This document shows positions 1-50,029 of a DNA stretch of 50,029 nucleotides, in pieces. Each line of letters opens with the position of its first letter. The stretch's first letter is position 1. The position numbers and the translations under genes were made by a program. The DNA is from Richelia sp. CSU_2_1. Lineage in GTDB: Bacteria; Cyanobacteriota; Cyanobacteriia; Cyanobacteriales; Microcoleaceae. The stretch is from contig JAAUPF010000028.1 in the NCBI GenBank assembly GCA_012034575.1, positions 1 through 50,029 of the forward strand, in the 5' to 3' direction. The notes beneath the pieces were generated by a model, which was given only the letters and a program-made list of their open reading frames with translations, made no database searches and had not been told where the DNA came from.

Positions 1-2
1 AA

Positions 3-230
3 TTCCTGACCGGAACAGGGGGAGACATCATTTCCTTCAGTGGCATTGCTGCGATCGATGTTGTCCAATCCGGCAGCAACACTTTGTTCCGAGTCGGAGA
101 CGGTATTGCGGGCAATATAGGATTTGGCACAGGTGCGGTGTTGATTACCTTAGCCAATACTCCCTTTACCTCGGCTGACATCACCACCAATATCAATCCA
201 AGCAATATTCCTATCTTCAAGTTTTCCTAA
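3..230 (+). CDS. RTX-type protein, C-terminal fragment (partial)
   Basis: The reading frame is open from the window edge to a TAA at 228-230 and gives the last 75 residues of a larger protein. The sequence (TGTGGDIISFSG, FRVGDG, VLITLANT, ITTNINPSNIPIFKFS) looks like the C-terminal beta-rich cap that follows RTX nonapeptide repeats. Its last residues resemble the end of the next gene (INPNDFIF). In type I secretion the export signal lies at the extreme C-terminus, so this tail may be such a signal; that is inference. It is the first of three RTX-like genes in a row on this strand. The N-terminal part, including any calcium-binding repeats, lies outside the window. Confidence 0.65.
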   Translation, partial: FLTGTGGDIISFSGIAAIDVVQSGSNTLFRVGDGIAGNIGFGTGAVLITLANTPFTSADITTNINPSNIPIFKFS

Positions 231-1003
231 CATCTCGATCTACAGACTGAGGAATGCGGAACTTAAGGAGGTGGTTATACATTAATCTTGCCCTGTAATT
301 ACAGCAGTTTTCCTGTAGGTAAGGTACACCGAAATCATCGTTAGGGACACGGCAGTGCCTTGTCCTGGAAGGATTATCGGATCGGCGGTTGTACTTCATA
401 AACCTGCAATCTGCTGTATTTGTCAAAATTTGCCAAACAGGCATCATGTTGACTCTATTTTTCAAAAAATAGGTGTCTTCATTTAATTTCTCCTGTTAAT
501 AAACACATAAATAATGGCAATTTTAAAAGTATTGCTTCTGATTTTTTGTGTTTTTTTAATCTCAATTAGGTAGCGATTTATAGCAGGAAAATAGTTAGAA
601 AAAACTTTCACAAAACCCTTGACAAATACAATTTATCTATTAAGCTTAAATAAAGCGAGTCAAAGATTTAAGTGAGTCAAAGATTTTTCGATCGCTTGAT
701 TGGTTTAGTAAATATAGACACCTCCAAAAAAAGACATGAAGCCTTGTTATGTCTAGAGAAAAATAGTTCTTGGAGATGTCTAATGCATAAAAACAGCTTG
801 AAGACAGGAAAATTGACTGTTATCAACTTTTTGTGAATCAGGAAAGCTGAGAATTTTTAGCTCGACGTAACGGGCTGGATTTGATGCGATCGTATTTCGC
901 AAAACTTTGACGAACCTAACTACTTTAACTCACTGGAACAAAATTCATTATTCAAGTTACGTGAATCCAAGCGTAGCTATTATACTTCTGGAAGGATTGC
1001 ATT
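231..1003. other. Intergenic region with small repeats, no gene seen
   Basis: This 770-bp AT-rich gap holds no convincing gene. At about 316-410 it carries a copy of an interspersed repeat (core TAGGGACACGGCAGTGCC) that recurs at 38967-39058. At 657-686 a 13-bp unit GAGTCAAAGATTT occurs twice with a 17-bp period. At 715-782 there are nested inverted repeats. A GGAAGG ribosome-binding site lies just before the ATG at 1004. Confidence 0.6.
715..782. repeat. Nested inverted repeats (possible structured RNA or small MITE)
   Basis: The outer arms TAGACACCTCCAA (715-727) and TTGGAGATGTCTA (770-782) pair with one mismatch. Inside, AGACAT (732-737) and ATGTCT (749-754) form a second hairpin. The outer and inner arms share the AGACA(T/C) core. 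It could be a small mobile repeat or a transcribed structure upstream of the RTX gene at 1004; I see nothing that decides. Confidence 0.45.
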
Positions 1004-2593
1004 ATGGCAGTTGTAAATTATGACGGACAAAACTTAGTCGGAACTAGCTTAAGAGGTGCTAACCGCAACGGCTCGACATTTTTCAAAACCCGACTTGAAA
1101 ATGTCCGGTTCGATCCCAACAATGCGGGGGTTCGCACCCAACTCAGAGGCACAAACTTTTCTGAATCTACTTGGATTGGTGTTAATGCCCGTAATGCCAT
1201 CTTTGCCCCAAATGCCAGCTTTGGCCCTGCTAATTTATCCTTAGCAACATTAGAAAATGTGAATCTCAGCGGCGCAGATCTGAGACAGGCTAATATGTCG
1301 CTGCTCAACACATCCAACCTCAACTTATCAAATGCCAACCTGACTGATGCCAACCTGCAATCAGCCAATATTAGTGGGGAACAATCTGAACGTCCTAACC
1401 TGACTGGAGCGAATTTTACTCGCGCCGATTTGTCTCTGGCTAATCTGAAAGCTGCTGATTTTACAGGTGCCAACCTGACTGATGCTAACCTCCAAGGAGC
1501 GATTCTGGAAGCGACTCTTTTAGTAAATGTCAATGCCACAGGTGCTGACTTCCGGCAAACAAATTTCACAGATGTTACTCTGCAAAACTCTATTTTTGAC
1601 CTCGCCAATTTGAGTGGTGTCTCTTTGAGTGATGCCCCACTCGAACCCGGTCAAACGGGCAATGTTAGCTTTCGTGGTGCTGATTTAAGTGGTGCGCTTA
1701 TAGATGATGCCGTGCTGACTGGTGCTGATTTTAGCCCCTCTGGTAGTACAATCACAAACCTCACTGGAACCAGACTCGATCAAACTGATTTAAGTGGAGC
1801 GAATTTCACTCAAGCCAATGCCGAAGATGTCTTGATTAACGGACTTGCCGTTGGTGCAAATTTCACCGATGCCAATTTGATTAGCGCTGACTTTACGACA
1901 GCCGACTTAACAAATGCCAACTTCACGGGAGCTAACCTAACTGGGGTACTGACGACTGATTCGATCGCGATTGGTGCAAATTTCACCAATGCCAATTTGA
2001 GTAACGCTAACCTGTCGAAAGGTGATTTCACCAATGCCAACTTCAGAGGCGCAGATCTGACAGGTGCGATCGCGGTTGATGCGATCGGTTTAATTCTTGG
2101 AGATGCTTTAGACAATACCCTCAACGGCACAACTGGAAACGATAATATCTTTGGTAATGAAGGCAATGACACCCTGACTGGCGATCTCGGTAATGATTAT
2201 CTCAGTGGTGGTGCAGGTAATGATAACCTCAATGGCGGTGCAGGTACTGACACCCTAGCTGGTGGTGCTGGTGCTGATATTCTAACTGGGGCAGGTGGTA
2301 ATGATATCCTGACTGGTGACGCTGGCAACGATATCCTTAATGGTGGTGCTGGCAACGACACATTTATCTTTGCATCGGGTTTTGGTAGCGATCGCATTAA
2401 CGCTTTCATTAGTAATGCAGACAAAATTGACCTCACAGCATTTGCCACCAATTTCGCAGCTTCAGGATTAACAGCTACTCCAAGTCCTCAAAATCCTGCC
2501 AACACAGTAATTTCCAGTCCGTTATTTGGAGGCAATACGATTACTCTGGCAAACCTCAGCTACACCATTAATCCTAACGACTTTATCTTCTAA
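1004..2593 (+). CDS. Pentapeptide-repeat protein fused to RTX calcium-binding repeats
   Basis: The 529-residue protein has no obvious N-terminal signal peptide. Residues of about 10-360 are pentapeptide repeats of A(D/N)LxX type (for example ANLTDANLQ, GADLSGA), which fold as a right-handed quadrilateral beta-helix. Residues of about 362-450 are RTX nonapeptides (GGAGNDxLxGG type), which bind calcium and fold as a beta-roll. The end (TFIFASGFGSDRI, ITLANLSYTINPNDFIF) is the usual cap and probable type I secretion signal. The likely fate is secretion or surface exposure; the biological role is unknown. The start at 1004 is preceded by GGAAGG. Neighbours on both sides are RTX genes. The joining of two repeat solenoids in one protein is the unusual point. 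Confidence 0.85.
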   Translation: MAVVNYDGQNLVGTSLRGANRNGSTFFKTRLENVRFDPNNAGVRTQLRGTNFSESTWIGVNARNAIFAPNASFGPANLSLATLENVNLSGADLRQANMSLLNTSNLNLSNANLTDANLQSANISGEQSERPNLTGANFTRADLSLANLKAADFTGANLTDANLQGAILEATLLVNVNATGADFRQTNFTDVTLQNSIFDLANLSGVSLSDAPLEPGQTGNVSFRGADLSGALIDDAVLTGADFSPSGSTITNLTGTRLDQTDLSGANFTQANAEDVLINGLAVGANFTDANLISADFTTADLTNANFTGANLTGVLTTDSIAIGANFTNANLSNANLSKGDFTNANFRGADLTGAIAVDAIGLILGDALDNTLNGTTGNDNIFGNEGNDTLTGDLGNDYLSGGAGNDNLNGGAGTDTLAGGAGADILTGAGGNDILTGDAGNDILNGGAGNDTFIFASGFGSDRINAFISNADKIDLTAFATNFAASGLTATPSPQNPANTVISSPLFGGNTITLANLSYTINPNDFIF

Positions 2594-3103
2594 CGAAAGG
2601 AGTTGTGGCTGGGTTACTCCCCGGACGTTTCACAGCAGCAGACTTTGTTGCCTTGTAATTGCAAATGGGTTGTGGGTGCGACTCGCTCTTAGACGATTCA
2701 AGTTTGCTCGATCGCGCCCAACCCACCTACAAAATATCTCCCAAAAAGCCTGTTCTTAACAGGCAAGATACCTGTTCCCCAAAAATTATGCCAGATGCCT
2801 GCAAGCTACGGCACGTAAAAGTCAACGATCGAGTTCGCTCGATTCTCTCTGCATCCCATTTGTTAGATATTTGCGACCAAATTACCGATCGAGAGGCTAT
2901 GAATTCAAATGTTTAAGTATTTGCGAACCGAGCATCGACTGAATAACTTTCTCTGTTGTTTCATCTTCTGTCAATTGCCCCTCATCTGTTGTCAGATGAG
3001 GGGGAAAGGCAAAGATGAAAACAGATCGAACAGAGGCTTAAATAATTAAGCTAGCCCTCAAGTTTCAAAAACAAACAAGTTCATTAAATTCAAAAGGAAA
3101 ATT
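2594..3103. other. Intergenic region between RTX genes, with hairpins
   Basis: No gene is seen in these 510 bp. A hairpin GCCTGTT-CTT-AACAGGC (2748-2764) leads into a copy of the AACAGGCAAGAT repeat that also occurs twice near 44530-44630. A perfect 11-bp stem (2978-2988 with 2993-3003, loop TTGT) lies 100 bp before the next start codon. It has no T-tract, so it is not a classical terminator. Confidence 0.55.
2978..3003. promoter_or_regulatory. Perfect 11-bp stem-loop upstream of RTX gene
   Basis: CCCCTCATCTG (2978-2988) pairs perfectly with CAGATGAGGGG (2993-3003) around a TTGT loop. Neither strand has a following T-run. The position, 100 bp ahead of the ATG at 3104, would place it in the 5' leader or at the 3' end of the preceding transcript. 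Confidence 0.4.
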
Positions 3104-4330
3104 ATGGTCAACATAATAAATGGAAACAACAATGCCAACACTCTTAACGGAACAGAACTGGAGGATTTAATCTCTGGGTTGGGTGGCAATGACCTGCTCC
3201 GAGGTCGAGGCGGGAAAGACACCCTGTTTGGTGGTAACGGTAAAGACAGGCTATTTGGGGATGTAGGCGAAGACGAGCTGTATGGTGAAGATGGCGATGA
3301 CACCCTCTATGGTGGGACGAGTGCTATCGATGGCGTCGATGGCAAAGATCTCCTCGATGGTGGTGCTGGTAATGACTTGGTATATGGTGGCTTAGAGGAT
3401 ACTGCTCAGGGCGGTGCTGATAATGACACCTTGGTTGGTAGCTTCTATGACGACGTGCTGTACGGCGACGACGCAATGGGTATATCTCCGAGTGGTGCTG
3501 ACTCGATCGTCGGTGGACAGGGCAACGATACTATTTACGGCGAAGCTAACGATACTATACAAGGCTTCAACGATACCATCAGAGGCGAAGCTGGCGATGA
3601 CAAGATCTATGGCTATGGTGGTGATGACTCCCTCAGTGGCGGAGACGGTGTTGACTACATCGACGGTGGCGACGGTAACGACATCCTTGATGGCGGCACT
3701 GGATCGAGTACGCTGTTGGGTGGTGCTGGCTTAGAAACCATCAGAGGTGGCATTGAAGGTGACTACATCGATGGTGGTGAAGGCAATGACAACCTCAGTG
3801 GCCTCGGTGGCAATGACACCATCTATGGCGACGTGGGTGTAGCTGTATCTCTCGCTGGCAATGACATCCTCAATGGTGGTGCTGGCGATGACTTCCTAGA
3901 TGGCGGTGCAGGGGTCGATCGGATTATCGGTGCCGCTGGCTTTGATGTACTCTTTGGTGGTGAAGATGCAGAAACCCAAACCGCACGCGACACGCTGACT
4001 GGCGGGGCTGACACTGATTACTTCCAATTGCTGTACACAGCATTTATACCAGAGCCACCTGTAATTGGTGAGCCGATCGTCTCGCCTCCTGTTGGTGACT
4101 ACATCGTTGACTTCGTAAAAGGGACTGACTTCTTCTTAGTGGAGGGGATTACCTTTGAGCAGTTAGGGTTCCAGAACATCTCGCTTACAGTTGGCGGGGT
4201 TGCTACTCCGAGTACCCGGATCTACGTCAAGCCTGAAGCCGGAATTCCGATCGCTCAAGCGGAAACGCTAGCTGTGGTTCAAGGGGTGCGTACATTTAAC
4301 GCCTCGCATTTCATTTTTGGAGGTATCTAA
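3104..4330 (+). CDS. RTX (hemolysin-type) calcium-binding repeat protein
   Basis: The 408-residue protein is almost entirely RTX nonapeptides from residue 10 to about 300 (NTLNGTELEDLISGLGGND, GGAGNDxLDGG and variants), predicted to form calcium-dependent beta-rolls. The C-terminal 100 residues (DTDYFQL, GDYIVDFVKGTDFFLVEGITFEQLGF, VQGVRTFNASHFIFGGI) form the capping and probable secretion-signal region found in many cyanobacterial RTX proteins. No enzymatic domain is present, so it is more likely a structural or surface protein than a protease or lipase. The start has an AAAAGGA ribosome-binding site. It follows the pentapeptide-RTX gene by 510 bp and is the last of the RTX cluster. Confidence 0.85.
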   Translation: MVNIINGNNNANTLNGTELEDLISGLGGNDLLRGRGGKDTLFGGNGKDRLFGDVGEDELYGEDGDDTLYGGTSAIDGVDGKDLLDGGAGNDLVYGGLEDTAQGGADNDTLVGSFYDDVLYGDDAMGISPSGADSIVGGQGNDTIYGEANDTIQGFNDTIRGEAGDDKIYGYGGDDSLSGGDGVDYIDGGDGNDILDGGTGSSTLLGGAGLETIRGGIEGDYIDGGEGNDNLSGLGGNDTIYGDVGVAVSLAGNDILNGGAGDDFLDGGAGVDRIIGAAGFDVLFGGEDAETQTARDTLTGGADTDYFQLLYTAFIPEPPVIGEPIVSPPVGDYIVDFVKGTDFFLVEGITFEQLGFQNISLTVGGVATPSTRIYVKPEAGIPIAQAETLAVVQGVRTFNASHFIFGGI

Positions 4331-4596
4331 GAAATGAGCGTATGTATCTGGGGTCAACCAGATGCACACGCCCTCGCGCTCAGTCGTGCTGAGCAAATTT
4401 CGGATTCTATTGTGTTCATTTCCTGCTGTCTCTGGCCAAAGAGGCGGCAGGAACTTAATACTAAAATAACAAAATTTGCGAAAAAATACTCTTTACAAAA
4501 GGCATTTAAAACAAATAGCGATCGGCCAATTATACAAATCCTATGCAACTGGACTCGATCGGATATCATGTTCGATCGATTACTATAGTATATGTA

Positions 4597-4714
4597 ATAC
4601 CAAATCCGGGTTAATCATCCTCTTTATAAATCGTCTGTCACCGGCAGAATCTTTGAGATTGCTTAGCGAAAGCTCGCAATGACAATAGAGGGGATAAGTA
4701 CCCGGATTTGGTAT
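4597..4714. mobile_element. MITE-like element with 15-bp terminal inverted repeats
   Basis: ATACCAAATCCGGGT (4597-4611) and ACCCGGATTTGGTAT (4700-4714) are perfect inverted repeats bounding 118 bp. The interior holds an imperfect ATTGC...GCAAT hairpin (about 4652-4675) and no coding capacity. Size, perfect ends and lack of genes fit a miniature inverted-repeat transposable element or a related palindromic repeat. I cannot see an unambiguous target-site duplication. Confidence 0.6.
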
Positions 4715-4715
4715 C

Positions 4716-4815
4716 AGCCCTTGTTGAACGCAGTAAACCCTCCGCTAAACGATTGGCCCAACATCCATAAGAGTTGGGCTCAACGAAGTGGAGGGTTTCA
4801 CTTTGTTGGACTCAA
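4716..4815. repeat. Long imperfect hairpin repeat
   Basis: AAACCCTCC (near 4736) pairs with GGAGGGTTT (near 4791), and inside it GCCCAAC pairs with GTTGGGC around a short loop. Outer GTTGAACG/TTGGACTCAAC sequences extend the symmetry. It directly follows the 118-bp element. Such GTTGGGTTTC-type hairpins are common interspersed repeats in filamentous cyanobacteria. Confidence 0.5.
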
Positions 4816-5280
4816 CCTACTGTACTAATCGCGGTCAATCGATCGGACACGATATGATTTACGCTTGCTGTATGTGAATTTAAAAACATATTTGTCTCGA
4901 CATTTTTACTATTTTTTCCCGAGTTTGGGAGAACCATAAAAACAACTTGAATTGGTATGTTTCGAGGGATTAAATAGCTGTGATGACAAATTGTGTCGCT
5001 CGCCTAAGTGATAATTTTGGTCTCGCCACCGTGAGACAATGGCAGAAAAACATTTTATTCTGTTTGTCCAAAATATGCGCTCGGGAAAAACCCCGATCGC
5101 ACTCGAGCAAAGTCATTGAAAGAGAGACATCAATGAACACTCGAAGGCAGGATAATTCGTAATTCGATCGGAATCTGTCTCCCAAATAGCTACTTCATAA
5201 GTAGTTACTTTTGTCAACTTTATTGTTAACTAGAGTTGGGACTAAGACAGAATAAAGGGGTGCATTATGTAAATTGAATG

Positions 5281-5308
5281 CAACTGTCAACTGCCAACTG
5301 CCAACTGT
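5281..5308. repeat. Heptamer tandem array, 4 units of CAACTGT/CAACTGC
   Basis: Four tandem 7-bp units lie in a gene-free region. They belong to the same family as the arrays at 11139, 13081, 18983, 26130 and elsewhere. Here the array does not touch a coding end. Confidence 0.8.
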
Positions 5309-5838
5309 TTAAGCAATTCTCATTAAGAACTCTAAGATATTGCTGGGAGGATTTTTGGGGCGATTTGTTTTGTTGGTCGATCGAACGCAGTTTAAAGGAG
5401 ATTGAATTTGAGGTAAGTAAGTGACGATTTCCACGGCGATATTCTCAACTAGATGTACTAAGTCTATAGACAGTACAGCGATCGGTCTTTCAGTACAATG
5501 TCACTATTTCGATCCGCACGCCCTTCGAGTCTGGATGTTTGCGGCTGCGGGCGCGCCTCTGAATCTTTGGTTCGTATGGTTTCAGGGTTTGTCTGCAGTG
5601 GCCCGGCAAAGGTAGATCTTCCAGACAGTGGCGCGAGTGGCACATCGCTCGGAGGGACACAACTGTGCTCTGTCCCACAGCTACCTGTACTATCTGCGAC
5701 GATCGTCAAGTCATCCCAAAAATCTTAATCTTTTTATTACTTTATTTTAACCTTCGCTGCCTGTAGGATATGAATCCAGTGCTGCTGGTTAGCAAACAAA
5801 GCAATTATCAGTAAATAAACCGAATTTTTGGGAATATA

Positions 5839-6758
5839 ATGTTACAGATCGCGCTATTTATTGCCACGTTTTTTTTAGCACACTCCAATGGAGCTAATGA
5901 TAATTTTAAAGGCGTAGCGACACTGTTTGGCAGCCAGACAGCTAATTATAAAACAGCAATTACTTGGGCGACGATCGCAACTTTTGCTGGTTCAGTATTT
6001 TCGATTTTTTTAGCAGGAACTCTGGTAAAAAGCTTTTCAGGAAAAGGCTTAGTTCCCGACGCGATCGCCAATGCTGCTGACTTTCATTTAGCAGTCGCGA
6101 TCGCAGCCGGTATAACCGTGATTCTTGCTACTTTAACTGGATTTCCGATTTCCACAACTCACGGTCTTACAGGTGCTTTAATCGGTGCAGGTTTAGTAGC
6201 AATTGGTACTCAAGTGAATTTTACAGCATTGCAAAAAACTTTTCTCATGCCTTAGATAAATGCACGCAACGATATAAGGGCAATTTTTTCCAAATTTCCA
6301 GTCAAAAATTAGTTGATATTTGCCATTGTGCGAGTGCAGGAATTGTCAGTTTTGCTAGGGGCTTGAACGACAATCCCAAAATAGTTGCGCTGATGTTAAT
6401 CGGTGAATCGATATCAGTTCAGTGGGGAAGTTTAGCAGTAGCAGTGGGAATGGCGATCGGCGGTTTGTTAAATGCTAAAAAAGTTGCCGAAACCATGAGC
6501 AAAAAGATTACAGTAATGAATGCCGGTCAAGGATTGGCAGGAAACTTAGTTACCGGACTGTTAGTTATTGCTGCCAGCCGTTACGGGCTTCCTGTTTCGA
6601 CAACTCATGTTTCTGTCGGTGCGATTTTTGGTGTGGGGTTGATTTCCAAAAAAGCAAACGCGCGCGTTTTTTATCAGATTTTGCTGTCGTGGATTTTGAC
6701 ATTGCCAATTGCTGCTGGAATTAGCGCGATCGCTTACGGGATATTGCACCGATCGTAA
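5839..6758 (+). pseudogene. PiT-family phosphate permease, internal deletion and frameshift
   Basis: Residues 1-138 (5839-6255) are the N-terminal half of a low-affinity inorganic phosphate transporter, with the SNGANDNFK signature and GFPISTTHGLTGALIG. The frame then stops. Translating the neighbouring frame from about 6245 gives CTQRYKGNF, SSQKLVDI, SAGIVSFARGLNDNPK and later GLPVSTTHVSVGAIFG, the matching second half, ending at 6758. Roughly 70-90 residues that full-length relatives carry between the halves are missing and the frames are offset, so a deletion near 6250 is the simplest explanation. An alternative TTG start at 6363 could make a half-protein, but one repeat alone is unlikely to transport. 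A working pst operon lies at 31429-35718. Confidence 0.75.
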
Positions 6759-6828
6759 TATTATTGGTATTGGTTGGGGTTCGAGAAGCGAGCGCGTGCG
6801 TGAGTCTGTAATCGTAGGGACAGTTTGG

Positions 6829-6879
6829 TCGTAAGGACTTCAGTCCTTCTTTCTGCGGACTTTAGTCCTCGCTACGAAC
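6829..6879. repeat. GTAAGGACTTCAGTCC palindromic repeat
   Basis: Imperfect inverted repeat with ends TCGTAAGGACTTCAGTCC and GGACTTTAGTCCTCGCTACGA. The same family occurs at 11931-11990, 31295-31363 and 31370-31424, with a half copy at 13457-13482. It is non-coding and folds on either strand. Confidence 0.7.
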
Positions 6880-6942
6880 AGGGTCGATCGAACGCGCTCT
6901 TACGCCTCAAGACATAGCGAGACAGTCACCTAAAAGAACGAT

Positions 6943-6970
6943 TTGCAAGTGGCAAGTTTTGTGTTAGAAT
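6943..6970 (+). promoter_or_regulatory. Putative sigma-70 type promoter for the DUF4342 gene
   Basis: TTGCAA (6943-6948) and TAGAAT (6965-6970) are separated by 16 bp and lie about 50 bp before the ATG at 7019. The match is by eye only. Confidence 0.4.
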
Positions 6971-7018
6971 AGCTGTGACTTTTAGAAAAAACCCTTGGAC
7001 GTTAAGGAGAACAAAACT

Positions 7019-7387
7019 ATGGATTCACCTACAGAACGCCAACAAGAAAAAGTCGGAGAAAGAGACCTAGAATCAATGCCAGAAGTTGAAAGAGTTAGCG
7101 ATCTGGGAATAGAAACCCCTGTTTATACTGAAGAAAAAGTTAGCGTCGAAGAGTTTAAAATCAACGGCGACGACTTAGTGGCTAAAGTTAAAGAACTGAT
7201 TCATGAAGGCAATATTCGCCGTATCATTATCAAAAATGAAGAGGGGCGGATTTTGGTAGAAGTCCCGCTGACGGTGGGAGTAGTGGGCGGAGTTATCGGT
7301 GCGGCTTTGTTCCCAGTAATTGCAGCAGTAGGAGCGATCGGCGCGCTTGTCGCCCACCTGACGATCGTCATCGAAAGAACTGAATAG
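7019..7387 (+). CDS. DUF4342-type small membrane-associated protein
   Basis: The ATG at 7019 is chosen because AAGGAG lies at 7004-7009, nine bases upstream; an in-frame TTG at 6995 would include the ribosome-binding site in the coding region. The 122-residue product has an acidic, charged N-terminus (1-50), a region DDLVAKVKELIHEGNIRRIIIKNEEGRILVEVPLTVG, and a hydrophobic segment (VGVVGGVIGAALFPVIAAVGAIGALVAHLTIVI) that could form one or two membrane helices. This layout matches the DUF4342 family, which has no known function. It is probably a single-gene unit: a promoter lies upstream and a strong hairpin downstream. Confidence 0.7.
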   Translation: MDSPTERQQEKVGERDLESMPEVERVSDLGIETPVYTEEKVSVEEFKINGDDLVAKVKELIHEGNIRRIIIKNEEGRILVEVPLTVGVVGGVIGAALFPVIAAVGAIGALVAHLTIVIERTE

Positions 7388-7401
7388 AAAGAATAGAATA
7401 G

Positions 7402-7434
7402 CGGTAAGGACGCAGCAGTGCTGTGTCCTTACCG
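7402..7434. terminator. Strong hairpin after DUF4342 gene, bidirectional terminator candidate
   Basis: CGGTAAGGAC (7402-7411) pairs perfectly with GTCCTTACCG (7425-7434); the stem extends inward through GCAGC/GCTGT to a 3-base loop, about 15 pairs. It lies between convergent genes (ends at 7387 and 7505). There is no T-tract, so termination is inferred from position and stem strength. Confidence 0.5.
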
Positions 7435-7504
7435 ATACTAGAACGAAGAAAGCGATTTTTTAAGCAAGATTGAAAGCTGCGATCGAATATTTTGCAGGCG
7501 CTTC

Positions 7505-8890
7505 CTAAGAAACCGCTTTGTGAACCAACTTAACTTTTCCTAAAGCAGTCTTTCTACTGTCAAAAAGTCTCATGACTCCCGAAGATATAGTTTCAACTAC
7601 ATCAGAATCGCACTCCGATAGAAAATCTTCAGACGACATCTGACCCGTAAAAAATTCTTTGGCTTTCTTCAAATAGTTGTCAGTTTCAGCAAAGCCGATA
7701 GATTTGATAATAAAGGTAGAAACAGGCGAGTTTTTAATATCATAAGGCGATTCTTTATTGCGTCCTATTGCCAACAGATCTAAAACTTCACTTTGCAACT
7801 GATTTTCGAGGGGATAGGCGATCGATCGATCGGGCAAATAATCTTCTAAAGCAGAGGTTGTAAATCCAGGCACGCGCAGTTCTCCCATCATTGTTGACAG
7901 CGGAATATCTCGCCCCAAACGATAAGAAAGCGCTTCCAAAATCGCGATCGTAATTAGTTTGACACCCAAATACAGTTTGGCTACAGCGATATTTTTGCGA
8001 GTTCTGGCGATCGTAGACTCGTAGGTTGAATCGTCTGGTTCTGACATAAACTGCTGGAAAACCAGTTCGGGTTTGAGGAAGTTCAAAAATCCTTCCATCT
8101 TTTGCAGCGATCGGCGATATCCACCAACAGTATAAGAATTGACATTGCTCAATTCGTGATTGGTTTCCGGCATCAAATTCCAAGTATTATCTAAGAAATT
8201 AGAGGAATTTGGCGAAGCAAAATTCTCGACATCCCGATTGGCCAATCTCACAGCACGCTTGACAGTTTCTGCGGTTTCTGCCTCGCTCAATCCCAAATTA
8301 AAATCGCGGTTGGCGTTTATCATGCGCTGGTGCAAAAGTTCGATCGCGCTCAAACCGCTGGGAGAAACTCCGCGAAAAGGAATCGTAGCTTCAATACAAG
8401 CAGCTATTTGAGCGATCGTACTAGCAGGCAAAAAAGTTTCCAAACATTTACCCGCAATCACGGCACTTAAAAATTCATTTTGACCGGCAAACGGAGACAA
8501 AGTTTGACCGGGAACAAACCCAAATACTGCCTCTACAAGCTGGTAGATCCGATCGTCTGGAAGTTCAGTTTTATCCTTAATAACTAACTGCGATCGCACC
8601 TCTTTAACAAAAGGACAAATGGCGCTGCTGATATTAAAACCCACGCCCTGATCGACTTGCACGTACACGAGGTCGTGAAACAGTGCAGCCAAAACCTCGA
8701 TCGGATCGACAGACCCGCCAACCTCAAAAATATGCTCCGACGTGTGAAAATACCGCCAGGGCCCCCTCATAGTTTGAATGATCAGTTCAGCTATCTGTTC
8801 GAGCTTTGGAAGTTCTACTCGGCCTCCCAACTGCTCGATCGACGTTACCAAACCATCCAAGCACCGTTTTTGCTCTCCAAAAAGCTCCAT
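7505..8890 (-). CDS. HD-domain-like conserved protein
   Basis: The 461-residue protein is soluble in appearance. Near its N-terminus it has RYFHTSEHIFEV (His49, His53) followed by LAALFHDLVYVQVD (His72-Asp73). The spacing H...HD resembles the metal-binding core of HD-superfamily phosphohydrolases. A later Asp needed for the full motif cannot be placed by eye, so activity is uncertain. The remaining 350 residues are helical and unrecognised (SGLSAIELLHQRM, RRSLQKMEGFLNFLKPE, ARTRKNIAVAKLYLGVKLI). I do not know its substrate or role. It is monocistronic, converging on the DUF4342 gene. Confidence 0.55.
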   Translation of the reverse strand: MELFGEQKRCLDGLVTSIEQLGGRVELPKLEQIAELIIQTMRGPWRYFHTSEHIFEVGGSVDPIEVLAALFHDLVYVQVDQGVGFNISSAICPFVKEVRSQLVIKDKTELPDDRIYQLVEAVFGFVPGQTLSPFAGQNEFLSAVIAGKCLETFLPASTIAQIAACIEATIPFRGVSPSGLSAIELLHQRMINANRDFNLGLSEAETAETVKRAVRLANRDVENFASPNSSNFLDNTWNLMPETNHELSNVNSYTVGGYRRSLQKMEGFLNFLKPELVFQQFMSEPDDSTYESTIARTRKNIAVAKLYLGVKLITIAILEALSYRLGRDIPLSTMMGELRVPGFTTSALEDYLPDRSIAYPLENQLQSEVLDLLAIGRNKESPYDIKNSPVSTFIIKSIGFAETDNYLKKAKEFFTGQMSSEDFLSECDSDVVETISSGVMRLFDSRKTALGKVKLVHKAVS

Positions 8891-8996
8891 TTAAGCACCT
8901 CCCGTGCATTCCCTGATTCCTGGGTTCGATCGTCATGGTATCAAAAGGCGCTGTGATTGTGCTATTACTCTTAACTTAAAACTTCCTACTTTCGGT

Positions 8997-9052
8997 AGAG
9001 GGAGAGGGGGAGAGGGGGAAATGGGGAGAGTGGGAGAGGGGAGAGTGGGCGG
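8997..9052. repeat. G-rich GGGAGAG-type array (G-quadruplex potential)
   Basis: At least five runs of three or more G (near 9006, 9014, 9023, 9032, 9038) are separated by 3-6 bases on the plus strand. This satisfies the usual G-quadruplex pattern. A related array lies at 32342-32417. Confidence 0.6.
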
Positions 9053-9114
9053 ATGGAATGAGATAAAAGAGAGGGAGGGGGATAGTTGAGTAGAGCTGGG
9101 AATTCAATTTAAAA

Positions 9115-9240
9115 ATGCAAAATTTGCGAGGATTTGTTGAAGTTAAGCGAGCGGCTTTAGAGATTTTTGGGGAATTAAGGAAAACTTGGTCTCAAGCTGG
9201 TTCCGAAAGCACAAGTAAACTTCGGCAGCCATTTGTGTAA
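9115..9240 (+). CDS. Short ORF, possible gene remnant (41 aa)
   Basis: ATG at 9115 opens 41 codons (MQNLRGFVEVKRAALEIFGEL...) ending at TAA 9238-9240. The same frame continues after the stop with another plausible stretch (MQQIRQELMEDFFTSP) to 9315. The composition is protein-like rather than repeat-like, which suggests the N-terminus of a decayed gene. I recognise no family. Confidence 0.25.
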   Translation: MQNLRGFVEVKRAALEIFGELRKTWSQAGSESTSKLRQPFV

Positions 9241-9376
9241 CGAATGCAACAGATACGACAAGAATTAATGGAAGATTTTTTTACTTCCCCAAGCTTTTCT
9301 CAGTTCAGCTTTTAGAGAGATGAAAGAACGCGGTCGATCGACGCATAATTAGGAACTCAGCTATTTGGGGGATTAG

Positions 9377-10996
9377 GTGGTTGTGAAATTCGTGTCAGAC
9401 CCGCGCATTTCAGTCAAAATTCGCAAAATGAACGAGCGGGTGCGGTGGCAAGAAAAACCAATCGCCGATCGGGAAATCGACCAAACTCGAATGGTTTTGG
9501 ACGATCGCAGCGACGACAGTCCAGAGTTTTCCTTTTTAGTTGCAGGGGACAGCGGCACGGGCAACCACCGCGGGCACAACCCCCAACGGCAGGTAGCCCA
9601 GCAGATGCTGGCACAGCGCGAAAGTTGCCGTTTCCTCCTGCACACGGGCGATGTAGTTTATCAAGTCGGTTCCAGCGAATATTATTCGCAAAATTTTATT
9701 CGCCCCTACCGAGAGTTTCTCGTTGGAGGCGACGCACCCGATCGAATTCCCTACGATCGCATGATATTTAACTTTCCCTTTCTGCCAGTACCGGGAAATC
9801 ACGACTACTACGACTTGCCCCTAGTCTACGGCATTCTCTCCGCCAGCGCCCTGCCCCTGCGCCGCCTGTTGGGTTCCAAGTTGGATTTTGATGTGGGGCT
9901 GCACGGTTCCGATCGCGGAAACGCTTACGCCAAGGCATTTCTAGACTACCTGAAAGCTCGCCAACTGCCGGGAGATCTCGATCGACACCTCGACACCCAC
10001 TACACCGCTAACACTAGCACCGGGCGCTGCCTGCGCTACCAGCCCGGACGCTTTACCCGCTTGCCCAACCGCTACTATACCTTCCGCAGCGGCGGGCTCG
10101 ACTTCTTCGCCCTCGACTCCAACACCTTTAACGAACCTTTGCCGCTGCCGAAAACCAAACAGGGCGACATTCAACGCCGGAATTTGGAACTCGACAGGGA
10201 AAAGTTAGAACAAGAAAAATTGGCGATGCTGGAAACTTCAGCGCGCTTGAACCCCGACAATCCCGAGGAAGAGGAACAGCTAGATGACTTGCGCGCCAAA
10301 TTAGAGCAAGTTGACGAAATGCTGATGGACATTGACAAACAACTGTCGCCCGACAGGACTGCCGCCACCGATGTCGAACAACTCGAATGGCTCAAAACCA
10401 GGCTGATCGACTCTTGGCGCGATCCAGACGTGCGGGGGCGGGTAATTTACCTGCACCATCCCCCCTACGTAACTGAGGCAACTAAGTGGAATCAAGCTCA
10501 AACCTTGGCAGTGCGCTTGCGACTGCGCGAGGTATTCGATGCGGTAGCCGGCGCACTGGAGGAAGAGGCGCGGGGGCGTTCGATCGTTGATTTAGTGCTG
10601 ACGGGACACGCTCATTGTCTGGAACACCTGCAAACAGGGGATACCGGACACGCTGATTCTCACATTAATTGGATCGTGTGCGGGGGAAGCGGCCACAGCC
10701 TCCGCCGCCAACGGGTAGAAGGGCCGGTGCTGGAGGAACTGGCGAGTTCTCAAGCTTACCAGTTAGGGCGTGCCAGGGGTCGATCGCCCGGTATAGAAAC
10801 CAACACTCGCCCGGTAGCGGAATCCTTGCTGTATGTAGGCCGCAGCGGTCAAGGTTCGCACAAACGCCGTCCTTATTCGTGTTTGCGGGTTGATGTTCTC
10901 GACGGGTGTCCGCCTAAGTTCAGAATCCAGCCGTTAGTTGTCGAACGATTTGAGGGTAAATGGCGGGATATTTCGATCGAACCTTTTGCGATCTAA
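9377..10996 (+). CDS. Calcineurin-like metallophosphoesterase with a charged insertion
   Basis: The motifs appear in family order: FLVAGDSGTG (Asp58), LLHTGDVVYQ (Asp92), VPGNHDYYD (Asn141-His142), YLHHPPYVT and LTGHAHCLEH, then CGGSGHS. These are the metal ligands of binuclear phosphoesterases of the purple acid phosphatase/calcineurin type. The substrate cannot be told from sequence. Residues of about 255-325 form a highly charged, probably coiled-coil insertion (ELDREKLEQEKLAMLE, NPEEEEQLDDLRAKLEQVDE) between motifs, which is unusual for the core fold. The start is a GTG at 9377, with a second GTG two codons later; GGGGGATTAGG just upstream could serve as ribosome-binding site. No signal peptide is seen, so it is probably cytoplasmic. 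Confidence 0.8.
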   Translation: MVVKFVSDPRISVKIRKMNERVRWQEKPIADREIDQTRMVLDDRSDDSPEFSFLVAGDSGTGNHRGHNPQRQVAQQMLAQRESCRFLLHTGDVVYQVGSSEYYSQNFIRPYREFLVGGDAPDRIPYDRMIFNFPFLPVPGNHDYYDLPLVYGILSASALPLRRLLGSKLDFDVGLHGSDRGNAYAKAFLDYLKARQLPGDLDRHLDTHYTANTSTGRCLRYQPGRFTRLPNRYYTFRSGGLDFFALDSNTFNEPLPLPKTKQGDIQRRNLELDREKLEQEKLAMLETSARLNPDNPEEEEQLDDLRAKLEQVDEMLMDIDKQLSPDRTAATDVEQLEWLKTRLIDSWRDPDVRGRVIYLHHPPYVTEATKWNQAQTLAVRLRLREVFDAVAGALEEEARGRSIVDLVLTGHAHCLEHLQTGDTGHADSHINWIVCGGSGHSLRRQRVEGPVLEELASSQAYQLGRARGRSPGIETNTRPVAESLLYVGRSGQGSHKRRPYSCLRVDVLDGCPPKFRIQPLVVERFEGKWRDISIEPFAI

Positions 10997-11043
10997 CTAA
11001 TTTCACCTAATTAAACGCCCGAAAGGAAGAAGGAAGAAGGAAT

Positions 11044-11170
11044 AGGCAACAGGCAACAGGCAACAGGCAATAGGCAACAGGGAAGAAGGAGGAAAGAAGA
11101 AGGAAGAAAGAGGAAGAAGGAAGAAGAACAACAATAAGAACTGTCAACTGTCAACTGTCAACTATCAACT
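11044..11170. repeat. Composite heptamer arrays (AGGCAAC, GGAAGAA, AACTGTC)
   Basis: Five AGGCAAC/T units (11044-11078) are followed by GGAAGAA-like purine repeats and then four AACTGTC/AACTATC units (11139-11170). They fill the gap between the phosphoesterase and DUF3891 genes. Confidence 0.8.
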
Positions 11171-11190
11171 AAATTGAGGCTGAAATTTCA

Positions 11191-11919
11191 ATGATTGCTA
11201 ACTTAACTGAAACTGGTTGGGAAATTATTTACCACCGCGCCCACGCTTTACTTGCGGCTCAGCTTGGCGGACAATGGAAGCGATCGAAATCTCCGATTCG
11301 CCTCTATGAAACTATCGCAGCAATTTCTCACCACGACGATCTAGAGAAAGAGTGGGAAGAAAACATTTTGACCCCGGCCGGAGCTCCTTTAGATTTTACC
11401 CTTGACAAGGAAACTTCTTTGCCTAAAATTAAAGGATTGGCGCAGAATGCTCTCTATCGCGGTAGGTGGGTAGCAATGCTGATTTCGATGCACATGAGCT
11501 ATCTCAATGAGGGCAAGCGGGGAGAGTCCAAAGAACTCGATGAATTTTTGGACGAACAACTCGCAAATCAAAAGCAATGGCGTGAAGAATTGGAAATTTC
11601 TCAGGAAGATGCCGAGGCAGCTTATGCTTTTTTCCAGTGGTGCGATCGACTGTCTTTGATTCTCTGCAGCCGCGAATTGCCCGCCGGAGAAAGAGCTTTA
11701 GAAATTGGCGTCGGTCCCGACGGCAAGCGCTACGATATCGTGCAAGACAGCAACGAACTCGTGACAGTAACTCCTTGGCCTTTTGAAGATGAAAAGTTTA
11801 CTGTTAATGTCGAAGCGTCTTATTTAGATAAAGTCAAGTTCGACAGCAACAAGGAAATCAAGGAAGCTTTGCACAAAGCTCCTAAAAAAATGCTAGAGTG
11901 GACTTTTGTCAAGTCTTAA
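11191..11919 (+). CDS. DUF3891 family protein
   Basis: The 242-residue protein starts with LTETGWEIIYHRAHALLAAQLGGQW and has AAISHHDDLEKEWEE, the pattern of the DUF3891 family. Conserved His residues (H15/H17, HH at about 49-50) followed by Asp suggest a metal site, but no function is established for the family. It is soluble and acidic. The ATG at 11191 follows a heptamer array by 20 bases; no strong ribosome-binding site is visible. It stands alone: repeats occupy the gaps on both sides. Confidence 0.75.
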   Translation: MIANLTETGWEIIYHRAHALLAAQLGGQWKRSKSPIRLYETIAAISHHDDLEKEWEENILTPAGAPLDFTLDKETSLPKIKGLAQNALYRGRWVAMLISMHMSYLNEGKRGESKELDEFLDEQLANQKQWREELEISQEDAEAAYAFFQWCDRLSLILCSRELPAGERALEIGVGPDGKRYDIVQDSNELVTVTPWPFEDEKFTVNVEASYLDKVKFDSNKEIKEALHKAPKKMLEWTFVKS

Positions 11920-11930
11920 TTAAATCAATG

Positions 11931-11990
11931 TTTGTAGTGAGGACTTCAGTCCCCTGACTTAGATTGCGGACTTAAGTCCTCACTACGAAC
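11931..11990. repeat. GTAGTGAGGACTTCAGTCC palindromic repeat
   Basis: Ends TTTGTAGTGAGGACTTCAG and CTTAAGTCCTCACTACGAA form an inverted repeat of about 60 bp immediately after the DUF3891 stop codon. It is the same family as 6829-6879 and 31295-31424. Confidence 0.75.
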
Positions 11991-12019
11991 TAATTAGATT
12001 GCTGTCGATCGCTCTTACA

Positions 12020-12122
12020 TAATTCCCAATTACCAATTACCAATTACCAATTACCAATTACCAATTCCCCATTCCCCATTTCCAATTACCAATTCCCCAT
12101 TCCCAATTCCCCATTACCAATT
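12020..12122. repeat. CAATTAC/CAATTCC heptamer array abutting a start codon
   Basis: About fourteen degenerate 7-bp units (CAATTAC, CAATTCC, CCATTCC) run right up to the ATG at 12123. The normal leader and Shine-Dalgarno region of the lipid kinase gene have been replaced by repeat. Confidence 0.85.
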
Positions 12123-13094
12123 ATGAAACGTTCAGCTTGTCTAATTTTCAATCCCGTAGCCGGCAACAGCGACCCCGATCGAGATTTGGCTGTAATTCGG
12201 GAAATTTTAGAACCTGCGATCGACTTGGACATTCGGATGACAACGCCGGAAATAGATGGCGATCGAATTGCCCGCGAAGCAGTTTCTAGAGGGGTAGAAT
12301 CAATCATTGCTTCCGGGGGAGACGGCACATTATCAGCAGTTGCAGGTGCGATCGTCGGCACTAATATTCCTTTAGGAATTATCTCGCGGGGAACTGCCAA
12401 TGCTTTTGCCAATGCTTTAGAACTTCCCAATACAATTGAAACCGCTTGCGAAACAATTTTGGGAGGGTTCACGCGGGTGGTGGATGCGGCAATTTGCAAC
12501 GGAGAAATGCCGATGGTTTTGCTAGCAGGAGTCGGCTTTGAAGCAGAAACAGTGGAATTAGCCGATCGCGAAATGAAAAATCGCTGGGGAATGCTGGCTT
12601 ACATTTTGTCAGGAATCAAACAGTTAAATAACTTGGAAAGATTTGAAGCGGAAATCGAAACCGAAGATAAAATTGTCAGCCTGACGGCGGCGGCGGTAAC
12701 TGTGGCAAATGCGGCACCGGCTACTTCAATTTTAGCTCAAGGGCCGGCAGGAATTATTGTTGATGATGGTTTGCTGGATATTACCTTAGTTGCACCTCAG
12801 ACCAAAGCAGGGGCGATCGCGGCTTCCTATCACTTACTGCAAACAGCTTTAAGCGGCAATGCAGTCGATCGCGATGACATCGGTTATTTGCGGGCGAGAA
12901 AGGTAAAAATTACCACAGATCCGCCTCAAAAAGTTGTTTTAGATGGGGAAATTATCGGCATGACGCCGCTGTTTGTGGAGTGCGTACCGGGGGGATTAAC
13001 TATTTTTGTACCGCGAGTTGAAGAAGAACCTCCGGTAGAAAAGCTTGAGGGTTTACCTGACGTTCAAGTCGTGTCGAAAACAGTTGACAGTTGA
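12123..13094 (+). CDS. YegS/BmrU-type lipid (diacylglycerol) kinase family protein
   Basis: The 323-residue protein has the DAGK catalytic-domain pattern: CLIFNPVAGNSDPDRDL at the start, IIASGGDGTLSAVAGAIVGTNIPLGIISRGTANAFANALELP (the GGDGT nucleotide loop and the GTxNxFA motif), and a C-terminal beta-sandwich with IIVDDGLLDITLV and VVLDGEIIGMTPL. The family phosphorylates lipids such as diacylglycerol or phosphatidylglycerol; the substrate here is not known. The start codon is immediately preceded by a heptamer array and lacks a ribosome-binding site. The last three codons and the TGA stop are made of another heptamer array (CAGTTGA units), so the native C-terminus has probably been rewritten slightly. 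Confidence 0.85.
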   Translation: MKRSACLIFNPVAGNSDPDRDLAVIREILEPAIDLDIRMTTPEIDGDRIAREAVSRGVESIIASGGDGTLSAVAGAIVGTNIPLGIISRGTANAFANALELPNTIETACETILGGFTRVVDAAICNGEMPMVLLAGVGFEAETVELADREMKNRWGMLAYILSGIKQLNNLERFEAEIETEDKIVSLTAAAVTVANAAPATSILAQGPAGIIVDDGLLDITLVAPQTKAGAIAASYHLLQTALSGNAVDRDDIGYLRARKVKITTDPPQKVVLDGEIIGMTPLFVECVPGGLTIFVPRVEEEPPVEKLEGLPDVQVVSKTVDS

Positions 13095-13157
13095 CAGTTG
13101 ACAGTTGACAGTTGTCATGAGTAATTAGTTATTAGTCATTGGTCATTGGTCATTAGT
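13081..13157. repeat. CAGTTGA array followed by GGTCATT array
   Basis: Five CAGTTGA units (13081-13115) are followed after a short spacer by GGTCATT/AGTCATT units (about 13131-13157). The first array encodes the end and stop codon of the lipid kinase gene. Confidence 0.85.
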
Positions 13158-13169
13158 CCGATCGTTTCA

Positions 13170-13366
13170 GATAAAATAGACATCATTGCTGTAGGGGCGG
13201 GTTCGCCAATATACTTAACAGAAACAAACAAGTTTGTAAACCCGCCCCGGCCTCTAATCGAGGTTTAACGATAAGATAAAATAGATCTCATTGCTGTAGG
13301 GGCGGTTCGCCAAGATATTTAACAGAAACGAAAAAGTTTGTAAACCCGCCCCGGTCTTGAATCGAG
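13170..13366. repeat. Tandem pair of 95-bp palindromic repeats
   Basis: Two copies (13170-13263 and 13275-13366) share GATAAAATAGA, TTGCTGTAGGGGCGG, TTCGCCAA, AACAGAAAC and GTTTGTAAACCCGCCCCGG, with scattered differences. In copy 1 GGGGCGGGTT (13194-13203) pairs with AACCCGCCCC (13239-13248). No coding function is apparent; they lie between the lipid kinase and the Uma2 remnant, and a half copy of another repeat follows at 13457-13482. Confidence 0.75.
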
Positions 13367-13590
13367 TTCGATCGATCGACGCGATCTAATATTAAGTTCG
13401 ATCGAACGATCGCCATCCGATTAAAAAGTAGTGAGAAATTCAAGCCGTCACATATTGCGGACTGAAGTCCTCCTTACAAACCTGCCGATTGCGACAGCAG
13501 GGGGAGGAAATCGATCGGAGATAATATCAAACTATTATGCGATCGAGTCATGTTAAAATTATAAAAAGCGATAAACAAACATCAATCAAA

Positions 13591-14153
13591 ATGAGCTTAA
13601 TTGCAGATAAATGGACGATTAAATGGACGATCGCCGAATATCATAAAATGATATCTGCTGGCATCTTAGAAAATCGGCGGGTGGAACTGCTGAAGGGAGA
13701 AATTGTAGAAATGGCACCGGAAGGAGAACCCCACGCTTATTTTAGCAGCGAAGCAGGAGAATATTTAATCCGATTGTTGGGCGATCGGGCGACTATTCGT
13801 TCGGCAAAACCGATTGCACTGCCCGACAATTCCGAACCAGAACCGGATATTGCGATCGTACAGCGGTTGGGCCGCGAATACCTCGAACACCACCCTTACC
13901 CAGAAAATATTTTTTGGTTAATCGAATACTCCGATTCCACCTTAGCTAAAGATTTGGAGACAAAAACCAAAATTTACGCTGAAGCCGGCATCCCCGAATA
14001 TTGGGTAGTTCACCTAAAAACAGATATCTGATAATATTTCGAGATCCCCAAGATGGCGATTACGCTTCTAAGGTGACGTTAAGGACGGGAACGGTGAACC
14101 CGCTAGCATTTCCAGATGTGGCAGTACCGGTCAGCGCGATCGTCCGAGAATAA
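13591..14153 (+). pseudogene. Uma2-family (DUF820) endonuclease-like gene, frameshifted
   Basis: From the ATG at 13591 the frame gives WTIAEYHKM, GILENRRVELLKGEIVEMAPEGEPHA, SEPEPDIAIV, IEYSDSTLAKDLETKTKIYAEAGIPEYWVV, the PD-(D/E)XK-like pattern of Uma2 proteins, then hits TGA at 14029-14031. The -1 frame from about 14028 continues the family sequence (LIIFRDPQDGDYASKVTLRTG, NPLAFPDVAV) to TAA at 14151-14153. Loss of a single base near 14025 therefore truncates the protein by about 40 residues. Most putative catalytic residues lie upstream of the break. The N-terminus also has a 12-bp tandem duplication giving KWTIKWTI. An upstream ATG at 13537 is less likely because relatives start at the MSLIADKWT position. 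Confidence 0.75.
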
Positions 14154-14295
14154 GCGATAGTAAAGATTTCATGTACTAATTGCCAAAACGCAAGGGCGAT
14201 CGTCCAAAATTTATAGGAAAATAGTCGATCCAGCCGCCGGCACGCTCCACCTTTGAGAAACCACCAGAATAGTAAATTCTAACAGAGACACAGCT

Positions 14296-15780
14296 ATGGG
14301 AAAACCCACAGGTTTTATTGAATTCTTGCGCGAATTGCCCTCAGAACTCTCACCCGTCGAAAGAGTTCGCAATTGGGATGAATTTCACTTGCCGATGGAG
14401 GAAGACAAACTCCGCACCCAAGGCGCGCGCTGCATGGATTGCGGCACTCCCTTCTGCCACACCGGTGCTATCATCAGCGGCATGGCAAGCGGCTGCCCCA
14501 TCAACAACCTCATCCCCGAATGGAACGACTTGGTATATCGCGGGCTGTGGCAAGAAGCCCTCGACAGACTCCACAAAACTAACAACTTCCCCGAATTCAC
14601 CGGCAGAGTCTGCCCCGCCCCCTGCGAAGGCGCTTGCGTGCTCGGCATCAACAACCCGCCGGTGACAATTAAAAACATCGAAGCATCAATTATCGATAAA
14701 GGCTGGGATGAAGGCTGGGTAAAACCCGAACTTCCCGCCAAACGCACCGGCAAAAAAGTCGCAATTATCGGTTCCGGGCCTGCAGGTTTGTCCGCAGCCG
14801 CCCAACTCAACAAAGCAGGCCACACTGTCACAGTATACGAAAGGGCCGATCGACCGGGCGGGCTGTTGATGTACGGCATCCCCAACATGAAGTTGGACAA
14901 GGAACAAGTTGTCATGCGCCGCCTCAAACTTCTCGAAGCTGAAGGCGTGAACTTCGTTTGCAACACCGAAGTCGGCAAAGACTTGCCAGCAGAACAACTG
15001 CTAAAAGAATACGACTCTGTTGTCCTCTGTACCGGTGCCACCAAACCCCGCGACTTGGGCATCCCCGGCCGCGAGTTAAAAGGCATCCACTTCGCGATGG
15101 ACTTTTTGACAGCCAACACCAAAACGCTTTTAGACAAGAGTACCAACGGCAATTTCATCTCTGCAGAAGGCAAAGATGTCGTAATTATCGGCGGGGGCGA
15201 CACCGGGACTGACTGCGTGGGCACCTCCATCCGCCACGGCTGCAAAAGCTTGATCCAGCTAGAAATCCTGCCCAAACCGCCGGCAGAACGTGCGGCCAAC
15301 AATCCCTGGCCCGAATGGCCGAAAGTCTACCGCTTGGATTACGGCCAAGAAGAAGCCGCAGCCAAATTTGGCGATGACCCCCGCGGCTACCTCACCACGG
15401 CGACCAAGTTTGAGGGCGACGAAAACGGCAATGTCAAAGCCGTGCACACCGTCGAAGTGGAGTGGGAGAAAAACGAGAAAGGACAGTTCATTCCCAAACA
15501 CATTCCCGGTACGGAGAAAGTTTTGCCGGCGCAACTCGTGTTGTTGGCGATGGGCTTTTTGGGGCCGGAACAGCCGCTGTTGGATGCTTTGGGATTGGAA
15601 CGCGACGCTCGCAGCAACGTGAAAGCCGAACACGAAAAGTATGCAACTAGCCTTCCGGGTGTGTTTGCGGCCGGGGATTGTCGTCGGGGACAGAGTTTGG
15701 TGGTGTGGGCGATTAACGAAGGGCGCGGTGTGGCGCGGGAGTGCGACCTTTATTTGATGGGCGAAACTGATTTGCCTTAG
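14296..15780 (+). CDS. gltD: Glutamate synthase small subunit (NADPH-type, GltD)
   Basis: The 494-residue protein matches the beta subunit of NADPH-GOGAT, which passes electrons from NADPH to the large subunit to make glutamate from glutamine and 2-oxoglutarate. The N-terminal iron-sulfur cysteines are seen in [21 protein letters not shown] and [12 protein letters not shown] (about residues 45-118). The FAD-binding [13 protein letters not shown] lies near 158, the NADPH-binding [15 protein letters not shown] near 300, and the C-terminal [21 protein letters not shown] is the second FAD contact. Length is normal for the family. No gltB is within this window, so the gene is separated from its partner by at least the adjoining TnpB and membrane-protein genes downstream. 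Confidence 0.93.
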
Positions 15781-15846
15781 TTGGTAAGGGTTGCGCGTTA
15801 AGGTCGCAGAAACCGGGTTTTTTACCAAAAATTTGGGTTGAAAGCC

Positions 15847-15863
15847 CCGTCGTTCTACGACGG
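15847..15863. mobile_element. Left-end hairpin of a decayed IS200/IS605 element
   Basis: CCGTCGT (15847-15853) and ACGACGG (15857-15863) form a 7-bp stem with a TCT loop, about 65 bp before the TnpB start. IS200/IS605 elements carry subterminal hairpins that their transposase recognises, and this position and size fit the left one. Confidence 0.5.
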
Positions 15864-15928
15864 CTTTTCCACCAGCCGTGCTAAAATAGATGCCGTCCGA
15901 GCCAAATAACGACTATAACGACCCAACT

Positions 15929-16213
15929 ATGCTGGTATTCGAGGCCAAACTTGAGGGAGTGAAACCGCAGTACGATAAGCTTGATGAAGCGATTCGTACC
16001 GCTCGTTTCATCCGCAATTCTTGCCTGAGATACTGGATGGATAATCGAAACATCGGACGGTACGATCTGAGTGCATATTGTGCTGTTTTGGCGCAAGAAT
16101 TTGCTTGGGCCTCCAAGCTTAACTCTCAAGCGAGACAAGCTAGTTCTGAAAGAGCATGGAGCGCCATTGCTAGATTCTTCGATAATTGCAGAAAAAAACA
16201 GCGTCTTAACTGA
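15929..16213 (+). pseudogene. TnpB (IS200/IS605 OrfB) N-terminal fragment
   Basis: About 95 residues match the start of TnpB: MLVFEAKLEGVKPQYDKLDEA, RTARFIRNSCLRYWMDN, SSERAWSAIARFFDNCRKK. TnpB is an RNA-guided nuclease of about 400 residues; the RuvC and zinc-finger parts are absent, as the frame ends at 16213 and only about 160 bp of unrelated-looking sequence separates it from the hairpin cluster. An in-frame ATG at 15890 is possible but relatives begin at MLVFEAK. The fragment is presumably inactive. Confidence 0.75.
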
Positions 16214-16370
16214 CTACGTTATTTTGGTCACGACACCCTGTGGATGCTTTCGCTAGTCCCTTGCTCTGTCGTTTGCAGTTAAACAGTTTTAAAGTCACGC
16301 TCAACAGTGCTGCAAGCCTAACAAGCCTTAATAACATTGGCGAAGCAAACTTTACTCGAAAGAGAAAACC

Positions 16371-16484
16371 GGAGGGCAACCATACCCTCCACCCCGCAAG
16401 GGGATTCAAGGCGGTTGAAACCGCCGAGTCGTTTCCCTCTCAGGTCTAAAGACTCGCTCGTTTCCCACTTACCGAGTTTTTTTT
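16371..16484 (+). ncRNA. Hairpin cluster at IS200/IS605 right end (possible omega-RNA remnant)
   Basis: Four consecutive stem-loops are visible: GGAGGG/CCCTCC (16371-16390), CCCC-GCAA-GGGG (16392-16403, a GNRA tetraloop), GGCGGT-TGAA-ACCGCC (16410-16425), and GAGTC/GACTC (16426-16455). A run of eight T follows at 16477-16484. In TnpB elements the right end encodes the guide-scaffold (omega) RNA. Position downstream of the tnpB fragment and the dense folding fit that, but no alignment supports it. Confidence 0.4.
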
Positions 16485-16499
16485 ATGATGATTCAGGAC

Positions 16500-18878
16500 T
16501 TATTTTAACCGATAAAGTACCGGTTCAGTCAAAAAATCTTTCCCGAAAACAGGTTGCAAAGGTCCTTGAGAACTTGCCATCCAAGACAGATTTTTTACTG
16601 TTTGTTCATCTGTTTTAGTCAGTGGTCCGATCGCCACCATTCCTACTTTATTTTGCCGCAAATTGGCAATCCAATCAGCCATCACATCAGACTTGAAAGG
16701 AACATATAAAACTTCTCTGTTCAAATTTTTGCCATAAAATAAGTAGCTGCGAGAACTAAAAAAGAATCCTATTCTCTCATCCGGTACGACATTTTTGTCA
16801 ATATACTCGTAGATGCCGCGATATAATTCTGTTCGAGTCATATCTCGCTTTTCCCGCGCTACTAAACTCGCAGTTGCTATTAGTAATAGGCAAGTAAAAA
16901 GCGCGATCGTCCAACTCAATTTTTTCAGATTTCGGGAGCGCGCGATCGACCAATTTAATTCAGGAATTGCCTGAGACAATATCCAAACTACCAGCAGGGT
17001 CAAACCCAAACCCACTACTGGATATACTGCCAACTCTAGCCCGCTGTCGGCTAGAGTTTTATGCAAAAGATTGAAAGCTTTCTCTGGATTTGATTTAAAA
17101 GTGTCAATCAAAAAACTTCCCCAAACAATCGATTTTCCGGTAAAAGAACTATCTCTAATAATGTCAAAAATTGTGCTGCTGACAATCCCAAAAAAGCTGC
17201 TTGCCATTACTGCTACAACAACTATTTGATTGGGGGTTTTCAGTTTAGTTGCTGCCACTGCTGCTGCTATACCCAGCAAGCTTAAAAATGGGAATCCGTA
17301 GCGTAAATTAAAACCGAGCAAAGGGCTGATTACCCCGGACCAATTACCCTCTGTTCCCGAACTGTAAGGTGTAATTAAATACATCATTCCCGTGGCTGCG
17401 AGAACTGCAATTAAAATAATATTAAATTCGCCGATCGCTCGATTTCGGCTTTTAATCCACAGGATGAATGCTGCCACTACTTGCAGGGCGATCGCGATAA
17501 ATGGCAACTGCAATCTCGCGATTATTTGCAAGCCTAAAGTTTGCCAGTGAGCGATACTAAATGGATTGAATTGAGCGGCTAAAGTGCTGTGCCAAATTCT
17601 TAAATATGGAGATGAAATTGCTACCGAGGGTCCCGATGGTGCTGCTGGCTGCTGTGAAATAGATGGCGGTAGCGGCACGGGCTGTAACGGCACTTGGAGG
17701 CCGGTGGCATCGCTGGCAGGATAGTTGACCTGCAGCAAGTTTCTCGCATACCAAAAACCTCCTAAAAACAGCAAACAAGCGATCCCGCACAGCAAGACAA
17801 TTTTGCTCAATTTAAATGTTTGAGAATCGATCGACTCAGTATTTTTACGAGCTTCCGCAAAATTGATCGACCTTAAATTATCTAATACATTTTTAGTTTT
17901 TACTGCTTTTCGGGAATTTGCTAATTGTTTATTTACTGCAAATCTTCTAATTTCTAATATTGCCAATCCCGCTAACAACGCCACTGTGTAGGCGATACCA
18001 GTGACTTTAATTCCTGCTAGCATTCCTGCGGTTGCCAAGCAGAGAGCTAGTTCGGATGCAGCGCGACTGCTGTAATAAGAAATACCGAAGTAAAAACTTA
18101 CTGTAAAAATTGCAGCTAGCGGCAAGTCTGGGTGAATAGTATTAACTTGATTGAGCAGCATCGGTACAGCCAGCACTAAAGATGATGCTGCCATGCTGTA
18201 AATTCTTCGAGCTCCAAATTTAACGCTGGCAAGATAGATTGCCAGCCCTTGCAGCACCCAAGAAATTAACAGGGGGAAAGTTGCGAGGAAATCTTCTCTG
18301 AATGGAATGACAAACAAAGCAGATAAGACGTGCCAATTATAAGGATATATTCTGGCTTGTTCGTGTTCAAACATCCAGTTTCCTGAGGGATCGAGTAAGG
18401 TAAATGAACCTGTTTGATACCAGCGGGCGATCGCGGGCAGGTGAAACCACAAAGAATCGTAATTTGTTGTAGGTTTAGTTGCGAGGGTTCCTAACAGCAC
18501 GCATCCCGCAAAAGTGGCAGCAGATATAATTAGCAGTTCCCATTTATTTAAAGGTTGTTGGAGTTGGGGAACCTGCAAATTTGCGCGATCGCTCTTTTTT
18601 TTAATCCCATCTATCGCAAGTATGCCGAGAGCAAAAATTATTAATTGTGTTATAATAACTGCGGGAAGGTTGAGTCGATCGAGACTGCCTAAAATCAATC
18701 CCGTACAGAGTTGTATCGCAGTCCATCCCGTCAGAATTACCAGCAGAAAATGAGCGAATGAGCTGGTGGTATTTTCTTTTAAATTGCCGAAGGCAAGCGA
18801 CAAGCACCCAGGAATCGGCCCGACTAAAACAATCAGAAATAAAAGTAATTCCCACAAATGTTGTGCGATTAATATCAT
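16500..18878 (-). CDS. Large multi-pass membrane protein, GT-C glycosyltransferase-like
   Basis: The 792-residue protein has about twelve to fourteen hydrophobic segments. After the second or third helix an extracytoplasmic loop carries TKPTTNYDSLWFHLPAIARW, reminiscent of the acidic loop of GT-C (ArnT/PMT-like) glycosyltransferases that use polyprenyl-phosphate sugars. INTIHPDLPLAA-like sequence (NQVNTIHPDLPLAAIF) follows in the region expected for the family. The C-terminal soluble part has YIDKNVVPDERIGFFFSSRSYLFYG. A glycosyl-transfer role in the envelope is inferred from layout, not from a clear signature. It is a single gene; the only neighbours are the decayed TnpB element downstream and a repeat array upstream. 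Confidence 0.5.
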   Translation of the reverse strand: MILIAQHLWELLLFLIVLVGPIPGCLSLAFGNLKENTTSSFAHFLLVILTGWTAIQLCTGLILGSLDRLNLPAVIITQLIIFALGILAIDGIKKKSDRANLQVPQLQQPLNKWELLIISAATFAGCVLLGTLATKPTTNYDSLWFHLPAIARWYQTGSFTLLDPSGNWMFEHEQARIYPYNWHVLSALFVIPFREDFLATFPLLISWVLQGLAIYLASVKFGARRIYSMAASSLVLAVPMLLNQVNTIHPDLPLAAIFTVSFYFGISYYSSRAASELALCLATAGMLAGIKVTGIAYTVALLAGLAILEIRRFAVNKQLANSRKAVKTKNVLDNLRSINFAEARKNTESIDSQTFKLSKIVLLCGIACLLFLGGFWYARNLLQVNYPASDATGLQVPLQPVPLPPSISQQPAAPSGPSVAISSPYLRIWHSTLAAQFNPFSIAHWQTLGLQIIARLQLPFIAIALQVVAAFILWIKSRNRAIGEFNIILIAVLAATGMMYLITPYSSGTEGNWSGVISPLLGFNLRYGFPFLSLLGIAAAVAATKLKTPNQIVVVAVMASSFFGIVSSTIFDIIRDSSFTGKSIVWGSFLIDTFKSNPEKAFNLLHKTLADSGLELAVYPVVGLGLTLLVVWILSQAIPELNWSIARSRNLKKLSWTIALFTCLLLIATASLVAREKRDMTRTELYRGIYEYIDKNVVPDERIGFFFSSRSYLFYGKNLNREVLYVPFKSDVMADWIANLRQNKVGMVAIGPLTKTDEQTVKNLSWMASSQGPLQPVFGKDFLTEPVLYRLK

Positions 18879-18919
18879 GGTGCAGGCAACTTATCCAAAA
18901 TATGCCCCACTAACGGTTT

Positions 18920-19016
18920 GTAGTGGGGAAGGAAGAGGGAAGAAGGAGTCGGGATTCAGGAGGAAGAAGCAAGAAGAAAAATAACTGTCAACTGTCAACT
19001 GTCAACTCTCAACTAT
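18920..19016. repeat. Purine repeats and AACTGTC array after the M23 gene
   Basis: GGAAGAG/GGAAGAA-like repeats (about 18920-18980) are followed by AACTGTC/AACTCTC/AACTATC units (18983-19016). On the minus strand these read ATAGTTGAG, AGTTGAC and begin directly after the stop codon of the M23 peptidase gene. Confidence 0.8.
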
Positions 19017-20849
19017 CTACCTGCTTGCTTGCTTTTGAATTTTCGGTTTCGCTACTTCGCTATTTTTAGATTTGACAGTATCAGTTTTTAACAGTTCCGG
19101 GAATGGGGGTTGGAGGTTGACAACTTCGATGTCCATTCCCACCGGCAAAGGAGGGAGTTGAGGAAGGTCACTTTCCAAATCTTTGAGACTGTTGCCGTTT
19201 GGGGCTGGCAAGATTTTCGGCATTTCCGGTACTTTAGCGGTTTGCAAAGTGCCGAGCATTCTGGCTAAAGCGAATTCTAGCTGAGAGCCAGGGTCGATCG
19301 CCACCCAACCCCGATCGGTCATTTGCCGGATCTCGAAGTGCAAGTGAGGCCCGGTGGACATTCCGGTACTGCCGACGCGCCCGATGGTTTCTCCCTGTTT
19401 GACAAACTCTCCCGGTTTCACAAACAATTCCGAAAGGTGGGCGTAGAGAGTTTCTTGAGACTGTTGGTTGTGATTGAGAACTACTGTCAAACCGTAGCCG
19501 CCCAACCAATCCGCGATTGCGACTTGGCCTGCATAGGCCGCCAGCACCGGCGTCCCCAGGGGAGCTCCCAAGTCGGTTCCGGTGTGAAATCTGCCGTAGC
19601 CCATCACTGGATGCACCCGCCAGCCGAAGGGCGAAGTAATTGCCGAAGCAATCGACAGGGGGAACAGCAAGCTGGTGTTGCCGTTTCCTGCCAGGCCAGC
19701 AGGCCGTTGCGTGAGATTGTAATAAGCTGAAGCCGTGCTGCTGCCGCTCGTAACGGAAATCGGCGCGACGGGAATCGGTCCGAATCCCATGCTGGGCGCG
19801 AATGCTGAGCCACCTCCCCCGCCGTAGTATGCAGCGGAGGCGGGATCGCTGCTGTTACCCGAGTATGCCACAGGGGAGCCGGGGAAGTCAGCCGCATAAG
19901 CCGGTTGTCCGTAACCGGGCGGTGGCGGGGCTTGCTGCCCCCAAAGCTGGCCTCCTATTTGCTGGACGGCTTGACCGACTGCACCTGCAATGCTTTCGGC
20001 TGCGTTGCCTGCTGGGACATTGCCGTTAACCCTGCCAACAGTATTGCCTCCAAGATAGGGGGCATTCTTAGCAGCAGTATTGCCACCAACATTATTAGTC
20101 CCAGAAGTAGGAGGGGAAGCGATATAGCCGCCGCCTGCGATCGGATTTTGAGGGCTGTTGCTGTCGGAGCCTCCACCTGAGGCCACAGGCGCGGAATCTG
20201 TACCACCGCACCAAGAGCCAACGCTTTGTCCGGATTCTAAGACGGTTTGGCAGCCGGTCGATCGTTCTGCAAATTCTACTGCTGTGGGGGAATCGTAGCC
20301 GTTGGTAGCGCCGAGACTGTAGTCCGTGCTGTCGATGTAAGCGTTGGCGGGGTTGATGGGCGCTTCAAAAGGAGGTTCGGGTTCCTGGGCCGTCGGTGCC
20401 GGTAGGGGAATGAGTTCCGGTTCTGGCAGGTAATAATCCGGGGCTGCAGGTGCTGCGGCTGCGGGAGGTTCGGGAATGTACTCGGGTTCCGGAGCCGGTG
20501 CGATATATTCAGGCTCTGGCGCAATTTCAGCAGGCGGTGCGGCGTAGGTCTCCGGTTCTGGCTCCGGGGGTGCTGCTGCTTCGACAGGGGGCGGTTCCGG
20601 GTTGGCAGGTGGTGTTAATTCAAATACTGGCTCGGGTTCGGCGGGTATTGTCAGTTCTGCTGCTGGGGTTTCGGCTTGGGCCCAAACTATACCTTTGCTG
20701 AGCATTCCCAGGCTGGCGATACAGCTCAATCCTACCAGCAGGGATCGATCGGACAACAGGCGCTTGCGATTCCGAATGGTTGTAGGGTGATTTTTTGACG
20801 GTTTGGCATCGAACTCGGCGGTGTTTTGCTGGTCTGAAACTGGTTTCAC
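19017..20849 (-). CDS. M23-family peptidoglycan metallopeptidase with Pro/Glu-rich linker
   Basis: The 610-residue protein starts with a charged cytoplasmic segment and one hydrophobic stretch (SLLVGLSCIASLGMLSKGIVWAQA, about residues 35-58), a signal peptide or anchor. Residues 65-170 are Pro/Glu/Ala-rich, then a Gly/Ser-rich region to about 385. The LytM/M23 domain near 405-525 carries the zinc ligands in FHTGTDLGAP (His, Asp) and GPHLHFEIR (His-x-His), with SPFGWRVHPV before and YAHLSELFVKPGEFVKQGETIG between. It should cleave peptide cross-links of the cell wall in the periplasm. The stop codon TAG is immediately followed by a heptamer array. The gene is divergent from pgeF. Confidence 0.9.
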   Translation of the reverse strand: MKPVSDQQNTAEFDAKPSKNHPTTIRNRKRLLSDRSLLVGLSCIASLGMLSKGIVWAQAETPAAELTIPAEPEPVFELTPPANPEPPPVEAAAPPEPEPETYAAPPAEIAPEPEYIAPAPEPEYIPEPPAAAAPAAPDYYLPEPELIPLPAPTAQEPEPPFEAPINPANAYIDSTDYSLGATNGYDSPTAVEFAERSTGCQTVLESGQSVGSWCGGTDSAPVASGGGSDSNSPQNPIAGGGYIASPPTSGTNNVGGNTAAKNAPYLGGNTVGRVNGNVPAGNAAESIAGAVGQAVQQIGGQLWGQQAPPPPGYGQPAYAADFPGSPVAYSGNSSDPASAAYYGGGGGSAFAPSMGFGPIPVAPISVTSGSSTASAYYNLTQRPAGLAGNGNTSLLFPLSIASAITSPFGWRVHPVMGYGRFHTGTDLGAPLGTPVLAAYAGQVAIADWLGGYGLTVVLNHNQQSQETLYAHLSELFVKPGEFVKQGETIGRVGSTGMSTGPHLHFEIRQMTDRGWVAIDPGSQLEFALARMLGTLQTAKVPEMPKILPAPNGNSLKDLESDLPQLPPLPVGMDIEVVNLQPPFPELLKTDTVKSKNSEVAKPKIQKQASR

Positions 20850-21178
20850 GATGTTTTGCTGAACTCTACAGGGGATGCAAGGAAAGCGAATTAAAATCTA
20901 ATTTAAGGAAGCAGGACGGCAGGAGGAATGGTTTATTTATCTAGAACTTGAGTAGTTATCTGGAACCTTGGCGATCTAGAACATAATTAACACTGGCTGT
21001 TATCCTCGGGCAAGTAAACGGGCAACTCGCTGCTTGCGGCCACACTGATAATAGCGCTTTGACGCTGCTTTTTGTTAATTAGTTGCCTGGGAACTTCTGC
21101 AAGTTCTTAAGAATTGGTATCGGTTGCCAAAACAGTTAATTATTTAGACTACAAGGCTATTAACTCGGTTGGGAAAGG
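20850..21178. promoter_or_regulatory. Divergent intergenic region with three ATCT(A/G)GAAC repeats
   Basis: ATCTAGAAC (20939-20947), ATCTGGAAC (20958-20966) and ATCTAGAAC (20974-20982) are direct repeats on the plus strand with starts 19 and 16 bp apart, between the M23 gene (minus) and pgeF (plus). They could be an operator. Nothing else is recognised here. Confidence 0.4.
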
Positions 21179-22069
21179 ATGGGTTTTATGACTGTAGCTG
21201 GCGATCGCACTCCAAATTCTCGAATCTCTCACGGCGTTGAAAAATCAAATGGTGCTGCTTGGCAGTGGCAGAGCTGGGAAGGCTTGCCTTACTTGACTTG
21301 CAGCTTGCTGGCGCGGTGGGAGCACGGTTTTTTTACCCAGCATTTTTCCCCCAAAGGACCGATCGATTTGGTGGGAGCCCTGCATCCGGAGGCGCAAGTT
21401 TATCGGGTCAAACAGGTACATGGCAATGCTGTACTCGCGACGGGCGCAGTTCGATCGCTCGCTGGAACCCAAACGCCGGAAAGTCCTGACCAGAGTTATC
21501 CTGAGGCTGATGGCTTGGTAGCCGAGGGTCCCCAGGAGGCGGTCTGGGTTTGTACGGCGGACTGCGTGCCGGTGCTGGTTGCAGACGATCGTACCGGACT
21601 GGTAGCCGCCGTTCACGCTGGTTGGCGCGGGACTGCTGCTAAGATATTACCAGAGGCGATCGCTCAACTTATGGCACGAGGCAGTCAACTGGAAAATCTC
21701 AGAATTGCTATGGGGCCTGCGATCTCTGGAGAGGTTTATCAGGTATCTGTGGAAGTGGCATCAAAGCTTGGGGCTACTGTTGCTCCTGAGGGTGCGGTTG
21801 AGAGTTCGACCGACATTCTCCAGTTTTTGCACCAACTTCCAGAAATGCCTGTATTGCAAGATCCGGAACCGGGAAAGGTACGCTTGGACGTGCGCCGCTT
21901 TAATGCTCTGCAATTGCAGCAGTTGGGAATTCATCCCGATCGAGTGGCGATCGCTCCTTACTGTACCTATTCTGACGCGGATCGCTTTTTTTCCTACCGG
22001 CGCGATCGACTCAAAAAAGTTCAGTGGTCGGGAATTGTCAGCGGCTGCAAGAGTTTTGAGCAGGCCTGA
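21179..22069 (+). CDS. pgeF: Peptidoglycan editing factor PgeF (YfiH/laccase-domain)
   Basis: The 296-residue protein contains the YfiH-type metal motifs VKQVHGNAV (His), CTADCVPVLVAD (Cys) and VAAVHAGWRGTA (His), followed by MGPAISGEVYQVS, the normal order. Members remove wrongly inserted L-Ser from peptidoglycan precursors; some are reported as purine nucleoside phosphorylases. The first 30 residues are a weakly conserved extension. ATG at 21188, three codons on, is an equally good start; GGGAAAGG lies upstream of 21179. It stands next to a wall peptidase gene on the opposite strand, so the two share a peptidoglycan theme. Confidence 0.88.
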   Translation: MGFMTVAGDRTPNSRISHGVEKSNGAAWQWQSWEGLPYLTCSLLARWEHGFFTQHFSPKGPIDLVGALHPEAQVYRVKQVHGNAVLATGAVRSLAGTQTPESPDQSYPEADGLVAEGPQEAVWVCTADCVPVLVADDRTGLVAAVHAGWRGTAAKILPEAIAQLMARGSQLENLRIAMGPAISGEVYQVSVEVASKLGATVAPEGAVESSTDILQFLHQLPEMPVLQDPEPGKVRLDVRRFNALQLQQLGIHPDRVAIAPYCTYSDADRFFSYRRDRLKKVQWSGIVSGCKSFEQA

Positions 22070-22171
22070 GGCATTTTATTTGCTGAAAACGCCTGAGTTC
22101 GCGTCTGGGTTTGGGATCTAACAGGTTTGCTAGTTCCTCGCTTGTACTAAAAACTAGCAGCAACAGTTTTG

Positions 22172-22202
22172 GGAAAGCGGTCAAAACCCCGCCCCGCTTT
22201 CC
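22172..22202 (+). terminator. Hairpin between pgeF and CPP1-like gene
   Basis: GGAAAGCGG (22172-22180) pairs perfectly with CCGCTTTCC (22194-22202) around a 13-base loop. No T-run follows, so it may be a terminator or an mRNA-stabilising structure in the leader of the downstream gene. Confidence 0.4.
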
Positions 22203-22251
22203 TCTCTTGTGAAGATTGCGCTGTAACGAGAGTCTCTAGCGGGTTATTAAC

Positions 22252-22866
22252 ATGAGCGAACCCACTCCTTACGAACTGCTTGAGGTCGATGAAGATGCTT
22301 CGTTTGAAGAAGTACAAGATGCCCGGACTCGCCTGACCGAGCTGTACAGCAGCGATAAAAAACGCTTGCAATCGATCGAAGCAGCGTTTGAAGCGATCCT
22401 GATGCACCGCTTGTCGCTGCGCATCACAGGCAAAATTAAGGTACCCAGAGACATCAGTCGCCCCGACGAGCCGACTGCTCGTCCGGTTTCATCTTTTGTG
22501 AAGTCTGCAGCTAAGAGCGGGCCCGCTTGGCTGAACAAGCTGATTGATACTCCTACCCGTGCTGACATTTTGTGGCCGGCTGGGGTTTATGCGAGTTTGG
22601 GCGGCCTGAGCGTTTATCCGGCGGCTAACGATTCTTTGCTGCAGTTGGCTCTCGCTGTGGGAGTCGGCTCTTGCTTGTATTTTGTTAATCGCAAAGAACA
22701 AAAATTTGGTCGGGCCGTGCTGCTGACTGTCGCTGGGTTGGTGATAGGTTTGGTGGTCGGAGGTCTGTTGGGATCTTTGGTCGGTTCTGCATTTATAACA
22801 ACAGAGAAATTTATCGCTTTGTTTACGTTTCTTATTCTGTGGTTGGTTAGCAGTTTTCTGCGGTGA
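22252..22866 (+). CDS. CPP1-like (J-domain-like, DUF3353) membrane protein
   Basis: Residues 1-70 (TPYELLEVDEDASFEEVQDARTRL, SSDKKRLQSIEAAFEAILMHRLSLR) resemble a J domain without the HPD motif, as in the plant chloroplast protein CPP1/CDF1, which acts as a holdase for protochlorophyllide oxidoreductase. The rest carries three or four membrane segments (ILWPAGVYASLGGLSVY, LALAVGVGSCLYFV, AVLLTVAGLVIGLVVGGLLG, FIALFTFLILWLVSSFLR). Length is normal for the cyanobacterial family. It probably acts at the thylakoid or plasma membrane; a role in chlorophyll-protein biogenesis is inferred from plants. Confidence 0.85.
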   Translation: MSEPTPYELLEVDEDASFEEVQDARTRLTELYSSDKKRLQSIEAAFEAILMHRLSLRITGKIKVPRDISRPDEPTARPVSSFVKSAAKSGPAWLNKLIDTPTRADILWPAGVYASLGGLSVYPAANDSLLQLALAVGVGSCLYFVNRKEQKFGRAVLLTVAGLVIGLVVGGLLGSLVGSAFITTEKFIALFTFLILWLVSSFLR

Positions 22867-22878
22867 TTATTTGCCATC

Positions 22879-22925
22879 AATCACCAGTTATTAGTCAGCC
22901 CACAGTTGACTAATGGCTGGTGATT
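22879..22925. terminator. Bidirectional terminator-like hairpin
   Basis: AATCACCAG (22879-22887) pairs with CTGGTGATT (22917-22925), and inside TTAGTCA (22891-22897) pairs with TGACTAA (22907-22913). It lies between the convergent CPP1-like and HAD genes. Confidence 0.55.
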
Positions 22926-23029
22926 AATTGTTGAATAGGCGTTTGAGCACTCTCCGATTGCCGATGGGGCGAGCGGAATTTCTCGCCGTGGCGATGGGGC
23001 GAGCGGGGACGATCGCACTATTAACTAAT

Positions 23030-23731
23030 TTATTGACCCATTTTTTGCAGCGATCGCTCTAAAATAAAGGCCACTGCTTCGTCTAAATTCCTAACAATAA
23101 AATCTGGTTGGTACTTTTCCAGTTGGGTTCGATCGCGAATGCCGCACAAAACTCCAATTACCTTGACACCATGCGTTTTTGCTGCTACAATATCTGCCTC
23201 CGTATCGCCTACCATCCAAAGATCGGAAACAGGTGGCAGTTCGGCAAGAGCTTTTGCCATCAACAGGGGCTTATCTTTGACATCCCCAGTTTTGACGTAA
23301 TCGTTGGGGAGGCAGTAACGGCGGTTTTCGGGGAAAAAATGCCCCAAATTGCAGCGGTTGAAGGCTTCGTCGAGTTCCCGAACGCGGCGCATGGTCATGA
23401 CAGCCAAGTCTACTCCAGCCTGCTGTACCTTATTTAAAACTTCTAAAACCCCCGGCACGGGTCGATCGTACACCAAATAAGGCATTCCGTGTACGGTTTC
23501 GCGGCGTTTTTGGGCAAATTCGCGGGCTTGGGCTGCGTCTAACCCCGACAAGATGCCGATTTCTGTTTCGGGAATGCGGGCGCGTTTCATGTCCCAAAAC
23601 TCAGCTTTGGTAAGTTCGCACACTTGCTGTTGGGGATGGCGAGTTCCAGCAAGACACTCCTGGTAAACTCGGTAGTAGCGATCGGACACGTCCATTATCG
23701 GCCCGTCAAAGTCTGTAATCAGTCTCAGCAT
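23030..23731 (-). CDS. HAD-superfamily hydrolase
   Basis: The 233-residue protein starts with LRLITDFDGPIMD, the DxD nucleophile motif of HAD phosphatases. VMTMRR serves as motif II (Thr), KDKPLLMAKAL holds the motif III Lys, and WMVGDTEADIVAAKTHG is motif IV (GDT..D). The cap region (residues 15-90) is of the C1 helical kind. Substrate unknown; phosphoglycolate-phosphatase-like enzymes share this layout. It converges on the CPP1-like gene and has no operon partner. Confidence 0.85.
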   Translation of the reverse strand: MLRLITDFDGPIMDVSDRYYRVYQECLAGTRHPQQQVCELTKAEFWDMKRARIPETEIGILSGLDAAQAREFAQKRRETVHGMPYLVYDRPVPGVLEVLNKVQQAGVDLAVMTMRRVRELDEAFNRCNLGHFFPENRRYCLPNDYVKTGDVKDKPLLMAKALAELPPVSDLWMVGDTEADIVAAKTHGVKVIGVLCGIRDRTQLEKYQPDFIVRNLDEAVAFILERSLQKMGQ

Positions 23732-23869
23732 CTAGCAGCACATTGTTTGAGTTTGAATGCAACTTGATAAAATTATGTCACATCATAGGCACAGCGAGCC
23801 GACAAAGCTTGACTGTTGCCAACGAGTCTACTCCTACAGAATTATTTACTCAAAAGTTAATTTAAAAAG

Positions 23870-23889
23870 CCGATCGAGCGCTCGATCGG
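23870..23889. repeat. Perfect 20-bp palindrome of GATCGAGC type
   Basis: CCGATCGAGC followed by its exact complement GCTCGATCGG. It lies between the HAD and GNAT genes. On the minus strand it is followed by CTTTTTAAA, which would look like a terminator, but no minus-strand gene ends here. Confidence 0.5.
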
Positions 23890-23974
23890 TCTAAGCTATA
23901 AGGGCGCGATCGAATATTTTGTCGGGATTGTTCCAACGTGCTGGAAAAGATAATTTCTGCTGAGAAAGGAGCAG

Positions 23975-24514
23975 TTGATGGTGATTGTCAGAGCGGCTAC
24001 AATTGATGATACACCTGCGATCGCGCGGGTGAATGCAGACACTTGGCGGACGGCTTATCGCAACATTATTCCTGCATATTTTTTAGCTAATTTATCTTAT
24101 GAAGTGCGTGAGAGCAATTGGCGAGAAATCCTTTTAAATGCAGACAATACTGGGGATTTTGCCTGCGTTGCTGAAAATGATTTGGGAGAAATTGTGGGTT
24201 TTGCAGCAGGCTGCCCGGAGCGTACAGGTAAGTACGATTATCGGGGAGAATTATCGGCTATCTATATTTTAGAGGCATATCAACGTCAAGGTATCGGACG
24301 GCAATTAGTGCGCGAGATAGCAGCAAAATTAGCTGAATCAGGTTTTAATTCGATGCTGCTTTGGGTGCTGGCAGATAATTCTGCTTGCAAGTTTTATGAA
24401 GCTTTAGGTGGGGAAAAAGTGGACGAACGGGAAACTGTTAGGGCGGGAGTTTTACTTAAAGAAATTGCTTATGGATGGAAAAATACAGCAATTTTGATCG
24501 ACAGCAGTGCATGA
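23975..24514 (+). CDS. GNAT-family N-acetyltransferase
   Basis: The 179-residue protein has the GNAT fold pattern: VRAATIDDTPAIARVN at the start, ELSAIYILEAYQRQGIGRQLVREIA with the acetyl-CoA-binding Q/RxxGxG/A loop (QRQGIG), and MLLWVLADNSACKFYEALGGEK, typical of the RimI/PhnO branch. The acceptor substrate is unknown. GAAAGGAG lies upstream of the start. It is likely monocistronic. Confidence 0.88.
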   Translation: MMVIVRAATIDDTPAIARVNADTWRTAYRNIIPAYFLANLSYEVRESNWREILLNADNTGDFACVAENDLGEIVGFAAGCPERTGKYDYRGELSAIYILEAYQRQGIGRQLVREIAAKLAESGFNSMLLWVLADNSACKFYEALGGEKVDERETVRAGVLLKEIAYGWKNTAILIDSSA

Positions 24515-24837
24515 ATTTAAACTGGATTTTGGAGGGTTGGAGTTGAGACTGAGCAAAAATCGACTCTGTTTGAACCCTAGGGTAAATATTGACTCTGGAT
24601 GCCGCCAAATTTCGAGGCCTTTACCCGATGCTTGACTTGTGCGCGATCGATCTGTCTCCCATCAAGTCATGCTTTCATAACAACCGCCGATCGTAATTAA
24701 TTTATTTAATTTTATAATAAAAATTCAGTTACAGGCACAAAGTGCTAGAATTAGCTGCGTTTGACTTCAGGGAGATACTGTCAGTCTTCTGACAAAATCT
24801 TAAGTACAGTCTAATTCGATATTTTAGCAAGACACCT
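24515..24837 (+). promoter_or_regulatory. Upstream region of sbtA, candidate -10 TATAAT
   Basis: TATAAT occurs at 24713-24718 in an AT-rich block, about 120 bp before the sbtA start, with no convincing -35. I do not see the CcmR/NdhR inverted motif TCAATG-N10-ATCAAT. No gene is seen in this gap. Confidence 0.3.
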
Positions 24838-25824
24838 ATGGAATTTAGCCTGATTCTTTCCAATATTCTCAACCCTCCAGTGTTATTCTTTTTTGTAGGC
24901 ATGGCAGCGATTTGGCTCAAGTCAGATTTAGAAATTCCCCAGCCATTGCCAAAGATGTTTTCGCTCTATCTGCTGTTTGCGATCGGCATTAAAGGCGGTC
25001 ACGAAATTCTTGAAAGTGGCTTAAATTTGGAAATTATTTTGACTCTTTTAGCCGCAATCTGTATGGCTTGTATCGTACCCATTTACTCATTTTTTATCTT
25101 AAGACTCAAGCTAGATGTTTATAATTCAGCCGCGATCGCAGCCACCTACGGTTCTATCAGTGCTGTCACCTTTATTACCGCCAGTGCCTTGCTCACAAAA
25201 TTAGAGCTAAATTACGGCGGACACATGGTAGCAGCTTTGGCGTTGATGGAATCTCCAGCGATCGTCATCGGCATCTTTTTAGTACGGATGTTTCCCGATC
25301 GGCAAGCTAGTAAAACTAAAAATGTCGAACAAATATCTTGGGTTAAAGTATTGCAAGAAGCCTGTCTGAATGGCTCGGTTTTTTTGTTGGTCAGCAGTCT
25401 AATTATCGGATTAATTACTGGCGATAGTGGTTGGGTAAAAATCAAGATTTTTGCTGATGAATTGTTTTACGGAATCTTGTGCTTTTTCCTCTTGGATATG
25501 GGATTAATTGCAGCCCGCAGGATTAATGACTTAAAAATATTTGGCTCGTTTGCGATCGGCTTTTCTATTGGAATGCCCGTGTTAAATGCTATAATTGGGA
25601 TTGGATTAGCAAAGCTTTTAGGTTTGTCTGTGGGCAATGCTTTACTGTTTACCGTACTGTGTGCTAGTGCCTCCTATATTGCGGTTCCTGCTGCAATGCG
25701 GATGAGTATACCTGAAGCAAATCCCAGCTTATACATATCAATGGCACTAGCTTTGACTTTTCCCTTTAATATTATTATTGGGATTCCAGTCTACTTACAG
25801 ATTATTAAGCAAATTTGGAATTAA
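24838..25824 (+). CDS. sbtA: Sodium-dependent bicarbonate transporter SbtA
   Basis: The 328-residue membrane protein matches SbtA, the inducible high-affinity Na+/HCO3- symporter of the cyanobacterial carbon-concentrating mechanism. It has about ten helices in two inverted halves: PPVLFFFVGMAAIWLKSDLEIP and FSLYLLFAIGIKGGHEI at the start, YGSISAVTFITASALL, ALMESPAIVIGIFL, and FTVLCASASYIAVPAAMRMSIPEANPSLYI in the second half. A cytoplasmic loop lies around residues 155-180, where the partner SbtB docks. It lies 13 bp before sbtB, so the two are co-transcribed. Expression is usually induced by low inorganic carbon. Confidence 0.95.
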   Translation: MEFSLILSNILNPPVLFFFVGMAAIWLKSDLEIPQPLPKMFSLYLLFAIGIKGGHEILESGLNLEIILTLLAAICMACIVPIYSFFILRLKLDVYNSAAIAATYGSISAVTFITASALLTKLELNYGGHMVAALALMESPAIVIGIFLVRMFPDRQASKTKNVEQISWVKVLQEACLNGSVFLLVSSLIIGLITGDSGWVKIKIFADELFYGILCFFLLDMGLIAARRINDLKIFGSFAIGFSIGMPVLNAIIGIGLAKLLGLSVGNALLFTVLCASASYIAVPAAMRMSIPEANPSLYISMALALTFPFNIIIGIPVYLQIIKQIWN

Positions 25825-25837
25825 ATAGATAAGCTCA

Positions 25838-26128
25838 ATGGATACAATTAAGCGACTGGAAATAATTGTCCCTGCCATCGAACTCAAACCTGTCCTGAAA
25901 CTAATTGAAAAGATGGGAATTAATAAGTACAATATCATCCGTCACGTCATCGGGCGAGGGGAGTTTGGTGAATCTAGTGATGACCTCGACGATCGCTTAA
26001 GTAACGTTTATATCTTAACTACTTGTTTAGCCGGACAGGAAGATACCCTGTTCTTAGAATTGCAGCCAATCATGGAAAAGTTTGGCGGTATGTTTTTAGT
26101 GTCAGATGCAGTTGGCTATCGGTGTTGA
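25838..26128 (+). CDS. sbtB: PII-like regulator SbtB
   Basis: The 96-residue protein follows sbtA and has the PII-like ferredoxin fold: IKRLEIIVPAIELKPVLKLIEKMGINKYNIIRHVIGRGEFGESSDD, then NVYILTTCLAGQEDTLFLELQPIMEKFGGMFLVSDA. SbtB binds adenine nucleotides (cAMP, ATP, ADP) and controls SbtA. It ends in VGYRC without the CGPEGC-type redox extension described in some SbtB proteins. The stop TGA (26126-26128) is at the very edge of a nine-unit TTGATAG array, so the short C-terminus may result from array insertion; this is inference, since some native SbtB proteins are also short. Confidence 0.92.
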   Translation: MDTIKRLEIIVPAIELKPVLKLIEKMGINKYNIIRHVIGRGEFGESSDDLDDRLSNVYILTTCLAGQEDTLFLELQPIMEKFGGMFLVSDAVGYRC

Positions 26129-26129
26129 G

Positions 26130-26195
26130 TTGATAGTTGATAGTTGATAGTTGATAGTTGATAGTTGATAGTTGATAGTTGATAGTTGATAGTTG
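26130..26195. repeat. Nine-unit TTGATAG heptamer array
   Basis: Nine uninterrupted copies of TTGATAG start one base after the sbtB stop codon. It is the most regular array in the window. Confidence 0.95.
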
Positions 26196-26262
26196 TCAAT
26201 TACCAATTGTCTGTTGTCATCGGTCAGAAGGAAGAATGGGCAGGGTGGAGGGTGTTGGTTTA

Positions 26263-27330
26263 TTAAACCTCATTTGTTAAACTGCCGCGTTTCATTTGTT
26301 CCCTTTCTATCGCTTCAAATAAAGCTCTAAAATTCCCTGCCCCAAAACCTCTCGCTTGAACTTGTTTGCCATTAATTACACCAACTCTGCGCTCGATAAA
26401 TTCAAAAAAGAAAGTCGGTTCCGCAAAAATTGGTTGGGTAAAAATTTGCAGCAACATTGCTTCGCTAGAAGCTTCCGGCCAATCTGCCAAAACTTGAGAA
26501 GCTGCGATTTCTTGCCAATCTGGCGGTAAATATTTTTGCCAATTTAGCAGCAATTGAGAATAGTAAGTTTCGGGAACCGGCAGAAAAGGCAAACCGCGCG
26601 ATCGTAATTCTCCAACAGCGCCCACAATATTATTAGTTCGCAAAGCCATGTGCTGAATTCCCGGACCCCGATTGGCATCCAAAAACTCTTGAATTTGAGA
26701 ATTAGCCGATGCGGGTTCGTTGATGGGAAACTGCACTCCGCCTTCAGCATGAACCATAACTCGGCTCCGCAAAGCTGATTTATCAGTCTGAATGTCAAAA
26801 TTTTGCTGCGGCTGAAAACCTAATATTCTTTGATACCGATCGACCGCTTTTTCTAAATCGCCAGCTTCCACATTCAGCACTACGTGATCGATCTTAGCAA
26901 ACAGCGACAGATCGGGATAATTTTGCAGCAACGAATTTCCGCCAATTTCCTCTACCAGCGTGTGGCTTAAATCTCCCCAGCCAGCAATTTTTGCTTGTTT
27001 AAAGCAGCCTTTTCCTTGTTGGACTTTAGAAAGAGGTTCGATAATTTTAGCACCCTCAACCGCTGCTCTAGCTACTGCTAATTCGATATTTTTTACCCGA
27101 AAGCCGACATCGGCAATGCCGGGAGGGTGAAATTTCAACCAACTAGCCGCGGGACTGGCGGGTGTCAGGGGGGAGGATAAAACAAAACATACATTACCGC
27201 TGCCAATAATTTCAGTGCTAGTATGGCTGTTTGAATAACCTGCTATTGTTTGAAATCCCAACCGGCTGACAAACCAGTCCCGAGATTCTCGGGCATTTTC
27301 AACGTAAAAGTAAATGCGATCGAATTCCAT
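26263..27330 (-). CDS. hppD: 4-hydroxyphenylpyruvate dioxygenase
   Basis: The 355-residue protein starts at the ATG at 27330 (an upstream in-frame TTG at 27336 is less likely). It has two vicinal-oxygen-chelate halves. The iron ligands are seen in KIDHVVLNV (His), GIQHMALRTNNI (His) and FFEFIERRG-like FFEFIERRVG (Glu), and RGFGAGNFRALFEAIEREQ is the family's C-terminal signature. HPPD converts 4-hydroxyphenylpyruvate to homogentisate, the head-group precursor of tocopherol and, in plants, plastoquinone. The related 4-hydroxymandelate synthase is less likely given the cyanobacterial context. It is followed downstream by a heptamer array. The SDR gene further upstream on the same strand is separated by 211 bp. 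Confidence 0.9.
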   Translation of the reverse strand: MEFDRIYFYVENARESRDWFVSRLGFQTIAGYSNSHTSTEIIGSGNVCFVLSSPLTPASPAASWLKFHPPGIADVGFRVKNIELAVARAAVEGAKIIEPLSKVQQGKGCFKQAKIAGWGDLSHTLVEEIGGNSLLQNYPDLSLFAKIDHVVLNVEAGDLEKAVDRYQRILGFQPQQNFDIQTDKSALRSRVMVHAEGGVQFPINEPASANSQIQEFLDANRGPGIQHMALRTNNIVGAVGELRSRGLPFLPVPETYYSQLLLNWQKYLPPDWQEIAASQVLADWPEASSEAMLLQIFTQPIFAEPTFFFEFIERRVGVINGKQVQARGFGAGNFRALFEAIEREQMKRGSLTNEV

Positions 27331-27541
27331 AATCAATAATTTAAAATTGACAATGGAACATTAAAAATAGGCTGGGTAACAGTACCAAACCGCAAGCAAA
27401 AGTCGGATAAGTGAATGATTTTCATGGCTGTTTGTACGCGAACTTAATATTAACCTAGACACGGAGAATATAAGCTACTCCTAAAGGCATAATTTTCAGC
27501 CAGTGCCTGAAAAATTTCTCAAAGTCTTCCCGAACCAGATG

Positions 27542-28249
27542 CTAGAAAAATAAATGACTTTCCGGCTGAATATTAATCTCCAACGGCACAGCTTGCGGTT
27601 CAGAAGTAAGAGCAAACATAATAGCATTAGCAGCAGTTTCGGTGCTCAACATTTTTGACCTATCTACCTTTAAACTTACGTTATCCCAAAACGGAGAATT
27701 CACGCCGCCAAAGTAGAACAGGGTAAATTTAATGCCGTAACGTCGCAACTCATCTGCCATGCACTTGCTAAAACCAACCGCCCCAAACTTTGAAGCGCAA
27801 TAAGCCGTTCCCATCGCCATCGAATGCTTGCCTAAAATCCCGATGACATTGCAAATGTGACCGGATTTGCGATCTTTCATGATATTAGCAGCGGCTTGAC
27901 AGGTGTAAAAACTACCTTTTAAATTTAAGTCAAGCATGGCGTCTAAATCGGCCGGTTCTAATTTGTTCCACTGCTTGAGAATTCCCGCACCGGCTGCATT
28001 TACCAAGGCATCAATTTGTCCGAAATGCCCCGCTGCTTTCTGCATCAATTCCTCAACTTGCTGCAAGTCGGTAATATCTGTTGGCACGCACAGTACATCT
28101 GTTGCGGGCAATTCACTAGCTAAAGCTTGCAAACGGCTGCTGTCTCTAGCTGCGAGTACCAGCGTCGCACCCTCGCCTGCGAGTCTGCGGGCTACCGCTG
28201 AACCGATACCGCCTGTCGCACCCACTACAACCACAACTTTATCTTGCAT
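27542..28249 (-). CDS. Short-chain dehydrogenase/reductase
   Basis: The 235-residue protein has the classical SDR motifs: VVVVGATGGIGSAVARRL (cofactor-binding TGxxxGxG), VNAAGAG (NNAG motif variant), an active-site YCASKFGAVGFSKCMADELRRYG with Tyr-xxx-Lys, and FYFGGVNSPFW after it. The Arg at the end of the second strand (LAARDS) favours NADP(H). The substrate is unknown. A purine-rich heptamer array starts about 40 bp upstream of its start codon. Confidence 0.9.
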   Translation of the reverse strand: MQDKVVVVVGATGGIGSAVARRLAGEGATLVLAARDSSRLQALASELPATDVLCVPTDITDLQQVEELMQKAAGHFGQIDALVNAAGAGILKQWNKLEPADLDAMLDLNLKGSFYTCQAAANIMKDRKSGHICNVIGILGKHSMAMGTAYCASKFGAVGFSKCMADELRRYGIKFTLFYFGGVNSPFWDNVSLKVDRSKMLSTETAANAIMFALTSEPQAVPLEINIQPESHLFF

Positions 28250-28567
28250 TGCCCTTTACATTTCTTTACATCCAGTTTCCATGATAGCAGAAGGAAGGAA
28301 GAAGGAAGAAGGAAGAAGGAAGAAGGAAGAAGGAAGAGGGAAGAGGGAAGAAGGAAGAGGGAAGAGGGAAGAGGGAAGAAGGAAGAGGGAAGAGGGAAGA
28401 GGGAGAGAATTACCAACTGTCAACTGTCAACGAAGAGGGCGGGCACGGGGGCACCCCCTCCGCTTCGCTTCGCCCCTACCAACTCAAAACTCAAAACTCA
28501 AAACTTTTCTTCAACTGGTAACTCAAAACTCAAAACTCAAAACTTCCGAACAACTATCAACTATCAA
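28250..28567. repeat. Composite heptamer arrays between SDR and NYN genes
   Basis: GGAAGAA/GGAAGAG units run about 28291-28405 (roughly sixteen copies), then CAACTGT units, CAAAACT units in two blocks (about 28482-28506 and 28521-28544), and CAACTAT units (about 28553-28570) that enter the stop codon of the next minus-strand gene. No gene is present. Confidence 0.9.
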
Positions 28568-29977
28568 CTATTTCAAACCAACCAGCCAACCTTTTTCGGT
28601 TTTTTTAAGCTGGAGAGAACTGCAAGATTCCAAAAATTTAGGGAACTTTCTACCCAAATTGAATTCTTTAATAATTTGCGTGATTTGTTTGGCGTACAAC
28701 CTGTGAAATTCACTGCCGACATTGGACAGAAATACATATTTTTCGCGAGAAGTAGTAGTTAAATTTCTAACTATATTTACCAACGCAGATTCCAAGTCTT
28801 GAAGAGAGTTAATTTCATTGAGGATCGCTGCCGGATCGTCCGCACTGTTATCGCTGTTTTCTTTGCTAATTACTGGCGGTTCTGGCGACAACTTGACTTC
28901 AAAAAGAGTGACGTAAGTGTGAGAAATTGGGGAAGGTTTGTGCAGGACAAATTCCGCCGGATATTTGAGAAATATATCCTTGGTTTTATTACCGAGCGAA
29001 TGGTGAATTGCCAGTTGATTGAGGGCTAAACCGTAGTTTTCCCTAAAAAGAGCTGAAATTCTCGCAAGTTTGATCCACTGAGTTGATGTGCGTTCTTGCT
29101 CGTTTTTGATTAACTCTTTTAACTGAAATGGCAATGTTTCCAAAGGGGGTAATTCAAGTGCTCCGGGAAGTGAATGCGTTTCAATTTGCCCGGTGCGGCT
29201 GTTTAAAACCACGATTTTATCTATTTGTTTGCGAACTTGATACACTGTTAATCCGTGGGCTTGCAGTGTATTGCTGAGGTGCGTCAGAGCTCGATCGGAC
29301 GAACAAACAAAAATTTCCTTGGCTGTGGGATAATGTACGAAAATCGAGGCTCCGACAGTTGCCATTTTTAAATCGGCGCTGTCTTTTCCTGGGGGAACGT
29401 GAATCAGTTGATAGCCGCGCTGGTGAAATTCGGCATCTTTTTTGCCCATGCTGCGCCAATTGGCAAAGGCAACTTTGATTTGAATCGGATAAGTGCAAAT
29501 TCCTTCGAGGAATTTTTCGGTTTCGATTTTGAGTTGCAAGTTTTCGACATCTAGCAACAAGATAGCGATGCCAATAGGAACCGATGCTGGGCTATCGGCT
29601 GGCGGATTGGAGGTGACTGAGTTGTTCGATTTAGCTGCTGCTGTTGCTATTTTGGATTCGGCAAATTGCTGAAGCTTGGCAAATAATTTGCTGAATTGAG
29701 CGGAGTTGGTAAACTCGGGAGATAGCAGAATTTGCAAGTATTTTTTGGCAGCCTGGGGTAGCGAATCTGTATCGATCGCTACTTTAAGACCTTTTGTCAA
29801 TTTTCCAATCAAAATAGACTGAAATTCAGGTTTCTCCCAGGGGGTTTTCCTGTACTTTTCAGCTATCCATTCGGGGTGCCGTGCTTGAATGGCAACAATA
29901 GTTTGATAAATATAGCGACTGATGGCACTGACTGCGGCAGATTCTTGAGTCGCCGGCAAGAAAGTTCGATCGGGCAT
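28568..29977 (-). CDS. NYN-LOTUS (OST-HTH) domain protein, copy 1
   Basis: The ATG at 29977 is chosen over a TTG at 30007; it gives 469 residues. The first 150 residues are helical and unrecognised. Then GIAILLLDVENLQLKIETEKF, VAFANWRSM, HVPPGKDSADLKM and IFVCSSDRALTHLSNTLQAHGLTVY form a NYN (PIN-like) nuclease domain with conserved Asp residues. C-terminal to it are two winged-helix segments (WIKLARISALFRENYGL... and YVFLSNVGSEFHRLYAKQI..FPKFLESC) typical of LOTUS/OST-HTH RNA-binding domains. A role in RNA binding or cleavage is inferred. The gene is paralogous to 35909-37318. The TAG stop is part of a heptamer array. Confidence 0.8.
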   Translation of the reverse strand: MPDRTFLPATQESAAVSAISRYIYQTIVAIQARHPEWIAEKYRKTPWEKPEFQSILIGKLTKGLKVAIDTDSLPQAAKKYLQILLSPEFTNSAQFSKLFAKLQQFAESKIATAAAKSNNSVTSNPPADSPASVPIGIAILLLDVENLQLKIETEKFLEGICTYPIQIKVAFANWRSMGKKDAEFHQRGYQLIHVPPGKDSADLKMATVGASIFVHYPTAKEIFVCSSDRALTHLSNTLQAHGLTVYQVRKQIDKIVVLNSRTGQIETHSLPGALELPPLETLPFQLKELIKNEQERTSTQWIKLARISALFRENYGLALNQLAIHHSLGNKTKDIFLKYPAEFVLHKPSPISHTYVTLFEVKLSPEPPVISKENSDNSADDPAAILNEINSLQDLESALVNIVRNLTTTSREKYVFLSNVGSEFHRLYAKQITQIIKEFNLGRKFPKFLESCSSLQLKKTEKGWLVGLK

Positions 29978-30019
29978 GGCCCTCCACAATGTGGGATGGT
30001 TTCTCAATCTATCATAATG

Positions 30020-31285
30020 TTAGTTCCCGATCGGCTGCCGGACGATCGCCCGCCAAATCAAACCGACGGCAATTAAAGCCAATCCCACCAACCAAATTTG
30101 CCTCTCTACCCAGAAAGCCAAAAACAGACACGCAGCCAATCCCACCCAAGCCAGCCACTGCGGGTAAAGCCTTTCGGCGGGGGAAAGCCGGAGCGCCGCG
30201 AGGTTGGTGATGGCATAATATATCAGAACGTTAAAAGCGCTGAAAGACCAAGTGGTTTTGACATCGCCAGCGAGGACGAACAGTGCGATGGTAATTTCCA
30301 CAAGCACAACAGCTACATAAGGTGTTGTACCCGCAGGATTCAGCCTTGCCAAAATTCGCGGCATATCCAGACGCCGCCCCATCGCCAGCCAGACGCGCGA
30401 CAAGCCTAAAATTAAGTTCAGCAATACTCCCAGCATGGCGGTAATTGCGCCGACAGCCAGCAGTTGAGAAACTCCTCCGATTGGGAAACTCCGGGCGATG
30501 ATTTCCAGAGGTGCAGTATTGCTGGATGTTGGTAAGGATAGTCGATCGATTCCTGCAACAGCAACTATTGCTACTGCCGCATACAGCAACATTGTTAATA
30601 TTAAAGTGACGATCGTGGCTTTGGGAATTGTTTGTCTGGGATTGCGGACTTCTTCACTCATGGTGGCGATGCGCCCGTAACCGGTATAAGCGACAAACAT
30701 TAGGGCGGTGGCGTGCAAGATAGAGTCGATCGAACTTGAATTTTCTCCTGCTAATTCAGGCAAGTTTACGGTTGGCAAACCGACAGCCACAAATACTATC
30801 AAAGATAATAGTGTAACTGAAACTATGGCTGTATTTGCAGCATTCGATCGCCTGATTCCCAACAGTACAATTAGAGTTAAAACTGCGACGGCTACCAAAG
30901 CTGTGAGAATTAAATAAGTGCGATCGACAATACCAATTGCATTCAAAAAATATCCGGCAAAACCCAAAGCAGCCGTAGCAGCAGAAGCCGTTTTAGCTAA
31001 CAGAAACATCCAACCTGCTGTAAAACCCAACCAAGGATTGAGATATTTGTAACCATATTCGTAACTGCCGCCGCTAACAGGATGATTTGCCGCTAATTGA
31101 GCGCTATTCAGGCCGTTGCAGACTGCAACTAAAGCAGCAATTGCTACAGCGAAAATTACTCCCGAACCCGCAATGTCCGCCGCAATTCCGATACTGACAA
31201 ATACTCCCGTACCGACGATCGATCCCAGGCCCATCAAAGTAGCCCCGAACACACCCAATTCTCGCTTCAATAGTGGAGAAGACAT
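30020..31285 (-). CDS. APC-superfamily amino acid permease
   Basis: The start at 31285 (MSSPLLKRELGVFGATLMGLGSIVGTG) is chosen because the longer frame to 31417 only translates palindromic repeats. The 421-residue protein has about twelve membrane segments and the APC signature in helix 1 (GLGSIVGTGVF) and helix 6 region (ALMFVAYTGYGRIATMSEEVRNPRQTIPKA). It probably imports amino acids by proton symport; the substrate is not evident. It ends 42 bp before the NYN-LOTUS gene start on the same strand, and could be co-transcribed with it. Confidence 0.88.
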   Translation of the reverse strand: MSSPLLKRELGVFGATLMGLGSIVGTGVFVSIGIAADIAGSGVIFAVAIAALVAVCNGLNSAQLAANHPVSGGSYEYGYKYLNPWLGFTAGWMFLLAKTASAATAALGFAGYFLNAIGIVDRTYLILTALVAVAVLTLIVLLGIRRSNAANTAIVSVTLLSLIVFVAVGLPTVNLPELAGENSSSIDSILHATALMFVAYTGYGRIATMSEEVRNPRQTIPKATIVTLILTMLLYAAVAIVAVAGIDRLSLPTSSNTAPLEIIARSFPIGGVSQLLAVGAITAMLGVLLNLILGLSRVWLAMGRRLDMPRILARLNPAGTTPYVAVVLVEITIALFVLAGDVKTTWSFSAFNVLIYYAITNLAALRLSPAERLYPQWLAWVGLAACLFLAFWVERQIWLVGLALIAVGLIWRAIVRQPIGN

Positions 31286-31294
31286 ATAAAAACA

Positions 31295-31424
31295 GTTCGT
31301 AGTAAGGGCTTTAGTCCTGATTGAGTGAGTTAAATAGATAGGACTGAAGTCTTCGCTACGAACTATATTGTTCGTAGTAAGGAATTTAGTCCTAATACAG
31401 AGGACTGAAGTCCTCACTACGAAC
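31295..31424. repeat. Two tandem GTTCGTAGTAAGG palindromic repeats
   Basis: Copy 1 (31295-31363) and copy 2 (31370-31424) each begin GTTCGTAGTAAGG and end CTACGAAC, with inner GGACTGAAGTC symmetry. They lie between pstB and the permease and would fold in the pst operon transcript downstream of pstB. Confidence 0.85.
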
Positions 31425-31428
31425 CATA

Positions 31429-32280
31429 TTAACCGAAACGGCCTTGGATGTAATCTCTCGTACTTTCATTTCGTGCCGAAGTAAAAATTTTACTTGTCGG
31501 CCCGAATTCAATCATGCGCCCGATGCGACTTTCATCCGTATTAAAAAATGCCGTGTAATCAGAAACGCGAGCCGCTTGCTGCATATTGTGCGTCACAATC
31601 ACCACAGTTAACTGCTGCCGCAAAGTCTGAAACAACTCCTCAATCTTCATTGTAGAAATCGGATCTAAAGCCGAACAAGGCTCATCCATCAGCAAAATTT
31701 TCGGCTTTACAGCCAAAGCGCGCGCAATACAAAGCCGCTGCTGCTGTCCGCCAGAAATCCCCTGCGCTGACTTCTTCAAATTGTCTTTCACCTCATCCCA
31801 AAGTGCAGCACTTTTCAGTGCCGATTCGACAATTTCATCTAATTCTGCTTTGCTTTTGCGACCAAAAATCCTCACTCCGTAAGCAATATTATCGTAAATG
31901 CTGAGCGGGAAAGGATTCGGTCTTTGAAACACCATGCCGATTTGACGGCGCAAGCTGTTAATATTTACTTTCGGATGGTAAATATCTTGTCCGAAAAACT
32001 CAACTTGACCTTTAATTGTAACTTTTCCTTCCAACTCGCCAATCCGGTTGAGAGCTTTGAGAAAGGTAGATTTGCCGCATCCAGAAGGACCGATAATTGC
32101 CGTTACCTGCGGGTGAGGAATATTCATCGACAAATGTTCGAGAACTTTGTGAGTTCCGTAATAGAAGCTCAAATCTTTAATCCGCAATGCTGGCATTGCT
32201 TTAGCATCTATTTCCGGGGCTGAATCTTCAACGAATCTATCGGTATAGGTTTCGGTTTTTGACTTGCTTTCAGGTTTCAT
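31429..32280 (-). CDS. pstB: Phosphate ABC transporter ATP-binding protein PstB
   Basis: The 283-residue protein has the Walker A GPSGCGKSTFLKALNR, the Q-loop MVFQRPNPFPLSIYDNIAYG (PFPLS is typical of PstB), the ABC signature SGGQQQRLCIARAL, and the Walker B ILLMDEPCSALDP. It drives phosphate import through PstC-PstA. A 30-residue charged N-terminal extension precedes the domain. A 198-bp gap filled with heptamer repeats separates it from pstA, unlike the tight pstC-pstA junction. The stop is followed at once by palindromic repeats. Confidence 0.95.
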   Translation of the reverse strand: MKPESKSKTETYTDRFVEDSAPEIDAKAMPALRIKDLSFYYGTHKVLEHLSMNIPHPQVTAIIGPSGCGKSTFLKALNRIGELEGKVTIKGQVEFFGQDIYHPKVNINSLRRQIGMVFQRPNPFPLSIYDNIAYGVRIFGRKSKAELDEIVESALKSAALWDEVKDNLKKSAQGISGGQQQRLCIARALAVKPKILLMDEPCSALDPISTMKIEELFQTLRQQLTVVIVTHNMQQAARVSDYTAFFNTDESRIGRMIEFGPTSKIFTSARNESTRDYIQGRFG

Positions 32281-32341
32281 TATTTGCGAAAAGATAGTGT
32301 TAGCAGTAGATTTTTAGATGCACGATATTACTGATATTAAG

Positions 32342-32478
32342 GCAGAAGGCAGAGGGGGAGAGTGGGGAAGGGGGAGAGGGAGAGAGTGGGAGATTGGGAG
32401 AGGGGGAGAGTGGGAGAATTACCAATTACCAATTACCAATTACCAATTCCCAACTATCAACTGTCAACTGTCAACTAT
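32342..32478. repeat. G-rich, TTACCAA and AACTGTC arrays in the pstA-pstB gap
   Basis: GGGGGAGAG-like units (32342-32417), four TTACCAA units (about 32420-32447) and AACTGTC/AACTATC units (about 32453-32478) fill the intercistronic gap. On the operon's sense strand the last array begins right after the pstA stop codon. Confidence 0.85.
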
Positions 32479-33459
32479 TTACCTGTCTTGCAAGCGTTTG
32501 CGCGTGACGGTGCGGGAAATGATGCTAGTGAGCAAAACCATTCCTAAAAGAACAGAGGCAGCAGTCCAGGCCAATTCATTTTGCTCTTTGTAAGGAGAGC
32601 TGGCGTAACTGTAGATTAATACTGACATAGAAGGAGTCGGAGTCAGCAGGGTCTCGGGAATTTCTTGAAGTTTCGAGATGGTTTCGGCACCGAGGGGAGA
32701 TTGAGCAATTTCTCCTAATTTTTCCACAAAAGGCGGCCAAAATTGACTGGACAAGGCAGTTACGATCAGCGGTGCAGTTTCGCCGGCAGCGCGAGAAGCC
32801 GCAAGCAAAATTCCTGTAGTAATAGTCGGCAGTGCTGATGGAATAACAATCCGAAACATTGTTTGAAAGCGCCCGCCTCCCAATCCTGCGGAAGCCAGTC
32901 GATAGGAACTCGGTACTAATTTTAATGCTTGTTCTGTTGTCAGTGCTACAACTGGAAGCATGATAATTCCCAGGGCAAAACCGCCAGCTACTCCTGAAAA
33001 TGCTTTGGTAGTAATGACAATTAAGGAATAGGAAAAAACGCCGACAACAATCGAGGGAACGCTACTGAGAATGACGGTGATAAAGCGAATAATATTAGAA
33101 ATTTCCCGATTATCTCTCGCAAACTCTGACAAAAATATTCCGGTCATGATGCCGATCGGCACGCTGATTAATGTGGCAATTCCTACCATTAAAGCAGTGC
33201 CTAAAATCGCATTAGCAAAGCCGTTTGGTTGGTCTTCAACCCCCACTGGTGCAGGTAGAGAAACTAGCACTTCCCAACTTAAATGTACCAATCCTTCGCC
33301 CAATATTTTGTATAAAATAGCGAACAAAGGTAGCAAAGCCAGAGCGGTGAGGGCGAAGGCAATAACTGTCATTCCCCGGCTAAAAAAGTTTCGACTTAGC
33401 GACAGGGGTTTGTAGATTTCGGCATCGAGAATGTTGTCTGAAATTTGTGTCTGAGTCAT
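32479..33459 (-). CDS. pstA: Phosphate ABC transporter permease PstA
   Basis: The ATG at 33459 is chosen over the TTG at 33465; it lies 2 bp after the pstC stop, and GGGAG in the pstC end can serve as ribosome-binding site. The 326-residue protein has six membrane segments, with VVGVFSYSLIVITT and the EAA-type loop SSYRLASAGLGGGRFQTMFRIVIPSALPTITTGILLA that contacts PstB. It forms the channel with PstC. The stop codon is followed directly by a heptamer array on the sense strand. Confidence 0.93.
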   Translation of the reverse strand: MTQTQISDNILDAEIYKPLSLSRNFFSRGMTVIAFALTALALLPLFAILYKILGEGLVHLSWEVLVSLPAPVGVEDQPNGFANAILGTALMVGIATLISVPIGIMTGIFLSEFARDNREISNIIRFITVILSSVPSIVVGVFSYSLIVITTKAFSGVAGGFALGIIMLPVVALTTEQALKLVPSSYRLASAGLGGGRFQTMFRIVIPSALPTITTGILLAASRAAGETAPLIVTALSSQFWPPFVEKLGEIAQSPLGAETISKLQEIPETLLTPTPSMSVLIYSYASSPYKEQNELAWTAASVLLGMVLLTSIISRTVTRKRLQDR

Positions 33460-33461
33460 GT

Positions 33462-34463
33462 TCAATTCTTAGCTCCCTTGACGCCGATTAGCTGCACCAA
33501 CAATACTGCGATCGCATTTACGCAGAGAGTAATCACAAATAGAATTAGCGCTAAATACATCAAAGATCCGATGTGCAGCGGTTCCAATGCTTCCCGAAAT
33601 TGACTTGCCAAAACAGCGGGAATTGAGTAGCTGGGAGCTAACAAAGATGAGTTGATTTGAATCGAGTTGCCAATTACCATCGTGACGGCCATTGTTTCCC
33701 CTAAAGCGCGTCCCAATGCTAAGATAGTTGCTCCGATAATTCCCGAACTTGCTGCCGGCAATAACAGCTTGAATATCGTTTCCCAGCGAGTAGCGCCGAG
33801 GGACATGGAAGCACTGCGCAATTCAACAGGAACCGACAGCAATACATCGCGGCTGATGGCGGCTACTGTTGGCAAAATCATAATCGATAAAAGTACACCA
33901 GCAGGTAGCATTCCCGGTCCTAAAGGTTCGCTGCCAAACAGGGGAAACCAATTGAATTTGTCGAACAACCACTGTTGAATTGGCAGCAAAAAAGGAATCA
34001 AGACAAAGATTCCCCACAGGCCAACTATGACGCTGGGAATGGCCGAGATTAATTCAACCATGAATCCCAAGGGCGATCGTACCCAAATTGGCAAAAAGTT
34101 TTCGCTCGTAACTATAGCGACTGAAAGCCCTAAAGGAATTGCTAGAATAATCGCGATCGCAGAACTAACCAGCGTGCCGTATATAAATGGTAAAGCCCCA
34201 AATTGCAACTCTCCAATATCCCATTTAGGACTCCACAAAAATTGCGCTCCAAATTGGCTAATTGCCGGCCAAGCATCTTTAGAAATTATTCCGCTCATCC
34301 AGAACAGCACGGCCGCTGTTCCCAGGGCAAAAGCCCATACAAGTATTGTAAATCCTGACTCCAACCACAAACCTTCACCAGACGTATCTGTCAAATCTAC
34401 GTGGGTGTCTATCGTTGCAGGTTTACGAGTCAATTTTTTCGGTTTCTTTGAAGGATTGGTCAT
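33462..34463 (-). CDS. pstC: Phosphate ABC transporter permease PstC
   Basis: The 333-residue inner-membrane protein has a charged N-terminal tail (1-40), then six helices. YGTLVSSAIAIILAIPLGLSVAI, ISAIPSVIVGLWGIFVLIP and the EAA loop VELRSASMSLGATRWETIFKLLLPAA are typical of PstC. It pairs with PstA. It follows pstS with a 226-bp gap that contains a strong hairpin, and is tightly coupled to pstA downstream. Confidence 0.94.
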   Translation of the reverse strand: MTNPSKKPKKLTRKPATIDTHVDLTDTSGEGLWLESGFTILVWAFALGTAAVLFWMSGIISKDAWPAISQFGAQFLWSPKWDIGELQFGALPFIYGTLVSSAIAIILAIPLGLSVAIVTSENFLPIWVRSPLGFMVELISAIPSVIVGLWGIFVLIPFLLPIQQWLFDKFNWFPLFGSEPLGPGMLPAGVLLSIMILPTVAAISRDVLLSVPVELRSASMSLGATRWETIFKLLLPAASSGIIGATILALGRALGETMAVTMVIGNSIQINSSLLAPSYSIPAVLASQFREALEPLHIGSLMYLALILFVITLCVNAIAVLLVQLIGVKGAKN

Positions 34464-34635
34464 ACCCGATTATTCCTTACATAGTGAAATGTTCGATCGC
34501 GGGATCGGTAGAATTAGTTACCAGTTATCTAGGCGAGGACTTTCGCTTTGAAACCGGAATTTAAATCCCTGTCGGACTGCCCGGAAATCGCGTATTTCCG
34601 GACATAAATGCACCGTGAATTTTAATATACAAATT

Positions 34636-34671
34636 ATGAGTTTTGAGTCCTATATGAAACTCAAAACTCAT
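34636..34671 (-). terminator. Hairpin between pstS and pstC (attenuator or mRNA stabiliser)
   Basis: ATGAGTTTTGAGT (34636-34648) pairs perfectly with ACTCAAAACTCAT (34659-34671), a 13-bp stem with a 10-base loop. On the minus (sense) strand it lies 18 bases after the pstS stop and is followed by AATTTGTATATT. Such structures commonly make the binding-protein mRNA more abundant than that of the permeases. Confidence 0.6.
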
Positions 34672-34689
34672 AACTCCTAAAAGCCAGAA

Positions 34690-35718
34690 TTAACCTTTAG
34701 CAACCACACTCTGATTGACTGTTTGAACCACCCTTTGAGCCGTAGCTTGAGGAATCCGAGTAAACTCTAATTGCTGGTTGATACCTTGACCTGTAGTCAT
34801 CACCCAATTAACCATCTTTTTAATAGCCTCTGCTTTCGCAGCAGGATACTGTTTGTAGATTAACAGCCAAGTCAAACCGACGATCGGATATCCATCATTA
34901 GGATTCCCTTCAACCAAGAGGAAGTTTGCCGGGAATGTTTCCCCTGCAAAAGCTTTGTTAGCTTCTGCCAAACTAGGATCTACAAACCGACCAGCTCTAT
35001 TTTGAATAAATGCTGTTTGGAGGTTGTTTTGCCGAGCAAAAGTATCTTGAACGTAGCCGATAGCACCCGCTGTTTGTCTCACCAAACCAGCTACACCGGG
35101 GTTTCCTTGACCGCTGAGAGGGCTTCCCGGCCAACTCGGTTGAGTAGCAGCCTTAATACTGCTGCCAATCGCCTGCAAATGGTTAGTAAAAATAAAGCTA
35201 GTACCGCTGCTATCTGCCCGCACAACTGTCCGAATAGGAGTATTTGGCAAGTTTTTAGCTTGTCCGGCGATTCCTGTTAATTGAGGAGCATTCCAACGGG
35301 TAATTTTGCCTTCAAAAATACCTCTGAGTGCCTCGCGAGTCAGTCGCACATTGCTGACTCCAGGCAAGTTGTAAACTACAGCAACCGCACCGCCGGCTGT
35401 CGGCACTGACACGACGCCGCGTTGTACTTGAGCCATTTGTGCGGCAGTCATCGGCGCATCGCTACCCGCGAAGTCAACCGTGCCTGCAATTAATGCTCGG
35501 ATACCGGCACCGCTGCCCGTTCCTTCATAGTTTACGGTAATGCCCGTGGCACTTCTCATTTGGGAGAAATAGCGATCGTACAGAGGCTTGGGAAAAGTGG
35601 CTCCCCCGCCATTTAACGTAACGGCTGCTACCGCAGAACTAATCAAACTCAGCGAAAATGCTGCTACCGCTAGCGTAACTATAAAAGTACGTCGCCAGCG
35701 TTTAGTGAAGAAAACCAT
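34690..35718 (-). CDS. pstS: Periplasmic phosphate-binding protein PstS
   Basis: The 342-residue protein has a signal peptide (RWRRTFIVTLAVAAFSLSLISSAVA, cleaved near residue 32) and PstS motifs: TLNGGGATFPKPLYDRYF, NYEGTGSGAGIRAL, VDFAGSDAPM and RADSSGTSFIFTNHLQA, which contact phosphate. There is no lipobox Cys, so it is a soluble periplasmic protein. A GAGGAG ribosome-binding site precedes the ATG. It is the first gene of pstSCAB; two PHO-box arrays lie 100-200 bp upstream, so phosphate starvation control is expected. Confidence 0.95.
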   Translation of the reverse strand: MVFFTKRWRRTFIVTLAVAAFSLSLISSAVAAVTLNGGGATFPKPLYDRYFSQMRSATGITVNYEGTGSGAGIRALIAGTVDFAGSDAPMTAAQMAQVQRGVVSVPTAGGAVAVVYNLPGVSNVRLTREALRGIFEGKITRWNAPQLTGIAGQAKNLPNTPIRTVVRADSSGTSFIFTNHLQAIGSSIKAATQPSWPGSPLSGQGNPGVAGLVRQTAGAIGYVQDTFARQNNLQTAFIQNRAGRFVDPSLAEANKAFAGETFPANFLLVEGNPNDGYPIVGLTWLLIYKQYPAAKAEAIKKMVNWVMTTGQGINQQLEFTRIPQATAQRVVQTVNQSVVAKG

Positions 35719-35818
35719 AACTCCTCATCCTCAATTAATCGATCGCAAATTTTGCAAATCTACGACCTAGGATAGACTGAAATTCCCAAGTAAAAACCTA
35801 TAAAAAGATAAGCTTGTT

Positions 35819-35844
35819 TTAAATTTTGGTTAACGTTAGATTAA
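35819..35844 (-). promoter_or_regulatory. Proximal PHO box upstream of pstS
   Basis: TTAA occurs at 35819, 35830 and 35841, exactly 11 bp apart. On the minus strand the units read TTAATCTA, TTAACCAA, TTAAAACA with 3-bp spacers, the form described for cyanobacterial SphR/PhoB sites. TATAGG (minus strand, 35797-35802) lies about 16 bp further on and could be the -10. Confidence 0.75.
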
Positions 35845-35875
35845 TTTTTTAATAGTTAAGGAATGGCTATAAAAA

Positions 35876-35912
35876 TTAATTTTATTTTAAAATTTGGTTA
35901 AATTTAGATTAA
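35876..35912 (-). promoter_or_regulatory. Distal PHO box (four units), overlapping a stop codon
   Basis: TTAA occurs at 35876, 35887, 35898 and 35909, exactly 11 bp apart. On the minus strand the units are TTAATCTA, TTAACCAA, TTAAAATA, TTAATTTT. The first three nearly duplicate the proximal box (26 of 30 bases identical). The first unit contains the TAA stop (35909-35911) of the NYN gene. Confidence 0.7.
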
Positions 35913-37318
35913 CAAAACTGGGTGGGAGCGATCGCCACTTGATGTTCCTTACCGCTTTTCTTAACTTTTAATCCGGGACAAGACTGCAAAAAATCGAGAA
36001 AACTGCCGTTTAAATGCAGGGATTTCATTTTTTTAGTAATTGGTTGACCGTATTGCTTGTGAAATTCGCCGGCTACCAGAGGAATCGAAATATAACCGCC
36101 TGGAGATTTAGCAGTTAACCCTTGGATAATTTTGGCTACAGATGCTTCGAGTGCGGGAGAGGAATTAGTTTGTGCTGCGGAAGATTTGCGAGCGATCGCC
36201 ACTTGATGTTCGCTCCCGATTAATGTCACTTGAAACACCGAAGTACGCGACTGCAAAAATTTTATCAAACTGGAATTAGCTAAAAATCGTTTGACAACCA
36301 TATCGGCATGATGCTGGTATGTATTGAAAAATATCTTTTTAAGTTTTACAATAGAAATAGCATCGGCTTTCGACTCCACTATCTCCGCTTCGATCGTTTT
36401 TAAAAGGATCTTTTCTAAAGCATCCAGCGAATCAATAGCAACTGCCTTAGCAGGTACGGTTTCTGGCAATTTCTGGGCTTCAATATTTTGAGCGTGGCAC
36501 ACAGGAGTTGCAGGTTCTTTTACCGCTGGGGTAATTTCTTGTTGGGCTGGCGGGAAAAATCCTGTATTGGTGGAAGTTAGAGCAGGGAATTCGAGAGCGT
36601 GACGTTCTTGAAAAAGCTCGGCTACACTATAAAACCTAGCTATTCGATCGTCTATAGATTTGCGTTCTGCCTGCAACAACTCGGCAATTTGATTTGCCAG
36701 TTCGGGAAAAGTAGGAATTGCCATTTCCCGATCGCAGGCATAGTGATTGGTATCGCCAGTTCTAAGATTTTCTACAGACAAAATAGCATTTTGCCGCTGC
36801 ACCCGAAACACAGTCAATCCCTGATTTTGCAATTGATTGCAAAGGTGATTTAACAAACCGTCCGAAGAACAAACAAAAACTTGTTTGACATCCCGATAGC
36901 GGTATAAAATAGCAGCACCAAAAGCAATCATTTTACCGTCAGCGCTGTTAGCACCGCCCGGAACGTGAATTAGTTCGTAACCGCGATCGTACAATTCGGC
37001 ATCCAGCTTGCCCGTACTCGAACTTTTCCAATTAGCAAAAGCAATTTTCACTTGCAGGGGATAGTCGCACAAACCGGCTAAAAACTTTTCTGCATTAACG
37101 TCAAGTTTTAAATTTTCTGCATCTAACAGCAAAATTGCTATCCCCCGATCGAACTCTGCGCTAGTTCCAGGGGCGAAAGTACGATCGTTGCAGCCCCTAC
37201 TTGAAAGGGATTGAGGCTGAAAACCTTGTTGGCGGGAAGCTTGGGGCGCATCAAACGGCAGACTGCGGAAACGACGGGTGTTGCGAAATCGATCGGGCGA
37301 ACGTCGGGGATTTTTCAT
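35909..37318 (-). CDS. NYN-LOTUS (OST-HTH) domain protein, copy 2
   Basis: The ATG at 37318 is chosen; the longer frame to 37816 is the antisense shadow of ubiD. The 469-residue protein has an Arg-rich N-terminus (KNPRRSPDRFRNTRRFR), a NYN domain (GIAILLLDAENLKLDVNAEKF, VAFANWKSS-like KIAFANWKSS, HVPGGANSADGKM, VFVCSSDGLLNHLCNQLQNQGLTVF), and two C-terminal LOTUS/OST-HTH-like repeats, each ending in a near-identical EHQVAIA motif (SLIKFLQSRTSVFQV.. and SFLDFLQSCPGLKVKK..). The conserved Asp of DAEN and of SSDG fit a PIN-like nuclease centre. RNA metabolism is inferred. Its stop codon lies in a PHO box of pstS; it is divergent from ubiD. Confidence 0.8.
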   Translation of the reverse strand: MKNPRRSPDRFRNTRRFRSLPFDAPQASRQQGFQPQSLSSRGCNDRTFAPGTSAEFDRGIAILLLDAENLKLDVNAEKFLAGLCDYPLQVKIAFANWKSSSTGKLDAELYDRGYELIHVPGGANSADGKMIAFGAAILYRYRDVKQVFVCSSDGLLNHLCNQLQNQGLTVFRVQRQNAILSVENLRTGDTNHYACDREMAIPTFPELANQIAELLQAERKSIDDRIARFYSVAELFQERHALEFPALTSTNTGFFPPAQQEITPAVKEPATPVCHAQNIEAQKLPETVPAKAVAIDSLDALEKILLKTIEAEIVESKADAISIVKLKKIFFNTYQHHADMVVKRFLANSSLIKFLQSRTSVFQVTLIGSEHQVAIARKSSAAQTNSSPALEASVAKIIQGLTAKSPGGYISIPLVAGEFHKQYGQPITKKMKSLHLNGSFLDFLQSCPGLKVKKSGKEHQVAIAPTQFC

Positions 37319-37397
37319 TAACTTACGATCGTAGCTTAACTTTATGGTGGCCGATCGCCCCATAATAAAATAACTACACTTAACAATTCTTAAAAAA

Positions 37398-38906
37398 ATG
37401 GCTAGAGATTTGCGGGGATTCCTAAAGCTGCTGGAAGAAAGGGGACAACTGCGCCGGATTAGCGCCTTAGTCGATTCCGACTTAGAAATTGCCGAAATTT
37501 CCAACCAAATGCTGCAAAAAGGCGGCCCCGGCTTGCTGTTTGAAAACGTCAAAGGGGCAGAATTCCCCGTCGCCATCAACCTGCTGGGTACGGAGGAACG
37601 AGTTTGCTGGGCGATGAATATGGAAAAGCCGATCGAACTAGAAGAGCTCGGTAAAAAATTGGGAATGCTGCAACAGCCGAAACCGCCGAAAAAGATTTCC
37701 CAAGCTGTAGAATTTGGCAAAGTCTTGTTTGACGTAGTGAAAGCCAAACCGGGGCGCGACTTTTTCCCGGCGTGCCAGCAAGTGGTGATTGAACCAGAAG
37801 GCTTAGACTTAAACAAAATTCCGATGATTCGCCCCTATCCGGGAGATGCGGGCAAAATTATCACCCTCGGTTTGGTAATTACTAAAGATTGCGAAACCGG
37901 CACGCCAAATGTCGGCGTTTATCGCTTGCAATTGCAGTCAAAAAATACCATGACTGTCCACTGGCTATCAGTCAGAGGGGGCGCGCGCCACTTGCGAAAA
38001 GCTGCGCAAGCGGGTAAAAAGTTGGAAGTTGCGATCGCCCTCGGTGTTGACCCACTCATCATTCTCGCAGCAGCAACTCCCATTCCCGTAGACTTATCCG
38101 AATGGTTATTTGCCGGACTTTATGGCGGTTCCGGCGTGAGTTTAGCCAAGTGCAAAACAGTAGATTTAGAAGTACCCGCAGACTCGGAAATCGTATTAGA
38201 AGGAACGATAACTCCCGGTGAAGTTTTGCCCGACGGGCCTTTTGGCGATCACATGGGTTATTACGGCGGTGTGGAAGATTCCCCGCTAGTGCGATTCCAC
38301 TGCATGACGCATCGGAAAGATCCGATTTATCTGACCACATTTAGCGGGCGGCCGCCGAAAGAAGAAGCAATGATGGCGATCGCGCTGAATCGGATTTATA
38401 CTCCTATTTTGCGGCAGCAAGTATCGGAAATTGTCGATTTCTTTTTACCGATGGAAGCGCTAAGTTACAAAGCAGCAATTATCTCCATTGATAAAGCTTA
38501 TCCCGGTCAAGCGCGTCGGGCTGCTTTAGCATTTTGGAGTGCGCTACCGCAGTTTACTTACACCAAGTTTGTGATTGTTGTAGATAAAAGTATCAACATT
38601 CGCGATCCGCGTCAAGTAGTGTGGGCAATTAGTTCTAAAGTTGACCCGGTGCGGGATGTATTTATTTTGCCGAATACGCCCTTTGACACGTTAGATTTTG
38701 CCAGTGAAAAACTCGGTTTGGGGGGCAGAATGGGAATTGATGCGACTACGAAAATGCCGCCGGAAACCGAGCACGAATGGGGTGAAGTTTTGGAATCCGA
38801 TCCGGATGTGGCGGCGATGGTAGAAAGGCGTTGGGCGGAGTATGGATTGGCCGATTTAAATTTGGGAGAAATCGATCCGAATTTGTTTGGCTATGAGATG
38901 AGGTAA
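37398..38906 (+). CDS. UbiD-family decarboxylase
   Basis: The 502-residue protein matches UbiD (prenylated-FMN-dependent 4-hydroxybenzoate-type decarboxylase): MARDLRGFLKLLEERGQLRRI, NVGVYRLQLQSKNTMTVHW, PIPVDLSEWLFAGLYGGSGVSLAKCKTVDLEVPADSEIVLEG, GPFGDHMGYYGG (holding the conserved acidic region) and VPMMA-like later segments (HCMTHRKDPIYLTTFSGRPPKEEA). In cyanobacteria this enzyme acts on 4-hydroxy-3-prenylbenzoate in plastoquinone synthesis. It is divergent from the NYN-LOTUS gene across 79 bp. The TAA stop is followed by TTGATAG-like units. Confidence 0.88.
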   Translation: MARDLRGFLKLLEERGQLRRISALVDSDLEIAEISNQMLQKGGPGLLFENVKGAEFPVAINLLGTEERVCWAMNMEKPIELEELGKKLGMLQQPKPPKKISQAVEFGKVLFDVVKAKPGRDFFPACQQVVIEPEGLDLNKIPMIRPYPGDAGKIITLGLVITKDCETGTPNVGVYRLQLQSKNTMTVHWLSVRGGARHLRKAAQAGKKLEVAIALGVDPLIILAAATPIPVDLSEWLFAGLYGGSGVSLAKCKTVDLEVPADSEIVLEGTITPGEVLPDGPFGDHMGYYGGVEDSPLVRFHCMTHRKDPIYLTTFSGRPPKEEAMMAIALNRIYTPILRQQVSEIVDFFLPMEALSYKAAIISIDKAYPGQARRAALAFWSALPQFTYTKFVIVVDKSINIRDPRQVVWAISSKVDPVRDVFILPNTPFDTLDFASEKLGLGGRMGIDATTKMPPETEHEWGEVLESDPDVAAMVERRWAEYGLADLNLGEIDPNLFGYEMR

Positions 38907-39236
38907 ACAGTTGATAGTCGATCGTTGACAGTTGATAGTTGAGAGAGATCGCGCGTGTTATCTAATAGGTAAGGTACATAGAGATCGTAGGTAGGGACAC
39001 GGCACTGCCGTGTCCTTGGGGGATTGTCGGATAAGCGAGCCTACTTCATTAACTGAACCTTAAAAGTCAGCGAAAAATATAAAAATGCGCTGCGGGAACT
39101 TGCTAAATGAGCGAACCATTTTGGATAATCGCGCTTTTGCGCTGCGACAGAGAAACCGGGTTTTTTTCTGAGTCTTTGCGCTGCGATGAATATGCTCGAA
39201 AAAACTCGGTTTTTGGGCTACGATGCTTAAGTTATA
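38907..39236. repeat. Intergenic region with three repeat families
   Basis: TTGATAG/TTGACAG units (38909-38945) abut the ubiD stop. A copy of the GTAGGGACACGGCACTGCCG repeat lies at 38967-39058 (other copy 316-410). A copy of the AGAAACCGGGTTTTT palindrome lies at about 39140-39227, directly ahead of the next gene. No gene is seen. Confidence 0.75.
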
Positions 39237-39467
39237 TTGTATCCTAAAGTTTGTGCCATAATTGAGGAAGGAACGATTAATCCCACTGACGAACAAGCCC
39301 AAGCCTGTCTGCGCGTGTGCCAGATGTTCTCTAGCTACTATCGAGATATTCAACTATTCCGTTTTAATGCTCACACCAGAGAAGTATATATTTTCGTAAG
39401 TGATGAGCTGCAAGTAATCGTATCTAGTAACGGACTTTGGAGGTTTTTGGATGAAACCGAACTTTGA
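39237..39467 (+). CDS. Small conserved hypothetical protein (DUF6888-like)
   Basis: The 76-residue frame opens at a TTG (39237); no better ATG is in frame. The sequence (EEGTINPTDEQAQACLRVCQMFSSYYRDIQLFRFN, EVYIFVSDELQVIVSSNGLW) is like small cyanobacterial proteins I associate, without certainty, with DUF6888. It overlaps the next gene by 17 bp, so the two are translationally coupled. This pairing and its place in a toxin-antitoxin-rich region suggest a two-gene module; function unknown. Confidence 0.5.
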   Translation: MYPKVCAIIEEGTINPTDEQAQACLRVCQMFSSYYRDIQLFRFNAHTREVYIFVSDELQVIVSSNGLWRFLDETEL

Positions 39468-39945
39468 GGAAATGAGCAGGGCGGAATTAAAAGCCTACGT
39501 TTTATCGCATCGGGATGATGATGAGGCGATTCGGATATTTTTTAGTCGTCGCAATCCACCAGATTCCAAAGCGACATGGTACGGGCCGATGACTACTCCT
39601 GAAGGTTTACCCATTGAAGAAAATATTCGCATTGCTGAGGAAGCAATTAAGCAAAGAGTTGAAATCGATCGCGAAAAACAACAACAAAGGGAAAAAGCAC
39701 ACTCGGAGAATTTACGCCACAAGTTAGAACAAGAGATTGAAGAAAAACTTAGAGCAAAAATCGAATTAGAAGTAGAAGCAAAGTTGCAGCAAAGATTAGA
39801 ACGAGAAATTGAGGATCTGATAAGTGCGATCGCCCAATTTTTAGCATCAACTAGCGGGTTTTCATCAAGACTGGCAGGCTCGATCGTACTTTTGGCAATT
39901 CGTGCCGGGATTGAAGGTTTTGGCGATTTTGAGGATCGGAATTGA
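39451..39945 (+). CDS. Coiled-coil hypothetical protein (DUF6887-like)
   Basis: The 164-residue protein begins MKPNFEEMSRAELKAYVLSHRDDDEAIRIFF, a start I associate with the DUF6887 family, then has a long charged helix (residues 70-135, IDREKQQQREKAHSENLRHKLEQEIEEKLRAKIE) predicted to be coiled coil, and a short C-terminal hydrophobic segment (FSSRLAGSIVLLAIRAGIEGF). It overlaps the preceding small gene. Function unknown. Confidence 0.55.
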   Translation: MKPNFEEMSRAELKAYVLSHRDDDEAIRIFFSRRNPPDSKATWYGPMTTPEGLPIEENIRIAEEAIKQRVEIDREKQQQREKAHSENLRHKLEQEIEEKLRAKIELEVEAKLQQRLEREIEDLISAIAQFLASTSGFSSRLAGSIVLLAIRAGIEGFGDFEDRN

Positions 39946-39962
39946 GGGCGATCGAAACTCAT

Positions 39963-40053
39963 GCGCTGCGGCATAGAAACCGGGTTTTTACCGAGTCTTT
40001 GCACTGTAACGCGTCTTCTCACAAAAAAACCGGTTTCTGGAAACCGTGCTTAC
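39963..40053. repeat. AGAAACCGGGTTTTT palindromic repeat, copy before NACHT gene
   Basis: The arms TAGAAACCGGGTTTTT and AAAAAAACCGGTTTCT flank a 40-bp centre (GAGTCTTTGCACTGTAACG). The copy continues into TTTGATAAACTTAGAGTAA (40068-40086), which is shared with the copy at 43180-43266 and may be a promoter. Confidence 0.8.
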
Positions 40054-40113
40054 ATTTTATGCAGAACTTTGATAAACTTAGAGTAACGTTCAGTCACTTC
40101 TGAGATTTTCACT

Positions 40114-42624
40114 ATGTTGGAATGGTTGCTCACACTGGGCGCGGCAGAATTAGGGAAGGCGATTTTTGAGCAAGTCCTGAAGTTGGGGCAATCTGCTGCC
40201 GAGGACTATGTGAAAGATTTTTTTAAAGGCTGTCTTCAGGAAGGAATCGCGGCTGCGAAACCAGAGGTGACAAAAAAATCAGTGGCTGAAGCGTTGAAGG
40301 CGTTTTTACTACTTATAACCGATGAATTAGAGGATCGAGAACTGTCTAAAGCTGAAATTCGCGATCGCTACGATCCAGCTTTAGTTCAATTTATTAAAGA
40401 TGATGCGGTAAAGTCGATTTTAGGTAAAGCCTTTGAAAAAGATTGTAGAGCGATCGACTCTACAACATTGTCAACCATCTGGCAGCAGTCCACCTTAAAA
40501 GGCAAGCCATTTCCAACAATACCAGAGGAATTTGACTGGCAGCGTGTGGGGCGTGAATATTTGAAAAAAGTGCGGCGGATTATTCGAGAGACACCCGAAT
40601 TACGATCGCTCTTAGAAACTGAACTTCTGGAAGATATCGCCCGAAATACAACGCCACTTTCACCAGGTTTTGATGTCGCTAAATATCGAGAGAGTTTGCA
40701 GTGTAGCTATGGGCATCTGAAATTATATGCGATCGACAGTACGGATCGCGTAGATGCTATTAAGCTCTGGAATATGTTCATTGAACAGACGGTACGAGAG
40801 GCGTTACCGCCAATGCGATATGAACTGCCGCTGGATTTGAAACGCCAACTGCAAGAACAGGGGCAATTGGCACCCGATTTATCACCTGAAGCGCTGGAAC
40901 ACTATCGACAAGAATATTTTCAGCAACCCTCGCGGAAGGTTTTAGAGGTAGTTGCAGATTCTCAACGAGTTGTGATTCTCGGCGATCCGGGTGCGGGGAA
41001 GTCTACACTTTTGCAGTATCTTGCTTTGGATTGGGTAGAGGGTAAAACTGAATTGTTGCCACTATTGATTGAGTTGCGAGAATATGCGATCGCCCAGACT
41101 CACAACTTCCTAGAATTTCTGCATTGCGGGCGTGGTGTTAATTGGCAATTCGATCGGCAACAACTCGATCGGCATTTGCAGGAACATCCAACAATGGTGA
41201 TGTTTGATGGCTTGGATGAAGTGTTCGATCGCGCGACTCAATCTGCAATTATTGACGACATCATCCGCTTTGCCCAACAGTATCCGAAAGCGCAAATCCT
41301 CATCACATCGCGCATCATTGGCTATAACCCCGATCGCCTCCAACACGCTCAGTTTCGTCACTTCACTATTCAACCATTGGATACTGATGAAATGCACGAA
41401 TTCATCGATCGCTGGTATGAATTGTCAATGGGCAGCGAAACTGACAAAGAAAGGATAAGAAAACGATTAAAAGATGCGATCGCCAATTCTAAAGCCATTC
41501 AAAATCTAGCAGATAATCCGTTGTTGCTAACGATGATGGCAATTCTGAATCGACGGCAGGAATTACCGCGCGATCGAGCCGATCTTTATGACCAAGCTTC
41601 GCGGGTGTTGCTGTACCATTGGGATGTGGATCATAAGCGGTTGCAGTTGCCGATGGATGCGATCGGGCGACGGGAAAAACAGGAGATGCTACGGGCGATC
41701 GCTTATGAGATGCAGGCAGGAGATGAAGGACTGAAGGGGAATTTGATTAGTGCCGATCGGCTAACACTAATTGTGACCAATTATCTGCGGGAACAGGGCT
41801 TTAGTGAGCCTCGCGAAAAAGCCAGTCGCTTGATTCAGCAACTCCGGGAACGTAACTTCATTCTCTGCTACCGAGGTGCTGACACCTACGGCTTTGTCCA
41901 TCGCACCTTTTTGGAATATTTCTGTGCGGTTGAAATTGTCAATCGCTTCGAGAAACAGCGCACCCTGACGTTTGAAAAATTGCGCGATGAGGTGTTTGGG
42001 AACCACTGGCAGGATGAAACTTGGCATGAGGTTCTGTGTCTGATTTGTGGGGCGATAGATCCTAAATTTGTAGGTCAATTGGTTGAGTTTTTAATGAATT
42101 TATTTTTAGAAGATGAACTAGAATCAGATGATTTAAAAACTGAAGATGATGACTTGTATGACTATTTTCTTAAAAGTGTAGGAGGTGATATTTCTCTAGT
42201 TCGTCAATTCCTCCAAGAAGTTCGTAACTATCGAGAACTCAGACATATTTCATGGTTGTTGATTGACAAACTTGAAACATTCGTTTCATCTTTTGATGCC
42301 TACCATTCGGATATTAGTGAATTTGACGTGTGGTTTTTAATTGAAGAATCTGCTGGCATAGTTCGGCTTATTGCTGATATGGGACAAGGCGATGCAAGGG
42401 TTTATCAATGGCTTGTAAATACAGCCAAGGATGGTGATTTTCTACAAGAAATTTCTTTAGCTGCAATATCTGGACTTGTAGATAACTGGAAAGACGATCC
42501 AAATTTGATTAAGTCGCTTAGTGAAGTTGCAGTACAAAATCCTGACGAGGAAGTGCGAGAATGGGCACAGGAGCAATTAAAAATGCAAAATGTGAAATTA
42601 AGAATTAAAGAGGAGGAGGCATGA
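40114..42624 (+). CDS. NACHT-domain NTPase (NLR-like)
   Basis: The 836-residue protein has a helical N-terminal region (1-240) starting LLTLGAAELGKAIFEQVLKLG, as in cyanobacterial NACHT proteins. The STAND ATPase core has Walker A VVILGDPGAGKSTLLQYLA (290-298 central), Walker B MVMFDGLDEVFDR (361-373) and sensor ILITSRIIGY (395-404), then the helical region DNPLLLTMMAILNRRQELPRDRADLY and VHRTFLEYFCAVEIV. The C-terminal 200 residues are acidic and helical, without LRR, WD40 or TPR repeats. Bacterial NACHT proteins include anti-phage sensors; that role is inferred here. It lies 7 bp before higB, and its last codons (EEEA) contain the AGGAGGAGG that can serve higB. Confidence 0.88.
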   Translation: MLEWLLTLGAAELGKAIFEQVLKLGQSAAEDYVKDFFKGCLQEGIAAAKPEVTKKSVAEALKAFLLLITDELEDRELSKAEIRDRYDPALVQFIKDDAVKSILGKAFEKDCRAIDSTTLSTIWQQSTLKGKPFPTIPEEFDWQRVGREYLKKVRRIIRETPELRSLLETELLEDIARNTTPLSPGFDVAKYRESLQCSYGHLKLYAIDSTDRVDAIKLWNMFIEQTVREALPPMRYELPLDLKRQLQEQGQLAPDLSPEALEHYRQEYFQQPSRKVLEVVADSQRVVILGDPGAGKSTLLQYLALDWVEGKTELLPLLIELREYAIAQTHNFLEFLHCGRGVNWQFDRQQLDRHLQEHPTMVMFDGLDEVFDRATQSAIIDDIIRFAQQYPKAQILITSRIIGYNPDRLQHAQFRHFTIQPLDTDEMHEFIDRWYELSMGSETDKERIRKRLKDAIANSKAIQNLADNPLLLTMMAILNRRQELPRDRADLYDQASRVLLYHWDVDHKRLQLPMDAIGRREKQEMLRAIAYEMQAGDEGLKGNLISADRLTLIVTNYLREQGFSEPREKASRLIQQLRERNFILCYRGADTYGFVHRTFLEYFCAVEIVNRFEKQRTLTFEKLRDEVFGNHWQDETWHEVLCLICGAIDPKFVGQLVEFLMNLFLEDELESDDLKTEDDDLYDYFLKSVGGDISLVRQFLQEVRNYRELRHISWLLIDKLETFVSSFDAYHSDISEFDVWFLIEESAGIVRLIADMGQGDARVYQWLVNTAKDGDFLQEISLAAISGLVDNWKDDPNLIKSLSEVAVQNPDEEVREWAQEQLKMQNVKLRIKEEEA

Positions 42625-42631
42625 GCATAAT

Positions 42632-42919
42632 ATGCACGTAATTACCCGCAAACGGTTGAATGAGTTTGCTAAACTTTATCCAGATACAACAAATGCTTTG
42701 GTTCAATGGTACAAACTCGTCAAACAAAATGAATTTGCAACCTTCGTTGAACTCCGTGAACTATTTCCATCTGCCGATCGAGTTGGGAAATTGACTGTGT
42801 TCAACATAGGAGGGAATAAAGTTCGACTCATTGCTGCTATTCATTACAATCGGAAGAAAGTCTACATTCGGGCTGTATTAACTCATGCAGAATATGATGA
42901 AGAAAGGTGGAAAGAATAA
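42632..42919 (+). CDS. higB: HigB-type mRNA interferase toxin
   Basis: The 95-residue protein (VITRKRLNEFAKLYPDTTNALVQWYKLVKQ, FPSADRVGKLTVFNIGGNKVRLIAAIHYNRKKVYIRAVLTHAEYDEERW) matches HigB of the RelE superfamily, which cleaves mRNA at the ribosome. The family's basic residues are present. The toxin-first order is the rule for higBA. It starts 7 bp after the NACHT gene and its TAA overlaps the next ATG (TAATG), so the three genes form one coupled unit. Confidence 0.85.
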   Translation: MHVITRKRLNEFAKLYPDTTNALVQWYKLVKQNEFATFVELRELFPSADRVGKLTVFNIGGNKVRLIAAIHYNRKKVYIRAVLTHAEYDEERWKE

Positions 42920-43152
42920 TGCAAAGTCTTAATCTCGATCGCACAATTACCGCTTGGACATCGATCGCTGAAATGGTTTTTGTCCCTCACACCGAACAAG
43001 AATACGATCGTTTAGTCGAACTACTAGATAGCCTGATCGATCGAGTGGGTGAGAATGAAAGCCATCCCCTGGCTTCGATGATGGACGTTATTGGTGTCTT
43101 AATCGAAAACTATGAATCTGAACATATTCCTGAGTTAGAAGAGATTGCGTAA
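42919..43152 (+). CDS. HigA-like antitoxin lacking an HTH domain
   Basis: ATG at 42919 overlaps the higB stop by one base. The 77-residue product (NLDRTITAWTSIAEMVFVPHTEQEYDRLVELLDSLIDRVGE, HPLASMMDVIGVLIENYESEHIPELEE) matches the N-terminal part that accompanies cyanobacterial HigB toxins, but the XRE DNA-binding domain of classical HigA is not present. It presumably neutralises HigB; self-regulation by DNA binding would need another protein, perhaps the nearby XRE gene at 43943. Confidence 0.7.
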   Translation: MQSLNLDRTITAWTSIAEMVFVPHTEQEYDRLVELLDSLIDRVGENESHPLASMMDVIGVLIENYESEHIPELEEIA

Positions 43153-43179
43153 ACCTACCCACCTTCGCGATCGAGATTT

Positions 43180-43295
43180 ACGCACTCCGACAAAGAAACC
43201 GGGTTTTTCCCAAATCTGCGGGCTGTAACGAAGTTTTCTCGTAAAAACCCGGTTTCTGACCACCCGTTTGGAGTTTGATAAACTTAAAGTAATGA
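43180..43295. repeat. AGAAACCGGGTTTTT palindrome and shared promoter-like segment
   Basis: The arms 43194-43208 and 43243-43257 are perfect 15-bp inverted repeats. The sequence continues into GAGTTTGATAAACTTAAAG, nearly the same as at 40065-40084 upstream of the NACHT gene. It lies just ahead of the next toxin-antitoxin pair. Confidence 0.8.
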
Positions 43296-43308
43296 TTCAG
43301 GATCGACC

Positions 43309-43548
43309 ATGACATCGCAACTTCAACAAGCCATCAATCTGGCTCAGTCACTTTCATTCGCAGAGCAGCTTGAACTCCTAAAAACACTATCCACAATTAT
43401 TCAACAAACCCATTCTCTAGAAAACCAAGTCATGCCGGAAGCAGATACAGATTTTTGTGCAGAAAGCTTTCGCACATCCTGGCAGCAAGCTGTCACCGGA
43501 CAAACTCTACCCCTTTCTGAACTTTGGGAGGGCATCGACGTTGACTGA
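43309..43548 (+). CDS. Putative antitoxin of a RelE-type pair
   Basis: The 79-residue protein (QLQQAINLAQSLSFAEQLELLKTLSTIIQQ, then an acidic FRTSWQQAVTGQTLPLSELWEGIDVD) is small, helical and acidic, and overlaps the following RelE-like gene by 8 bp. The tail (LSELWEGID) resembles antitoxins that wrap around RelE-type toxins. No DNA-binding domain is clear. The call rests mainly on the pairing. Confidence 0.65.
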   Translation: MTSQLQQAINLAQSLSFAEQLELLKTLSTIIQQTHSLENQVMPEADTDFCAESFRTSWQQAVTGQTLPLSELWEGIDVD

Positions 43549-43909
43549 CACGCCTTCGATCGAAATTCGGTTAACCCCTGAGTTTCAGCGAAAACTGAGA
43601 ACCCTTGCGAAGAAATATCGCCAAGTCCAAGCCGATCTTCGGCCGATCGTCGAACAGTTGCAATTTGGAGCATTGCTTGGAGATCGAATCCCTGGTCTTG
43701 GTTCTCCGGTTATGAAAGTGCGGCTTAAGAATAGCGATATTCAAAAAGGTAAAAGTGGCGGTTATCGCCTGATTTACTGGATTTCATCGCCTGAGTCGAT
43801 CGTTTTATTAGACATTTACTCAAAATCTGAGCAGCAAGATATTGAAGTTGCGGAGATTCGCCAAATTATTAAAGAATTCAGCACTCAATCTGAAGAAACA
43901 GAAAATTAA
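43541..43909 (+). CDS. RelE/ParE-superfamily toxin
   Basis: A TTG at 43541 is taken as start, giving 122 residues beginning MTDTPSIEIRLTPEFQRKLRTLAKKYRQVQADL; the open frame further upstream is out of phase with the antitoxin and unlikely. PGLGSPVMKVRLKNSDIQKGKSGGYRLIYWI and VLLDIYSKSEQQDIEVAEIRQIIKEF are typical of RelE-family mRNA interferases. The overlap with the antitoxin implies coupled translation. Confidence 0.8.
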   Translation: MTDTPSIEIRLTPEFQRKLRTLAKKYRQVQADLRPIVEQLQFGALLGDRIPGLGSPVMKVRLKNSDIQKGKSGGYRLIYWISSPESIVLLDIYSKSEQQDIEVAEIRQIIKEFSTQSEETEN

Positions 43910-43942
43910 CCTACTCTTCTAAAATCTCAACTAAATCTTAGT

Positions 43943-44155
43943 TTAATATTCCAAAATTTCAACTAAATCTTCGATCGCAATATCGAACGCACGGGCCATT
44001 TTGTCCAATGCCGTATAGTCTACAGTTGCCATGCCCGGAGAATTAGCATAGGTAATAATTGTGGTATATGGAATACCTGTTCTTTTGGAAACTTCTGTCA
44101 TATTCCAACCCTTCTCTTGAGCAAATTCTCGAACTCGCAGCCTAATTCGTCCCAT
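43943..44155 (-). CDS. XRE-family helix-turn-helix regulator
   Basis: The 70-residue protein is one Cro/CI-type HTH domain: IRLRVREFAQEKGWNMTEVSKRTGIPYTTIITYANSPG, with AFDIAIEDLVEILEY at the end. It is the size of a single-domain regulator. It converges on the RelE-type pair (34 bp gap) and may regulate the nearby modules. Confidence 0.85.
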   Translation of the reverse strand: MGRIRLRVREFAQEKGWNMTEVSKRTGIPYTTIITYANSPGMATVDYTALDKMARAFDIAIEDLVEILEY

Positions 44156-44282
44156 TACCTCTTGACAACACTCGAGTATTCGTGTTGAATATAAACTATA
44201 AACAAGCGATCGCCCTCGGACCTGAGAAATCTAGGGCGAACGCCTTTCCTTTACCACCCACAAAAGTGGGCAGAATACACCT

Positions 44283-44525
44283 ATGATACCAAAACAACCG
44301 ACATATCGCGATCGACTTCAGCCTTGGCATCTAATTCGCCATCTCCCCAACTGTCAGCGCCACACAGTCGCCCGTTTCGCCCGCCGCCCTGACGCGGAAT
44401 CTTACTTAAATGCACTTCGCGGCTTAATGCCCGGAGTTCCGCATACAATTGTGTTCGTAAATGCGCTGTCCGTTTTAGATGAAAACAGCGTGCCAATTGC
44501 AACAGAATTGGCGATCGAAGTTTAA
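44283..44525 (+). CDS. Hypothetical protein (80 aa)
   Basis: MIPKQPTYRDRLQPWHLIRHLPNCQRHTVARFARRPDAE... is protein-like, with a basic N-terminal half and a C-terminal VPHTIVFVNALSVLD. I recognise no family. It stands alone between the XRE gene and the repeat region. Confidence 0.5.
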   Translation: MIPKQPTYRDRLQPWHLIRHLPNCQRHTVARFARRPDAESYLNALRGLMPGVPHTIVFVNALSVLDENSVPIATELAIEV

Positions 44526-44531
44526 GCCAAA

Positions 44532-44628
44532 AACAGGCAAGATGGCTGTTCCACAAACATTAAAATATGTTGTGAAACAGGCATCTTTCCCGCCCAAAAA
44601 ACAGGCAAGATGGCTGTTCCACAAATAT
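44532..44628. repeat. Two AACAGGCAAGATGGCTGTTCC repeats and an inverted copy
   Basis: AACAGGCAAGATGGCTGTTC occurs at 44532 and 44600, each followed by CACAAAYATT. Between them ATGTTGTGAAACAGGCATCTT (44568-44588) is the inverted form of the first copy, making an imperfect hairpin. Another copy with differences occurs at 2758-2780. Confidence 0.8.
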
Positions 44629-44681
44629 TGAATTGAAATGTTGCTAAACTGTAAATAGACTTAAGTCAAGGAGTCACATCA

Positions 44682-45470
44682 ATGCCATCTCCCTTTCCCG
44701 GTATGGACCCGTATTTAGAGCATCCCGAACTCTGGCCCGCGCTACACCACTGGCTAATTATTGAAATTGCCAGATTATTATCTCCCCAACTGCGTCCTAA
44801 GTATTTAGTGTCTGTAGAAGTGAGAATGTATGAAACCGCTGACGACAATTTATCAAATGGCATTCCTGATGTAAACGTAATTCAGCCAAGAACCACAACC
44901 GAATTAATAACATCAAACGTAGCCGTTGCAGCGCCACCAACACAACCCTTGACAGTAAATATTCCCATGCCATACCAGGTTCGGGAAGGATATTTAGAAA
45001 TTAGAGAAAGAGAAAACCAAGAATTAATCACCCTAATTGAAATCCTCTCGCCTAGTAATAAGCGATCGGGCAAAGGAAGACAAATGTATGAGGAAAAGCG
45101 AGAAGAAATTTTGGGCAGCCGCACTCATTTAATTGAAATAGATTTATTGCGGCGCGGTCGAAAAATGCCAATTATTGGCAATAATGTTGAAAGTCACTAT
45201 AGCGTTTTGGTGTGTCGGGGAAATCGCCGCCCCAGAGCAGATTTGTACGCTTTTAACGTGCAGGACCCGATGCCGGCTTTTCCTTTACCGCTGCGATCGG
45301 GCGATACTGAACCAATAATCAATTTGCAGGAATTATTCACTGAAATTTACGATGTAGGAAGTTACGACCTCAAGATAGATTATCGCAACTGGGAAGTCAT
45401 ACCAGCGCTGTCAGAGACTGATACAATTTGGGCAAATGATTTGTTGCGCGATCGGGGATTTCGAGATTGA
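44682..45470 (+). CDS. DUF4058 family protein
   Basis: The 262-residue protein starts MPSPFPGMDPYLEHPELWPALHHWLI, the family's signature, and has YLEIRERENQELITLIEILSPSNKRSGKGRQMYEEKREEIL and LIEIDLLRRGRKMP. The E...LSPSNK and EIDLLR segments recall the core of PD-(D/E)XK nucleases; DUF4058 has no proven function. GTCAAGGAG precedes the start. It lies directly before the hicBA pair. Confidence 0.85.
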   Translation: MPSPFPGMDPYLEHPELWPALHHWLIIEIARLLSPQLRPKYLVSVEVRMYETADDNLSNGIPDVNVIQPRTTTELITSNVAVAAPPTQPLTVNIPMPYQVREGYLEIRERENQELITLIEILSPSNKRSGKGRQMYEEKREEILGSRTHLIEIDLLRRGRKMPIIGNNVESHYSVLVCRGNRRPRADLYAFNVQDPMPAFPLPLRSGDTEPIINLQELFTEIYDVGSYDLKIDYRNWEVIPALSETDTIWANDLLRDRGFRD

Positions 45471-45511
45471 TTTTCCGTTCAATCATTTTTGATTTAACAA
45501 GCGAGGTAAAA

Positions 45512-45754
45512 ATGATTCAGAAATACTTTCAAAAAGCAATGCAAGTAGCCCATTATGAAATACTTGAGGATAATGAAGGCTTTTACGGGTCAATTCCTGC
45601 TGCTGCTGGAGTGTGGGCAACAGGCAGTACCCTAGAAGAATGCCGAGAAGAATTATTAGAAGTGTTAGAAGAATGGGTTTTGCTTGGCATTGCAATGGGT
45701 CACGAGTTGCCAGAATTTGATGGTGTAATTTTGAAAGTGAAGCCTGTCGCCTAA
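45512..45754 (+). CDS. hicB: HicB-family antitoxin
   Basis: The ATG at 45512 has GAGG eight bases upstream; the longer frame from 45467 overlaps DUF4058 and is less likely. The 80-residue protein (AHYEILEDNEGFYGSIPAAAGVWATGSTLEECREELLEVLEEWV) is the partial RNase H fold of HicB antitoxins, without an added HTH domain. It overlaps hicA by one base (TAATG). The antitoxin-first order is the reverse of the classical hicAB order. Confidence 0.85.
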   Translation: MIQKYFQKAMQVAHYEILEDNEGFYGSIPAAAGVWATGSTLEECREELLEVLEEWVLLGIAMGHELPEFDGVILKVKPVA

Positions 45755-45972
45755 TGCCTGTTTTCGGTCCGATCGCCCGCCGGGATTTAATTGCTGCATT
45801 CAGGGCTGCTGGTTTTGAAGGCCCATTTTCAGGTGGAAAACACCAGTTTATGCAGCAGAATGGTTTGCGAGTTCGCATTCCCAATCCCCATCAGCAAGAC
45901 ATCAGCAGAAATTTGCTAGGGAGAATTTTGATGCAGGCAAATATTTCACAAGAGGAATGGGAAAATTTGTAG
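45754..45972 (+). CDS. hicA: HicA-type mRNA interferase toxin
   Basis: The 72-residue protein (RRDLIAAFRAAGFEGPFSGGKHQFMQQNGLRVRIPNPHQQDISRNLLGRILMQANISQEEW) is a dsRBD-like HicA toxin; the GGKHQFM motif carries the catalytic His. It would cleave mRNA and be held by HicB. Both genes are coupled by TAATG. Confidence 0.88.
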   Translation: MPVFGPIARRDLIAAFRAAGFEGPFSGGKHQFMQQNGLRVRIPNPHQQDISRNLLGRILMQANISQEEWENL

Positions 45973-46154
45973 TAATTCGGCAATAATATTCCCCGACACA
46001 CACTCTATATGTAGAATGCGCAGTGCGCACATTATTGCTCGCTCGCACAGCTCAAATTGCTCGATCGCTTCGATTCGCGATCGCCGCGACACAACCGTCA
46101 AAATCTTCAATCCTCCAATCTAAAATCTCAACTCTAAAATCTAAAGTTGCTAGA

Positions 46155-46730
46155 TTATTCAGCAGGCAAGATTTGAGGTCGATCGCCCAAAAACACTTCT
46201 GTTTCAGTCCGAGCCCACTGGCGGTAATCAAATATCAACTGATACATCAATCGCTGTTTGACGGTCAGCAACACGCTTTTGAGCAAACCGTGACCCGTTG
46301 CTTCTAAAATCGGTTTGGGCGTCATCCAAAAAGGCGGCGGCAATTCTACTCCAACTTCCAAATTTGCCGTACCTCTAAGAAAAGTTGCCCCGCCGATTTG
46401 GTGCGGAGCCAGCCATCCTTTAAGCTGGAGAGAAAAGCGATCGTTGATGTATTCTACACCGCGAATTTCGCAGCCTACAGACTCCAAATTGACAGTACCG
46501 TCAGAAAGAGATCGCACTCTCATGTCTACTGTCGGTTGAATGCTCAGCATCATAAATTCTAGCGGTCGCATTTTTAACCGGAAACAGTCATCTTTTAGCT
46601 GCTCTGTACGGCTGCGATCGACTAGGGCATTCACCAGCCGCTGCGGCTGTCGCAGATAATGCTGAATGGGAACCCTTTCCTCTGGCACCGCTATCTCAAC
46701 TGATTGGGAAGCATTAAACCGGATGTACAT
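46155..46730 (-). CDS. DUF1997 family protein
   Basis: The 191-residue protein (ASQSVEIAVPEERVPIQHYLRQPQRLVNAL, CFRLKMRPLEFMMLSIQPTVDMRV, FSLQLKGWLAP, LRGTANLEVGVELPPPFWMTPKPILEATGHGLLKSVLLTVKQRLM) matches DUF1997, conserved in cyanobacteria and plastids. The function is not established. It is soluble and probably START/SRPBCC-like. It is divergent from pheA. Confidence 0.85.
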   Translation of the reverse strand: MYIRFNASQSVEIAVPEERVPIQHYLRQPQRLVNALVDRSRTEQLKDDCFRLKMRPLEFMMLSIQPTVDMRVRSLSDGTVNLESVGCEIRGVEYINDRFSLQLKGWLAPHQIGGATFLRGTANLEVGVELPPPFWMTPKPILEATGHGLLKSVLLTVKQRLMYQLIFDYRQWARTETEVFLGDRPQILPAE

Positions 46731-46815
46731 GAAAAAATGTAAAAATATAGGATTCGTAAGAATATTTTAACAAAAATTGAGCCTTAATTAAGAATTAGAT
46801 CGGGATTGCCAACTT

Positions 46816-47736
46816 ATGATAATTTCAATTGCCCATCTGGGCCCAGCAGGTACAAATACAGAAACAGCAGCCATCGCTTACAGCAATTGGCTGAGTTCTC
46901 AAACCGGCTGGGAATGCAAGCTATGTCCTTATTCAACCATTTCCCAAGCGTTAGAGGCATCCGTCTCGGGGCTTGTCGATCTAGCCGTTGTACCTGCAGA
47001 AAATTCGATCGAAGGTAGCGTAACTGTCACTTTAGATACCCTGTGGCGACTGGATTCGCTGCGCATCAGACACGCTTTAATATTGCCAATTTCCCACGCA
47101 CTGCTGTCCAATGCTAAAAATTTTGAGGCAATTGAAAAAGTTTACTCTCACCCGCAAGCCCTAGCTCAATGTCAAAGATGGCTGGAGCAACAAATGCCCT
47201 CTGCTGTGCTGGTGCCGGCAAACTCCACCACCGAAGCTTTGCATTACCTTGAAGATCCCACCATAGCAGTTATTTCCGCCCCGAGAGCGGCTAAATTGTA
47301 CGATTTACCGATACTCGCTCACCCGATTAACGATAATCCCGATAATTACACTCGCTTTTGGGTACTCGGTAAAAACCCGGAAGAATTTGCTAAAACCGAA
47401 ACAGTCGATTTATTATCAAAAAAATCTGGCGATCTGACGATTTCTGATTCGCACACATCTAATTGCACTCACACATCGCTAGCTTTTAGCGTACCTGCTA
47501 ATATGCCGGGAGCGCTAGTGAAACCTTTACAAGCTTTTGCCAGTCGGGGGATTAATCTCAGCCGGATTGAATCTCGCCCTACCAAGCGATCGCTCGGAGA
47601 ATATCTTTTCTTTATAGATATTGAAGCCGATGTTTGTGAAGTATTAGTGCGATCGGCTCTAGAAGAGCTAAAAACCTACACGGAAACTTTAAAAATCTTT
47701 GGTTGTTACAGTGCAATCTCGGCAGTAGAATGTTAA
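46816..47736 (+). CDS. pheA: Prephenate dehydratase
   Basis: The 306-residue enzyme converts prephenate to phenylpyruvate in phenylalanine synthesis. The catalytic domain has IAHLGPAGTNTETAA, VVPAENSIEGSVTVTLDTLW, YSHPQALAQCQRWL and a variant DNPDNYTRFWVLG of the TRF motif. The C-terminal ACT domain (about 220-300) has ESRPTKRSLGEYLFFIDIE, the phenylalanine-binding ESRP motif, so feedback inhibition is expected. No chorismate mutase domain is fused. Confidence 0.95.
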   Translation: MIISIAHLGPAGTNTETAAIAYSNWLSSQTGWECKLCPYSTISQALEASVSGLVDLAVVPAENSIEGSVTVTLDTLWRLDSLRIRHALILPISHALLSNAKNFEAIEKVYSHPQALAQCQRWLEQQMPSAVLVPANSTTEALHYLEDPTIAVISAPRAAKLYDLPILAHPINDNPDNYTRFWVLGKNPEEFAKTETVDLLSKKSGDLTISDSHTSNCTHTSLAFSVPANMPGALVKPLQAFASRGINLSRIESRPTKRSLGEYLFFIDIEADVCEVLVRSALEELKTYTETLKIFGCYSAISAVEC

Positions 47737-47802
47737 GATTACAGTGTAATTTCCGTAGTATTATGAGTGTAATTTTCAGCTCGACACGGGAGGCTAGCTA
47801 CT

Positions 47803-48444
47803 ATGGATGCTGATGAACTTCTCAAGCGATATGCAGCCGGAGAAAGGGATTTTCATGAAGAAAACTTAACAGGAGCTTCTCTGTCAGAAGCTTTTTTAAG
47901 TCACATTTGTCTCGCCTGTGCCCGATTAAAAGATGCAAATCTAGCTTCTGCAGATCTGAGTTGGGGTAACTTAATGGGTGCCAATCTCGATAGTGCTTGT
48001 CTGTTAGTTGCGAACTTAAATGGAGCCAACTTGAGCCGAGCAAATATCATCCGTGCGAGACTATTAGGGGCCGATCTAATTGACGCCAATTTAGTAGCAG
48101 CCAATTTGGGCGATACTAAACTTATCGGCGTCAACTTTACCAGAGCAAATTTAGAGCTAGCAAATCTCATGGAAGCTAACGCTTACGAAGCTCGTTTCGA
48201 CGGAGCTAACCTTAAAGGTGCAAATCTCAGTGAGACAAAACTGCGGGGAGCGAGTTTCAGAAATGCCGATTTGAGAGGAGCATTTTTGTGTGAAAGCAAC
48301 CTTGCCGGTGCCGATCTCAGAGAAGCTGATTTGCGCGATGCTAATTTGAGCGGTGCATTTTTGTGCGGTGCAAAACTGGAAGGTGCTAAGTTGAAGGACG
48401 CAATTTTAACTGATGCAATACACTTTTGTATCAGACAAACATGA
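47803..48444 (+). CDS. Pentapeptide-repeat protein
   Basis: The 213-residue protein is almost entirely A(D/N)LxX repeats from residue 20 (DANLASADLSWGNLMGANLDS and on) to the end, forming a right-handed beta-helix. There is no other domain or signal. Such proteins can act as DNA mimics or protein scaffolds, but no role can be assigned. It lies 66 bp after pheA, with GGGAGG before the ATG region. A hairpin follows. Confidence 0.88.
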   Translation: MDADELLKRYAAGERDFHEENLTGASLSEAFLSHICLACARLKDANLASADLSWGNLMGANLDSACLLVANLNGANLSRANIIRARLLGADLIDANLVAANLGDTKLIGVNFTRANLELANLMEANAYEARFDGANLKGANLSETKLRGASFRNADLRGAFLCESNLAGADLREADLRDANLSGAFLCGAKLEGAKLKDAILTDAIHFCIRQT

Positions 48445-48447
48445 ACT

Positions 48448-48472
48448 ACCCCGCCTCACAGGAGAACGGGGT
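48448..48472. terminator. ACCCCG hairpin between convergent genes
   Basis: ACCCCG (48448-48453) pairs with CGGGGT (48467-48472) around 13 bases, followed by TTCTAATT. It lies between convergent genes and resembles the subterminal hairpins of IS200/IS605 ends, so it may be a terminator or a solo insertion scar. Confidence 0.4.
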
Positions 48473-48508
48473 TTCTAATTCCCCAAAGGTACGCCAAGAA
48501 TCTGCCAG

Positions 48509-49486
48509 CTAAGGACTAAAAAATATATTATTAACTTGGCTGAAAGTGAAATCTATTTGCTCTTGAACTTTAGCAAAATGAAGCTGCATTTTAAGTATTT
48601 CTTTCTTAGAATTAGCTTCAGCAATCTTGCTTTCCAAAGTAAGTAAATTGCGGTTGAGAGTTTCTACCCGCAAAGTTTGCTCGTCTAAATCGATTTTCAG
48701 TTCTGCCACCTTATCTAACTCAATCTGCTTGCGAACCCAAGCGTGGCGGACTAAATTTTCATCGCCTTTTTGAAGGGCTATTTCTGCCCGGTGCTGCCAC
48801 TGATTGGCATGAGATTCAGCTTGATTGTACTGCCATTGCACCCGCAGTTGACCGGAAATAGCGCTAGCAACCGCCTGACGCAGTTCTTTGAGGGGTTCCT
48901 GAATTTCTAAAATTAATAACTCCCACAGCTTCATCAGTTCGCCTGTAAATTCTTCGCGTTCTACAGACGCTACTAATGCCTCTAAAAGCAACAAATTCGG
49001 TGCGATTTGTTGAGTATTTTTATCGAAAATTGCTTGGATTGCCGATAGCTGCTGTCGGTTGTTTTGTTCTTCACCGATCGCACTGAATCTGCCTAATATT
49101 TTGCGATCGCCCGAGAAAGTCGTTTCTAAAGTTGCGGGTACGAAAGCAAGTAACTTTTCGCGGGCGATCGAACTCAGCTTTTGTCTGAGCAAATCGCGGG
49201 CGGCGGCTTGCACTGCACCGGTTTGGCTTTGACAAATTTCAACGAGCATTTTCAAGCCAGCAGCCCCATAATTCAAAGTTTCTGACAGGGCGGCGATGCG
49301 ATGTTCGCTAACGGGACTGGACAATCGGTGCTTGACTCCTGCTAGTCCGCCGAGAACGACTCCGCCGACAGGAGGCGGCAATTCACCGCCTCTGACTGCA
49401 TCGTAGGGTTGCGGTCGATCGAACTTTTCTAACACTAGCGATCGCTCCTGAATACAATTCGAGTTTAGCTTACCTGCTGCAAGCAT
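48509..49486 (-). CDS. PspA/IM30-like protein with HEAT-like N-terminal extension
   Basis: The 325-residue protein has two parts. The N-terminal region (about 20-180) contains GELPPPVGGVVLGGLAGVKHRLSS and RIAALSETLNYGAAGLKMLVEICQSQTGAVQAAARDLL, a HEAT-like segment common at the start of many cyanobacterial multidomain proteins. The C-terminal region (about 190-320) is PspA/IM30-like: EIQEPLKELRQAVASAISGQLRVQWQYNQAE, HRAEIALQKGDENLVRHAWVRKQI, LDEQTLRVETLNRNLLTLESKIAEA. PspA/Vipp1 proteins are ESCRT-III-like and maintain membranes. The short N-terminal amphipathic helix of PspA is replaced by the extension. Start: an ATG at 49486; an internal start near DRPQPYDAV is possible. Confidence 0.75.
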   Translation of the reverse strand: MLAAGKLNSNCIQERSLVLEKFDRPQPYDAVRGGELPPPVGGVVLGGLAGVKHRLSSPVSEHRIAALSETLNYGAAGLKMLVEICQSQTGAVQAAARDLLRQKLSSIAREKLLAFVPATLETTFSGDRKILGRFSAIGEEQNNRQQLSAIQAIFDKNTQQIAPNLLLLEALVASVEREEFTGELMKLWELLILEIQEPLKELRQAVASAISGQLRVQWQYNQAESHANQWQHRAEIALQKGDENLVRHAWVRKQIELDKVAELKIDLDEQTLRVETLNRNLLTLESKIAEANSKKEILKMQLHFAKVQEQIDFTFSQVNNIFFSP

Positions 49487-49513
49487 TAAAACACAGTTAC
49501 TGCCCTCAGGATG

Positions 49514-50029
49514 TCAATTAAACGTATCTTTGAGTACAGTCCGGGCCGCTAAATGATTGCGAGTAGAAGTCAAAATTTCGGTTTCCCGTTCCAATCTAGC
49601 AGCAGTATCTTGCAATTCTAAAAGAGTTTGCTGTTCTGTGGCTGCGCCGTAAAGGTAACTGGCGACCCAGTAGGACAATTCTGTAGGCAAACTGGGAATA
49701 TCTTCCGGGAGGTCGATCGACTGATCCATCAATTTACTCGACAGTCGAACTACATCTCGCAGCAGTTGTTCGACATCTTTGCCCAAAGGTCTGAGGTCTT
49801 GCTGGGGCGGTACGTCTTCAATCCATTCTACCAGACCGACCAGATAGGGTTTTTCGCGAACGGCGTCGAGCACTCGAAAGCGTTGCTGGCCTAAAGTCAT
49901 GATTTTCATGCGATCGTCCGGGAGGCGCTGACAGTGAATGACTTCGGCGCAGCAGCCGACGGCAGAGACTTTATTTTCGTTGGGGTCCCACATGAGGACG
50001 CCAAAACGCGATCGCCCTCCAAATCGTAC
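49514..50029 (-). CDS. LON substrate-binding-domain protein (partial, 5' end beyond window)
   Basis: The frame is open through the window end (RSRFGVLMWDPNENKVSAVGCCAEV, AEVIHCQRLPDDRMKIMTLGQQRFRVLD, KPYLVGLVEWIEDVPPQ), matching the N-terminal substrate-binding domain of Lon found alone in cyanobacterial proteins of about 210 residues. A helical tail follows (LSSKLMDQSIDLPEDIPSLPTELSYWVASYLYGAATEQQTLLE). There is no ATPase or protease domain. The internal Met at 49993 is not the start. It lies 27 bp upstream of the PspA-like gene on the same strand, so the two are probably co-transcribed. Confidence 0.85.
   Translation of the reverse strand, partial: VRFGGRSRFGVLMWDPNENKVSAVGCCAEVIHCQRLPDDRMKIMTLGQQRFRVLDAVREKPYLVGLVEWIEDVPPQQDLRPLGKDVEQLLRDVVRLSSKLMDQSIDLPEDIPSLPTELSYWVASYLYGAATEQQTLLELQDTAARLERETEILTSTRNHLAARTVLKDTFN

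Follow-up and report, generated by a model that had tools for sequence, protein, structure and literature searches.

Tandem heptamer arrays in the intergenic DNA of Richelia sp. CSU_2_1 follow a polarity set by the gene edge: near an edge, the G-richer of the two repeat strands is the one running 5' to 3' outward from the gene, at starts and stops alike. Arrays on the two sides of a spacer point toward each other, and the polarity weakens toward the spacer middle. A sequence-only reading of the window (the whole 50,029-nt stretch of contig JAAUPF010000028.1) had described TTGACAG/TTGATAG arrays (TTGAYAG) at six stop codons in one fixed orientation. This orientation and stop pattern is real and far from chance. 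However, the stop-codon reading covers only half of it, as the 5' end of the arrays abuts start codons too, and the pattern seems to concern the filling of intergenic gaps, not a stop signal. In our view, the arrays are best explained as members of a broad class of 7-bp (STRR-like) repeats occupying intergenic DNA that is free of constraint. Cyanobacterial heptamer repeats have long been known, and we know of no accepted explanation for their step of seven or their placement.

All six stop-codon arrays are present in the orientation described. The stop codon is part of the array in two genes, as the same reading had claimed: the diacylglycerol/lipid kinase gene (12123-13094, stop TGA at 13092-13094) ends inside a plus-strand TTGACAG array (13080-13114), and the NYN gene (28568-29977, minus strand, stop TAG at 28570-28568) ends inside a minus-strand TTGATAG array (28551-28571). 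The kinase C-terminus reads ...SKTVDS* here and ...QKIL* in genome G007; the NYN stop position is identical in relatives whose spacer is empty. At the small PII-like (sbtB) gene (25838-26128), the final base of the TGA stop (26126-26128) is the first base of a plus-strand TTGATAG array of 9.7 units (26128-26195). The M23 peptidase gene (19017-20756, minus strand, stop at 19017) is followed by a minus-strand TTGACAG array (18983-19014), with an imperfect unit beside the stop; its stop position is identical in G007, G021 and G009, and G021 lacks such an array. A minus-strand TTGAYAG array (32451-32478) starts immediately next to the pstA stop (32479), and a minus-strand GGTAATT array (32417-32453) stands second in line outward; the same spacer in six relatives is 56 nt long and holds no arrays. 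An interrupted plus-strand TTGAYAG repeat (38907-38942; longest perfect run 19 nt, 38924-38942) directly follows the ubiD stop (38906), whose position is identical in relatives without the repeat. Pfam matches at these sites (DAGK_cat, Peptidase_M23, P-II, NYN with E 7e-6, BPD_transp_1, UbiD) agree with the gene labels, the specific names pstA and sbtB being those of the earlier reading.

The window also contains arrays at other positions. A minus-strand GGTAATT array (AATTACC/AATTCCC on the plus strand; 12021-12123) abuts the start codon of the lipid kinase gene, and thus outward-pointing arrays stand at both edges of this gene. A TTGAYAG array in complement orientation (11139-11171, minus strand) precedes the start of a DUF3891 gene (11191-11919, plus strand) by 19 nt and is the start-edge half of the polarity rule. 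A related array (CAACTGC/CAACTGT on the plus strand; 5281-5307, minus strand) is located away from confident gene edges; neither it nor the array at 11139 touches a stop codon, as had been noted. On the opposite side of the NYN spacer, a plus-strand GAAGGAA array (28294-28409), which carries stop codons on neither strand, points outward from the start of gene 27542-28249, and a short minus-strand TTGACAG array (28414-28431) lies mid-spacer between that gene and NYN.

Orientation bias and stop-codon enrichment, on which the sequence-only reading had staked its claim genome-wide, are both borne out in the sixth of the genome that was sampled (G000; 1,241,418 of 7,272,175 bases) and in G008, a genome of the same genus. 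Genes were called with a home-made hexamer caller, which gives approximate start positions, and several first-batch contigs of G000, as well as stretches of genome G028, were chosen for holding matches. The sample contains 106 TTGAYAG arrays, of which three inside called genes and six lacking a neighbour on one side were dropped; the 5' end is closer to the gene edge in 89 of the remaining 97, versus 8 with the opposite arrangement. Arrays that overlap a stop codon or lie 0-10 nt after it are in sense orientation in 54 cases and antisense in two. For a permutation, the 69 arrays not overlapping genes were each placed at random in their own spacer, in random orientation, over 10,000 rounds. Starts 0-10 nt after a stop codon number 25 versus 4.2 expected, a value reached in none of the 10,000 rounds, and 5' ends within 10 nt of start codons number 17 versus 1.9 expected. 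At these start edges the gene strand reads CTRTCAA, so that no stops are supplied. A reversed-sequence control for the array search was discarded as useless, because TTGAYAG is mirror-symmetric and its reversal gives the same repeat.

The earlier reading had offered an all-frame translational stop as one explanation, by which gene ends would acquire or retain arrays because the sense strand of the array halts translation in all frames. Several observations agree with such a filter: stop codons are overlapped by 27 sense and no antisense TTGAYAG arrays and start edges by two, arrays inside genes all present the stop-free strand (3 of 3 in our sample, 12 of 12 among the listed loci of a scan of named genomes), and the contacts within 10 nt in G008 comprise seven stops and no starts. 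Only the stop-bearing strand of TTGAYAG runs into gene ends, and stop supply does account for these overlapping arrays. As the cause of the orientation itself, stops are not supported. Start edges are abutted about as sharply and with the same polarity, and heptamers without stop codons are just as polar, which argues against stop supply as a general cause. Apart from the overlapping arrays, TTGAYAG shows no clear excess at stops over starts in G000 (25 vs 17 within 10 nt), and of the five sites for which relatives can be compared, four (NYN, pstA, M23 and ubiD) have the stop codon at the position it occupies in relatives. Moreover, the rule holds between divergent genes, where no stop borders the spacer. 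The all-frame stop as the reason for placement is thus highly improbable.

Period-7 arrays of at least 2.5 units number 471 in 1.24 Mb of G000, compared with 13, 37, 79 and 395 arrays of period 8, 6, 5 and 4, respectively. With all period-7 families taken together, and with units of equal G and C excluded (25 of 384), the rule is obeyed by 302 of 359 arrays, including 196 of 230 in tandem, 64 of 77 in convergent and 42 of 52 in divergent spacers. Several arrays may stand in one spacer, and a separate count of one array per spacer gives 183 of 207. Along the spacers, the ratio of arrays with plus-strand G>C to those with C>G changes from 88:3 in the first fifth to 27:27 in the middle and 4:97 in the last fifth. 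Similarly, 187 of 193 arrays obey within 20 nt of the edge and 64 of 96 beyond 80 nt. Among spacers with arrays in both halves, none of 45, 12 and 11 in three samples has both arrays violating the rule.

The rule extends over unrelated sequences. Arrays with a G-C difference of only 1 obey in 112 of 121 cases within 40 nt of the edge, thus strong G-runs are unnecessary. The stop-less AAGAAGG is outward in 37 cases and inward in none, AATTGGG (stop-less on both strands) in 17 versus 0, and two units without G-runs, AGATTTT and AGTTTTG, in 20:2 and 12:1. AGTCATT is polar (11:0) with G equal to C, so that G content does not explain its behavior. Among the 17 families with two or more arrays most are outward, and no common motif is apparent by eye. 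A GGG run is absent from TTGAYAG, AAGAAGG, AGATTTT and GAGTTTT and present in GGGAATT. Small subsets in G000 are not significant: in convergent spacers 6 of 8 arrays of stop-less families obey, and in divergent spacers 14 of 20 arrays of other stop-bearing families. Edges of tRNA genes, at which the effects of translation and of DNA geometry would part, offer four cases only, three of which obey. A weak G skew forms a background at gene edges, where 63% of period-3 and period-4 repeats follow the rule. In array-poor relatives, 24 of 28 repeats of 12-13 nt do so, but these include orthologous copies and stand against the 63% background, and thus are no independent evidence.

Selection on RNA, requiring G-poor and unstructured leaders (hence C-rich arrays before starts) and favoring G-rich or structured 3' ends (hence G-rich arrays behind stops; compare the quadruplex view of Rehm 2015), is an unlikely source of this polarity. 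UUGACAG RNA is predicted to fold better than its complement (-10 vs -3.7 kcal/mol); 37 and 162 of 200 shuffles, respectively, fold at least as well, so neither predicted fold is unusual. Quadruplex formation by GGGAATC/GGGGAYT is reported in the available part of PMC4692102, and the absence of Rho from cyanobacteria in that of PMC13289151. However, two unrelated causes of similar strength would be required, and divergent and convergent spacers in G000 obey alike. AAGAAGG and its complement are both predicted not to fold, yet the family is strictly polar, and AGATTTT and AGTTTTG obey without G-runs. Quadruplexes as a general cause were rejected, since several obeying units lack GGG.

The polarity is not confined to one genome. 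The 5' end of TTGAYAG is closer to the gene edge in 16 versus 2 arrays both in G008 and in G028, a genome from a different family of the same order. With a single count for each spacer half, the TTGAYAG bias in G028 becomes weak (10 of 16), and stops are not enriched there for arrays at 10 nt or less (1 vs 0.56 expected). Small subsets of all period-7 families are again not significant: 4 of 7 arrays obey in divergent spacers of G008, and in G028 10 of 17 do so in convergent and 5 of 6 in divergent spacers. The scan of named genomes listed 100 loci with at least 120 arrays, of which 12 are genic, 21 lack a neighbour on one side and 87 were counted. Among these listed loci, arrays with the 5' end nearer outnumber those with the 3' end nearer by 41:4 in Oscillatoriales-like genomes, 19:3 in other cyanobacteria, 9:3 in Bacteroidota (p 0.15) and 8:0 in other phyla.

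In orthologous spacers, 38 of 45 observations obey (nearest array per arm and genome, G unequal to C), and all seven exceptions lie at least 105 nt from the edge. Relatives fill one spacer with different heptamers while the polarity is unchanged: arms that carry arrays in two or more genomes have different families in 9 of 10 cases. Opposite arms of a spacer have a family in common in 2 of 51 spacers, versus 6.0 expected, and in none of 13 spacers in each of G008 and G028, which implies that the arms arise separately. A polar or palindromic mobile element (MITE- or REPIN-like) with heptamers as its ends could be suspected from the composite spacers, the inverted pairs and the other dispersed repeats beside arrays. 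However, the rarity of common families on opposite arms, the different heptamers in orthologous spacers, and the lack of a common interior or target duplication by eye in the spacers of three sites make it highly improbable. Its palindromic form was rejected, as opposite arms, compared by heptamer family, so rarely match in the way the terminal inverted repeats of one element would.

Tandem heptamers of filamentous cyanobacteria reportedly entered the literature as STRR sequences (Mazel, 1990), the units first described being other heptamers. Like those repeats, as presented in the available part of PMC2670836, our arrays are tandem direct 7-bp units located mainly between genes; edge polarity is not mentioned in that part. 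The GGGAATC and GGGGA(C/T)T heptamers of Xanthomonas and Nostoc PCC 7120, described as quadruplex formers (Rehm 2015, PMC4692102, in part), are mostly intergenic 7-bp repeats that occur in inverted pairs and lie nearer to the 5' neighbour, whichever way that neighbour runs. Their G-rich strand is reported to be the sense strand where they follow a stop by no more than 50 bp, and the antisense strand where they precede an ORF by no more than 50 bp. In our arrays, too, the G-rich strand leads outward from the closest ORF at both kinds of edge, but three or four consecutive G are missing from TTGAYAG, AAGAAGG, AGATTTT and GAGTTTT, the rule embraces many families together, and each orthologous spacer has been filled on its own.

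The TAACTGA repeats of Beggiatoaceae, cyanobacteria and Bacteroidetes (MacGregor 2015, PMC4679880, in part) form mainly intergenic 7-bp arrays near start codons, stop all three frames in one orientation and overlap ORF ends by up to 18 nt. TTGAYAG resembles them in stopping all frames in one orientation only, as its overlap class reflects; it is a different unit, found at stops and starts, whereas TAACTGA in BOGUAY is described as placed mostly toward starts, and its overlaps with upstream stops there are forward, which departs from the outward rule. In Beggiatoaceae, 13 of 14 TAACTGA arrays over an upstream ORF end are forward, as are most start-side ones (same source), which indicates that this unit of equal G and C has no single outward strand at both edges. 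The suggestion that the link to stops and orientation may be undescribed thus has to be narrowed, since the available parts of these two papers already report polarity for GGGAATC/GGGGAYT and all-frame stops for TAACTGA. Newly found are the adherence of non-quadruplex and stop-less heptamers to the rule and the separate filling of orthologous spacers; in the literature searched, which covered few subscription journals, Rehm 2015 and MacGregor 2015 came closest, and we did not find the rule stated for non-quadruplex heptamers.

Because the polarity is set by the edge, and is alike for both kinds of edge and across unrelated sequences, it is unlikely to stem solely from a simple role in translation or termination, and it points to a directional DNA process in spacers. 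We consider it on balance probable that the polarity is anchored at gene edges and made at the DNA level; it would arise at array birth or growth, not by translation. Start and stop edges have in common that a break in the spacer would be faced by the 3' end of the outward strand, and for this reason we propose that spacers may be repeatedly broken and trimmed back to constrained DNA. The 3' ends would then gain G-biased 7-nt iterations by slippage or by templated extension through a putative activity, and be rejoined. A reading-frame filter may act on top, letting TTGAYAG enter gene ends and its complement persist inside genes. The specific step of 3'-end extension is tentative and more doubtful than not. 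Random breaks alone do not predict the sharp anchoring within 10 nt; repeated turnover would be needed.

Chi sites are G-rich and polar on the 3'-ending strand. Outward G-rich strands at spacer edges might similarly limit resection by stopping nucleases that enter from a spacer break, so that the bracketed genes survive. The polarity matches that of Chi, but 17 mostly outward families in which no common motif is apparent make such sites quite unlikely.

The arrays could be a telomere-like signature, in which a putative activity adds G-biased 7-nt repeats to both 3' ends at intergenic breaks, separately from lineage to lineage and using many different units; we think this improbable. If true, spacers would consist of G-outward arrays that meet head to head, with selection on protected DNA as their only limit, and the rule would be common to cyanobacteria, Xanthomonas and other phyla. 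The telomerase-like bacterial reverse transcriptase DRT10 synthesizes tandem-repeat DNA through processive extension, a process that would fix the strand polarity; according to the available part of PMC12632851, its product is protein-primed cDNA in phage defence, and we found no link to chromosomal heptamers. Array pattern matches do not track the number of reverse-transcriptase genes (all RVT_1 matches pooled, fragments included) across 24 genomes (Spearman rho 0.15, p 0.49), and a dosage effect of these pooled reverse-transcriptase genes was rejected.

Finally, the flanks at the two array ends retain 2.99 and 3.37 matches of 7, so that decay shows no clear difference from one end to the other. 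The variable base of TTGAYAG is T in 33 of 96 units at the first position of the array, in 54 of 288 in the middle and in 13 of 96 at the last position, which hints that the gene-proximal end may differ in age; counts for each kind of edge are small.

Arrays of the heptamer TTGACAG/TTGATAG (TTGAYAG) are present in the window at the stop codons of six genes (lipid kinase, M23, PII/sbtB, NYN, pstA and ubiD). All six have the orientation described in the sequence-only reading, whose gene names are backed by Pfam matches. The stop codon lies inside the array at two sites, as had been claimed; the sbtB array has one base in common with the stop, and three arrays start directly past it, their near-stop part being imperfect in two cases (M23 and ubiD). 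A 104-bp tandem duplication with 89% matches (13169-13366) is located just past the kinase array.

Three consecutive TTGAYAG units match 1,959 times in the 7.27-Mb genome of Richelia sp. CSU_2_1 (G000; 1,040 forward and 919 reverse, overlapping matches included) and 8 to 1,348 times per genome in 23 same-genus genomes, so that numbers inside one genus span 8 to 1,959, more than 200-fold. The match number rises with genome size among same-genus genomes (rho 0.55, p 0.005). For statistics, we used 1,241,418 bases of G000, i.e. the window and fetched stretches L031-L110, in which a hexamer-based caller identified 996 genes. This sample contains 106 TTGAYAG arrays of at least 21 bases, of which 3 are inside genes, 6 have a neighbour on only one side, and 97 were counted. 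In 89 of the 97 arrays, the TTGAYAG strand has its 5' end closer to a gene edge (start or stop); in the remaining 8 its 3' end is the closer one (p 2e-18). Contacts by overlap or within 10 nt are made by the 5' end versus the 3' end in 54 versus 2 cases at stops and in 20 versus 0 cases at starts. When position and orientation were randomised for the 69 arrays wholly within a spacer, the observed 5'-end contacts within 10 nt of stops (25 versus 4.2 expected) and of starts (17 versus 1.9 expected) were reached in none of 10,000 permutations. Thus, orientation bias and stop enrichment exceed expectation in this sample, as the sequence-only reading required, but TTGAYAG placement is wider than stop codons. 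In both the same-genus genome G008 and G028, from another family of the order, the 5' end is closer in 16 arrays and the 3' end in 2. The permutation for G008 gave 7 stop contacts versus 0.44 expected and no start contacts; in G028 direct edge contact was not marked (stops 1 versus 0.56 expected, starts 2 versus 0.42).

One convergent gene pair of G000 carries a sense array at each stop, face to face and ~490 bp apart (L077:11096-11136 and 11627-11655). Start-edge arrays at L068:2451-2481, L070:4795-4840 and L035:7469-7493 reach up to or into the ATG, reading CAACT[ATG] in the first two, and leave no space for a Shine-Dalgarno sequence. TTGATAG accounts for 33 of 96 gene-proximal, 54 of 288 middle and 13 of 96 last units in G000 and G008, a gene-proximal excess that possibly reflects an age gradient.

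TTGAYAG brings TGA or TAG in every frame, as the sequence-only reading pointed out; thus, an array that extends into a gene must terminate it, and the complement is able to stay there as coding DNA. Arrays overlapping stops in the G000 sample comprise 27 sense versus 0 antisense, and arrays inside genes have the stop-free orientation in 3 of 3 cases there and in 12 of 12 among the named-genome matches listed. A reading-frame filter explains both the overlap class and the in-gene orientation; the same point was made for TAACTGA by MacGregor (PMC4679880).

The polarity rule itself, by which the G-richer strand runs 5' to 3' away from the nearest gene edge, is not about stops. Period-7 arrays of at least 2.5 units number 471 in the G000 sample, versus 37 of period 6 and 13 of period 8; the same search returned 395 arrays of period 4 and 79 of period 5. 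Outward versus inward counts within 40 nt of an edge (G000 and G008, rotations merged) are 81:2 for ACAGTTG, 20:2 for AGATTTT, 19:1 for AATTGGT, 17:1 for AGTTGAT, 12:1 for AGTTTTG, 37:0 for AAGAAGG and 17:0 for AATTGGG, the last two being stop-free on both strands, and 11:0 for AGTCATT. The trait common to outward strands is an excess of G over C (logistic coefficient 2.07 for G-C versus 0.09 for A-T). The AGTCATT polarity is left unaccounted for by G content, because G equals C in this unit.

The rule is obeyed in G000 in 196/230 tandem, 64/77 convergent and 42/52 divergent cases, and in 183/207 when one array is counted per spacer. Overall it is obeyed in 77/86 cases in G008 and 61/76 in G028, where the convergent (11/12 and 10/17) and divergent (4/7 and 5/6) subsets comprise few cases and do not all reach significance. 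Along G000 spacers, G-rich to C-rich arrays on the plus strand change from 88:3 in the first fifth to 27:27 in the middle and 4:97 in the last fifth. Among spacers with arrays in both halves, none breaks the rule on both sides (0/45 in G000, 0/12 in G008, 0/11 in G028). Stop-less families obey it in 38/40 tandem, 6/8 convergent and 10/11 divergent spacer halves of G000. Residual G000 spacer skew after masking of arrays is slight (0.067 to -0.074), and period-3 and period-4 short repeats constitute a weak background, 63% obeying.

Synteny with the window region is mostly retained across the genus, sequence identity being roughly 75-90%. Past the NYN stop, four relatives (G018, G013, G002, G015) share a spacer of 83 nt without arrays, and the pstA spacer is 56 nt long and array-free in six (G018, G013, G002, G020, G012, G015). 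In most of the other relatives whose spacer sequences were compared, arrays fill the NYN spacer from the stop or near it as far as a conserved leader that precedes the following start codon; the spacers of G016, G004 and G009 are without an array close to the stop, and G020 contributes its spacer length alone (1,256 nt). The NYN-side heptamer is TTGATAG in the window, TTATTGG in G005, G008, G021 and G011, and AATGGGT in G014; the opposite side carries C-rich arrays in the same reading direction. Among 10 arms with arrays in at least two genomes over the syntenic region, 9 carry differing families, and 38 of 45 orthologous-arm observations obey the rule, all 7 exceptions being at least 105 nt from an edge. 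The stop position is the same as in relatives for NYN, pstA, M23 and ubiD. The kinase gene ends in QKIL* in G007 versus SKTVDS* in the window, its end having been replaced by the array; an sbtB ortholog was not found among the fetched stretches of relatives. In the NYN spacer of G007 (L181), GAGTTTT arrays give way to AAAACTC arrays, with a short GACAGTTC stretch in between, as though the synthesis had doubled back.

Reasons based on transcription and translation differ between starts and stops, and none of them applies alike to convergent and divergent spacers. What every edge shares is geometry: if the spacer broke, it is the outward strand that would have its 3' end towards the break. We therefore propose a break-and-extension model. 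A recurrent break would occur in the spacer, the broken spacer would be trimmed to constrained DNA, and, as we infer, the 3' ends would be extended by G-biased 7-nt iterations. Opposite spacer arms have a common family in 2 of 51 cases versus 6.0 expected, so neither arm is a copy of the other. Array number does not track reverse-transcriptase number in same-genus genomes (rho 0.15). DRT10, described as a bacterial telomerase-like enzyme producing tandem-repeat DNA (PMC12632851), makes such extension less far-fetched but does not support it directly.

The polarity, suggested earlier to be possibly undescribed, is published in part: in Xanthomonas and Nostoc, quadruplex-forming G-rich heptamers are reported on the sense strand after stops and on the antisense strand before starts (Rehm 2015, PMC4692102), the same rule as here. 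For three points we have found no published precedent: the rule extends to heptamers that are non-quadruplex or stop-less; many families simultaneously show a polarity symmetric about the spacer; and each orthologous spacer is filled on its own, with differing units in one common polarity.

Named genomes were scanned for four consecutive TTGAYAG units, and 100 loci were analysed, three of which are titled Oscillatoriales cyanobacterium PH2015_09S_45_247 and may not be independent of G008. Among the matches listed, the 5' versus 3' end is nearer in 41:4 cases in Oscillatoriales-like cyanobacteria, 19:3 in other cyanobacteria, 9:3 in Bacteroidota (p 0.15), 8:0 in other phyla, and 77:10 in all taxa together.

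Finally, a GC-rich hairpin-like repeat (GTAGGGGCG...GCCCGCCC) adjoins TTGAYAG arrays at window positions 28430-28480 and in G000 stretches from L067:7401 and L041:2806 onward, at times with arrays on both flanks, and a ATCTGCGTTTATCTGCG repeat likewise adjoins them from L041:2191 onward.
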